From Lytechinus variegatus (lineage: Eukaryota; Echinodermata; Echinoidea; Temnopleuroida; Toxopneustidae), in the NCBI RefSeq assembly GCF_018143015.1, contig NC_054751.1, forward strand, positions 32,564,347-32,628,346: DNA of 64,000 bases, in the 5' to 3' direction. The notes beneath the pieces are model-generated. The model saw only the letters and a list, made by a program, of their open reading frames with translations, ran no database searches and was not told where the DNA came from. Below are positions 1-64,000 of this stretch, piece after piece. A program made the translations under genes and the position numbers. Position 1 is the stretch's first letter, and each line of letters opens with the position of its first letter.

Positions 1-562
1 TAAAATGACATCTATATACATGTTCATATGAAATCCCCACCATGTAAGCCTCCTTTTTTTAATTCGCTAGTTGTTTTTTTTATGTTTTCAATTCTAAATT
101 TACATGTATATGTAAATATAATGTTTTCAATTTTAAATTCACGTGTATATTTTTAATTTGTTCCAATGATCAGTTTATTTTTTTCTAAAAGCCAATTGTG
201 TCTTTGAAACTGTACCGTTTAGTGTATTAGAAATATTCAGATGAAATCCACCAACTTTTTGTCCCCCTTCATTTCTGCAACCACGGATCTGTACATGTAG
301 TTGTTTTATCAGATTGACATCAGTGTGTAGAAACGCGTGTCTCGAATTATTTGCATGATCTAGAAAAATGCATACGTGTATCACAATCGGTCATGACTGA
401 ATTCACGTTAATTATTGTCAAGTTCAAGTTTATTTCAATTCTAAAAATGTCATCAATGAAGTGAGGTGATCTGAGGTGATCAGTTAGTTCGATATCACTA
501 ATAGCCAATCCTAATTAACATGATTATTTTTTTTTCAAATTTTGGGGGGTTTTTTGTGTCCA

Positions 563-618
563 AACATTTTGTTAAATATCATGGACTTTCATCAAGTCCA
601 TGGTATTAACAAAATGTT
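563..618. repeat. Hairpin-forming inverted repeat
   Basis: Two arms of about 25 nt (563-588 and 594-618) are reverse complements apart from about one mismatch and one indel, with a 5-nt loop. The surrounding 1-1130 is otherwise AT-rich and featureless. Confidence 0.6.
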
Positions 619-1139
619 ATCCAAATATTTTTTGTAGCACCAACAAAATTAAGGCCTGTTCTTGAAAAAAAATGCGGTTTCGAAATCAATTTCTTCAGTA
701 TTCACGTTTCTTTAATTATTTTTTTCGCAGAAGTTTATTTGCCACATTATTCCGACCATAAAAATCTATTTGCTTGTTTCTTAAATTTCTTGGCAATATT
801 TGATCCGACGTCTTTTAGGGTATGGTAATTTTGTAGTTTTAGAGAAATCGATGGGTGGTGCATGTAAAAGTTAACTCATGTCAGACTCGTTTGAACAGTG
901 CATGATTTACTACTCTAGACGTTGAAACCGTTTTTTTCTGTTTAATGTTACAGTAATTGTTTGAACATTCCTTTTCACCTTTAAAGATGGAATCAAGTAT
1001 TATAATACTTATGGGAGCCAGTAAAAACAGTATCCTTTAGGCGCTTAATATTTTCAGCAATTATGACCTTTATACCTTCTCAGTTGACAGACTGTAGAGT
1101 AGAACATGTATCTTTTATTCGCAATATGTGTTATCAATG

Positions 1140-1387
1140 TAGGGGCGGATCCAGGATTTTCCAAAGGGGGGGGGCACAGTTTCCCAAGGAAAATTTGACA
1201 AGCAAAAAAAGAATTCACTAAAAAAAAATGAAGATCGTTTGATCCACACTTGAAAAGCCCCCCCCCCCCAAAAAAAAGGACATCGGTATTGTATATGAAT
1301 AATATATTCCACTTAAAAATGTTAGCTGTGACTCTCAAAGGAGGGGGGCACGGGCTGGAAATGCCCCCACCCCCGGATCCGCCACTG
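1140..1387. mobile_element. hAT-like MITE, GGCGGATCC family
   Basis: It starts TAGGGGCGGATCC and ends GGATCCGCCACTG, a terminal inverted repeat. It is flanked by tatcaatg (1132-1139) and aatcaatg (1388-1395), a 7/8 target duplication. The interior is G/C homopolymer-rich with no transposase. Confidence 0.75.
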
Positions 1388-1789
1388 AATCAATGTAAAT
1401 CTTATTTCACTTGAACAGGTCAACCCTCTCTCAACAAAATAAATCAACAACATAAGAGAGCATAATACTGACACGTTAACGAATGTAAAATAAGGATTTA
1501 TGACATTAATAAAAATGACATCACACCTAGTTATTCATTTAGATCTTTTGCAAATGAAATTTTCTTTAATCTTGATGTTGAAATATTTGTATTTTCCTCC
1601 TTTATGAATGTAGAACTTGGTTAAGAATTATCTTAATTTGTTAAAATCAGCTTGTTGTTTGAGTGGACTTGAAATGGCTTCACTCCTTTAATCCATGGAA
1701 TCTAACTCGCTATTGTGTCCCTTTCCCACATCCTCCACCCCCTCTCTCCCTCTCCCTCTCTCTCTCCCTCCCTCCCTCTTCTACAACAG

Positions 1790-2078
1790 CGTCGTGGCCC
1801 AGTGGATTAGTCTTCGGACTTTGAAACAGAGGGTCGTGGGTTCAAATCCCAGCCATGGCGTAATTTCTTTCAGCAAGGAATGCATCCACAGTGTGCTGCA
1901 CTCGACCCAGGTGAGGTAAATGGGTACCGGCAGGAAGTTATTCCTCAAAAAGCTGTGTGCACCTGAATAGGTAGCCTAGCTTAGCCGGGTAATAATAACA
2001 GCAGGGCCTGCTGGGAGAACAGTTTTCGGAACTGAAGTGGCTACCCTGGGTAAATATACCTCTATTATTATTATTACT
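1790..2078 (+). mobile_element. tRNA-derived SINE with (ATT)n tail
   Basis: A-box-like TGGCCCAGTGGATTAG near 1795 and a B box GGGTTCAAATCCC near 1838 form a tRNA-like head. A unique body of about 200 bp follows and the element ends in a TATTATT run. Length, order and tail fit a pol III SINE; a true tRNA is excluded because no matching acceptor stem closes it. Confidence 0.75.
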
Positions 2079-3754
2079 ACACACTTACTTTATTCATGTT
2101 ATTTATTTATTTTTCTATATCTTTTTTATTTCCTTCATTTACACAACCCAATTCTACCAGTAAACATGCTAAATACAAACAAGAATCTATCCCCTTTCCT
2201 CGCACAAAACTAAAAATTGTTCAGCTGACTGATCAGAATTGATTTTTTTTTTCAAGAACACTGATATTATCCAATAAAAGTTCTACACAAATTTAAGTTA
2301 GTGAGATATTTAATATTACAAAATGAACGAACATTGTCAGAACGTAACAACAAGAGTATAATATTCATTGTTATCCGTTAATTTCCAGTTTAAACAGAAA
2401 AATCTTATCTACAAATTAAACCCGAATAAACACAAATCAATGAATGGAAACAAAAGAAATTATATGTGTTTATGGTTGGGATAATAATCATTCTTATAAT
2501 ATCGATAATGAGTAACAACAGAAGTGCTACTTATAACATGAATAATAATAACAGTAAGCATCGTTTCATCATGATAGTTATTACGATAATAAACCAGTAA
2601 CAACACCGTTAATATGGTGAAAACACTACAAAATATCCCCGTCGAAACCAGACGATTAAAATGAATACATTAAGGACGGAAATATCAACATCGGAAACCC
2701 GTGACTTCTATACTGTCTTCTGTGAATGCCATCTTGCAAATGTAACTTTGACTTTCCTACCAGCGAAAAATATTCAGTCATCTATAAATAAATAAAAAAA
2801 TAATGTATGAGTAGCGGAGTAGTTACTTTGATAATCTGCTGATCCTTTTGAATCAAAATTTTCTGCTCCTCGGATTTCATGACAAGATGAAATCAAAGGG
2901 AAAACCTATACTGTATAACTTCTAATTAATTATATTCTACTTCATCAGTTATCTTTTTTTCAAGCCGTATTGAATTTCCATATATTTAAAGTAAGACAAA
3001 TATTTGCATGACTAAAGAAGCACAGCTGTAGATTAAACAATATCGTAATATAAGTCAAAATAATAGTGTCAGACCAGCTGACATTTTCTATTTCCAGATT
3101 TCCTTTCGCAATATATACACATAAGGCTAATCATTTAATGTCTATGAAATATGATAATCTTTGATTTTACAATATGTTTACTGATTAAAGGCATGGACTT
3201 TTAAACTGAAGCTTGTTTGAACATGGACACAGGGTTTGTTAATTAGTTAATCAGGGTCTGTGTCTGCAGACTTGATGGAAAGCACTGAACTTGAACGAAG
3301 ATACATAAATCAAAAGATAGGACAATATTGTAATTGTAGCTAGGTCATTTTGTAAATTATATCACATTGCCAGATAATTTTTATGCCGGTCCATTTCCTC
3401 ATTTGGAAGAACGGGAAATCCCCTTGCCTAATATTGTTTACAAGATCATTTCACAGAGGGGCTTCGGTTTATTTCGAATTCGTGTGTGAACATTACTACT
3501 GTACATTGTACACATTTACACATAGCAAATTATTTATGAGCAACACCTTTTAAAGCTTATTTTATTCTTCATTATATAAGGAAGAAAAAAAAAGTTGGAG
3601 ATGACTGGCTGACTTGGATTTAAGCTCTAATGAGCAGGATTCTAGCCAGAATTTACAAACTTTTAGTCAAAAAGACAAGTCCTGTTATTTTGACTGGAAT
3701 TTTAAAGACCAAATATTACATGTATTAGATGCAAAAATAAGTTAGCCAAAATCA
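2079..3754. other. Intergenic, no feature recognised
   Basis: AT-rich sequence without a convincing ORF, splice-bounded exon or named repeat. It lies downstream of gene A. Confidence 0.5.
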
Positions 3755-4143
3755 GGGGCGTCGATCCATTTTTCAGATAAGGGGGGGGGGCAAAATCCTG
3801 AATCAACGTTCCAAAGGCGCTCGATCGTAATTTTTTTTAGTATACTGACCTTATAAAACAGGAAAAGTGTACCTGTTTAGGATTGTTTGTAGTAATAAGA
3901 GGATACATATCTCACTAAACATAATGCGAGAGCGAGCTTTATATTCTAATCTGAAAAGCGGAAATTTTGAGCACGAATTGAAATAAAGAGGTGTGTATCT
4001 CAATCTCGCTTGCTGAACATTACAATCTTATTTTATTTTTGCACATCCGGAGTTATGGGGGGGGGGTGCGCGGGCAAAACGATATGTATGCCCCCCCCAT
4101 ATTTTCATTGGTGGAGCGATCGCCCCCCCCCCCCAGGATCGAC
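3755..4143. mobile_element. hAT-like MITE, GGCGTCGATCC family
   Basis: Begins CAGGGGCGTCGATCC and ends GGATCGACGTCTCTG, with runs of G and C just inside both ends. The interior resembles, in inverse order, the element at 18591-19223 (shared blocks with caatctcgcttgctgaac and gcacgaatt-like sequence). The target duplication is imperfect. Confidence 0.65.
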
Positions 4144-4149
4144 GTCTCT

Positions 4150-4320
4150 GGAAAATTGGTTGGTTGGTTGGTTCATTTATTTCATTTATTCCTTTTTTTG
4201 TATATTTATTCATTTATCTATTCATTTATCTATTCATTTATTAATCAATTAATGTATTCATTCATTTATTTATTTATACAATTATTTTATGTATTCATTT
4301 ATCGATTTATCGATCGAATG
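4150..4320. repeat. Low-complexity TTGG then ATTTATTC tract
   Basis: Short tandem TTGG units followed by degenerate ATTTATTC-type repeats. It lies 90-260 bp past gene A's stop; TTTATT motifs read as AATAAA on the gene strand, so a poly(A) signal could fall here, though chance matches are expected. Confidence 0.6.
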
Positions 4321-4406
4321 GTAAAATTTGCTTCACTACAATTTTTCTGGACAAAATCACAAAGCAAGTCAAAATGCCAAACAGCCAAATAAAATGAAAA
4401 TGGTTG

Positions 4407-7400
4407 TTAGCAATCTGTTTCTTCTGCGTGAGAGTGTGTGGCTTCATCAGAGCTTTGAGCATTATTCTCGACGTTGATAGGCCTGGCGTTGGCATATTCA
4501 GGTCTGTTGTCACCATCGACATCGCTTTCGACCGTCATCAATGACCTCGGAATGAAATGAAGGTGAACTTCACCTGTCTTTCGCAAGGCTTCAATTATCA
4601 TCTGCGTAACCTAAAAATATTCCAAATTAATTGGGGAAAAACATAAAAGCTGCTAGTGCTACATAAAACAAAATGATAGGAACTATAAATATTCAATTAA
4701 AAAAATGGGGATTTTTTTTTAAATTATGATCATATATTTTTGGGGGGACACTGCCTTGTTTACTTACTCATCCATGCTTTAAAAATGACATCTCAATGCG
4801 ATTTTCACTGATATATTACACCAATCATAATGGTACACTGATTTTTTTTTCCCTCTCAAGTTCCGTTTAGTAGCTTGTATAAATAAAGATTAATGGACCG
4901 CTAATCTCTCTTGTCAATTTTTCGTCCAATCTCAATCAAAAGAAATGACATTATGATCTATATTTATCATATACAGGATGATGAAATAGATCCGAAAATA
5001 TCGTTAGGTACTTGCCCGTTTAGGTATGTATAAGTTATCGGAACTAAATTCTAGGTATAAAACATGGTTAAGGTTGAATAATCATACTGCCATTCAACCA
5101 CCCTTATGAAACTTAACTACACATAATTTATTATATTTACTTTTCCATTCGAGCAACATTGTCTCGAAAATGTAAAATTTCATTCCCATTGAAATGATTT
5201 GTAATACAACAATGTCAAGTATAACACTGGCAATACCTTAGATCCCCTTTTTGGAGGTTATCTTTTTGGTTTTTTAATTCACTGGCCTTTCCGGTACGAG
5301 ATGCTTGTTGTTATTCATCTCTTTATGATTTTATTATTTCGTTAGTACTAGTAATATGTCAATCATAAATGCATCATATTCCATTTGATCTAAGAATGTG
5401 ACATGAACTAAGGTAAAATACATATACTTCAACATCTTTTACATATTTAAACCCCACCAAAAAAGTTAATATCAAACCTGGTCACACTGTGTTCCGACTG
5501 GTACCGGCTTGTTATCGATCTCTGCGATAGTAAGATCTGTCTGATATGTATCAAATTGATTATCGGTGGAACATGCTCGCATCACAGCCTCCGCTGTATC
5601 GGGTCTCTGTAAGAGTGAATGAAAATTATATAATAACTACTCGTAGAAGAAGGAGGGTTTTCAATAAGGAGTTTCGATACCGTTTCTTCCTTAGATGAAA
5701 ACATTGAAAAGCCAAAAAAGTGTACTCTTGGGTCTTTGGTCCAAAAAAAAAAAAGATTTGACAAGCAACAAAAAAGTCCGTCTGTCAAATTTGTTAGTAT
5801 TTCGTCCCATACATATTGTTTTCCTTTCCCATTTTTTCTTGCTAATTTGGAAAATTATCAAAAATATTATAATAATCATAACCATAATCATCACTATATA
5901 AACATGATGAAATGTCTTTAATAGGATGATAAAATAAACAATAGAATGCTTAGAATACCTTGGAACCTTTAAAGGTAATATTCGTTTCCAATTCTCCTTC
6001 TCTTATCGTTACTTCTTCACCTCTTGTGATGGACAATGAGATCTGATAAAAGAAAGATGACGTGAAATTATTCAAAAGAAATGTTAAACTATTATACAAC
6101 AAAATTCGAAAGGTAAAAATCTAAAAGATGACATATTTCTTCTGTGATAAAATTTAATACAAACCTTAACTATTGAATGAAGTGATATCTACACAACGCC
6201 ACCCTAATCTGAACTTACAGAGTTATGATATCTGATTCATATGTGATACTGATAGGACAATTCAGACTGAGATAATCTGCCTTATGGTTGAGTTTATTTG
6301 AATCAAAAGAATACAATTTTTAAATAGCAAAATTTTGAAATGTCGTCAAATCGAATTTTTAAGAAAAAGAAACAGAGATTCGTCCTTGTTAACTTTTCAT
6401 CATTCCCATAATATGTTAACAGAGTTGTTAACAAATGAATACAGTGATTGTGACACAGGCTCACTGTTTTAACAAGATTATAATCAGTTTCTGCTCCTAA
6501 AAATGGTTTAGGTCCTCATATTATAGGAAAACAAAATTAGTTTTGTAGATCACTACATTTTTTTTTGGCTTTTACATACGGTAGTATGAACAAAAATGAA
6601 AATTCAAGATTTCAAATAACAAATATCTAACAAAAAGTCCGGGCTTATGATAGCACCATGCAGCTCACTCATTTCAATTTCAGTTTGGTTTTTAGTTCTC
6701 ATTTCTCACAACCAAAATACAAATAAAATGGACTTATAAAACACATTTTACATTAATATACAGGTACCACGAGGCGGTGACAATTTCATATTCCCCTATC
6801 AACAATTCCTAATATTACAAATTTTAAGTGAAAAAACTGTACAAACCATTCCATTTTCTTCATCAGATGTTCGTATGTATTCTCTCAATCCTTGAGCATT
6901 CATGCCGGTTGGCCCCTCAGCGCCCCTTGGAGCTACGCGATCTCCAATATGCAGTTTGCTTCCATCCACATTACGGGTTACACTGGAAAAATCGTAAAGA
7001 AAAAAATGGTTAAAAAAATAACCCTTCTTTTGATAACATGAAATCTCGAAATATTGCATGAACCAATGAGACACATAATGATGTTGAGAGTTATCGTAAA
7101 AATACAATAATCTGTAAGAAAAAAAATAATAATGATCTCCCCTATTCTTATAGAGATTATTCCAAAAATCTTTTTTTTTAATCTTAGCATCGTTTTTAAC
7201 TCAACTTTTGTTTATACCTTTGCATCATGGTGCTAATTTGGTTTGTGCTTTTACCTATATACTTTGTTACATGACAATGAGAAACAAATCCATTTTTATT
7301 GAAATGATATTACTTACATGATCTGATCGTTGTAATCCGTGAACTGATGCCGAAGAAGGTGATCTTTGGTGCATTCTAAGTCCTCAGGCTTTGGGTTATA

Positions 7401-7789
7401 GGAACTAACATGGTATTGACAGAAAATGAGCGAATGAACTTATATTTCGTTTCCAAATTTGTGATATTATTAATCAAATACACTCACTTAAAGGTTACAC
7501 AGAGAAATGTCCAAAGGCGTAATGAGATCAAACTAAAAGATGTGTTCTTTAAGATACTTTGTCTTAAACTTAAAAAAAACGGGATCGAAGTAAGTAAACA
7601 CAAAATCTACATGGTTAATAATCACAATAATTGCTGAAAATAAAATAGATTTTTATCATAGGCGGCCATTGGCGGCGGAAGCCACAAATTTTAGGAGGGG
7701 ACAAAAAAATTTTGACAAGCAAAAAAAAAAAAAAAAAGGTTTTCAACCCAAAAATTTTAAGGGGGACGTAGGAACATAAATTGAGAAGC

Positions 7790-7830
<41 letters not shown>

Positions 7831-10800
7831 AAAGTCATCAACAAAAAATTTAGGGGGGGGGACCGTCCCCCCCCTCCTCAAATTTAGGGGGGACACGTCC
7901 CCCCTGTCCCCCCCGCTTCCGCCGCCTATGCAGGCGGCGATCCTGGGGGGCACAGTGCTTTCCCATAGGTGCCTGGTTTTTTTTAGGTTGTCCATAAAAA
8001 CCACTATTTTCATACCGATTAATGGCCCGGTTTCTTTAGCGGTCTGTTTTCTTCTACAATTAAGTGTATCCTTTAATCGCATAATCCCTTTAAAAATATG
8101 ATTTGCCCCTTTAGCTACTTCTTTTAGTACAAGTAGTAGCTGCTTCTAGTAGAATGTTCAGTATGTTATTGTTCTGATGGCGTCCCTTTTCCTTTGGAAA
8201 AACTGTTCCTATTACATGATTTAAAAAAAAAAACATTTTAAATTGATGAATTTCACATACAATTATTCTCGAGGAATACAAGGTTGTTGATATTCGAAAC
8301 AAAACGCTGCGCAGAGGAAGAATGTATACGTGTTCAATAACAGCATCATTATTAAGAAACAAGAAATCAATATATTCTCATTTTTATATGTTACTACTTA
8401 TGAGGAAAAAAAATTGCAAGAATAATCCTACGTGCCTCAGTTTCATGAGTTATTCAATTCAATTCATTTTTTATTCCATTTCCATTCAAAACATAATACA
8501 AAGTAATATAAAGTATTACAAATCAAATACAATTTCACAGACGAGTAATCTTACTTCGTAAAACAAAACAAAAACCAGTATAATATTGAGCATAAATGGA
8601 AATGAGGGAGGTCCACTAAAAGTGGGGTAGATAAGTCTTTCCCCCTTTGTTTTTAGATAGAGCCATTTTCAAATGAAAAAGTGTCCTTTTTCCCTGTGAC
8701 CACCCCCCCACACATACACACACACACACACTTTCAACTTCGCTCCGCCCCGGCGCCCCCCCCCTGATTTTTGAAAGAACTTAGAGGCAAGAGACATGTT
8801 ATCATCATACAACTTTTATGAAAGAATGAAATAGAGGGCCGGAGCCCCAATAACAGCAGGAGGGAATATCTCTTTGATTTTTATTTCATGTATTGATTAA
8901 ATTTAATGTCAATTTAACTAAATATTTCCATGTTATTCTTGGTGAATTTAGTCTTAAAGAATGAAAAGGAAGATATTTCAGTAGCGGGCCTACCATCTGG
9001 ACTTCAAGCTGCTGAAGGATGAGAGATCACTACTATCCGAGCATTCGCTGCTCGGGGAATCTTTTCCGGGAGCTCTATTATGGAATCCCGCCTGGTCAAT
9101 TCGAAGAGATGGGTGGCATGTTTCCTGTTGTTGATGGTTGGAAGCTATATTTTGTTCTCCGAACACATTGTCTTGGTCATGTTGGTCGTCGAGTTCAACG
9201 ACCTGTTTAGAGAAGACAGTATGATATTTTGTTTAAACGAGAGGAAAAGTAATTATTTTGCTACTTGGTAACATAATTATTGCGGTATAAATGTTTTGAA
9301 TACTTGTACATGTAGTTAATTAGCATGTTATCATTCAAGTGGGTCTATATATAGACTACATGCATGCACTAGCATTCTGGGTCAGGAAACTGGCCAGGCA
9401 TGAGTAGTTGAGAACTCGAGATGGTGCTATTTCATCCTCAAAAAAAGATTGCAAAAATAGCAGAAAAAATGATAAAAAAATATCGGCGAAGAGTAGAGAA
9501 AAATCCATCAAAATAAAAAAAACTATTAGATTTTTAATTATTTAATTCATTCGATTTATTTTGATTTGTGACGTCATATGCGCGTATATTTCCTACATAT
9601 TGTATGGTTAATACTCAGTCAATGCCATTTTCTCAGAAAAATTGATTTCTTTTTTTTTACTGTACATTCAGTATATCAATAGACAATCAATTATCACTCA
9701 ATTTTTTTACACCTGTTCCTAAAAAGAAAAAAAAAGTAAGTCATCAAGAACCATTAAAATATAGAAATTTCTGCATTTTATATTCATTACATTACATTAG
9801 GGCAGCTGCTCGTTTTTGACGGCACAAATCCAAAATTTAACATTCTAATTAAAGGTATTGTTTAACTTCGTGAGCAGCCGATTTAAAAAATTCTCAAACC
9901 AAGATGAAACATGTGTACAAGTGCATGTGTTAGAACTAATAAACCCTGAAAACAACCATTATTGAGAATGAAAAGCTAAAACTACAAGGCAAACCCCGAT
10001 TTTGTAAATAGGCGTCTTATAGACGCATAAATAGTACACATAAGTGTATGGGATGAAATTAAGATGGTGTTTCCGGTCACTTTATATTTCAATTTTTGAA
10101 GCACTAAATAATTATTTTCGAACGCATTTTTTTCTGGGCTTCATTTTTGTAACATATCACAGACACAGGTGACAAGTGTGACCTTCTAGCTCAGATTTTT
10201 TAAAAGTCAAACCAATGTTAACCAATCGCTTTAACTTCTTACATAGGCCCAATATATTTTTTTGCTAGTTTTAAAACAAAATTTTCTTCAGAGTGAACTT
10301 CCCCTTTAGTTGTATTATCAGTATTACTATTTTCCGTCAAATTAGTTTTCCCAATTTCGAAGGGAAACAAAAAGGGACTGTGAAAAATCCTGATGGCTAC
10401 AAAAGGCATGGGGACAACTGCCCGCCCCACCCCCTCTGCCCTCTCTCTGATTTTTCAAATGGTGAAAATGATAGGAGAAAACTAAGAAGGGAAAGTAAAA
10501 ATAAAAGAAGACAGGCAGGAGGGCACCAAAATGGGAGTTATTGAGCGAGGAAAATGCGTCGTCCTCTCCCTATCACCGTCCCTGCTTATGATGATAATGA
10601 TGAAATTATTTATTACAGGATTTTTTCAATCATAAGTCGATATAATACTTGCCGTTTTGTGACTTGGTAGGAATGCCGAATTATACCGTTTCTTTGGTTT
10701 TGGTTTCTTCATTGTTTGGAGATTCTCAGTATTTCGTCGTTGAGGAACTTCCACACCCATTTTCTCACAGAAAAACGCGTACCACTCTTCATAAACTTCA

Positions 10801-13181
10801 CTGAGGAAAAAAATGTAAATGAATTAATTGCAACTGTCTGATAAAAGTTTAGGCCTAAACTTCTATCTAGGCCTATACTTCTACTTCTATACTTCTGGCA
10901 CTAAGTGGAACGGTGTGTTTAAACAAATTTATCAGTTCTATATACTGTATATACCAGACAGATTGAAATAATAAGTGTATTCAATAACCATTTTGTTATG
11001 ACATTATATAAACTTTCAAAGGAAATTGTAAGTGAAATTAAACTTCAACTTTATTTCAACAATTAAAAATGATTAATGTATAGATTTCAAAAGTTGAATT
11101 TGAATTGGAATTGAAGAAAATAAATCATCACTTGTGCGATGTCAATCCAGTAGAAGAAGAATCACAACAAAATGAGGAAACACCAACAGAATTTTCGTAT
11201 TTTCTTTTTTTTTTACCTCTCTCCCATTTCCCCGAATTCTGTTCCGTTTTCTTTGATGAACGTGCCCACTCCATTCAAAGTGGTTCTCATCGTTTGAAAT
11301 TTTTAATGCTTTTTGTGTGTGGGTCGGTGTTGGTTCAGTGTTGGTGTGGATATGTATAGATCTTAAGATATACACTAAATTTTGAAAAGGAAATGTTGAA
11401 TTCTTACAATACTATAGATACGTAATTTGATTAGTTTGTGTTTGTGTTCACAAATCTATCCTATATAAACTGGATTTAATGAAATGAGAAAAAAGAGAGA
11501 ACATAATTGTTAGAGCTTTGATGAAAATCCATTAAAGAATAACTCAGTTATAATTATTTTGTGATGTCACGGACAAGCATCTCCAAAATATCGTAAAATA
11601 TATATTTTTTTTTGTGAAGGTGATTTAATTTGTGCGGGAGGTATATCATAAGACCAGGGGCGGATCCAGGATTTTGCAAGGGGGAGCACATGAAAAATTT
11701 GATAATCAAAAGAAAAAGACAAAAAAGGTCTTTGCTTTCAAAAGGGGGCACACTTACATTTTTAACGGCATTTTTATATTACAAATTTTAATTGTGCCTC
11801 TCAAAGGGGGGGGGGGGTTCGGGCCGGCTGTGCCCCCCCCCCCTTGGATCCGCCAGTGCATAAGACATTTGCTTTCATACCCCATTCCATACGAAATATG
11901 TTTTTATTCAATCATGTTCCATAAAATAGAATTTATGGAATTATATTTCATATTCAAGGTGAACTTGATGACGGTGATAATGATGATGAGCGTTTGTATA
12001 GCGCCATTTATCTGTAAAAGAATCAAGGCGAAGGTTCCCCAATTTGTCACACGTCTATTCACACATGCAATATAATACAATCTCGATGCAAATGATTTAC
12101 CTTGTCTCCTCCGTAAAGTCTAGAAGCAACGTCTGGGGTTTCTTTCTTGGTCCACATCCTATGATGAGCCATTTCCTCTCAGGCTCCTTTAGTTTAGTAA
12201 TTTCATGTGGTTTCAGGGACATAAAATCATCATTTTTGTCATAACCACCATTTTCATCATGATCATGAAAGTAGATCTTTCCACAAGATGAGCACCGGAC
12301 CAGGCTATTAGTTCTCTCCTAGAAACAGAACAATGTCAAGTATTTTAGAAATTTTATCAGAATAAGTCGATTAAAGGTGTACCGTTTCAGAAAGAATCGT
12401 TAATCGTATACGTTTGTGATTGGTTGAGTCAAGTTGCACTAAGATCACTGAGAAAACATGACTTAATTCTCTTTGAAATGTAATTCTTTTGCAGGGTGAT
12501 GCTTGAAAAGACTGCAAGTTTCTTTGCAATTAATCATTTAATGTGCTAAAATTAATAAAGTTCAAACCTGGTGTATAAGCACCTTGATGGGATCAATGAT
12601 ATTTCATTCTGGATCTACTTATCAATCATTTAGCACACTACAAAAAAATGAAGTGCTAATTTAGCACTCACGGTGCTTGCATAGTGACTGCACTTACGAG
12701 TGCTGATTTTTAGTTCAAATTTAGACTAGAAAAACAGCACTCGTAGTGCAGTCACAATACAAGCACTTTAAGTGCTTACAATTAGCACCTTATTTTTCAC
12801 AGTGTATGACTATAAAATCACATCTAAAGGGAAAATTGTTATATATAAAAAAATAGATAGCTGACGTTTTATAAAAATCAACAAAACAATTTTGATCGTT
12901 TTGTTAATCAGATGTAATCCCCATTATATGACTTTTTAATTAGCAAAGAAATTGTAATGATAATCGGCAATATGACACCCACCTTTATTTTCGTGACAAG
13001 AACAATAACAACAATAGTAACAGCAAAGAATATTAATATTGACATAAAATTAAGATTAAACATATACCTGCTTATATAAATCATTGTTTGCACTCTTATC
13101 AAATGACACCCATGGCAGCACAGCTTCTTTAGTTTCCTGCTTCAACGTAGAAGGGCCTGGTTCTTCTGTAGAAGTCATCAT
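4407..13181 (-). CDS. Gene A: PH-like plus two tandem PDZ-like domains, about 442 aa, nine coding exons
   Basis: Seen: coding exons (5' to 3' on minus) 13068-13181, 12101-12318, 10653-10800, 8994-9202, 7318-7404, 6847-6982, 5959-6042, 5478-5606, 4407-4610; they total 1329 nt and stay in frame to the stop at 4407. All acceptors are AG. Donors are GT except exon 3, where only a GC donor (ACG|GCAAGT) keeps the frame. The start is the first of two adjacent ATGs. Residues about 12-125 form a PH-like domain with WLIIGCGP and a closing helix EVYEEWYAFF. Residues 161-230 are an acidic, Ser-rich linker. PDZ-like module 1 (about 245-320) has KLHIGDRV and LREYIRTSDEE. PDZ-like module 2 (about 325-400) has LTIAEIDNKPV and ends GEVHLHFIPRSL. 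A tail of about 40 aa ends in EETDC. Inferred: an adaptor or scaffold protein. No classic GLGF loop is visible, so both PDZ calls are fold-level guesses. Family name unknown. Exon structure matches genes C and B. Confidence 0.82.
7657..7930. mobile_element. Non-autonomous element with GC-rich terminal inverted repeats
   Basis: Starts CATAGGCGGC...GGCGGCGGAAGC and ends GCTTCCGCCGCCTATG. The interior has a poly(A) run of over 30 nt and blocks of G and C. It sits in intron 4 of gene A. Possible ORFs through it are low complexity. Confidence 0.55.
8452..8640 (-). mobile_element. LINE 3' UTR fragment
   Basis: Its reverse complement matches the 3' end of the LINE fragment at 26560-27640 (shared ttactttgtattatgttttga and a GAATTGAATTGAA-type tail). 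Only the 3' tail is present, as in a strongly 5'-truncated insertion. Confidence 0.6.
9855..10235. repeat. Possible dispersed repeat in intron 3 of gene A
   Basis: A compact block that I recognise only loosely as repeated in echinoid genomes. No second copy is in this window, so support is weak. Confidence 0.25.
11655..11858. mobile_element. hAT-like MITE, GGCGGATCC family, perfect target duplication
   Basis: Starts CAGGGGCGGATCC and ends GGATCCGCCAGTG. It is flanked on both sides by cataagac (11647-11654 and 11859-11866), a perfect 8-bp duplication. It lies in intron 2 of gene A. Confidence 0.85.
11950..12030. mobile_element. SINE fragment with GCGC-box 3' motif
   Basis: Sequence with gcgtttgtatagcgccattt resembles the 3' modules at about 26480-26560 and 58550-58620, which also carry AGCGC boxes and lead into AT-rich tails. 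Confidence 0.3.
12625..12806. mobile_element. Palindromic MITE (AGCACT type)
   Basis: The two halves are near reverse complements: left has GTGCTAATTTAGCACT and GACTGCACTTACGAGTGCTG, right has the inverse of both. Ends are CACTA-AAAAA and TTTTTCACAGTG. It is in intron 1 of gene A. Confidence 0.7.
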
Positions 13182-13319
13182 GACTTGATATAGTCTGAAT
13201 ATAAAAAACATATACTCAGAAAGTGCGTGCGATAGTGCAAAATAATGCATGTCTGCATAAAATTGAATTCATTATATTGCACATTGTAAAAATGGGGTGT
13301 TAACATTTAAACCAGTAGG

Positions 13320-13650
13320 TTGGACCCGGGAAAGGACCAGCACACACTCCTTGTAAATATTTGTAAATAGTTGTGGCACATAATGATTTTTTCTCGTGTG
13401 TAATCGCCAGTTTTAAATTTTTAGTGTTTTCCATATTTATGTATGTATTTCATATATCCAAAGTTGTGACAACAGCTCAAGCATTTGCTTATATTGTCAT
13501 ACCACTGCATGTCTGAAACCTTGGTATAATCAGTTATGTAAATGATCATAATTATACATTATTATTATGTAAAATTTAATGTATGTAATTTTGTGATATT
13601 CACACTATGTACATTGTCATGACATGCAGAAACGAATAAATAAATAATAA
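13320..13650 (+). mobile_element. Possible LINE 3' tail
   Basis: A stretch ending in AAATAAATAATAATAA after a non-coding block; looks like a LINE 3' UTR with a short-repeat tail, but carries no ORF. Confidence 0.25.
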
Positions 13651-13659
13651 TAAAGGGGC

Positions 13660-13825
13660 CTCACCCTTGCGTGTTAAAACTATACCCAAGAGATTGAACA
13701 TAACACTCAAGAGTGTTAAAAGTAACACTCAAAGCCCGTAGAAATAACATTTAATTTTACTAACACCACAAATTTAACACTGGAGTAAAATGACTAAGTG
13801 TTGACATCTAAAGACATGTTAACAT
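13660..13825. mobile_element. Possible MITE with TAACACT/AGTGTTA repeats
   Basis: Several inverted copies of TAACACT and GTGTTAA in about 165 bp suggest a fold-back element; ends are not clear. Confidence 0.4.
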
Positions 13826-14347
13826 TTTTATTTTGCGGTTTATGATAAAGTTTGTTTTGATGGCTTATTATAAAAAAAACACAGCAACATAATACAAAGT
13901 AAGCATACTGAAATGAAAGTCTAAATCATATCCATATAGAGATTCTTTTTATCATGATCAAAGAAATTGAATTACAATTTACACGGACGGCCAAAAAAAG
14001 GTGTAAAGAAATCAATCAAATAGCAAGAAATATATAATGTATATCATTTTAAAGATAGAAAATTATTTGAATACAATGAATTCAAATGTCCATCTGTATA
14101 TAATCCATAATCAACATCGTAGAAATATATTCAATGAAATCAAGTAGTACCCACATTAATAAAAATAATGGCGTCTCCAAGGTTCACACAAAATATTTTG
14201 TAAGAAAATCAAATCTTTACATCTAAACACCGGATTTAAATTACGATTACCAATATAGTGATTTAAACTGCCTGCAACCACATAAGGTTACGATGAATAG
14301 AATGCATCAATGATAAAAGATACAAATAAATCAAGCAAAGATACCTG

Positions 14348-14510
14348 CTAATTCCAAATGATAAAATCCGAATGCTATCAAGAGCAAATGCGAAATACTA
14401 TTATCCGCAAACAAGATGTATATTCAGCTGAAGAAGAAATCATGTTAAGAACTCAGCGCCGGAAATCAGAGTAACAATTTGGATCATTTGCTGCAGGGCG
14501 ACCGAACTTC
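14348..14510 (-). other. Possible non-coding 5' exon of gene A
   Basis: The start-codon exon of gene A begins at a splice acceptor (tatattcag at 13195 upward), so at least one exon must lie upstream. On the minus strand this stretch is bounded by an acceptor-like tttattttacag and a donor AGCAG|GTATCT. It contains one short upstream ORF. No homology supports it and another exon could be the real one. Confidence 0.25.
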
Positions 14511-14711
14511 TGTAAAATAAATAGAGGAAGTGATTATCATGATAATATATGATCATTTTTTATCACGAGCCCCTCTTCGTCCCACGCGATAATGTGCGCA
14601 AATACTACATTCCCACCCGCTTGGCCCGTTGAGCGGACCAGTTTGTTATTTTCATGAACCACAAAAAAAAATCCTTTTGAAATTTTGATGGGTGCACTGA
14701 GCCGCAATTTT

Positions 14712-15468
14712 AAGGATTTGGAACTGTCAAGCAAACACCTATTCAAACCGCGTCAATATGGAATGAATAATATCATACAACCGCACAGCTATATAAAATA
14801 ACAATTTTTTTATTTAAAATAACATGATATCCTTGTAATTTACCCTAACATTAAACCAGGAGCATTGCCCATCATATCTCCTTGTGAGATCTTATTTTTG
14901 TAGCAGGAGTACGCACATATACCATGTATATATATATGAAAATATCCATGACTGATGGAATGTTGCAAGAAACTTAGAATTAATTGCAAGTCAATTTTAG
15001 GTCTCCGAATCAGTCATAAGTCTTGAGATTGATTGCTGGTCTGTTTATTGTATTAACGAGTCTAGATAGATAGATAAATGGTTTTATTAATACAAAATCA
15101 CATATAAAATACATACAGGCATGGTAGTTTTTAAAACTAAATTGCGCCATGAATTTACAATAAAATTGTACATTGCATATTACTTAAAGGAATATCGATT
15201 ATCAAAAAGAATTATTTAAAAGAAAAAAAAATATTCACAAGGACACACTCATTAAACAGTCATACCCAGGCATGCGCTCACACTCACCCCGCATCCAGAC
15301 ACATACACACACACTATAAATTTACATATAATGGATAAAACAAAATCATCAGTACGGATATTAAACAGATGGGGCACGGTATTGCTGGAATAAGATTAAT
15401 TGTAGGATATCATTCATTCCATATTGACGCGATTTCAATAGGTGTTTGCTTGACAGTTCCAAATCCTT
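14712..15468. repeat. Fold-back structure, arms of about 60 bp
   Basis: 14712-14774 (aaggatttggaactgtcaag...) is the reverse complement of 15406-15468 with few differences. The roughly 630-bp loop contains a possible LINE 3' tail. It lies upstream of gene A. Confidence 0.7.
15055..15370 (-). mobile_element. Possible LINE 3' end in the fold-back loop
   Basis: Starts tagatagataaatggtttta and continues AT-rich, like reverse-complemented LINE 3' tails elsewhere in the window. No coding remnant. Confidence 0.3.
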
Positions 15469-16614
15469 GAGTATAAATTGATTTGCTTTACAGTTAAAAT
15501 TGTTCTATCACTTGTAAATTTTCAGTTGATGGCAAATATTTTCTTACAACACCACAATACTTTGATTGATATTACATCTGATTCTTCTGAAATGATCGTG
15601 GGGGTGCACTATTATAGGACTAGATTTACAGTAAAATTAGTACCAGTTTATACGGCGGAGCTTCATAGCAGAAGACAATGTTTATTCCACCATGCATTTG
15701 TATGAATATTTTTTAAAATCTTACTACAGCGCAAATATTTGCAGCAAAGTGTCCGAGCGTTAGTTTGTTTCCTTTTGTCTGTATTGTGGGTTTCTGTGAC
15801 CGTAAATGCAAATTGCGAAATCGAATGAAATCAGGGGATTTTAAAACGTCATCCAGGCTTCTGTTTGGAATATATCCTTTAGCATGTTAACCAAAGGGGC
15901 TATTTATCAGAAATCTATTTTACTGCGACCCTTTATTTTCGTATTTATCACTCCGTCCAGGGTATTAATCAACTAAACTATGAAGTTCTCTTTGGATCGG
16001 AAAGGGGTTCTCACAAGTGACTTGAACAATGAGTCATTGTAATGTTTGAATACATAACTGTGACAGAGATATTCAATAGAAAAAGGGTTACAATGAGAAA
16101 ATAGGGAAAGGCCAAAAAATATTTTTCATTTGTATTACTTTTATTTTTCTGATGTCTGTTCCTTTTTATTTGATGAATTTATTTTCCCCCTTGTACTAGC
16201 TCATACAAAGTGGGGTTTTTTTCTCCCCCCCCCCATTTTTATACCTTTTTTGGAGGAGGGAGGGGGGTATCTGTGTGTGAGTTTGTGTTTTTAAGAGCAT
16301 AACTGTGAATGTGTATCTGCCTCTGCGAATATGAGTTGACCGGGGGTGCACATCAGACGGTCATGTAAGAAAACTGTATATTATTGGCTGACGGATAAGA
16401 CCTCGAGAAAAACACATTCAACAAAAATCCTACAAAACTTTGAGACCAACGTTACAAAATTAAAGCCGATAACCATCCCACAGCTTCACAACAATTGCTA
16501 CAAAAAATATTAATTTACCACAGATTTTCAAATTTGTCTATATTCTCTAATTTTGTTTGTAATTTTAATCTGTAGTTTTATTTTGTTAACTAATGAAATA
16601 ATTAATTGATCTAC

Positions 16615-16775
16615 GTAACGATTAGATTTTTATTCATTTATTTTTTTATGTATTTATTTCTCTATTTATGTATTTATTTACTCATTGATTCACGTTTTAT
16701 TTTTTTCATTTATTTATATCTTTATCTATTTATTCATTAATTATTTATTCATATATTGATTTATTTATTACTTTT
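16615..16775. repeat. ATTTATTC-type low-complexity tract
   Basis: Degenerate tandem TATTTATT/CATTTATT units, similar to 4150-4320. Confidence 0.6.
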
Positions 16776-16979
16776 AGCAACCATGCAGTATATCAGATAC
16801 CAGTCCATGCTTCAAGGAGACCGAGAATTGCCAATTTTCAACTGAAAGACTAGTTCAATCGATTGGAAATTTGCATGCGTTGTCTCGATTCCTATGATCA
16901 ATGATAGTGAGACTTGTTGAATTTTCTTTTCATTCAATAATTTCCCTTTTTTCATTTGGTTCTTTCGAATTTCGAGCTC

Positions 16980-17315
16980 GTTATTTGCCCATCAACTTTC
17001 AAGGTTACTTCTGGGCTCCGTCTTACAAATAGTTACCATGGTTACGATTGATCCGATCAACCTCAACAGTATGGAAAGCCTGCAACGCCAACATCTAAAA
17101 TGCATGTTTTCCAAAATATTTTCTAGATATGATGTATATTCATACATTCATAGTTTTCTTGGCAATATGGTGCGTTCGCCTTTGTTTACAAAGAAAATTT
17201 TACAAATTACTAGTAAAAAAAAACTTTGTCTCCGATGGACTTCCATAGAGCTACGATTGATTGGATCGATTGTAGCTCTTTGTATAACACGGAGCCCTAA
17301 TCTCATCGTTTGTTG
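16980..17315. repeat. Possible dispersed repeat with internal palindrome
   Basis: Contains near-palindromic GAGCTACGATTGATTGGATC... around 17248-17280 and a related block TTACGATTGATCCGATC near 17040. An ORF runs through it but has no recognisable domain. Confidence 0.35.
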
Positions 17316-18590
17316 ACTTTTTTTAATGTTCTTTGTTTTCATATACTCTCTGAACCCCCCCCCCCTCTCTTACATCTTTCTTCCCTTCATCTAATTTTTC
17401 TTTTTCGTTTCTCTCTTCCATTCTTTGTCGTTAATCCCCCTCTCATATTTTCATGTATCACTCATACAACACCCATTTCTTAATACGAGTACAAAATACT
17501 TTTCAAATCAGGATCATGAATTATTTCTCCATGAACAAATTTTTATAGAAATAAATATCTTTATTATATTTCTTTGTATGTACAAGTGTTCATGTTAATA
17601 CAAACATACATACTCTGTGGAAAAATAGAATTGAAATTTACAGTACAAAAGGAAATAGAAATGAGTCAAATAAAATCATTTATTTCACAAAGTAAATATA
17701 AATAAATCTTGGACTTGTATTTGACTTAGGTTAATAAGTGGATTAATATGATAATGCAATTCATAGTACTGTTCTATGTGGATGAAATCTTGAAAAGTAC
17801 GTGATTTGATATCATTTTAATACGGCTTAGTGTCTTATATGAATTCAATACGTCTAGGGGGGGGGGGTCCTTGGCCCATAGGCTCCAAAATAATGTTCCA
17901 AGACCAAGTAAATGAAAGGGACAATAATGAAATATAATTTTCCAAAATAATGTCAAAGTATATCACAAATTTAGTTTTTTGAATTATACAGGCCGAAAAT
18001 ATTCCTCGCTCTCTTCGCTCGCTCATGACTTTATTTTTTTTTAATATTCAGTGCTTCACTTGACAACATTTTCATTATGAGTGATGTAAAGACAAGTGGA
18101 TGATTATTGTTTATCTTTGCAATACATAGGGGTAATTGTTACATGAATACATGATCATACTGTTGCATTGTGGGTATGAATCTAGGAGCTATGTGAGTAG
18201 TGCAGACTTGAGCTGAGGTAGATAAATGAATGTAAAGTTAATATCAGCATGGATCGAAAAAGGTTACAAACTCAACTTAAGATAAAGGACAATACGATTG
18301 AGAGATCAATTTCTCTTTAGTCGATGTAAATATGATTGAATTTACTTCATGTAACTATTGAATAGTGAAATTGAAGTCAAGCATCCAATAGGATTGATTC
18401 TATCCAATGAAATACACTATAAACATTGTAACAAGTTTATTAAGAAAATATTGGAAGTTGATTTTAATTGCATCCTTACTGTTTTTCTATATATATTACA
18501 CTTTACCGCTTAATATTGATCTAAGCGTTAATTCTCTGCGATAATACTTTAATGCTGACACATGCAGCTGCAACGCTCAGCTGCTGTTGC

Positions 18591-19223
18591 CAGAGGCGTC
18601 GATTATGGGGGGGGCAGGGGGGGCGATCGCCCCACCAATGAAAATATTGGGGGGGCAAACATTTCGTTTTGCCCCCCCAATAATTCCGCATGTGCTAAAA
18701 ATGAAATAAGATTGTAATGTTACACAGAAATCAGCAAGCGAGATTGAGATACACAACTCGTTCTTCGTCTAAAATCGTGCTCAAAATGTCCACTTTTCAG
18801 ATTGGAATACCAAAAAATTTCAGCTCGCGCTTCGCGCTCGCATCATTTCTGTAACAAAAACCTATACTCTCCATGATTAAATAGGTGAATATGGTCCCGT
18901 TTTCAGTTCTAAACCTCAAAAGAACTCCCACTTCGACTTGCAATAATCTTTTGTTGGATATATATATCTTGTTCTTTATTAAACTCAATTTTTTTTCAGA
19001 TCGAAATATCAAAATTTTCAGCTCGCGCTCCGCGCTCGCATTAATCTGCTGGTGAGATGTGTATATATACATATATGTGTGTGTGTATACATATATATAT
19101 ATATATGTACACATATATATAGGCATATGTGTGTGTGTGAGTTTGTTTTGTGTGATCGAGCGCTTTTGGAAAATTGATTCATGATTTTGCCCCCCCAATC
19201 TGAAAAATGGATCGACGCCCCTG
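18591..19223. mobile_element. hAT-like MITE, GGCGTCGATCC family, perfect target duplication
   Basis: Starts CAGAGGCGTCGAT and ends ATCGACGCCCCTG, flanked on both sides by gctgttgc (18583-18590 and 19224-19231). Interior has two copies of a GCTCGCGCT-CGCGCTCGCAT block and an AT/GT microsatellite (19060-19140). No transposase ORF. Confidence 0.85.
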
Positions 19224-19231
19224 GCTGTTGC

Positions 19232-20463
19232 TTTAGGAAATCATTAATCTTACATTACAACAGCTAACAGAAAGCCACCGAAAACCACATTTGCATATAT
19301 CTTAACATAATAATGATAATAAAAGATATAATATAATAGATAATATGAATGATAAGTTTGTATTTTCATAATGTGTTTAGATTTACAAAATAAAAACAAA
19401 ACATATAATTTGCCAATCATCTTAGCGGACGGCCTCTAATACAGCAAAAGGCAGGCAATGCTGAATACAAGTCATGTTATGTACAGTGTATAAAATATTT
19501 CAATCATTACACAGAATACAACTTCGAAACACATAAAAGGATTTTTTTATCACACTCTCCCCTATCTATTTCACAGTTTCTTAGTCCAGGGGAGCGTTTC
19601 CTGCTCGTTAGATCAGAATTGAAATGTGGGGACAACATCGCGAGGAAACCATCTTTATGAATATTAAAACAACATTTCAAAATGAAATTCTCAAGAAAGG
19701 AGATATTTACCCAGCTTCTTGAATATTTCTGGCAGCGATTTTTGTTTTTGTAGAGTACACAAAAAAATCCTGAAGTTAAACACACATTCCTATCAATCCG
19801 CCCGGCAAAGTTTCCGTTTAGAAAATTTGATTATAATGTGAACCATTAACACATGTCTATTTCCATTTTGTGCGCTATATATTGTCATTCAACATTTTCA
19901 AAACCATATACACCAAGCCTTTTATAAAACTATCCAAATCGTTAATTACTTCAACAAAGTCATATTCAGTGCCATTTCTTTATCTCTATTGATATTTTTG
20001 TAATTTTGTGCGACTTTCGTAAAAGATGTAAGAGTTATGTCGCGTTGATAACCATTTAGAAAAGAGTCAGTGTCAAGTCAGCCAGATTGTCAATACATGT
20101 AATAACCTGCAATAAACTTAGCGCTGTACCATGCAGGCTACGTGACATACTTATCCCCCGGGACTTATCCCGAATTTGCCCGGGCAAAGACACCTATTTG
20201 TATCCTATGGATGGCAAGCATTACCCTCGAAGGAACTGCTTGCCATATTCTGATGCCGGCGCATTCGGCATTCACTTGGTAGCGAGTTGATTGTATCGCA
20301 CGCCGGCGCACATACAGCTGTTAACATGGTTAAAAGAAAGATCAGTCGACCTATGTCAGTATGTAGATGGGAGAAGATCCTCAAGTTCCTGATATCTTCA
20401 GCTAGGGTAATCCCCAGAAACAGTCTGCCATATCATCAAGGTACTGAATGTTGATGAAACATC
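19232..20463. other. Intergenic downstream of gene C
   Basis: No splice-bounded exon or named repeat seen. An open frame at 20087-20290 is without homology I recognise. Confidence 0.45.
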
Positions 20464-23400
20464 TTATTTAAACAGTGACTGCGGAACAAGACGAATCGTT
20501 ACAAACTTTGATGTATCCAGGGCTTCTTTAACCCTCTCTGCCACCTGCAATTAAAACATGTGAAAATATGACACGAGAAGTTTGAAACAGGAAGACAAGC
20601 AATCATACATACAATAGACAATAATTACCAAACTTGCAAGGACTCTCAACCTCTATTTGTATCGGGAAATGATTTTTCAGACTTAAATCGAAGGGTTGAT
20701 GGATCATTCATTTTAAGGCGCATGACATGCCTCACATGAGTTGTATAAAGATAACCAAAAAAATCATTCTTTCATTGCCACGTATTACTTTTGGATACTA
20801 TTTCTGAAGTGCTAAATAATTTAATTAATTCAACCAATTTGTGAAATTATCTCACTGAATATCCCCCAGCACCCCCCCCCCCCCGACCAGTGAACTCTTT
20901 GTTTGGACATGCATCGGCAGTTTGATTTTTTAAGAGAAACATCCACCCCCCCCCCACACACACACACACACACTGACAAACACATGTAATTTTCCCTTTT
21001 ATCGATCTTGAAATTGACAAAATCCTAAATATATCTATCTTTCTTTTGTTCAACCAGGAATGACAAACATGTTCTTTGTGGTACGATATTGTTTGCAGAT
21101 TGACTTATTGCCAAAAAGGTTGAATTTCACTCGCAAAGTTCCTCGTCCATATAGTCCATTGTTATACAACTTTGATTATTCGTTATCAATGAAGGGTGAA
21201 TTTAACTTGCCCAGTTCCCTTTTCGTTTTATTTCATTTCATTTCGTTTCATTTTGTTTGTCCGATAATCTTACACCATAGGGCTCCTTATTTTAAAATAA
21301 TTGTAGCAAAAGGTGTTTTTCACAGATTTTTGGGGGAATTATTGATGATGCAATATAAACCTCACTTTTCAAACAACAATATCTGAATACGATCGAGGTC
21401 AAGCGTGCCACCACTAAAACAATAGGGGATCATGATGGCTCCAACGTTTCATGAAAGATGTCCATCTATATATTATCTTTTATTAGGAAAATTATAATAC
21501 AATATATTTACAAAGGTAAACCGAGTCCAATTTGGTTAAATCACTCCATTCCATTTCAAATATCAAATGTAACTGTGTTGGAAACATCATGTGAGATTCA
21601 ATACCTGATCACGTTGAGTAGAGGTATCCAAATGAATTCCGTTTATCTCTGTAATCAAGGTTCTAGATTCTTCACGGTTCCCACTACCATCATGAAGGAC
21701 AGAACACGCCGATGTGCATGCCTGGATGATTGCATCGACTGGGTTTACTCTTACCATCTACGAGGGAATCAAAAAGGTTTAAAAATGGCATTTAAGCAAT
21801 TGACTAATGCATACTGATTATGATACTTATTAATTTCTCTGTTTCAAGTTTAGTTTGAATCTGTTGCAGGGCCTCTGGGCTGAAGGGGACATGCAATCAA
21901 ATTATGAGGACACCTGTTAGTAATTATTAATAGATTAATCAATCAATCAATTTTTGTTGGATGAATTGGTTCACCCTTAACATATCATTTTACAACACGA
22001 TAATGATACTTTTAACAATATATGTTTTTGTTTATCATTTTAACAAAAAAAATACTTGTGAAAATCTACCTTCTTGAAGATAAGATCGTTATGTAGATTG
22101 TCATAAACAATATATATGATTAATCACTTTTAACTAATCGTCTCAAAACGTTGAGTGAAAAAAAATTGGCTGTTGGTTGAATGTCAATTAAACTTTTTAA
22201 AATGTAAATACAAAACTTTTGTAAAAGTTACTTTAGACACAGGACCAGTTCTTATCAACATAATATTCGTTTTATAGGTCCGAAAAAGTGGAACAATTTA
22301 TCTACAGACATCAGAGATGCACCAACTTTGAATAACTGTAAGACAAAACTCAAGAAAAAAAACTTACGTCTGGTCCCTAAATTTTGGGATTTGCTTTATA
22401 GTTTTAGTTGTGGGGTGATTTGGTTGACGATTAATTTTCTGTTTCAAATGATATACTAGTATTTTATATAAAGTTGCCCTGCCCCCTTGTTTTGTATTGT
22501 ACTCTGTTTAGATATATTTTTTAATGTAATATGTATTCATTGTTTATGTCACAGTGCACTCATCACAAGCTGTGCTTTCTGAGTTGCTACATCCATTGTT
22601 TTGTTCAAGTTCTTAAATGTATTGATGCCTTTTTCGTTGGAAATAAATGTACTTTCATTCATTCACTCATTCAATCATTCAATCATTCAATTATCCTCAA
22701 ATCATCAAATACTATAATTATTGACAATATTTCTCTACAGGAAAGGAGACAATCATGAATCATGAATACAATATTAAGAGATAAAAAGAAAAAATACAAT
22801 GAATAACTTGAAACATAATTATGTCAAAGCAAGTCGGGAAAAGAATAAGAAATTGAGAACAAAGTTGATTCTCTATTGGGAATAACGTGATATCCTTTCA
22901 TTAATTATGCTCAATCATGCAATGGTATGGTTTATAACGAAGTGAGATTCAAAGAAATATCCACCTGAGAATCTTTGATGTTGATCACCAATTCACTTTC
23001 TTCAACGCTTGCCACGCATACAGAACCTCGTCCAATAGTAAGTACTATCTGCACATTTAAAGAGATATCCAGTAGAATAATGATAAATAACGGTAATATC
23101 AATTATTACGATACTAATGATAATAATGTCAGGAATGATAATGATTAAATGATATTGATAATTACAATAATAATGAAAATCTTGATTATGACGGTAGTAA
23201 TAAAGAGGTTTTTGCTAATACGAACCTTCGACGGATCGGGCAATGTTCGAATGTACTCGGTCAATTCTCGGGCGTTCATCGGTAGACCTTGCTCATTTTT
23301 CATTACGACGATATCTCCGGTAGATAGCTTACAAGCTGGGGCTGGCCTTCGTACCCTATAAAGCGTAATGTGAAAAACATGTATTTGTATTGCAATCATT

Positions 23401-26400
23401 ATATAAAATACTGGAACTTTGTAAAGGACTAAAACATTAATTATACGTCATTTAAGTAAAGTATTTAAATAATGCAGTAGGCAATGCTCTTGCGATCTTG
23501 TGATCAAAGCTTGAAAAGGGAGAGGAGTTTCAGTCATCAATAATTACGAGTATTGTTGTTGTGCCATTATCCTCTCAACAACAATAAAATTATTCAGAAA
23601 TTTTTATCTGCTGTGGGTAATATAAGTTTGGTGCTATATTATACTTACACGGCATATCCGTTGCAGTCTTTGAGTACGAGTTGTTGCAAATCCGATACCT
23701 CGAATTCTCTTTTAACTGATTTCTCTGATAAATCTGACAGAGATGGACTGCAAATATAGAGGAAAAAGAGAGTAAAGTCAAGATGTTTGAAATAATCTTT
23801 AATAGGTCTATCTATTTTAGAACAATATCATATCAGATACGTGGAATATGCTAATAGTATCAGTCAAAATTATTTTTTCATAATGTTAATACGAGTACTC
23901 TATGTTTTCATCAGAAAGAATTGGGAAGTTCTATGCAGCATTTATTTAATATAGGATGACTATCATTCTTCAGGAAAAAAAATAACCCAAACCTGATATC
24001 TCCATCACGTGACCGCAAGCTGGAAGCATTTTGTGTTCCGTCATCGCTGTCGTCTGTCTCAACGGAACCATTACCACTGTAGCTTGGTTCTCCCAGCAAC
24101 GCGTCGCTGGGAGAAGGAGGCGCTAGCATGGTTTCTGGGGGAGATGAGGAATCATCAGGGGAATCTGCTGAGGGGTCCGATGAAGGTTCTTCTTGTTCAG
24201 CATGAGTGTCATCCGGCATCTTCGGAGAGAGAAAGGGGGGAGAAGACAGTTAGCATTGGTAAAAAGAAAAACGTGATGGTAACGTATTATAATGAGCCCA
24301 AAAATTCAAGTTGAGGGGGGCACTCAACCAAAAATGTGGTGGGGGTGTGCCGCGGGCGAGACAAAAAACGGGGGCCTTGGAGCGGGCTTATTGTAAAAAG
24401 GAGGGTCCTCGGAACGGGCTTCGGAACGACAAATGTTTGTGAAAACGGGGGTCCTTGGAACGGATCGCCAGCGTGTGAGTGCGTATGCATCCCTATGGAA
24501 CGGTCATGCGTGCATGATGCAGCTAGCGCGGCCTCCGCCGGGGGAGCTCTGCGGCCGCTTTTCACCAAAATTCGACTCATTCAATGCGATCGGAGCGGCG
24601 TAACGAAAAATATGCGAAGCTTTGGAGCGGATTTCCCTCTTCTTTTTTCTCGATAAGAAGAAAATGCTATGCCTTGGAGCGGCTTTCTTTGTTCATTTTC
24701 TCAACAAGGCAAAAATGCTATGCCTTGGAACGGAAATTTGAGTGTGAAAATGGGGGTCCCCTCTGCGGCACATACCCACTATGCATTATATACTGAGTGC
24801 CCCCCCCCCCCCCCGGGTTGACATGCTGTATTGGGCAACAACAAAAAAACCCAAGAAATTGTGACCAAGACTTCTAATTTTTTCTCTCTCTCTTCATATC
24901 AGCTCCCACCACCTTTCCCCTTTTTCCAAGTTAAGCAGTCGCCTCTACCCCTCCCCCATCCCCCCCCCCCCCCGCTTTGGCACTACCGCTGCTTTTTAGT
25001 TTTAGGCCATCGAAATTCTTTTAAAAACATTCTGTTTAAAGATCCAACTCTTTCCTGACCTGTTCATCATCGATGTCCGGAAAGGCTGATTTGGATCTCT
25101 TTGCTCTGTATTTTGCTCTCAGACTCAGTGCTTGTTCTAAATCAGATTGGACCCTCCTTAAGACGAGGGTTGGGTCGTACTCCTGACCAGTGAATTGGCA
25201 TATTGCCTCCTGCCATTCATCTGTCAATTTCCTACAACACAAATTAAAACAGAGACTTAAAATATAACCTAAACACATCGCGGTTATGATTTTTTTTAAC
25301 GTAATTAAACCACATCATAGCTAACACAAACATGTTTACATTGGCCAGTGGTGGATCCAGATGGGGACAAATCCGACCCTTTAGAGACAAAAAAAATATA
25401 AAAAAGAAATAAATAAAAAATAATAAAATACGTGGAAATGTCGTGGATATACGCAAGGCCAATAATTTCTTTCTCATTTTTTTTTCCTGAAGAAAAGCCC
25501 CCACCTCTTTTTGAAAATCCTGGATCCGCCCTTGACGGTGGCGTATCAGGGATACATCGTCAAGAAGAAATAATGTAACCATGGTAACATTACTCTAATC
25601 ATAGATGATAGCTTCATACCACGGGGCGTCATAACCGAGCATAACTCTGAGTAACACTAATATTGCACTCTAAACTCATATAACAACACACAAAGGAATT
25701 CTTACCCATTTTGTTCTATCTTTCACATTTGCTATGACAGTGAAACTAGTAGACTTTTTTTTCATTCAAAATTAATGTCGAGCTCGTTTCTATTATGACA
25801 TGCTACGATTTTAATCGTGGACTGATTTTGTCAACGAGAACATATTTTGAATGGAAAAAACACCCCCACATACACACAAAGACATTCTCCCCAATGCAAG
25901 GTTACTTGTAGGCCTACATTATATTCCTATATTTTCATTTCAAATCTGTGCATGATAACTACAAAGTGAAGTAATATAAAACATAGAAATAGAAATTTAA
26001 AGGGTACAATAAATGAAAATATTATAACATGCCCAAAAGTAAGAAAAATGAAGTAAAATAGTATATATATTTTATATATTTCAAATAAAGTTTCAATAAA
26101 TAGGCCTAAGATATATCAGTCCCTTATGTATTATGGTTCTGTTGTTGTCCCTGTACGAGGAAATTAAAAAAAAGTAGCAGGGGAAATCACCTGTTTAGCT
26201 ATAAAATTCTGTGTATGAGAGTATAAAACATATAAAGAAACTATTGTTAACTCGCTATAGTAAAGAGTGCTGACTTTAATCAATACCTAGCCTAAGAATT
26301 AAAAAAAAGTCGATTACAAAATGGCAGGGGAATCCCCTTATTTATCCACGATATACAAATGTGTGAAATTAAACTAAGCAAAATTATAGATTGTTAATCC

Positions 26401-29400
26401 GCTTAAGTGAATATAACAATAACAACAACACCAACATCAATAAAAAATATTATTAATGATAATAATAATGATAATAATAATATAACTGGCTTCATAAAGC
26501 GCTTTTTGTCTGGAGATACAAAGCGCTGCTATACAAAATATAATAATAATAATATTCATATAGCGAATAATTATTTCTGTATATTTTATTGCGCTGAAAA
26601 AGATACTCCTCCCGATTCTTCTATAATACTTTCTGACATAACGGACCATTTCCCGATTCTTACTCATTTTTCATTAAGACGACCAATTAGACCGATACAC
26701 CCCAACAACGAAGACGTAGACATACGCACGAAAATACAGCCTGTATTTACTACATTTAGGGCAATTCATGTATAGTTATAATAATAATGCACTTCCCCAT
26801 ATTTTTGATGCCATGTTCCCTAAAAATCAATTTTATCATAACTACCCCACGAGACACTGTGACGAACTTCACATTCCACTTTACCATGTTTACAGAACTT
26901 TACTGGCCAAAAATACATTCCTATTCAACGGTCCTCACTAGCTAGTAATATTAAAGACAGTGTCTCCTTAAATTCGTTCAAACGTAAACTCAAACTTATC
27001 CTGCTTAATTCCTATAATTCTTCGCAACGGAACTAACACTTCATTATCTTGATTATAATCCTTACATTTTTAACTTTTAGTGTTTTATCTTTTTTTTCAT
27101 CTGATATTGTCCAGTTATATCATCTTTTGTTATTTCCCCAGATCGAGTTGGTTCATGGTCAGCCCTTTCCCATTCTTATTTTTTCTCCTTTTTGAAAAAT
27201 AGTTATCTTGTCTTGTACTGTCCTGTCTCTTGTTTTGTCTTGTCTTCTATGTCTTGTCATCCCCTCTCTCTGTTTTTTTTCTGTCTTGTGCAACATATCC
27301 TTTACAACGAAGACCTCTTTGTGTGAAAAGCTTTGCATCATTTCTGTAATTATGTTTGCATCAATATGATTTCTTTTGTTCTCTTTTTCTTTCCTGTATA
27401 TGTACGCATATAAGAATAAGTCAACTATAATTTCTTCATTTCCAAGGGGGATCCATCACACTTTACAAGCTTTGCTTTTTTAGTGGATCCCCCTCATTTT
27501 CATTTATGCTATATATTATGCTGTTTTTTCTGTTTTACGAAGTAAGAATGCCCTATAAAATTGTACTTGATTTGTATTGCTTTATATTACTTTGTATTAT
27601 GTTTTGAACGGAAATTAAATAAAAGAATTGAATTGAATACTACATGCCCTTGGTGCTATACATACTACTGGAATAAATAGGTTTTTAAATTTTATTTGGA
27701 TATTGTCTAAAGTTGTTCAATTCCCAGTGTAAATAGGGAAGTTTGTTCCATTATTGTGAGGCCATTATTATAAATGACCTCCTTGAGTCAGAGGGGGGGG
27801 GGGGACTTGCAGTGTGAGCTTATCTTGTGCGCTACAAAGGTGATGGTCAATGAGATCGGGATTTTAGTTTCAAGAGAACTGAGATATAATTTGGAGCATG
27901 ATCGTTCAGTCCTTTTAAGACAATCATTTAGATCTTTAAAATGATTCTTTGCCGGACAATGTAATTCTCTCAATAATGGGGTAACATGCCACATATTGAA
28001 GGGATACTCCAAACAGATAAAGAAAATCAGACAAACAAAACACTGAAAATTTGATCAAAATCAACAATGAATAAAAAAGTCATGACATATTAAAGATTTG
28101 CATTATTTCAGTGAAAAAGACAGTTCTATATTGTGTATGCCTTTTTGGATATTTGGTAAGCAGACTGATGATGTCATATCCCCACTTATTCTTTTAAATT
28201 TTATTACATGAAATAACGCTTATTCTGTTTTTTTTCTTCCGGGAACTTAAAAAGAATGGATCGACAACTGATTTAGTGCATTAGATTCTTCATTGCTGTA
28301 GCTTATTTTGCTATAAGGGAGACATATCATTGACACATGTATGAAATAATGAAATAAAAATTATTTCATGTAATGAAATAAGAAAATGAAAGTGGGGATG
28401 TGATATCATCTGCCCGGCGCCCACCAAATGAATTTTACTCTATATTAGTTATTTTCAACCTGGAGTACCCTTTAAGACTCTACATGTTATAACCGAATCA
28501 CCAACACCCGTCTTAATAGCCCCCAAATTTTGAAACATGAATGGGTGTACCAATAACCAACGATGCATAATTTGTGTTGCTGTTGTCTTATCTCCCCCCC
28601 CCCTCTCTCTCTCTCTCTCTCTGTTTCATTATCTATCCCCATCTTTCTCTCATCTGCCATATTCCTCCTTCTAAATATAAAATTTGATAATCGCAATAAG
28701 AATGAAAATTCAAATTAATTTAAAAAATATAACAAACTACAACAACAACAAGAATGATTTAAATTCTTACTTTGAATCGAATTCCAAGAAGAAAACCAAA
28801 CGTCCTTTTGGTCCACACCTGAGAATAAGCATCTTGGTTCCCCTCCTTCTCTCAATTTTAACAACAGTGGTTGTTGTAGAATTATCAGGATTGTCCTTGT
28901 TGAAATACTTCAGTTTACCCTTTTGAAACTCCCAGCAATATTCTTCTTTGAATTTCTAGAAATATTGATAGCATTAAAAAAATGCCGTCATTATTTGTTT
29001 GCACATTTTGCTTTTATTTTTGCGCTGAAAAGAGTACAATGCATAATATTAAATGTGTTAACATTCATAAACAATGTAGTCATAATGCAATTATAATAAC
29101 TACAAAATATTAATGTGAATATAACTTCTCTTACATAAAACATATAATAAAACCAATATCGTCACGGCAAAAATAAAAAAAACATAGTTTGTTTTATTTA
29201 TCCCTGAAATTAGCAACGGTCACCTCTTTTTTGTATGTTGTGAAAGAAGTAAAATTACAATCGCTTCTTAAAATATCGTTATGGAAAGTTCAATAATTCA
29301 AATCATACTGGGGTATCTTCTAATAATCATTTTGTATAAAAAGCACAAATTTTAATATATTGGATACTTGTATTTTCATTCTCTTAAACAGGATTCCTTC

Positions 29401-30126
29401 GGACATTACTTTTCAGCCCATTCTAGCAAAAAGAGGTTTTATGATAAAGAGAATTAATACGCAGTTATTTTAGATCCTGGCAAAAATTAATTTTCATGTA
29501 AATTCGCACAATAAATTAAATCTAGCTCAAAAAGTCATACCATCCACATCACTGTATTACATAATTCATTTAATGTATGTCAATCAACCAGAGAATTGAT
29601 CAACATATTTCGGGGCAAAAAAAATGCTTTACATTTTTAGTTCGGTACATTTTTTTAAATTACACTTTATACCCTTAGTCAACACCTTCGACCATTTTAA
29701 ATATAATGGATTATTTTCTTCCCATACATGGTACATGATCAGATTAATTTAAATAAGCAATAATAATGACACGCACTGTATAATGGTAATAAATCATGAC
29801 AGGTGACAAATTACAAAGAATCAGAAATGCATAAAAAAAAACAAATTTACAAAGTTTTCTTCAAACTCTCATCCGGAAATTGAATAACAGTGGTTCCAAA
29901 TTCATAAGCCGTTGAATTTGATTTACCAGAAACTAATTAAGTAATTCAGGTAAGTTAACAAAACGGATAAATATGAACTGTGTAATAAATATTTTTCAAA
30001 AATAAAATAACATCTTACTTCAAAATGATCTTTTGAGTAAGCCAGGCTGTCATTTTCATGTGAATGGCAACTCTTTAAAGTGGCTTTCTTCAACTCAGCT
30101 TGGTTTAATCCAACATCCGACGACAT
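20464..30126 (-). CDS. Gene C: PH-like plus two tandem PDZ-like domains, about 412 aa, nine coding exons
   Basis: Seen: coding exons 30019-30126, 28771-28955, 25060-25231, 23993-24219, 23649-23747, 23226-23355, 22965-23048, 21605-21757, 20464-20544; total 1239 nt, in frame, all introns GT-AG. The N-terminus has LKKATLK (a likely first PH strand) and YCWEFQKGKLKYF (second and third strands), followed by KMLILRCGPKG and the closing helix KLTDEWQEAICQF; together these read as a PH domain at about residues 10-115. Residues 156-231 are an acidic Ser/Pro/Asp-rich linker. PDZ-like module 1 (about 245-325) has KLSTGDIVV and ELTEYIRTLPD. PDZ-like module 2 (about 325-408) has LITEINGIHL, RVKEALDTSK and VTIRLVPQSLFK, then the stop, so there is almost no C-terminal tail. 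Exon phases equal those of genes A and B. Exon 4 starts with an ATG at 24219 after a pyrimidine-rich acceptor, so a shorter product from that ATG is conceivable. Function inferred only: adaptor or scaffold. Confidence 0.85.
22215..22700 (+). mobile_element. LINE ORF2 C-terminus and 3' end, 5'-truncated
   Basis: Plus-strand translation from about 22215 gives HNIRFIGPKKWNNL then a Lys-rich end, matching the extreme C-terminal region of LINE reverse-transcriptase ORFs (the GPKxWNxL motif). A 3' UTR and a (CATT/CAAT)n tail at 22655-22690 follow. Inserted in intron 7 of gene C near exon 8. Confidence 0.65.
24314..24815. mobile_element. GC-rich element with GGGGGCACTCA termini and CCTTGGAACGG repeats
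   Basis: Left end GGGGGGCACTCAA and right end TGAGTGCCCCCC are inverted repeats. The interior carries repeated CTTGGAACGG or CTTGGAGCGG units and is far richer in GC than the flanks. It lies in the intron between exons 3 and 4 of gene C. Confidence 0.6.
25346..25534. mobile_element. hAT-like MITE, GGCGGATCC family
   Basis: Starts CAGTGGTGGATCC, ends GGATCCGCCCTTG. Flanks acattggc and acggtggc match at 6 of 8. In intron 2 of gene C. Confidence 0.65.
26405..26560 (+). mobile_element. SINE fragment with AAGCGC boxes
   Basis: Contains ataaagcgctttttgtctgg and aaagcgctgctatacaaaat followed by (TAA)n, like the module at 58550. Confidence 0.4.
26560..27640 (+). mobile_element. LINE with internal deletion: endonuclease end joined to ORF2 C-terminus
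   Basis: Plus strand near 26617-26660 encodes SIILSDITDHFPIL, the C-terminal SDHxP-type motif of an APE-like LINE endonuclease. Downstream, from about 26785 to 27032, frames encode PHIFDAMFPKNQF and SLNSFKRKLKLILL, typical of the ORF2 C-terminus. The reverse transcriptase core between them is absent, and a stop interrupts the C-terminal part. The 3' UTR ends in GAATTGAATTGAA. In intron 2 of gene C. Confidence 0.65.
27999..28473. mobile_element. Fold-back MITE, AAAGGGTACTCCA family
   Basis: Left end AAGGGATACTCC and right end (inverse) AAAGGGTACTCCAGG; inner blocks ATGATGTCATATCCCCAC and the inverse GTGGGGATGTGATATCATC. Same general design as 42104-42702. Confidence 0.6.
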
Positions 30127-31089
30127 CCTATATATTTGAGATGAAAATTGACAACGAAAATGTTATTTTATTTCATTAAACACAAATATGCATGTTAAAG
30201 TTGAAAGAATTAGACTTTACTGCGTGACCAACTTCTCACAGTATGGTTTATTCTTATTATTTTTCTTATTATAACATTACTATAGGTGAATTCTTTTGAA
30301 TAATTTTTGTTTGAGTTTTCCCCACAATAGCTGTGTAAATCTTGCTCTAATTTTGGTCAAGACCGTTCTACTAATAATTGTGCACATTTCGTAAAAGGTG
30401 AAATTTTGCACCCTTCCTTATTTAGGTGTCACGCGCGTAAAACATTCCCCATAGACTTGTGTGTTAAAATGGCGCTAAAGAAAAATTCATAAAAAATAAA
30501 TGTGAAATTAGAGAGTCGAATGTTTACTACCTTTGGATAGGATATATATCTGAATTCTGAAATTCCATATTTGACCAGAGAAGGGTATCGTAGCCAGTTC
30601 ATTTTAAAAATAAATCGCCATCTATGAAGATAACTATGATGGGATCAAATTCAACAGTAAAATAGCCCTAATTCTTCAGCCAGTCAAATCATTGATTTAT
30701 CTTCCCGCCAGTTTAGGCAAAGTAAGTTTAGTAGTTACCATTTCTGGAATCAGTGTTAGATTTTGAATCATATTCATACACTTTTGTCAATCAGCGAATG
30801 GGTTGGGTCGAACGAATATCTTTATAGCCCTTCTAATGTAATTAGGCTCGTGGCAGTGCACCCATACTTCGCGAGCTTCTTTTTGGTGTAAGTTTGCACC
30901 CTATTAGATAACACACTTTCTTTATCTTGATTTATCTTGAATTGCTCACATATTTTACGTCAGAGAGAAATTATTACATGTCATCAGCAAGCTATATACC
31001 CTACATCCTGCCAAATTAGTTTTATTACACTGGACAATACTTGACATTGCACCATTATATGGACAAATATATATTTTTTCTGAATATGA

Positions 31090-31860
31090 TATATGAAGAG
31101 TTAGGTTGCAAAAGGGGTTAGGTCCACTTTGGACCATTCCGAGAAAAACCATGGTTTTTATTCTCACTTTTTGCAATATTCTTATGAGAACTAAATTGTC
31201 ATGATGTAATACCCTATCATGTGAACATAAAATTGGGTATAAAAAAAATCCACCTGTCTTCATTTTTTTTTATATATTAAAAAATATCCTTGTGGACCTA
31301 ACCACATTTTCACGCAAACTGAAATGAATCCAGTCTCTTTTGATTAAAAAAAAAATGATTTTTCTTTGCAACTTTTATTCACGTTGCATTTGAATTTCAA
31401 ATTTTCTTTGATATCATCACAGCGGCCAAGAATTTAGAGGTTTTGAGACAGAAAACAATGAAATTTATGAAAAATTGACCTATTCCCTTTGAAGAATTTG
31501 GTTGCAAAAGGGGTTGGGTCTACTACAAGAAAATCACTTTTGAATTCTCCCATATTGCAATATTATTATGCGAAACTAGATTTTCATGATACCCTACCAT
31601 GGGAACATAAAATTGGAAATAAAACAAATCTACATGTCTTCATATTTTTCATACATTCTTTAAAAAAAATTTGTCTGTACCTAACCCCTTTTGAAAAATA
31701 GGTGATTTTTCTTTGCCATTTAGTTCAATAATTTTTAATGGGAATTTCAACTTTTCTTTGGTAATATCATTCTTATAGAGCTACTAAAAATCTATACATT
31801 GAGACAAAAAAAATCAAACCGACAATGTACGTAACCCCTTTTGCAAGTGAGCTCTTCATA
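31090..31860. repeat. Diverged direct repeat of about 395 bp, bounded by GCAAAAGGGGTT
   Basis: Blocks starting ggttgcaaaaggggtt at about 31106 and 31498 share several internal segments (gaacataaaattgg, ctgtcttcat/catgtcttcat). Each ends near an inverted acctaacc motif, and a further inverted gtaaccccttttgcaa lies at about 31840. In intron 1 of gene C. Confidence 0.55.
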
Positions 31861-32079
31861 TATGGATATACAGTTTGTTTGGTTGTTTGTATTTTCTCTC
31901 AGGTAAAAAAAGAAATATTGCATGTAGATATAATCAAAATGAAAAGTAAAATACAAATAATTAATAAAAACACGTAGATTCAGATATACCCAGTCAAAGT
32001 CGTCACGATATCACAATGATAGTTAAATTCATAACGAGCAAAATCAAATAACACTACCATAACAGACAAACATATTCAC

Positions 32080-32200
32080 CTGTGACTTATACAATTCCGT
32101 GGTGATAAAACTCAAATTTGCGAAATAGATATAAAGACCTTTCCAAACATCACCCACGGCATGCGGGGAGTGAATGCGAGTTTCGCTGGGAGGAGACCGC
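32080..32200 (-). other. Candidate first (5'UTR) exon of gene C
   Basis: The start-codon exon of gene C is preceded by an AG (aaatatatag then G-ATG), which implies an upstream exon. On the minus strand a good donor CACAG|GTGAAT lies at 32080. The exon's 5' limit is a guess from the TATA-like motif near 32225. A second, similar donor block lies at 32466. Confidence 0.35.
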
Positions 32201-32221
32201 AGTCATGATCCTAGCCGGGAA

Positions 32222-32230
32222 GATATATAA
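32222..32230 (-). promoter_or_regulatory. TATA-like motif upstream of gene C
   Basis: On the minus strand the sequence reads TTATATATC within a locally more GC-rich stretch. It lies about 30 nt before the inferred start of the candidate first exon. In an AT-rich genome such motifs are frequent by chance, so position is the only support. Confidence 0.25.
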
Positions 32231-32465
32231 GCCTTCATGGTTTAGTTAGGCCCAACAAAATACCGGTAGACAGACTAATTTACTAATGAATGCATTCGAA
32301 TCTCGGATGAGACGACCAGTAAGTTATGAACTACAGTAGATAAATGGAGTTATGTCTACGAATCATAATTCACTTCCAAGGGAATTACTAGGCCAACTGA
32401 GAAAAGGTAATAAATATGTACAAATGTTGAAATATTAACGAGAAAATCACAAACAAAATATTCAC

Positions 32466-32540
32466 CTGATAGTACAGTTCGTGTTAGTTCCGTGATAATT
32501 AACACCAATCTGTTGATACGAATGCTGCAGTGGGAATGGT
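32466..32540 (-). other. Second candidate first exon of gene C
   Basis: A donor ACTATCAG|GTGAAT on the minus strand at 32466 is preceded by sequence resembling the exon ending at 32080: both carry a shared CCGTG-GATAA-like block followed by the same GTGAATAT donor context. This suggests duplicated, alternative leader exons. The 5' limit is not determined. Confidence 0.25.
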
Positions 32541-32747
32541 TGTATTTCGCTTACAATCATAGGTTTACGTGCATGCAATGAGGAAGTCCAAGCGGGAAAA
32601 CGGTAGCCCGATGAATGCATTTATTTCTTTTTATAAAAATCAATTTGCTGTTTCTTTTTTGGCGACAGTCTGTCCCCGCCCCGCCCCCCACTCATTGTTA
32701 TTTACGGTACCCCTATGCTCGTTCCCTCCCTTAGAAAGCACCCCCTA

Positions 32748-33033
32748 CACTGTTAGAAAATTTATCCTTAAACTAAAAGAAGTTCCTGCAGCAGAGTCTC
32801 GAGAACACCTGTAATCTTACCAGATTGCGTAATCTTACAGGAAATTGGTATTTGGTGTGTGTAATCTTACAAATTTCCTTAAATAAAACACTCTTTTCCC
32901 CTTTTTCTAACAGACCTGTTCTGTTAAATTGCAGAAAAATTCCTGTTTCATGAATTTAAAGAATGATTCTGGTATTGCTTTCTGCAAAATCTTCTTTTAT
33001 TTTTCTGTAAAATCAGGGTTTTTTTAACAGTGT
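32748..33033. mobile_element. MITE with CACTGTTA termini
   Basis: Starts ACACTGTTAGAAAATTT and ends TTTTTTTAACAGTGT, with internal GTAATCTTAC repeats. Short A/T inverted termini fit widespread small MITEs. Confidence 0.6.
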
Positions 33034-33570
33034 ATCTCATGTCTGCCAAAATTTCTGAACCCCCCTTTCGCGGGCTTTTCTCGGGATTTTCCTGCCTTGG
33101 TAACCCCCCTACATCCGGAACACTGCTCACTGTACCCCCTATCTCAGGTGAGCTCTCATTCCAACCCCCTATCTCACTTAGGACAGACAACCTCCCCCCC
33201 CCCCCCCCCGCTTTCATCTCAGGTAAGCTGTCATTACAATAGAGGTTCCCTGATGTCATGATGGAGGACAAGCATTCAAAACTAGCAGGAATTTGATCCC
33301 TGATTTGATCAATTTTTCCTATGATATTCAAAATATATTGTAGACCCCTTTTTAAATTTCTCAGGAGTCCAAAAATTAAGAGAGAGAGAAAAAAAAACTT
33401 TTTAAAGAAATCTCGGGGTGAAAAGTCAAATACACCCCCTTTTTTAACAATTCGCGGGCCGGACTTGTCCCGCGAAAATGGGCCCTTTACCAGACATTTT
33501 GGGAACACGCATGCGGTCCCTCCGACCCCGGAGTGGGGGGGTGGGGGCAGGAAGATATCAAACTGATTGC
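33034..33570. repeat. C/G-homopolymer-rich repeat region
   Basis: Two inverted TTCGCGGGC-like segments (33068 and 33450) and strings of CCCCC. A 186-aa open frame covers it on the minus strand but is low complexity and overlaps the MITE to its left. Confidence 0.35.
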
Positions 33571-34162
33571 ATCGGTTAATAGTTGGAATTGTTTATGAAT
33601 AACTTTTACCGGTTGGGTGCGCATTATAAGAAAAAAAGGAAGTTTATGAAATTTATTTTGGTTCCTGTATGGGTCCACCGAGACAAGTATTTTTAATTAT
33701 GACGTCGAATGTTGACTACCATCGGTAAATCGATTGATTCACGTGGTGTGCAAAATCAAATTTACAACAGAAATTCTGATTTATGTCAAAAAAGAAAATA
33801 TTACTATACGGTATAGTTAGATATAAACTTTCTCAATAATATTTCAATTTCAACTTATTTGCTCATAAAAAATCCATTCAAATCAATTTCAAGCTGTGCC
33901 TCTGGTGCACTTGCCTTTTTAAGAAAAGGAGTATAATTAAACAACAACAATCATTAAGGACCACAGATAACGAAATAGTTCAGTTAAAATTTTTTTATTA
34001 TCCCTGAAATTACAGAATATAAATTCCATAGAACCTGGTCATTAATGAATTGATATGGCATAGATTACAAAATGACTATTGACTATTGTGTTTCATGAAG
34101 CTGCTCCTACTAATGGGTGACGCACGTTTGACCTTTCGTTTTGCTTATTGATCCTTGCAACT

Positions 34163-34262
34163 CAGGGGCGGATCCAGGATTTTCCAAAGGGGGGGATGCA
34201 ATTTTTCCGGAGGATATTTTGTACCCGAAAAAAAATTATTAAAAAAAGGGTTTTCAACCACA
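34163..34262. mobile_element. Truncated hAT-like MITE, GGCGGATCC family
   Basis: Begins CAGGGGCGGATCC-AGGATTTTCC then a G run; no matching right end. Confidence 0.5.
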
Positions 34263-34610
34263 AATTAAGAATATTTCGTACCCGAATAGGTTTGTATACA
34301 TGTATACAGTCTTAGTTGATGCATGTACTTGTTCGATAATATAAACAAAGTACATATTTCAGTTGTTCGTAAAGTTGTGCATAATGAAACACCCTCATGG
34401 GGCCTGTTGCATAAATCTTTTGCAATAAAAAAATCTCTAACAAACAAAATATGCCACTGAAACTCAACACATTGAAAACCTCTGGCAAATTAAAAATACC
34501 AGAATTGTTCTTTTATGCAACATGTCCTGTTAATATAAAGCATTTTACTGTTTGCATATCATCACGAACACGAATGCGTATTGGGCAGGGGAGTATTCTC
34601 TTAAAATGCT

Positions 34611-34752
34611 GGGCAACATACTGTCCACACAACAATTGGTTAAAAAATATCCAACTTTTAGTTTTCACCCGAAGGACACGTTATTGGCTTAAAACTACAC
34701 AGCATTGATAAATTTTTAACCAGTTGTTGAGTGGACATGTTGCCCAACATTT
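34611..34752. repeat. Fold-back repeat
   Basis: Left arm tgggcaacatactgtccaca and aattggttaaaaa; right arm is the inverse (tttttaaccagttgttgagt, ggacatgttgcccaaca). Confidence 0.6.
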
Positions 34753-35035
34753 TATAGAGTGTAATAGGCAGACGATCTAAACTATAATTTATGGGTACTT
34801 GGAGTCTAAGTGAGATGAATACATGTATAGTTATTTTCGTAATATATAAGGGTGATAACTGATAGGGTTTATATAAAGAAACCTATATGACTTGATTATA
34901 ATGCATAACTCTTAGGACATACAAATATCAATAATCACAATTATGTAAAAATAATGTAACTTCTGAAAGTTTCCATGTCGAATAAGAAGAGTGTAGTAGT
35001 ATCACGATTCGTCATGTTTTCTTTCGTAGTTTCAG

Positions 35036-35213
35036 GACCACACAAACTCGACGTTTCGACAAATATGTTTTGGTTTAGGAGAATAATGAAAAAAAATTAT
35101 GTTTTATTGAAATAAATCAACATAAAGCAGGCACCCTGACATATCTAGCCTTAATTAAAACTTTTGCTCATTCTCCTGAACTTGGACACATTTGTCGAGT
35201 TTGTGTGGTCCTT
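35036..35213. repeat. Inverted repeat GGACCACACAAACTCGAC
   Basis: 35036-35062 (ggaccacacaaactcgac) is the inverse of 35187-35213 (gtcgagtttgtgtggtcc); outer tttcgtag/cacgaaag also pair loosely. Loop about 120 bp. Confidence 0.65.
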
Positions 35214-35977
35214 GTTTATGCCCACGAAAGAATACGTGGTGTACCATAAAACCAGTACAGTATCTGTTAAAATATTGCGTACAGAAATGTTAAATATACA
35301 AGAACAACTTTATATAAATAAAAATGCTAAGAAAGTATTAAAGAAATGACATGCGAATGAAATAGGACAAGTGAAACACAAGTAGGCAATAACAACGGGA
35401 ACAATTAATGTAATTTGAATTTATGTAGTTTCCAGCTAAACACTTACAATTTACATCTCATTTTCAAATTGCAGTATTACTTGATAAATTTTAGTTTAAA
35501 TATATTTCTGATATATTCATATATTGTAGTGCATGCATATTTACAAGATATATAGGCTAAATTTATGGCTTATGTATGATCCACAAAAAGGCGTTGGAAA
35601 TAAGAACAAATATATATACTTTTTAATTGAAACTGAATTAAATAAATAAATGATAATTATGGCAAGATAGACAAATCCATACTAATTACAAAGACTGTTT
35701 CTCACTCAACTCTCCCAGCAAAATATAAACAGTCTATATACACTAGATATAAGTAATTGCACAGGTGTATAAATACATGAATTCGTTATGTACAACTACA
35801 TGAGTAGGGATGTGCAATCTCAATCTAGACTAATACATAATCATTTATGAAAGTGACTATACATTAAACCTTTAATAAGAGACAACCTTTTAAAATGAAT
35901 AAACCAGACCAATACTGTTAGAGTACACTTCGTAATCCAGTAATAAATCACTATCAAGCAAGTGGAAAAATAAGGCA

Positions 35978-36232
35978 ATGGCGTACAGATGGGGGGGGGG
36001 CTTGGGGGCTTCTCGACCTAGAAAAACAAGAGAAAAGAAGAACAAGAGAGAAGGGTGAAATATATTATCTTTTTAATATTATGTCAAAATCTTTCACAAC
36101 ATTTGATTCTTGTTATAAAAATGTCTTAACATTTTTGCTCGCTGGCTTCGCACGCTCGCAACTTTTTTAATATTTTTTTTCGCAATGCGCCATATCTAGC
36201 CCCCTCAAAACTTTTGGCTTATTACGCCACTG
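35978..36232. mobile_element. hAT-like MITE, ATGGCGTA family
   Basis: Starts CAATGGCGTAC and ends TTACGCCACTG, with an internal tttgctcgctggcttcgcac block. A related copy lies at 63425-63630 (shared actatgtcaaaatctt and gcgccatat-like blocks). Confidence 0.55.
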
Positions 36233-36419
36233 AGATAAGGGGGGCATGTATGACCAGGGGTCTCATCATCTTTTTGTTTCTACGATTTTGTCTTGGCAAG
36301 ATGGCGAGTTTCAGTGACACAGAATGATGAAGGGATGAAACAGAAGGGAATTTGACTGAATGATTTTGTGATTTTAGTAAAAAAAAAAGTAAAAACATTT
36401 AGATCAATAGGCAGGCGCG

Positions 36420-37020
36420 CCGGAACACTTTCAGTTTTGGGGGGGGGGCAAAATCCCGAAGGGGGCACAATATTTTTGACAACGTGAGATACCGAAGCGA
36501 TCGAGGGGGAGAGGCTATGGGACCCCCCCCCCCCCACGGTAAGAATTTTGTGTAAAATGGAGTATAAAAGTTGCGTTTCTAAGTGCATTCAAAAATAAAT
36601 TTCTTGAGAATTAAACAGTCTTGGAGTTCTTTTTGCTCCTTCTGTTTCCTCCGGCCGGCCGGCCCTTCTTACCCAGCCTGGTGTTTCTTCGTGACCAGGG
36701 TCGCAGTTCCAGCAAATTACGAGCCTTATTGCAAACGAAATTGTTTTAAACCAGTGTAATATAGGCCTTTTAAAGACTTTAAGATGATAAACATGACCGT
36801 ACGCAGCCGGGGGCCGCCGATCGAGAGGGCAAAATTCACAAAATTCACCAAAAGTGTGCACGAAATCCTTCAATTTCATTCTAGAAAATGCAAAAGCTCC
36901 CCCATCACAAATCCCATCGCTCATACGTTTCTTAGAAAATTTAGGTCTTGCAGCCCCACCCACTCCCGGGTTGTTTTTTTTTTATTTTGCAAACGTCCAT
37001 GAATAACAAAAGCTGGGATG
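36420..37020. repeat. G-rich element pieces and possible dispersed repeat
   Basis: Runs of G and C at 36435-36535 resemble interiors of the MITEs. The segment at 36850-36950 (aaatccttcaatttcatt) has a partial second copy near 39505. The 124-aa minus-strand ORF through this has no recognised domain. Confidence 0.3.
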
Positions 37021-37499
37021 AACCAGAGAACATAGCTGCCATCTCGACCTGACTAGTAACAGGTAATGGGAAGAAGTTTTGGAATCTAAAATACATAAGT
37101 GCTATATATGAGCTGAAATAGTATCAGACAAAACGCCTTCCAATCATGCCAATGAAAAGGAATAGAGGAAATACGGGGCTGTGAAAATATCTTAAGATTT
37201 TTTTTTTATAGTAGAGCACTACTGTAACGCTTATTTTTTCTTTTATATTATTTACATTTTTATTCATATCTCGGATAATATCTTTTGGTCAAGAAGACAC
37301 TTTCACAGATGATTTTATTTTGTTCATGTCCAAACATTATCGCTAAGTTGCTTTCGAGTGGGATTCACCATTTTTACAAATTATAAATAATCCTCTACAC
37401 ATGATTATTCTGAGTGTAATTTTCTGATAACATGTCTATATTGAGTTGAAATGACCATGGTATTTTCTTTAGGGCACTGAATTGTTATTATTATTTGTT

Positions 37500-37870
37500 T
37501 GGCGTCACCTGTGCCTGGGAGGCGAAAAGCGAACTGAATCACTATGATCCACAGGTCTCTCCCGATATAACTGATTGGAGGGAGGGGGGGTGCAGGTGGA
37601 CCTCGACACCGGGGTTTCCCCCTACTCTTATACGAATAGTGCAGTGGGATCTTAACGTGCAAAGGTGGTGACTCTCCTCTACACGGGGCCTCCATTTAAC
37701 GTCCTATCCAAGGGACGGAGTGTTTTCCATTGTAACATAGCCTGCATCTATGAAACATGGGAGAGACGTTTACACACAACGCACTGACTTCAGTCATCCG
37801 CCCAGGGTGGACTCGAACCTACGATCTTTGGTTCGATTTCGACGGGCAGATGCGTTCTAACACCGCTTTC
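37500..37870 (-). mobile_element. tRNA-derived SINE
   Basis: On the minus strand the head near 37870-37795 reads gtgttagaacgcatctgcc then a B box GGTTCGAGTCC. A conserved-looking body with ggcctccatttaacgtcct follows. The left end is uncertain. Confidence 0.55.
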
Positions 37871-38274
37871 TTGTTATCACTGTATTAACTAAATTTAAAT
37901 TTAGTTGAAAATGAAATAATTGAAACAAGTTTCTCGAGATGTTATGATTTCTGGGCTTGATAGCTATGACATAGATTATATCTTGCTCGAGTAACTAGTG
38001 TTCACGCGCGTTAGTACGGGTCCGGTCTGAGCGTTTCTGGGCGACCGTGCGTTTGTTAGACGACACAGCCAGCATCATAGAATTATAAACCTAATCATTG
38101 GTGGACCACTATCAATTTGCCATTCGCTTTTAGTCTGAAATGTATTCATTAAAAGGTTAAACGTTATCACACTGTAATAAGATGGAAAAGGGGCTTATCA
38201 AAGCTATGTTTCACAGAGGAACTGTTCGTCAAAAGACGCGAGGCTTACTATGATAATGTATTTGCCCCGTCAGG

Positions 38275-38495
38275 CATGTCAGGGGCAAATTTTTTTCATT
38301 TTTGACAATGGAAATGACAATTTTCAGGCAGAAAAGTGCTTTCATTTACTTTTGTCCTTAAATAATTTATAATTTTTCATCTTTCAGGGGGGCACATTGG
38401 GGGGCAAAATCTCGTTTTGCCCCCCAAAAATTTTATCTGGGGGGGGGGGGGCAAGTGCCCCCCTGCCCCCCCCCCCGCTTCCGGCGCCCTTGTCA
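38275..38495. mobile_element. Possible MITE with G/C-run interior
   Basis: Contains ggggcaaaatctcgttttgcc, a local palindrome also seen at 18650-18680, followed by C runs and gcttccggcgccc. Ends not resolved. Confidence 0.35.
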
Positions 38496-38639
38496 GTAGG
38501 CTTGAACAGAATAACACACAAGAGCTCAAAAGCTTATTTCTGGGGATCCATGTATAGAATTATAATGATTAAAAGGTAAAATCTGAAAATCAGGAGTTAC
38601 TATTAGAAATAAATAAGATATTAGAGATGGTATACTAAA

Positions 38640-38730
38640 AATAAAGAAGAAGAAGAAAGGGAGGAAGGCGCAGGAGGAGGAGGAAGAAGAAGAGGAGGAG
38701 GAGGAAGAAGGGGAGGAGAAAGGAGGATTT
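38640..38730. repeat. Purine (GAA/GGA) tract
   Basis: About 90 nt of almost pure A/G on the plus strand, 240-330 bp beyond gene B's stop. Confidence 0.8.
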
Positions 38731-38971
38731 TAGCGTCTTCCTATTTTTATGAGATAAGATAAAAGATAAGAATGGAAATAAGAACTTTCCGAACACCACC
38801 CCAAGGTTTCTTATGAAAATGTACTTATCCCTGGTTCTATCTTGTTATGTTCATTTCTATTTCTCTATCGCTCCCCTGCCCTCAATTTTAAGTATAGGTT
38901 CATTGGCGTTTACATGTGAGATATTCCAAAAATCATTCGATTGTCTTTGTAGGGGCGTAACGGTTGTATCA

Positions 38972-41900
38972 TCAATCTTCATCGTTAAATACCATTCCTT
39001 CTCGCCTGTGTCTGTTTTTCGATGGCGATGTGTTACCATGGTTTCGTAATGTTACTTGATCGCTACTCGGAGACTGTCCATCTGCAGGAACATCGGCGGG
39101 ACTCTTTTCAGGTTGATTTGAAGCTTCGTCCCTATGATTCCTTCGACTGTCCGGTGGCATGGCTGGGGTTGCCACGGGCTTGTTGCCCGAACTAGAGCGG
39201 TCAGTGTCTGACATCACTTCGTTAAGTGATTCTTGACCTTGCTCTTCACAGATGACCGACCCATCAAGTTGAGATAATGATTGAAGGAGACAAGCTGGTT
39301 GGAGATGGATGATTGTACAAGTTTCCAGTGGCATTTCTTTATCGTCAACCTACCAGAAAGACAATGGAGAAAAGAGCATATGTCGGCATACAGATGATAA
39401 TCGTGATTAACATTGCCGTGCACAACATAATTAAACAAGAGCAGAGGGCAGTTGCCACCCCCCAACGAAATTTTGAAAATTTACATTTTTTGTGCAAAAA
39501 AAAATCCTTCAATTTCATTTTAGAGAATGCTTAAGTGCCCTACACACTAAGAAAAATAGGTTCTACTTTGTACCATTAAAGGGGCAGACCAGATGTTACA
39601 CTGGGCGTATCTTTAGTTTGCAACTTTACACTTTATTTGTAAACCTGCATGTTTGCACTTATCTTATAGGTGCAAATTAGGGAAAGAGTTCCATTATGTA
39701 CCCCACCCCCTACAAAACACAATAGATTGTCGAGACTTCCGGTTTCTTCACTTTTTTTCCTTTTTCTTTTTTTTAATCTTATTATTTTTATTTTTCCAAA
39801 GTATGCAGATAGGCCTAAATGAGACAGATTATTACCGTATTTTGCCGAAATTCCGTCTCTTCTGTGAATTTCACGTCGTCTGTTACAGCCAGAGTTGAAC
39901 TTTGATTTCCGGATATAGTGCATGGTAGGTGACGTATTACTCTCATCACATCTTCTACATCGATTTTGATCATCTATATAGGTTAAAAGGTTTAGACTTA
40001 TTACCACTCTTAACCCTAAATAGACTGGGCTATTTTGACACCAAAGAAGACTGAGAAGGGGGGGGGGGCTGATTTAGCCCCCCTTATGATCTCGGCCGTC
40101 GATCGTGCGATCGCGACGAAAATGGGCAAGCACATTACCCATGGCATAATCTACAAAACTATAAGATCGAATTCTGTGTAAAATCTCATTGCTTATTATT
40201 TATGCATAAAATCAAAAGTTTGCTCTAGTTTACTAAACAATGCCCCTAAAATGCTAATTTTTGGTATACAGACTCTTTACAGGGATCTGATTAAATGTAC
40301 TTTAAAAATTACAACATCACATTTATCTTTTTATGTATTTTATTGTTTTCTAAATTGTTTATGTATTTCTATGTTTTTTAACTTTTACTTTACAATACAT
40401 AAAAATGTGTGAATATGGAGTGGGAAGCATTGAATAGTCATAATGATTTTGAACGGAAAGAATCAGACTCCAGTGCTATTACACAATGATTATAAAAATT
40501 TCATTTGAAAAATAAATAAAATAAATACTATTTCTCTCTTTTTTATAATAAAATTTGATCACTATCACCAACTTCTTAATATGCGATGAAGTCAGCGTGC
40601 CACGTCGGGAAATGGGCTATTTTGCAAATAAAACGCACTTCTCCGGGTGTACAGTGCGTATCCAAAAAAAAGTTACACTTAGAAAAAATCCTGTAAAATT
40701 ATACATTTGTAATATCCTGATGATTTTCCACATTTTAACATTGGTACAGATCCATTTAAGCAAATGACGATAAAACTGTCGAAAAATATTTCCGCTTGAG
40801 TGAGCACCACTTACTTTTGAAAAGTTTGTGAAAAATGATTTGCGCAGAACTTTGAAATAGTTATGCAAATAAAAGTGGACTTTAATCATGAGGAAAACGT
40901 GGAATTTAGCTACTAAAATTGATTTTAAGATATTTTTTATCCTTTTAAACTTGTTTCCTTGCTCAAAACACCTCGAAAAGTGCATTGTGCCCCATCCACT
41001 CCCCCACACACCGAGGCCATCGTGACGATATTTGTTTTACACTGAGCTGTGATTTACATGAAATGGCTTAGGCTCGATTTTTATTTTGTTAATCATTGTC
41101 AAGCTTGGAAAAAGTGAGGAAAAACAAGTATTAAATGAAATGATAGAAACTTAGTGAAAAATGCTAGAGATGTCTGATATAAACTTTTGTTTAGATTTAG
41201 TTATGTCCTCAGATCCAGCTGGCACAAAAAGGGTAGAGGTTGTGCTTACTAAGTGTTGAAATTTCAATTTGAGTGGTAAAATTGTTACAAAATGCTTTAA
41301 TGTATCCATTTTATTTCAATTGACTATAAGTGCAAGGGAAATGTATGAGAAATATTTCGCAGGGTATGTTTTATTTCGCCCTTTCCCCTCAACACAGCGT
41401 GAAAACGAGCATTCTGCGCAAACAGATTTCTGCAAGTTTTACAAATATGGACAGTGCCCACTTAAGTTTAGCATTCGCTCATACCAAGTACCTCACAAAA
41501 ATCGAAAATCCTTCAAATAAAAATTCCCAGTTATTTAGAATAAATGGAATATGTTAGGGAATTTCATCCAGGGGCGAATATCGTGTTAATCATCTTGGCA
41601 GCAAAATACCGCAAATTACTTTCTACTTGAGTGGGCACTTCGTCTCTTCTTTGTAACTGATGATTTACCATCCTGGTAGATTTTTTTGAAATCCCCGGAC
41701 TTTGAAATTACTGATTGATAAATTTGATGAGTCATGTTGGATTTTCCCAGTCACGGGTTCACTATATCAAAAGTTCGTTCACTGCGAAAAAAAACGTTGT
41801 ATTTCTAAGTATGATTTTATTCTGACACACTATCATCTTGTGTTGATATCTGTGATTTGAAAAAAAGAAAGTACCATAGCGAGGAAGTGATGGAGATAGC

Positions 41901-44900
41901 AAATATATGTTTAGATGCTTTCATGATCAGCCCACATCCAACCATCGCATTATCCGCAAAAAGAAAGTTGTATTTTGGGGCCTGTAAACAAATTTCAAGG
42001 CAGACTCATACCTGGTAAAACACGCAGGGAGCAATTTTTTTCTAACAACCAGAAAATAATATGATCATGAATATCTTCTGTGTTGGTTAAAACATAGAAA
42101 TTAAAGGGATGGTCCAGGCTGGAAATATTCATATCTCAATAAATAGAGTAAATTCACCAAAGCAAAATGTTGAAAATTTGCTCAAAATCGGATAACAAAG
42201 TTATTGAATCTTAAAGATTTGCATTATTCCGGTGATACAGTTCTAGGCATGTCTTCATGAATATTCATTAGGTGGGCTGATGATGAATATGTCATATCCC
42301 CACCTATTCTTTTGTATTTTATCATAAGAAATCAGGTTTATTCAAAAAATTTCTACCAAGAACTAAGACAATTGAATTGACATCTGATCAAGTGCATTAG
42401 TTATTCATTGCAGACACATCATTTACACAATTTCATGTATGAAAAAAATAAAACATTTATGATTTCATGTAATAACATATAAGGAAAAGGAAAGTGGGGA
42501 TGTGACATCATCAGCCCACCTAATGAATATTCATGACGATGTGCATATAATTGTTTTCACAAATCTTAATAAAATTTAAAATTCAATAACTTCGTTATTT
42601 GTTATCCTATTTTGATGGATTTTCAGCATTTTGCTTTGTGAATTTTACTTTATTATTTAGATATAAGTATCCATTTAGATAGACAAAATTCACACTGGAG
42701 GGCAACCTCTCTCCCCCAAAGCCCCTCTTACTCTTTCAGGGTCAATAAGTTCGAAATTACTTATAGAAATAATTCTTACCTCATTGCTCTTGACATTAAT
42801 ATGAAAGCCCTGTTCATGCTTTGAGATAGCACATCGAACTCCATGATTTATACGAAGAGAAATCTAAAGGAATACAAGAATAAAAAACAGATATTTCATA
42901 CAAAAATATAAGAAATAATGGAATGACATGTGAAATAGAACTACCCAAAAAATGATTTGTTTTAATCTTTGCAAAAAAAAGACATGTGAGGTACAACAGC
43001 ATACATGAAAAATGAAAGGTAGTATTGAAACATATAAGGCGCTCATATTTACTCTGCATTTCGCTTGGTTCTGTAAGTTTTTAGCCCATTAACATTATGA
43101 CCATAATAACCCTTTGATTTAGCCACTTATACGACGCACAACCGTTTCAAGAAATGAATATTCATATCAGGTATCCACTAGCGTACCTACGCCCCCCCCC
43201 CCCCCCCGACGAGCCACAACGCATGTAAAGGACGCATCCCTGCCCCCCCCCCCCGACGAGCTTGAAGACCTTTTTTTTGCTTGTCAATTTTTTTTGCTGG
43301 TACGAAATCCTTTATTTGTGATCGAAGATCTTTTCTTTCTTTTTTTTGCTTGTCAATTTTTTTGGAGGACGGTTTTGCCCCCCTGTGGAAAATCCTAGGT
43401 ACGCCACTGCAGGTATCCATTACTTCACCAGGGTCAAGTGTAGCACAATAATGTATACATTTCTTGCAGAAGAAAATGGCAGGGATTCGAATCCAATTGA
43501 ATGTCAGAACCACTTGACCATCACGCCTCCAGATTTACTACTAGAATTTACTTAATTTTATTTATTTCCTGGAACTGAAAAATGTCAAATTAGGCCTTAC
43601 TTATTGTTGTTTATCATGATCATTATAGAAGGGCTGAAGGGGATCGTTTAAAAGGAATGACCTATTAAAAATCATTAATGAATTATTCATGACATTATTC
43701 AATAGACACAGGATATTGCGTCAAGAGGGTGAGAATTGTTTTGAACCACTAATCAGTTTACTTTACAAATCTATATATTTTATGGTTTTCATATTACAAC
43801 CGTATTCCCACGTCAATTATCAATTGCTATAATGATTATTATATGAGATTTGTCTCATTCATTTGTATGACTTCCTATGCGTGTCAAGCAGTCAGAATTC
43901 TATTCGAATAATTAATTTGATTGTTAGTTTCGGTATCACTTTGCTTTCGCATTTCCCTGTCTAGACTTGTATGAGCTATATTTTATAACTAACCTTTTCA
44001 GAGTCGCTTCTTTGAATATATTTGGACATTTCTCGGGCAGTCATACGTTGTTTGGCATCTATTGCAAGAATTTTATCCCCATTGTGTAATCTTGATCCAG
44101 CTTTCGTTGATTTCACACTATTTGGAAGAAAATAATATATATAATAATAAAATAATTGTAAAATACTTAGAAAAAATGACAGTTTTCATGAAAATTATTG
44201 TAAACGAATGTACTGTTAAACAATGCTTCGTACTATGTTCTGTACTATAAACGTATGCGTGAGGGTAAGAATATTTCTAATCATGCCAATAAAATATGTC
44301 AAATGATTTATAAAAACGGCAATAATTAACAACAACAAAATAACAATGACAGGCCATACGGAATTCACAGATTTTTTTGACATGTTGCTTTGTCTCTCTC
44401 TTCTACCCCCCCCCCCCCCTCCCTCTCTCCCCTCTCTTTCTTTCTCTCTCACCGTCTCTGTTATGTCACACACACTGAGATTTCAGCTGAATGGAATGGG
44501 AACTATCCTTTTTTATCTTTAATGTGCCTTATTTCAAACAAAGTACAAATGAAGTTCATAAAATAATTGTGTTTTCGTTCATAAAACTTGCTATCATTTG
44601 CAATAACAGTTAAGATTCTGGGACCTTTGTTATTTTTAGTATACATTAATGATATAGTAAATTCATTTACCATTCTTTCTCTCATCGTATTCGCCGATGA
44701 TACTAATATTTTGTTATCTCACAAGGACTTACCAGAATTAATAAATACAATGAATTTAGAATTAAATAAAGTTTCATCATGGTTTAAATGTAATAAGTTA
44801 TCTCTTAACATAAGTAAAGCTCATGTTATGCATTTTCAATCATCTCAAAGAAATGAAAATTTTACACAAGATATTAAAATTGATAATGTGCCTTTAGATA

Positions 44901-47900
44901 AAAAAAAAGAATACGTAAAATTCCTTGGTATCACAATAGACAAGCATTTATCATGGACTCCACACATAAGCAACGTGTCTTCCTCTGTAGCTAAAGGAAT
45001 TGGAATACTATGTAGACTAAAAAAAATCTTACCAGAGAAATCTCTTGTTATGATATATAATACATTGATTTTACCATAATATTCACTACTGTAACCTCAT
45101 TTGGGGGAATAGCTGCAAGACAAGGCTTAATCATATACTTTTATTGCAAAAGAAAGCGGTTAGAATTTGTTCAAATTCTGCCTATCTTTCACACACAGAT
45201 CCTCTTTTTTATCGTCTGAAAATATTTAAGATAAATGACATTAATACTTTACAAATAGCACTGTTTATGTATAGATATAATTACGACATGCTTCCTCCAG
45301 TGTTCACGGATTTATTTTCAGATAATAACAATTTACACTCATATCCAACAAGAACATGCAATAATATTCACTTAAACAATCCCAGGACACTATTTGCACA
45401 TAAAACACTAAGACATCGTGGACCTGATATTTGGAATGCATTGCCAGATTCACTCAAGCTGACAAGATCATTTCATTCCTTTAAACGAACTATAAAAGAA
45501 TTCCAATTAAATCAATACCTAACAAATTGGAAAAAAAAAGAAAATCATTTCCATTGTTATCATTATTTTGATTAGACATTGACTTTTATCTAGAACATGT
45601 ATAAATTAAAAATTGTACATAAAACAATGATATTAAACTCGAAGTGCAAGGAAATATATTTGTTTTGAAATATAAAGTTTGGTGTATGTGGTGTGGTGGT
45701 ATATGGTATATATATGATTATATTTCTCGGTAAACAGACAATGCGAGCACCAGGAACAATGAAGACATAGGCCCTGAGCAAATTATGTCTCATAAAGTTA
45801 TGAAAAAAATGTTTCTTATATAATATAACATTATAATGAACAATAATGTTTTCTTTCCCACTACGTTTCTCCTCCTTTCTCTCTCTTTTTCTCCTTTACC
45901 CCGTTTTTTTTGTTTTGGTCAGCCGATTGGGGGGGGGGCACGTGCCCCCATGCCCCCCCCCCGTAGTTACGCCACTGTGACCATGCCTTTAAATTGACGA
46001 GATTTGTTTAGATTTACTATACTTACCAGACGTTCCCATTTAGATCAACAAGAACGGTACCCATGAGATCCTTTCTCATATATCTTCCTTCAGTTATATC
46101 ACAATTTATTATTGGAGAAAACCTGGCAAAGTTAAAAAAAAGGATTGGATTTTATATTCATTATTTTTTTCATTTCCCTTTTAGCATGTTAAGTGCGTAT
46201 CGACCCGGTATCGACTTAATGTGAAAAATACACAGAGGGTTCACCTCAAGTATGATTTCCAACAGAAAATAAAATCAGTACATACATGAAAAATTTACGT
46301 TCAAATAATGTGAACGAAAATAAACATATAAAGAAATCCACACACATGCATGTATAATATTTTTAAGACAGTTTATGATATCTCATTAAGATATAAATAT
46401 GAGTGTCTGTGGAATCGAGAGACTCACTATAAAAGCATTATGTAGCATTCATATAATATTCATTTGTTTATTTTTAAAAACATGATTCACATGTTTCATA
46501 TGCTTCAGCCAATCGCTAAAATGGTCAAGTCTACAATATACATGGGTTCATGAATAAAAATTACTTGGAAAAAATCCAGATTGGCAAAACCTTTAATACG
46601 TACGAAGCATGACAACACGATATAATAATGCGACCTCGTACCCCCCCCCCCCCTTCAAATGGCGCGACGTTGACCTATCTAATACGTGACTCTGTTTTAT
46701 ACGATGAAATATAATTTCTTCGTGATGTATTTGAGACAATATCTACAATATAATTTATTTGAATTTCTCTTTGTTTCCTTTCTTACCCCCCCCCCTTCCC
46801 CTCCTTGAGGTCGTTGGGGAGGGGTTACTTCATCACCTGTACACCAGTGCTGTTTAGTAAAGAATTAAAATAAACAAAATGTAAGATGGGAGTTTCCGAG
46901 AAAGGGTATTTTTTTACAGAAAGAGAAAGAAAGAAAGAGAGAGGACAAATCAATATTTAGACCTACCATTGTCTGCTATCAAGTAATGAACTTAGGCTGC
47001 TAGGTTGGGAAAGCAGCGAAAAATCGGTTGAATTGGACGGTGACAAAGTCGAATGCAATGACAGCGGCGGCGACGAGGGTGATGGTGGTGATGATGATGT
47101 CGACGATGACGATGATGACGATGATGATGACGACGACGACTCTGTGCGGACCAATTCCACATTCGGACTCGTCTCTCCGCTTTCTTTACTTTGTCGTGAA
47201 GTGGTATGTTTCACTCTCCCCGCCAATTCGTTATTAGTTGTTACTTCCTTTTTCTGAAAAAAAATCAATTCAAAAGCCAGTATAAATGTATTATTGCTAG
47301 AGCTACGAGAGTATTTGTTTCTAAAATGCAGCTTTTATATTTTGTTGTGACTCCCTGTTTCTAAATTAATTAATTCCTATTAAATCAGATAAAGCAGTAT
47401 GATTTTTGTTGTGAGAGCTAGCGAATGAAGTTATCTGACTTGTACGTGATTTATTGATTTAGGACGGCTCCACAGGGACAGGGCCGGTGACCGCCCTTAT
47501 GAGCGTCTTGCCGCCGCCCCCCCCCCCCCCCCAATTAACATACCCTGGCGCCGCCCCCTGGATGTAGTTGTTCTATTTTAGAATGAAAATCAAATAATTT
47601 CATTTTAATGGCTAAATATATAGTCATAATGATTGGTGTGACGACATTCTAATACCATCAAAGTTTGTGTGAAATAGCCTTTCAGTAAATAATTCAGCAA
47701 TTGCAATTGAAATTTCCCCTTATATTTACAGTTAGAATTAATACCTGATTGTTTATTTCATTTTTTTTTCTTACAATAAATTCATATCCATATAATTATA
47801 CAAATTATACATCAAACTTCAAAGATACTGGAAATAAATACTGATGCGATTCACCAATTACAGAATGAAATATTAGCAAGATGTATAGATGTATAGAGCA

Positions 47901-50900
47901 CTCTCCCCTTAGTGCCTACTCTGCATGGAAGGGACTTGAATTCCCCATATATTCATGCTTTTTCTTCAAGAAAAAATGAGAAACATGTATGTATTTTTGT
48001 TTATTAATTGTTATCGACGTGTCGTCTTGAAAGTCAAATTATAGGCTGTGACGTTATACACGTTGGTAGGATTCTTACATACAAAAGATAGGACATACAT
48101 CATGATCTTACAAGTTTTTTTACGTTTTATTTTCACTTTCTTTTTGAGAGAGAGTGTGTGGTGTTTAACTTTTTCAAATATTCGTCGACAAACAATGTCG
48201 ACCAGGGACGAAGAAAGGGTCGACATTCGCATCATCCCAAATTCTGTACGCCACATGAAATATAGAACAGTCGTCCAACATTTTAGTATTATTTTGCGGC
48301 AATAAGTTCAGCGGGGGGGGGGGGCAAACCCTGAATTTGAATAATCCTAATTTCATAAACCAAATAATGGTACATAAATGTAACGAAAGCACGAAGAAGA
48401 TTATTCAGAATACCATTATAAAAAATATTCCATATTTGAATTGTACAAAGCAGTAGAAGAAATCACTTTCTTCATCTTGGAGTGGATGTATATATAAAAC
48501 TATAAAATTCTTACCTTTAGAAGAATGCCTGGTGGCGCAGAAGTTTGCTTGGTGAGTTTCTTTTTTTCTCTTCTTGATTCAATATCAGTTTGTACTCTCC
48601 TAATTCCAAGAGGAGGATTATATTCCTTACCAACAGCCATGCAGATTAATTCTTCCCACTCATCTGCTTGTTTCCTAAAATAAAATATTGAACAAAATAG
48701 ACGATATTTGGCTGTAAATCAAACAAAATACCGGCCTTTCAAGAAAAATATAATTACTGCATAAAAACTACTATTTTGGTAACTTTGCCATCCAATGCAG
48801 GGGCGGATGCAGGATTTTTCAAAGGGGGGGGGGCACATTTTCCCGAGAAATTTTGACAAGCCAAAAAAAGTCCTCGCTTTCAAACGGGGAAGGCACACTT
48901 ATGTTACAACAGCATATTTATATTACATTTGTTTATCATGCTTCTCAAGGTGGGGGGGGGGGCACGGGCCGGATGTGCGATCCAACAGCGTTCCAATGGT
49001 AAATGCCATGGTAACAATGCTCATCACCCAATAAAAATAAAGGATTCCGTGAAATTTACCACTGTGGCAAAGTTACCATAATAGTAACATTTATGCAATG
49101 GGGCCCGGCCAGGTAATGCAAAATTAAGATCTGTTCATAATTTTAAATGTAGAATGCGTGTGATTACGTGGGGTTTCTCCATTAATCAGATGAGAACACT
49201 TGCCTTTTTTCTCAATCTAATTTAATAAATATCTGGACCCCGTTACATAAAACCCTTTCCATTAAAAAAACTTTGGCAATTTTTTTGCCGGAGTTTTTTA
49301 AAGTGTAATTTTCAATGGCATAATTCTGTTTACTATGGCAAAGTTTTATGCAACAGGCCCCAGGACGGACTTTGTTTCACAATCAAGCTTTCACTGAAAA
49401 AAATCAACCTAGATTACATTAAAATAAAGATTTACAAATGATTAGCATGATCTAATGTTTAAAAGCTTGAAGGTTTAAAAACAGCAACTAACAGCAAAAT
49501 ACATATGCAATTATAAATTTACATGTTCTTTTTTAGCAGGGGGATTTTCATAAGAAGTTTTGTCTGTGATTTCCATTGACAAAATACTCTAAGCCAATCA
49601 GACGCCAGGGTTTGCAGTAACTTAAAAGTCATTGAAAATCAGAAACAAGATGATTCGTGAAGGACTAACTCACTTGGTGTCAAACTCGATGAATGTCAAT
49701 ATCGAACCTCCAGGTCCACATCCTATGATAAGGATATTAGTTCCTCGACGTTGTTCAACTGATACCACTGTATTGGTAGAACATCCATTCTCTTCAACAC
49801 CCTTATAACACTTCAGCATCCACTTATTATTATCTTTGTTCAACTCATATGTAAAACGTTCTTTTGTGCTCTGTCGGTTGAAAAAAAGGTTAATGAAATG
49901 AGGATAATCATTGTAGTTCGATTACTAGTAGTTTAACAATAAACATTGTATATTTATAATATAAATGTTGTACATTATTATAGGTTTTCCCGTCCAATTT
50001 CGTCAAAATTTCAACCGATTTAATGATGTAATAATTCAATTTGCAACTAATTTGAATGACCTATGAGATCAGCATTTAAATAGCCAAATACTTAATTTAA
50101 TTTAATTCTACTGGCACGCGATTTCATAGTTATTTCATTTAAACATTTATAAAGAACTTCTCAACGGTACCTTCCTTGCAAACGTTTAGGAATTCAAAAT
50201 CATTAATATGCAATCACTTACAAGATATGGACAGTGTTTTTCGTTGTTGTTTTTTATACTTTTTTTGAATAATTATGGAAATGGGTTTTACCCCTAAATT
50301 GGATGTTAAAAATCTTACTGAATTTTACGTCTGACAGACCATCATCGGAACCACAACTCGTTTTTGTTCCACTTTCATAACTATGTATAGACTGTGGTCA
50401 ATTCCATGATACCCATCCCTTCCCCAAAACCATTCAAATTATATACAATTATGTAAAATAAAAAGTACCTTCCTTGCAAACGTTTAGGAATTCAAAATCA
50501 TTAATATGCAATCACTTACAAGATATGGACAGTGTTTTTCGTTGTTTTTTTTTCTTCTTATGAATAATTATGGAAATGGGTTTTACCCCTAAATTGGATG
50601 TTAAAAATCTTACTGAATTTTACGTCTGACAGACCATCATCGGAACCACAACTCGTTTTTGTTCCACTTTCATAACTATGTATAGACTGTGGTCAATCCC
50701 ATGATACCCATCCCTTCCCCAAAACGATTTAAATTATATACAATTATGTAAAATAAAAAAGAACAAAATGATGAAGAAAAAATACCTACCATTGGCATAC
50801 TAGGTCATCGACACACTCAATGGCGGATCGGAGGGCACAGCTGACTCGTCCCCCCCCCCTTTAGAGGCACAATTATTTTTTTTTCGTGGTCGAAATACCC

Positions 50901-53900
50901 TTATTTTTTTATTAACAACCTTCTTTTTTTTACTTGTCAAATTCTTCCGGAAAATGTGCCCCCCTTTGGGAAAATCCTGGATCCGCCCCTGCACCCACTC
51001 ATCAATCACTTAAAGAATAAGCGTTTACAACCATATCCTATAAGTGTTACATGAATTACGTCTTTATCAAACATAATGGAATAAACTTCTAACTGAAAAG
51101 ATCCGCAAAAAATAGAAATATAGGGTAAAGTTTGAAAAAAAAAATAATACAGAAACATCAGAATTTGGAAGTTTAAAGTGCAAATATGTGTTCTGATAAA
51201 TGAAATTGAAAATGGTGTTTCAGGCGAAATTAAACGATCAGCTCGTCGTCGCGAAATTAAATGACACCTTAGTGCCATTAATTTGAACGAGTTTCTCTCT
51301 GAATTGAATTTCTACAAAATTCAAAGGAATGATATAAAATGGAATTAAATGCTAAATGAATGAAAATGAACTATGTGTGCCGAGGGTGGACGAAATATTT
51401 CGAATTTGAACGTCCTTTCATTAATTTAATAGCAACTCTGATGAAATTGGACGGGAAAACCTATATTATTAACACAAAGAAATTTACATTGACTTCCTAC
51501 AGTATTGTGAATTACTCAATATATTTCCTGTTATATTGTATTGTTTGGTAGGCCTATATATGTAAGATGATCTTCACAATTGTAGGTTTCCCGCCTGCTT
51601 TGTGTTTTAATCTATAAAACATTTCCTTTGGTTGTCTTGATTTTTTTATCTAATTAAAGATCAAATCTACCCCAGGAAAATACTGACTCGAATAAATAGA
51701 AAAAAAAATCAAACTAGCATCGTGCTGAAAATTTTATCAAAATCGGATGTAAAATAAAAAAAATTATGTCTTTTAAAGTTTCGCTTATTTTTCACAAAAC
51801 AGTGATATGCACAAGTAGGTAAACTGTTGATGATGTCTATCACTCACTCTTTCTTTTATCTTTTTTATTGTTTGAATTATTCAATATTCAATTTTTTTAT
51901 AGATTTGACAATAAGGACCAAATTGACTTAACCATGTATTAAACAATGCTAGGGAGGAATTAATCGTTGTATCACTTGACAATGAGGAAAAAATTAGAAT
52001 ACTTCATATTTCATACAATAAAATACAAAAGAAATAGTGAGTGGATAACGTCATAGTCTCCCCATTTGCATACCAGCCAGGATGTGCAGAACTGTTTTAT
52101 GAAATTAAGCAAAACTTTTAAATGTCAAAACTTTCTTATGTTACATCCGACTTTGATGAAATTTTCAGTGATATGCTTGTTGGATTTTTCTCTTTTTATT
52201 CAAATAAACTTTTGGTTGGGGTGGACTTGTCCTTTAACAGTTTTCATTCAATTGAATTCATAAAATTTATTCTATTTGACTTGATTAAATCAAATCTGTT
52301 CAAGGCGATTATAATTATTAAATCAAATCAATCAAATTTTTTTTTTAAATCTGAAATCAATTAAATTTTCAATATGTGACCGATAGCTTGTGTTAGTGAG
52401 AAATAAATAGGGAGCTTCCTTGTTCGTTTTCCACTGAGCGGGCAGGCAGAAGCTTGACAGATGATGACTCAGATCATGAAAAATCGAAACCCAGCATGCT
52501 CCGAAAACCACATTCCCTAAGTGATGACGTCAAAATTTCTAATTGCATTCGATCATGCTTCTCCGAAAATCGAAGTAAAAACAAAATTTCTTTTCATGAC
52601 GTCATTTAGCAGTGTTTAGGTATAGTCGTACTAAGGACACATGGTATTAGTGTTCTTCCGTCTGGTTTCTACAATAGGTTTCTAATCTACTACTTTGAAT
52701 TTCTCTACAACGCATCAATTCCTTCGAAAATACAATTAAAATCACAATGGGAGCTGAGAGGCTCTTGTCGAAAGTTGTGGAATGGGGTAGCAGATCATCC
52801 GAAGATTTGCCCCGGACGAACAATTGCAAATAATGTCGTTGTCCAGAGTCAGATTCAGATTTTTTTTAGATTCAGATTCAGATTAACATTTATTTGGTAT
52901 AAGATAAAAATCAAATTACAATAATATAATGTATATAGACAACATAGTACATAAAATACAAGGATTGCTAAAAGCAACCCTCAACATTAGATACAAAAAT
53001 ATACATAAAATATATAACGATAGAAATATAACAAGAAAGTCATACGAAAACTTAAGAATTAACTTACATTAACGAAATAATAAGAATCATTCAGCATTCA
53101 GCATAATTTGAATATATCAATAGGTGGCAAGTATTGTGCTCTTTAATTTATTTTTGAATGAAATGTAATTCGAAGTACCCTTTAAATCACTGTTTAGAGA
53201 ATTCCATTTTTTGATCCCTGAAATCTAATTGATCTATTTTGTAAAAAAGAATTTGTAAATTTTGGAAGATATTCCGATGCTCTTCTGACAAAAGCCTCTC
53301 AATCAGCTCTCCATTGTGATTTGACTTGCAATTTCAAAGGAATTGGTACGTTGTCGATAGTTTCTCCGGAGTATGGGATAATGTCATAAAAAAACAGCAA
53401 GGTTCTATGCATTAAAGGTCAAGTCCACCTCAGAAAAATGTTGATTTGAATCAATAGAAAAAAATCAGACAAGCACAATGCTGAAAATTTCATCAAAATC
53501 GGATGTAAAATAAGTTATTACATTTCAAAGTTTCGCTTATTTAAAAAAAAATAGTTATATGAACGAGCCAGTTTCATCCAAATGAGAGAGTCGATGATGT
53601 CACTCACTCACTATTTCTTTTGTTTTTTATTGTTTGAATTATACAATATTTCAATTTTTACGAATTTGATGATTAGGACCTCCTTGCCTGAAGCACAAAA
53701 AGTTAAAATAATGGAATTCGACGTGTTCAGGGAGGAATGAAACTTCATTTCACATGACAATGTCGAGAAAATCAAAATATTTCACATTTCATATAATAAA
53801 ATACTAAAGAAATAGTGAGTGAGTGATGTCATCAGTTCCCTCATTTGCATACCGACCGAGACGTGCATATAACTGTTTTGTGAAATGAAGCGAAACTTTA

Positions 53901-55766
53901 AAATGTCATAACTTTCTTATTTTACATCCGATTTTGATGAAATTTTCAGTGTAATGCTTGTTGATTTTTTCTCTTTTTATTCAAATTAAGTTTTAGTTGG
54001 GGTGGACTTGTCCTGTTCCCTCATGTCAGAGTGCATATCTGTCCGCTTGGATTGTATATAGGCCTGGTAGGATGTTTTCTCTCGCAGACGTATGCAGGAC
54101 TCAAGAACAGAGTCACACATTCCAGTTTACATTGTTTAATCATAAATGACAACAATACCCATATAGAGATGTATTATATTGGCAATACCTTGAAGGACAA
54201 ATCCATCCCAACAAAAAGTCGATTTGAATAAAGAGAGAAAAATCCAACAAGCATAACACTGAAAAAAGGTATGACATTTTGAAATTTCGCTTCATTTCCA
54301 CAAGACAGTTATATGCACATCCTGGTCGGTATGCAAATAAGGTGACTGATGACGTCATTCACACTATTTCTTTTGTATTTTATTAAACGAGATGTGAAAT
54401 ATTCTAATATTCTCCAGACTGCCATGTGAAAGGTATTTTATTCTTCCCTGGATATGTGGAATTACCCCGGGAATTACCCCTATTTTAACATCTTGTGGCT
54501 CAGTCAAGTTGGTCATTAATGTTAAATTTGTAAAAAAAAAACAATGGAATATTGTATAATACAGAAGACAAAAAAAAGAAATAATGAGTTTTTTTTTTTT
54601 TTTTTAAACAAGTGCACACCTAGTTACCAGTAATGCATATAGCATTTCCATTTATTTGAAATCAGGATAAAAGAGCATTGTAGATTAAATGCCTTGCTCA
54701 CGGGCATAGGTGCCGCGGCCGGGGATCGAACCCCAGACTTTCCATGTATAGCCAGGCGCCTTAGACCACTCGGCCACGGCACCTCCGTGGGTACGGCATC
54801 ATCGATTACTGTATCTCATTGCATGTACATGTCGCTAAGTGGTGCAATTGTGCAAACAACTATTTTGTGAAAATAAGCGAAACTTCAAAATGTCATAACT
54901 TTCTCATTTTTTATCCGATTTTGATGAAATTGTCAGCGTTATGCTTGTTGGATTTTTTTCCATTGATTCAAATCAACATCTTTTGTGATGGACTTGACCT
55001 TTAAGTGTCCTTGTTAGCCACAACATAAGTTTCTCTATATACATGGTCAAGTATCTGCAATTCGTCGGCTCTTCGTATATACTGATCGAAAATACACTCT
55101 TATTTTTTAGTTATTGTACGTTTTTTGTCTTCAAACGACAACTCTGAAGGGCAGATTTCTCGCTATTACCGGGAAGATGTGAATTTTATTCAGTTTAATT
55201 CAAGTTTAATTCAACGCAAAATCAAGACAGGAAATATATAGCCAAAGGCTGACGTTTAACATGTTTACAATGAACATAATCATATAAAGTTCATGCAAAG
55301 CCATGTAAAAATAGAACAAAAACAAGCAAAACCCACAGGTAGATGACAGAAATTATGGAGAGTTAACAGTGATTGACAATTCTGAACTTAATTACGTAAT
55401 ATATTCTGTTTCATCTTTTATTAAATAAAAATTGATATTAGGGAGTTTGTACTGGCTGATAATTCTGAACAGTTTTTCTTGTTGCATCTTTTTTTATATC
55501 TGGAGATATGTTTACCCCATTTCAAGTTTGATTGAATAGTCAGGTATAATTGTGTTTTTGCGAGCATAACTCTGATGACATTGCATTTATTCGGGTTTCA
55601 TTTCAAATGATTTTTTTTAAGACTATATAGGAAACAGTGTAGATGGCATTGTAATATGGATGAAGTTTACCTGAATGAATTCTGAAGAATATGCTGAACT
55701 GTTCCGTGAGTTAGCCTGAAATCCTAACAACTGTGCCTTTTTCATTACAGAACTGGCGGGTTCCAT
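38972..55766 (-). CDS. Gene B: PH-like plus two tandem PDZ-like domains with poly-Ser linker, about 519 aa, nine coding exons
   Basis: Seen: coding exons 55671-55766, 49674-49870, 48515-48674, 46967-47253, 46027-46122, 43994-44117, 42780-42863, 39836-39973, 38972-39349; total 1560 nt, in frame, all introns GT-AG. The start exon opens at an acceptor at 55800 and holds MEPASSVMKKAQLL. Residues 8-115 form the PH-like domain with NILIIGCGPGG, LTFIEFDTK and closing helix KQADEWEELICMAV. The linker (152-247) contains 16 Ser in 17 residues. PDZ-like module 1 (about 260-335) has TVLVDLNGNV, RLHNGDKILAI and MSKYIQRSD, the most PDZ-like of the three copies. PDZ-like module 2 (about 335-410) has EDVMRVIRHL and ends CTIIHLQPACL. 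A polar tail of about 105 aa, rich in Ser/Pro/Asp/Asn, follows and ends MVFNDED. Introns are larger than in A and C because of inserted repeats. Function inferred only: membrane-linked adaptor or scaffold. Confidence 0.85.
40555..41830. repeat. Possible dispersed repeat in intron 7 of gene B
   Basis: Coherent block with related internal motifs (cgcttgagtgagcaccactt near 40793, cttgagtgggcacttcg near 41625, and the inverse gtgcccactta near 41455). I loosely recognise it as repeated in sea urchins; no search made. Confidence 0.35.
42104..42702. mobile_element. Fold-back element, about 600 bp
   Basis: Long inverted arms: left contains gaaaatttgctcaaaatcgg, aggtgggctgatgatg and catatccccac; right contains the inverses gtggggatgtgacatcat, cagcccacct and gattttcagcatttt. 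Ends ggtccaggctgga / ctccagtgtga. Next to exon 7 of gene B. Confidence 0.75.
43176..43409. mobile_element. hAT-like MITE, GGCGTACCTAGG family, perfect target duplication
   Basis: Starts CACTAGCGTACCTACG, ends CCTAGGTACGCCACTG; flanked by caggtatc at 43168-43175 and 43410-43417. C runs inside. In intron 6 of gene B. Confidence 0.85.
44588..45640 (+). mobile_element. LINE ORF2 fragment: reverse transcriptase palm to C-terminus
   Basis: Frame 44588-45079 encodes GPLLFLVYINDI then VFADDTNILL, the RT catalytic box with FADD at about 44690, and KFLGITIDKHLSW (the later RT motif). It stops after TLILP at 45077-45079. The next 60 nt or so are out of frame, and a second open frame, 45144-45575, gives QKKAVRICSNSAYL, HTDPLFYRL and SFKRTIKEF, the ORF2 C-terminus. 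So the copy is 5'-truncated and broken at least twice between those frames. Family most like the Jockey/CR1 group. In intron 5 of gene B, opposite strand. Confidence 0.85.
45925..45978. mobile_element. Terminal fragment of a hAT-like MITE
   Basis: G run, cacgtgcccc, C run, then TAGTTACGCCACTG, the right-end signature of the GGCGTA-type elements. No left end. Confidence 0.4.
48798..48990. mobile_element. hAT-like MITE, GGCGGATCC family
   Basis: Starts CAGGGGCGGATGC; right end degenerate (GATCCAACAGCG). Flanks atccaatg and ttccaatg match at 7 of 8. In intron 2 of gene B. Confidence 0.7.
50167..50758. repeat. Tandem duplication, two units of about 298 bp
   Basis: Unit 1 (50167-50464) and unit 2 (50465-50758) are nearly identical, differing mainly in a T-run length and a few bases. 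Both start gtaccttccttgcaaacg. In intron 1 of gene B; units do not cover a coding exon. Confidence 0.9.
50818..50991. mobile_element. hAT-like MITE, GGCGGATCC family
   Basis: Starts CAATGGCGGATC, ends GGATCCGCCCCTG. Flanks gacacact and cacccact match at 6 of 8. In intron 1 of gene B. Confidence 0.65.
51656..52237. mobile_element. Fold-back element, GGACTTGTCC family copy 1
   Basis: Inverted arms: left gaaaattttatcaaaatcgg and gtttcgctta; right the inverses, ending ggttggggtggacttgtcc. Related to the next two elements. Confidence 0.7.
52850..53400 (-). mobile_element. LINE 3' UTR with (AGATTC)n tail
   Basis: Starts with several AGATTC units (tail read in reverse), then a stretch typical of LINE 3' UTRs such as aaggattgctaaaagcaacc. 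No ORF2 remnant recognised. Confidence 0.5.
53412..54013. mobile_element. Fold-back element, GGACTTGTCC family copy 2
   Basis: Left end TTAAAGGTCAAGTCCACC, right end GGTGGACTTGTCC. Arms share tttcgcttattt and atcggatgtaaaataag with inverses on the right. Confidence 0.8.
54191..55004. mobile_element. Fold-back element copy 3, interrupted by a SINE
   Basis: Left end GAAGGACAAATCCATCCC, right end GATGGACTTGACCTTTAA, with the same arm motifs as copies 1 and 2. The centre is occupied by a SINE (54587-54786), so the SINE is younger. Confidence 0.75.
54587..54786 (-). mobile_element. tRNA-derived SINE nested in a fold-back element
   Basis: On the minus strand the head (54786 down to about 54709) reads GGTGCCGTGGCCGAGTGGTC with B box GGTTCGATCCC and a 3' CGGCACC matching the first stem. 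The body and a poly(A) (poly-T on plus, 54590-54606) follow. The T arm does not fit a real tRNA-Leu spacing, so it is a SINE head, not a functional tRNA. Confidence 0.7.
55190..55420 (-). mobile_element. Possible LINE 3' end with (TTCAA)n-like tail
   Basis: Starts with degenerate AGTTTAATTCA repeats, then a block with atagccaaaggctgacgttt, itself partly palindromic. Reads like a reverse-complemented LINE 3' end. Confidence 0.4.
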
Positions 55767-55800
55767 AGACTTCCTGTTGACCGGGCAACCAGACAGGGGC
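55767..55800 (-). other. 5'UTR part of gene B start-codon exon
   Basis: The exon with the inferred start ATG (55766) extends upstream to an acceptor tctacaaacag at 55801 upward. The short leader is open in the coding frame but contains no ATG, so the start at 55766 is preferred unless an upstream exon supplies one. Confidence 0.5.
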
Positions 55801-56009
55801 CTGTTTGTAGATAAGTGATTACAAAAGAAATCAAACTTTAAATCGGAGTTTCTTGTTTTGTCACGAAGATTCATTTTCCCGAATAATATTAGAGCACATA
55901 AATAGGCCCTATCTAAATGTGATGAAATTAGGAAATGGTATAAGTACAATATTTGTGGACGCTAATTTTAGTCTAGGTTCAGTTCAATGGATATAATTAT
56001 GTAAGAGCA

Positions 56010-56117
56010 CTGGCGGATCCAGGGGGCAGCCCCCCCCTTGAGAGGCACAAGTTAAAAATTTGTATTGTTAATATGCCGTTCTAAGACAAGTGTGCCCCCC
56101 CCTTGAAAGCGAGGACC
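56010..56117. mobile_element. Short hAT-like MITE remnant
   Basis: Starts CTGGCGGATCC; no right terminal repeat, yet taagagca occurs on both sides (56002-56009 and 56118-56125). Confidence 0.5.
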
Positions 56118-56463
56118 TAAGAGCATGAATAGTATAACACTAGCAACAGGTTAAGTAGAAACTTCAATTAACCTACCAACCCTGTTGACAACACTTGCCA
56201 AAGCGGAACGTATCCACCCCCCCCCCCCCACAAAACAATTTCATTGCAAAATATATGAATTAACACCCATTTCTTAAATGTTAATTTACAGATATTTTTT
56301 TTAATATATATTCATGCTCTAATACCATGAATACACGAAAACAATTCGGACACTCTAAAATGAGAACTCAACATTTTAAAAAGGTTGAGGGAGTGACAAC
56401 CTTTTCTGACATGTTCCATTGGTTCCATTAATACTTAAAATCACCAAAAACCGCTAATTGAAG

Positions 56464-56800
56464 TCACTCGAAGAAGTAGAAGAAAAAGAAGAAGGAGGAG
56501 GAGGAGAAGAAGGATGAGAAGAAGAATGAGAAGGAGGAGGAGGAGGAGAAGAAGAAGGAGGAGGAGGAGAAGAAGAAGATGAAGAAGAAGAAGGAGGAGG
56601 AGGAGGAGGAGGAGAAGAAGAAAAGGAAGAAGAAGAAGAGGAAGAAGAAGAAAAAGAAAAAGAAGAAGAAAAAGAAAAAGGAGGAGGAGAAGAAGAAGAA
56701 GGAGGAGAAGAAGAAAAAGAAGAAGGAGAAGAAGAAGAAGGGGAGGGGAGGAGGAGGGGAAGAAGAAAAAAAAAGAGGAGGAGAATGGGAAGCATGAAAA
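56464..56800. repeat. Long purine tract (GAA/GGA/GAAAA)
   Basis: About 330 nt of nearly pure purine on the plus strand. All long frames across it are Lys/Glu or Ser/Phe low complexity and are not genes. Confidence 0.9.
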
Positions 56801-56969
56801 AAAATAAAAAGATCACGAGGAACGATAAAAAACAAAGCAAGAACATGTTCGAGAATGAGGATACACGATATAGAGATTCGGGAACGAAAAGAAAGTTTAT
56901 CATACAGATAATAGACATTCAATTTAGAGTAGAATGAATGAGAAAAAATATTGGTATTCACAGGCCTAC

Positions 56970-57060
56970 CTATTGGAATCCATTCTAATGACGTCTGCTT
57001 CTGAACAATCATCAATATTCGTCCTCTTATGTCTAACTTTTCACTTGACAATGAATAATT
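56970..57060 (-). other. Possible upstream non-coding exon of gene B
   Basis: On the minus strand a donor AATAG|GTAGGC occurs at 56970, about 1.2 kb upstream of the start-codon exon. The pyrimidine-rich strand of a long tract (56464-56800) would lie in the intron between them. No transcription evidence; the right limit is arbitrary. Confidence 0.2.
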
Positions 57061-57267
57061 GTATGCACTGATCGACCACTTATTGACAAAAGATCAACTG
57101 ACATTAAAACAAGGAAGTGTTTCAACGCGAACGCAATGTCGCGAGTGCTTATAAACTTTCCCGAAGAGTGAAAAAAATCACAATTATATACGATGATTAC
57201 GCAGGCAATATAGGCTAATCAAACAAATACTAGTAATGAATCGCGCATGCAGATTTAGGGGCGGGGC

Positions 57268-57503
57268 CCACTGTAAAAAAATATTGGGCAAAATTTTTAC
57301 CACCCTGAGTATTTTACCCAATGCGGGAAGCAAAATGTTGTCCATGAAATAAGGTTAAAAAATAAGCAGCAATTACATGTACTTTAGAATGGGCAAAATT
57401 TTCATCACACTGGACAAATAAAAATGCTCAAAAGAAATGCCCAATGTTGGTTGGGCACATAATTACTTTCATGCATGGAGCACTTTCATATTTTTTAGAG
57501 TGC
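57268..57503. mobile_element. MITE with CACTGTAAAAAA termini
   Basis: Left CACTGTAAAAAAATATT, right ATATTTTTTAGAGTG; internal inverted ATTGGGC/GCCCAAT motifs. Confidence 0.6.
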
Positions 57504-58790
57504 CCTGGGCGGGGAGGAGCGTATACGTGTGATCATATTTTGAACAAAATCTGTTGGCAAAAGATGGGCCTACATTGGTTGTGGTCATGGTAATATGGTA
57601 TGCCTGCCCTTCTAGAGCCCTTTTCACACAAGCAAAGATTTAAGGTAAAGGTGTTTTTTTTTAAATTGTCCTCAAAATTTAGATTTTTCTTTGCATGTCA
57701 ATTTTTATTATTCACCCCCCCCCCCCGCCCTCCTTGGAAATACAAATGTTGATTTTTTTTCATTAATATTTGTAATGAGGCGCCATTTTTTTATAGCGCT
57801 AGAATGTGCATCGGTTCGTAGGTCACCAAGGTCACATAGGGGATTCCCGGTCAAAATGTTCATAATCACGTCATTTCAAGTTAACAACGGAACTCATTTT
57901 GGTGTCGTGTATGTTGACTCATATCCACGAGTTAAATCTAGTTTACTAATTGACTTGTAACATGTAAACGCTTTTAACAGCCTGATTACTATATTTGAAG
58001 TGATCATGTGTTTGATTTTTATATTCGTTGTACTTGAACATTAATGACACAGTGTGTAGCTTTAAGACAATTATCATATCAATTTTGTTCAAAAGTCCTA
58101 CTTTTAACCCTCAAAGAACGACAGTAAGTCAATAACAAGGATTTACAAACATGACTGTTTGTTTTTGTTTTATTTTGCAGTATATAGGCCTGTTTCATGA
58201 AAAAATGTATAAGTACACATGAAATTCACAAATAACAAAATTACAAAGGACTAAAAAAAAAGCACTAACTCTTTCATATAATCACGGTACATAAATTATG
58301 GTATATGGTATAATGCTGCAGTTTCGCAATGCTTAATTGCTGTCAAGAAGATTAACTCATAAAGTTTTAACCACATGTAGACTGGGCGAGGTTCAATATA
58401 AAATTTGTACATGTTTTATGTATTTTGAAAGCAAGTGAGGGGAATCCATTAAAAAAAAACGTTTTAAGAGTAAAAAGAAAAATCAAATAATCGTGTAGGT
58501 GAACGTTTGAACAATAAAAAAAATATAATTATTAAACGTTATATACTGTAGAGCGCTTAGAGACTTCTGAAAAAGTAAGTATTAAGCGCTATATAAGCAA
58601 GTATAATTATCATTATAAAAAGTTGCAATCACTATCATGACAATGCAAATAATGGGCAGTTTTTGGTGAATTTTTTTTATCCAATACACAAATTGCGGTT
58701 GAATACTAATCAACGATGAGTAAGTTAAAATATCCTCGCTCAATTGAAGGAAGTAACAACTTCATTATCAATGGGGATTCCCCTATTCAC
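57504..58790. other. Intergenic, one SINE-like tail
   Basis: Mostly AT-rich without exons. A gagcgcttagagacttctg ... agcgctatataagcaagta module at 58545-58620 looks like a SINE 3' end. Confidence 0.4.
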
Positions 58791-59035
58791 AGGCGTCGAT
58801 CCGGGGGTACCAGGTAAAAATGGCAGAGGTAATAATGAAAGAGGTAAAAATGGCAAAGGTAAAAATGGCAGAGGTAAAAATGGCAGAGGTAATAATGGCA
58901 GAGATAATAATGGCAGAGGTAAAAATGGCAAAGGTAAAAATGGCAGAGATAAAAATGGCAGAGGTAAAAATGGCAGAGGTAATAATGGCAGAGGTAAAGA
59001 TGATAAAGATAGGCTACATCACAATAATTATCATC
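58791..59035. mobile_element. Element with GGCGTCGATCC end carrying a 15-bp minisatellite
   Basis: CACAGGCGTCGATCC opens onto about 14 tandem copies of GGTAAAAATGGCAGA variants (58812-59005). Since 15 is a multiple of 3, every frame is open and gives 5-residue repeats, which are artefacts. Confidence 0.7.
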
Positions 59036-59420
59036 CATGACCGGATCGACTCTTGTCGACGAAATAGGCTATAAAAACTGATTAAATATTATGTTGTTTT
59101 TCGTCATTTAAGATCTATACTCTGTCGTTTATATGACTAAACTCAAGCATTTTCTTGCCAAAATGATTTCAATTAGTGACTGCATGATGAAAGGATCTTA
59201 AGCTCGTAAGCAGAACAACGCTTTACATACAAACCCAACGATTTTTTTTTAATGTAAACTCCAATGTGTGCAGCCACTAACCCTCTGAAACGAACAAGTT
59301 CGGGTCTATTTCGAACTACTTTCATAATTTAACCTGGATAAAAAAATAACTGAACATTCTGTAATAAAAGTATTTTTTATTTCGACATCATGATGGATCA
59401 TGATGAATAGATATTGATGT

Positions 59421-59635
59421 CACTGGCGGATCCATGGGGCACAGCTGACCCGTGCCCCCTTGAGAGGATTGAAATCTTAGCAAATATGCTTACTCAAGTG
59501 TGCCCCCTTTTTAAAGCGAGACCCTTTTTCTGCTTGCTAATTATTTTTATGGACAAGTTAGTAGGCGGAAAACTTTTTCGCGTGCCATTTTTCAGGAAAA
59601 TGTGCCCCCCTTGGAAAATCCTGGATCTGCCCCTG
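59421..59635. mobile_element. hAT-like MITE, GGCGGATCC family
   Basis: Starts CACTGGCGGATCC, ends GGATCTGCCCCTG. Flanks attgatgt and attaatgt match at 7 of 8. Confidence 0.8.
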
Positions 59636-60334
59636 ATTAATGTGATATGTTAAATGTAAATGATATAATTATTGTTCAGTCTTTAGAGAAACACCTCAAT
59701 GCAGCTAGTTCAAGTGGATGTCAGGTTCCCAAAGGGTTTGACGTCATATATGGGAAGCTGCCCCATGACATTTTATGCACTACAAAATGGTTCGTAATTG
59801 TTTTTTTTTATTTTTCAGGAGCGTCTAGGATTTGTCTCTTGATAACACTGAAGATAAAAAAAATGATTTTTTTTCTAGAAAATTACATTTCATTAATATT
59901 TTCTATACACCAAATATGGGAAAGCTGCTCGCAAATGACGTCATCACTAAAATATAAAAGTATAGCTTTTAATATCTTTGCTAAAACCCTCATCAATATG
60001 ATTTTATTTTTTCTGCTATGTTACAATGACTTTTAACTGAGGTTGAACTTCCCCTGTAATGAATGAAATACAATTGCGATCAAGAGTGTGCTTCAAATTT
60101 GAATTTTAATACAGCGATTTGACATGAGAAGGCCGTCCATGAGAGTCCAGAAAAAATAATATATTCCAGCCAAAATATTATCATTTGGTGCAGACGATCT
60201 ATCTATGATTTTAAAAATGTCACCCTTTCCATTATTTTATTTTCTTAGAACCTTTCTTAGTTAATTTATTTAGGGCTTACATGCGGGGGCTTTTTGATTT
60301 TTTTTGCATGGGGGTTTAAGACCCTTTTTACCTA

Positions 60335-60664
60335 AACCATTATGCCCTCTGCCATTTTTAACCTCTGCCATTTTTACCTTTGCCATTATTACTTCTGCCA
60401 TTTTTACCTCTGCCATTTTTACCTCTGCCATTTTTACCTTTGCCATTTTTACCTCTGCCATTTTTACCTTTGCCATTTTTACCTCTGCCATTATTACCTC
60501 TGCCATTTTTACCTCTGTATTTTTACCTCTGCCATTATTACCTCTGCCATTTTTACACCGAGCCGATCCGGGGGGGGGCAGTGGGGCGAGCACCCCTATT
60601 AAAATATTTGGGGTGTAACCACCCCCCCCCCTCCCCATCTGTGACGTGGATCGACGCCTCTGTG
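60335..60664. mobile_element. Second minisatellite element, inverted, with GGATCGACGCCTCTG end
   Basis: About 14 copies of TCTGCCATTTTTACC (60345-60555), the reverse complement of the array at 58812-59005. A G run, a C run and the terminus GTGGATCGACGCCTCTG follow. Confidence 0.7.
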
Positions 60665-60699
60665 TTGTCTGCATGTGCAGGATGTGCACTTAACCCAAC

Positions 60700-61985
60700 A
60701 TAGTGCGTTTTTTTAGGGAGAACAAAGTTCTTGCTCAAAGTTTGATTTGAATTTTATTAGTCATGCCTCATTTTCTCAACAAAATTAATGAAGTATACAT
60801 TTCCCATCAAACTTAATGAAGTAAACATGCACATAATAGTCGATAAAAATATCACTGAAATACAAAGAAAGTGAGTAAATATTGATAGAACGAGTTAAGA
60901 AAATAAAAGTATGCCATCGATCATGGTCGTGGGCCTATATGGGGTCCGTAACAAACGACAGAATATTTGTATTATGATATTCTGGAGGAAAATTTGCTAT
61001 AATGATATTATTTGACTGTCGGGATTCATAGTGTTAAATCATTTTGCAATGGATATACTAACATTTTTTCTCGTTTTTTTAATTTGTTTCTCATTTGCAA
61101 TCCAAGAAATTCAATCCCATACAAATAATTTTGAAATAAGATATATGGAATAGATTGTGTCAGAAGATTTTAAACTGGGCTAAGTTACATTGTAATTCAA
61201 AATTGGGGTGAATCGTAAATTTTGTTATGTCGTTGTCTGAAAACAATACCATTCAAGGCCAATTTCATGACAACCAGTTGCCATGGTTGCGATTAAACAA
61301 TAAACGATGACTAGGTTAAAATGCTCTTTAACCACTCTTGTAGGAAGTTAATACCAACAACATCAATGGGGATTCCCCTACAGAGGTTAACTGGGGCTAT
61401 CCCAAAATATTGTAACCACCTCCAATAATTGAATCCTCTATTACCCGGTATGTTTTGTGTACATGTAAAGCAACAAGTGGTGTTTTAGGGAAAACAAAGA
61501 TCTCAGTTTGATTTGAATATATTTTATTTTGTGCAGCATTTTCTCAACAAAATATGCATATCATAGTCGATAAAATGGTTTATTTCCAATTCGTCTAATG
61601 CCAATTCGTCTACTATCATTAATTTTGGTCGAATATCAACTCGTCCACTATCCACATGGTCTAATTGCCAATTCGTTCACTCGCCATTTTGTCTAATAAC
61701 CAATTGGGATTTAGTCCATAAACCATTTGGTCTAATCGGATAAGTGTGAATTGGGCGAAAAGAAAATGGGTATGAGACCAACTGGTTATTAGACAAAATT
61801 GTGATTAGACGAAGTGATCAGTGGACCAAATGATTATTAGACCAAATAGTCGTTAGACGAAATGTTGATGGACGGAATGGCATTAGACTAAATGAGTGTA
61901 GACTAGGCGGTAAGTAAACGAGTTGGCAGTAGATGAATTGGCAATTTACCGATAAAATATATCACTGAAATACAAAGGAAGAAAT
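60700..61985. repeat. Direct duplication of about 180 bp, second copy interrupted
   Basis: 60700-60880 and 61465-61985 share, in order, attttagggaa-caaag, tttgatttgaat, cattttctcaacaaaat, atagtcgataaaa and atcactgaaatacaaa. The second copy is split by the element at 61577-61949. Confidence 0.7.
61577..61949. mobile_element. Palindromic element built of CCAATTCGTCTAAT units, with 9-bp target duplication
   Basis: The left half reads CCAATTCGTCTAATG-like units, the right half their inverse (ATTAGACGAA, GAATTGGCA). Exact cgataaaat flanks both sides (61568-61576, 61950-61958). The paralogous segment near 60840 shows the uninterrupted site. Confidence 0.8.
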
Positions 61986-62529
61986 ATAAATTCAATTTTC
62001 GACATTAATCGGAAAGGCTTATACACTGTGACAATTTAATACATTTTTTAGTTAAATCTTGAAACATTGGTCAAATTACATTATCATGCAGTCACGGAGT
62101 TATGAGCAAATGAAAAATGTATAGGGCCTGTACGGTGAGCATCTAATTGTTTTTAACAATAGTATATACACAGATGGGGGTGGCTCTCTTACCCTTTCCC
62201 CGCAGAAAAAAAGTTCCATGATTGAGAAAAAGTAGGCCTAGAAGAAAAAATGAAGGGTTCGAAAGGGAAAAGAAGATTTAAAATTATTTCTCATTATCCG
62301 GAAAGGTGGAAACATTGCTATATTTAAATTGGTAACCATATCAGATATTGAAGTGTGGCATAGCCTGCAATTATTGTAGAGCGGAAATAGTACGTTTAGT
62401 GACGTTTCCACGCTATACGTTTAAGTCAAGATCCTGGGCCACATTGTTCTGTATTTAAGCATCAGTTGTTAAAAGGGGGGATTTAGAGCAACAGCAGCAC
62501 ATAATCAAATAAACCTAAATTCATGTATT

Positions 62530-62600
62530 TTTACTTTATTTATTTATTCATTTATTTTATCATTATCATATTTTTTTTTTGGGGGGGGGGCCTCAGAAGC
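62530..62600. repeat. AT-rich and G-run low complexity
   Basis: TTTATTTATTCATTT-type repeats run into poly(T) then poly(G). Confidence 0.5.
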
Positions 62601-63424
62601 GGAATTCAGTTCATTCTTTTCTTTCTTTATCTTCTTCTTCTTCGGGAAACAGTACAGGCCATCGTCTGGTGTATTGTCGTACTGGTATCAGGGTATACAA
62701 AATAATGTTGACAAGGTTAGTGTTTTGCAATAGGGTAATCCCCCATATGTTTCCCCGTTTTATTCAGCGACCCATCGAACAATTGCGAAAAATGCAATGT
62801 GTGTAAGCAGAGTGTGCGTGAGAAAAAGCAATTTTTTGTGTTTATTGTGTACTTAATACAAAATGGAAAATTTTAATAAACAATCAAGGTTACCCCCAAA
62901 TATTTCCTCGCAAATACATATAGTAAACAGAATATAATATCGATAGTATAATTCACATCGACAGGGGCGCACAAGCGTGTGTGTGTGTGGGGGGCGGAGT
63001 GTCTGGGTTGCGCCCCTGCCAAAATAGTTTACTTATATAGGGCAAAATTCATATCTGACCCTCCCCATGAACAAGAAATAGGGTATAGGGAAGAAAAAAG
63101 AAGTAGAAAGGGGGGAGACAGAGACAATGCATGAGGAGAAAGAAGAAAAAATGGAAAGAAGATAATAAGAAATAATTTGCGTCACGCGCTAGTCGTTGCA
63201 CCCCTTGGAAAATATTCTGCGCACAAGTGAAGCCTATAGGCACTGCCGAAATTTAATTGCACCCCCCCCCCAAATAAAGGATGCCCTCCCATCCCTCCGT
63301 CTTCAAGAATTATGCTCCTGCCAGTATATATACCATATTTATGTTAGTACTCGTGCAGACGAACTTTGGTTAGTCATGTTAATGGGAAAATAAACAAATT
63401 TAACTTAATTTACACTCAGTTAAC

Positions 63425-63630
63425 TTTTCGCGACCAAGAAAAGGAGAAAAGGACAGGGAGAAGGGTAAAATATGAAATCATTTTCTGAATACTATGTCAA
63501 AATCTTGGATATTTTGTAATAAACATAATGAAAATGTCGAAAATTTTGCTCGCTTGCTTTTTTTTATCGATTTTGCCCTATACGCCATATTTATAGCCTC
63601 CTCAATTTTTTTTTGTTTATTGCGCCACTG
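63425..63630. mobile_element. Partial MITE related to 35978-36232
   Basis: Shares gagaagggtaaaatat, actatgtcaaaatctt, attttgctcgctt and ends TTGCGCCACTG. Left end missing or degenerate. Confidence 0.5.
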
Positions 63631-63639
63631 AACGGAGGC

Positions 63640-63830
63640 CAGTGGCGTGACAGGCGGGTGGGGGGCAGGGGGGCAAGCCCTGCCCCCGCCCCCCCCTGTG
63701 GATTTCACCGGAAAAAGGAAAAATAAAAATAATGGGAAAAAGAAAAAAGAGAGAAAGGGAAAGAAAGAAAGAAAGAAAGAAAGAGAGAAAAAAAAAGAGA
63801 AAAGGGAAAAAGGGAAATAACATGTGAGGA
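63640..63830. repeat. G/C-run MITE piece and (GAAA)n microsatellite
   Basis: CCAGTGGCGTGACAGG followed by G and C runs (63640-63710), then a GAAA-type purine tract (63715-63815). ORFs through it are low complexity. Confidence 0.5.
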
Positions 63831-64000
63831 AGTTCAAAATAACCTGAAATACTAATACGCAGCATGATTAGCAAGAGAGAGAAAGATAAAATCAAAAGAT
63901 ATGACTCAATGGCAGGGGCAAGAATGGCGGGAAAGTGGGAGAAAGAGGCAAAAAGAAACGGGAAATGAAGGTAGAGCCAAAAGGTAAACTGGAAAATCAG

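What the first reader, a model, noticed from the sequence alone, without database searches (positions are those of the whole stretch)
4407..55766. Three tandem PH-PDZ-PDZ-like paralogues with frozen gene structure and highly diverged protein sequence
Genes A, C and B share nine coding exons, identical intron phases, an 84-nt seventh exon and the same motif order, yet few residues outside the cores (LIIGCGP, DEW, GD, YIRT) are kept. That pattern suggests old tandem duplication followed by fast divergence, as in lineage-specific or immune-type expansions. I cannot attach a known family name. They also share strand, and the array may continue outside the window.
Basis: partly seen in the sequence, partly recalled or inferred. 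Interest (0 to 1): 0.8.

Follow-up and report, generated by a model that had tools for sequence, protein, structure and literature searches.

The report
Sea-urchin tandem PH/PDZ scaffold-like genes
Three neighbouring sea-urchin genes, plus a fourth just outside the window, are old copies of one another that encode unnamed adaptor-like proteins; their exon pattern has stayed fixed while the proteins drifted far apart, and their peptide-gripping domains look partly worn down.

Summary
The window is Lytechinus variegatus: gene A translates exactly to LOC121425619 (442 aa), gene C exactly to LOC121425261 isoform X2 (412 aa), and gene B matches an L. pictus protein (89%) with no gap at its eight splice joins. 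All 27 exons hold, with phases 0,2,0,2,2,0,0,0 and an 84-nt exon 7. A fourth paralogue, D, with the same strand and phases but a 102-nt exon 7, lies just left of the window; no convincing fifth copy appears over 154 kb. Seven relatives were found, all sea urchin. PDZ1 is supported (gene D, PDZ_2 E 1.4e-5 though under the curated cut-off); structure searches of A and C rank the syntenin PDZ tandem first. PDZ2 and the PH-like part are weaker. Sequence controls do not support descent from syntenin. By alignment, six of eight PDZ domains lack the glycine of the carboxylate loop. Best reading: a small, old PH-like/PDZ/PDZ adaptor cluster with degenerate PDZ pockets. The immune-type reading has no support.

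The parts
13068..13181 (-). gene A exon 1 (start ATG 13181)
   Evidence: P0002 exact match
12101..12318 (-). gene A exon 2, PH-like strands, LIIGCGP
10653..10800 (-). gene A exon 3, PH-like C-terminal helix (EEW); GC donor
8994..9202 (-). gene A exon 4, low-confidence (probably disordered) linker
7318..7404 (-). gene A exon 5, start of PDZ1
6847..6982 (-). gene A exon 6, PDZ1 (GD, YIRT)
5959..6042 (-). gene A exon 7, 84 nt, end of PDZ1 and start of PDZ2
5478..5606 (-). gene A exon 8, PDZ2-like
4407..4610 (-). gene A exon 9, PDZ2-like helix/strand, tail, stop
30019..30126 (-). gene C exon 1 (start ATG 30126)
   Evidence: P0004 exact match
28771..28955 (-). gene C exon 2, PH-like strands
25060..25231 (-). 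gene C exon 3, PH-like helix (DEW)
23993..24219 (-). gene C exon 4, acidic/Ser linker
23649..23747 (-). gene C exon 5, start of PDZ1
23226..23355 (-). gene C exon 6, PDZ1 (GD, YIRT)
22965..23048 (-). gene C exon 7, 84 nt
21605..21757 (-). gene C exon 8, PDZ2-like
20464..20544 (-). gene C exon 9, end of PDZ2-like, stop
55671..55766 (-). gene B exon 1 (ATG 55766; start codon uncertain, open frame upstream)
49674..49870 (-). gene B exon 2, PH-like strands, LIIGCGP
48515..48674 (-). gene B exon 3, PH-like helix (DEW)
46967..47253 (-). gene B exon 4, Ser-rich linker
46027..46122 (-). gene B exon 5, start of PDZ1
43994..44117 (-). gene B exon 6, PDZ1 (GD)
42780..42863 (-). gene B exon 7, 84 nt
39836..39973 (-). 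gene B exon 8, PDZ2-like (shortened)
38972..39349 (-). gene B exon 9, end of PDZ2-like, long tail, stop

Best explanation
An old tandem cluster of at least four genes (in order of transcription B, C, A, D) in L. variegatus encodes cytosolic adaptor-like proteins: a short N-terminal stretch, a PH-like module, a linker rich in Ser or acidic residues with two conserved short motifs, and a compact PDZ-PDZ pair. Shown: the gene structures, the paralogy, four copies on one strand, orthologues in L. pictus (A, B, C) and a C-like protein in S. purpuratus. Well supported: PDZ1. Supported but not proved: PDZ2 and the PH-like fold. Inferred mechanism: the PH-like module docks the protein on a membrane or partner. 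The PDZ pair holds a second partner mostly without the usual grip on a free C-terminus, because the loop glycine that holds the carboxylate is missing, by alignment, from six of the eight PDZ domains. A basophilic-kinase-like site (R/K-x-x-S-A-F type) at the start of the linker could switch the assembly. The copies would then differ in partner choice.
Confidence: 0.55

Rival explanations
1. Derived syntenins: the PDZ pair descends from a syntenin duplicate that gained a PH-like N-terminus, and it still works as a syntenin-type membrane/trafficking adaptor.
For: Syntenin is the first structural match for two paralogues. The intron before the last PDZ2 helix is phase 0 in both, and a shared proline is the 21st residue of the next exon in A, C, D and L. 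variegatus syntenin (counted by eye). The real syntenin tandem scores 17.7, above the 95% point (16.0) of 80 shuffles. A recalled human syntenin aligned collinearly over 141 columns, P 0.0012, without a control.
Against: 17.7 is below the shuffle maximum (18.9) and below the median (22.5) of 74 scored tandems: 72 ordered pairs of nine PDZ domains plus real Mint and real syntenin. Three of four family introns in the PDZ region have no syntenin counterpart by eye. The proline spacing fails in B. The structural match may reflect only short loops and a tight tandem.
Confidence: 0.2
2. Derived Mint/X11 proteins (PTB-PDZ-PDZ), the PH-like module being a worn PTB domain; same layout at the C-terminus.
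For: Same order of a PH-superfold domain then two PDZ domains. With the real tail, the L. variegatus Mint tandem scores 20.0 against a maximum of 18.9 in 80 shuffles; its PDZ2 18.2 against a maximum of 18.1 in 96.
Against: The introns seen in L. variegatus Mint lie elsewhere (by eye). A-D lack the Mint-type end PVYI, and the module carries a DEW-type helix. The scores are marginal and 20.0 is below the decoy median.
Confidence: 0.12
3. Lineage-specific immune-type expansion under positive selection.
For: Low paralogue identity (23-44% among the four L. variegatus genes); no named family.
Against: Only four copies over 154 kb; genome searches with A and C found nothing convincing elsewhere, though B and D were not searched. 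A and B each have one L. pictus record; C has two (P0005, P0006), perhaps one gene. The gene C PH-like part is identical in both species over 81 positions. No immune domain hit.
Confidence: 0.08

Closest known systems
Syntenin (SDCBP) PDZ tandem
   Same: Two compact C-terminal PDZ domains in tight tandem; first structural match for A and C; one shared phase-0 intron position in PDZ2 (by eye)
   Different: The family has an N-terminal PH-like module; carboxylate-loop glycine mostly lost; sequence score below the decoy median; three other introns differ
Mint/X11 (APBA)
   Same: PH-superfold domain followed by two PDZ domains near the C-terminal end; a proline-containing motif after PDZ2
   Different: Mint has a PTB domain and a conserved C-terminal autoinhibitory motif (PMC11405698, passages seen; L. 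variegatus tail ends PVYI); introns differ; no such tail here
Syntrophins
   Same: PH and PDZ in one adaptor; its PDZ gives middling profile scores
   Different: One PDZ inserted in a split PH domain (layout and identification of L001 recalled); no PDZ pair

Membership tests
PDZ domain proteins (PDZ1) | Detectable PDZ profile match and PDZ topology | tested here: met
   Gene D PDZ_2 E 1.4e-5, below the curated cut-off; models of A and C; profile above the 95% shuffle point in 6 of 8 PDZ domains
PDZ domain proteins (PDZ2) | PDZ profile match and topology | tested here: inconclusive
   PDZ_6 E 0.038-0.085 only, for C and D; tandem structural match for A; profile above the shuffle maximum in 2 of 8, barely
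PDZ, canonical peptide binding | X-Phi-G-Phi carboxylate loop with the third Gly (PMC2891790, passages seen) | tested here: not met
   By alignment and model, read by eye: Gly absent in PDZ1 of A, C, D and PDZ2 of A, B, C; present in PDZ1 of B and PDZ2 of D. Binding itself untested
PH domain proteins | PH profile match | tested here: inconclusive
Syntenin | Sequence similarity above that of other PDZ pairs | tested here: not met
   Real syntenin 17.7, median of 74 scored tandems 22.5; above the 95% point but below the maximum of 80 shuffles
Syntenin | Shared intron positions in the PDZ pair | tested here: inconclusive
   1 of 4 matches, by eye
Mint/X11 | C-terminal PVYI-type autoinhibitory end | tested here: not met
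   Last eight residues of A-D against the L. variegatus Mint end
Mint/X11 | PTB domain | not tested
   No PTB comparison was run; PH/PTB share a superfold

The most novel reading that the evidence does not exclude
A sea-urchin-restricted adaptor family in which a PH-like module was joined to a PDZ pair that has largely given up C-terminal peptide binding, kept as a cluster of at least four diverged copies since before the split of Lytechinus and Strongylocentrotus.
Probability: 0.35. Interest if true: 0.5.

Novelty: new variant of a known kind. Interest (0 to 1): 0.38.

Why it matters
None of the members scanned has a Pfam model above cut-off, and two L. pictus members carry unlikely database names ('tripartite motif-containing protein 66-like', 'cell surface glycoprotein 1-like'). 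The cluster is a clean case of fixed exon phases in genes whose proteins have fallen to 23-44% identity, and of repeated loss of the PDZ carboxylate-loop glycine, which a PDZ review calls fully conserved (PMC2891790, passages seen). Binding tests could show what a PDZ pair does without it.

Tried and rejected
Syntenin ancestry looked strong from structure and from one recalled human sequence (P 0.0012, no control). It was demoted after decoy pairs and shuffles. Mint ancestry was considered and left open at low weight. In some searches the Mint PDZ2 carried a recalled tail; with the real tail its PDZ2 score fell from 23.5 to 18.2. The decoy pairs were not rerun with the real tail: 16 of the 72 pairs contain that PDZ2, and 16 contain a syntrophin PDZ with three recalled end residues. 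Chance ORFs: ruled out by RefSeq identity. Weak Pfam hits (IN_DBD_C, Hint, PCSK9_C1, THSD1_D3 and others, E 0.001-0.7) were judged chance: all below cut-off. Exon profiles gave other hits at best E 0.031 (exon 6, one ORF), not taken as exons. dN/dS could not be run: no L. pictus DNA was held. Genome searches with B, D and the PH family did not complete, so copy number elsewhere rests on A and C and on exon profiles over 154 kb without exon 4. The protein searches need shared 5-residue words and two of them saw capped or limited candidates (7985, 3477, 6463 scored), so non-urchin relatives are not excluded. Paper searches for six gene/protein accessions gave 0 papers. In three topic searches I saw 15 of 19, 13 of 13 and 12 of 29 papers (titles and starts of abstracts); none is on this family by its title.

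Full report
What is there. The window lies in the sea urchin Lytechinus variegatus: the spliced translation of gene A equals LOC121425619 in full, 442 residues, and gene C equals LOC121425261 isoform X2, 412 residues. Gene B agrees with an annotated L. pictus protein at 89% identity, with no gap at any splice join; the only large gap is a Ser/Pro-rich insertion in the L. pictus linker. Each gene has nine coding exons on the minus strand, with phases 0,2,0,2,2,0,0,0 and an 84-nt exon 7. All 24 acceptors are AG; 23 of 24 donors are GT and one, after exon 3 of A, is GC. The window sits at G000:C12:32564347-32628346.

The array goes on. A whole-genome search with A found a weak extra match to the left (E 0.02). 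Reading 50 kb to the left and 40 kb to the right gave a fourth gene, D, at window coordinates -2711 to -16313, same strand, nine exons, the same eight phases, and a 102-nt exon 7. Its exon 1 was chosen by donor score and likeness to exon 1 of A and is the least certain; whether D is annotated was not checked. Profiles of eight of the nine exons found no further convincing copy in the 154 kb, the best other hit being one exon-6-like ORF at E 0.031. Whole-genome searches returned, beyond these four genes, two weak hits for C (E 0.06 and 1.05) and none for A. B and D were never searched genome-wide because the tool stayed busy.

Relatives. Three searches of 5.8 billion proteins gave 1, 2 and 5 proteins, seven distinct ones, all from sea urchins: six Lytechinus and one S. 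purpuratus. The search needs shared 5-residue words, so distant relatives could be missed. In a tree of PH-like plus PDZ1 parts, A lies next to D, and B next to C; the S. purpuratus protein joins C with 66% support. Identity is 56-63% for C against S. purpuratus and 23-44% among the four L. variegatus genes. So the duplications probably predate that species split, but no S. purpuratus match for A, B or D was seen. Orthologues of the two Lytechinus species are 88-90% identical. No genome-wide baseline was measured, so 'fast' is not proved.

Is it a syntenin? I rebuilt the PDZ exons of the L. variegatus syntenin gene and the Mint gene. Of four family introns in the PDZ pair, one matches syntenin in position and phase: it precedes the last helix of PDZ2, and a shared proline is the 21st residue of the next exon in A, C, D and syntenin. 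The other three do not match; this was judged by eye. The family profile scores real syntenin at 17.7, below the median (22.5) of 74 scored tandems, above the 95% point (16.0) and below the maximum (18.9) of 80 shuffles. Mint scores 20.0 with its real tail. So the family looks like a compact PDZ tandem, but no parent is established.

Function. A PDZ review gives the carboxylate loop as X-Phi-G-Phi with the third residue, Gly, fully conserved (PMC2891790, passages seen). By alignment and model that Gly is absent from PDZ1 of A, C and D and from PDZ2 of A, B and C. The register of the loop is an inference from low-depth alignments. The syntenin tandem has been solved with a Frizzled 7 fragment and PIP2 (PMC5515355, title and start of abstract seen; chain 4z33), so lipid contact is a known option for such pairs. 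The linker has a basic-x-x-S/T-A/T-F/P motif and a Ser-Leu-x-Ser type motif in 8 of 8 sequences, with patterns written after seeing them; regulation by phosphorylation is inference.

Verdict. The finding is sound and slightly understated: four genes, not three. The family is unnamed or misnamed in the records seen, found only in sea urchins here, and unusual in layout and in its PDZ loops. The immune-type reading has no support. Interest is moderate.

Noticed in passing
window 44585-45575 (+): Reverse-transcriptase fragment (RVT_1 E 5.9e-9 for the first of two overlapping ORFs; the second has no Pfam hit) inside the intron between exons 5 and 6 of gene B; looks like a retrotransposon remnant.
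   Followed up: partly
window 50167-50759: 295-bp tandem duplication, two copies, 97% matches, in intron 1 of gene B.
   Followed up: no
window 58812-59002 and 60346-60556: Two arrays of the same 15-bp unit in opposite orientation, about 1.3 kb apart.
   Followed up: no
L052, G000:C17 8213500-8213187: The intron of the L. variegatus syntenin gene after its main PDZ1 exon holds partial repeat copies of that exon, and further down copies resembling the start of the next exon.
   Followed up: no
P0006 (L. pictus): A gene C-like L. pictus protein named 'cell surface glycoprotein 1-like' carries the exon 3-4 linker part twice: a tandem exon duplication or an assembly error.
   Followed up: no
window 1057-1389, 11557-11778, 34113-34235, 48757-48879 (- frame): Similar short ORFs ending in 'NPGSAP'-like stretches match one another: a dispersed repeat that could mislead gene finders.
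   Followed up: no
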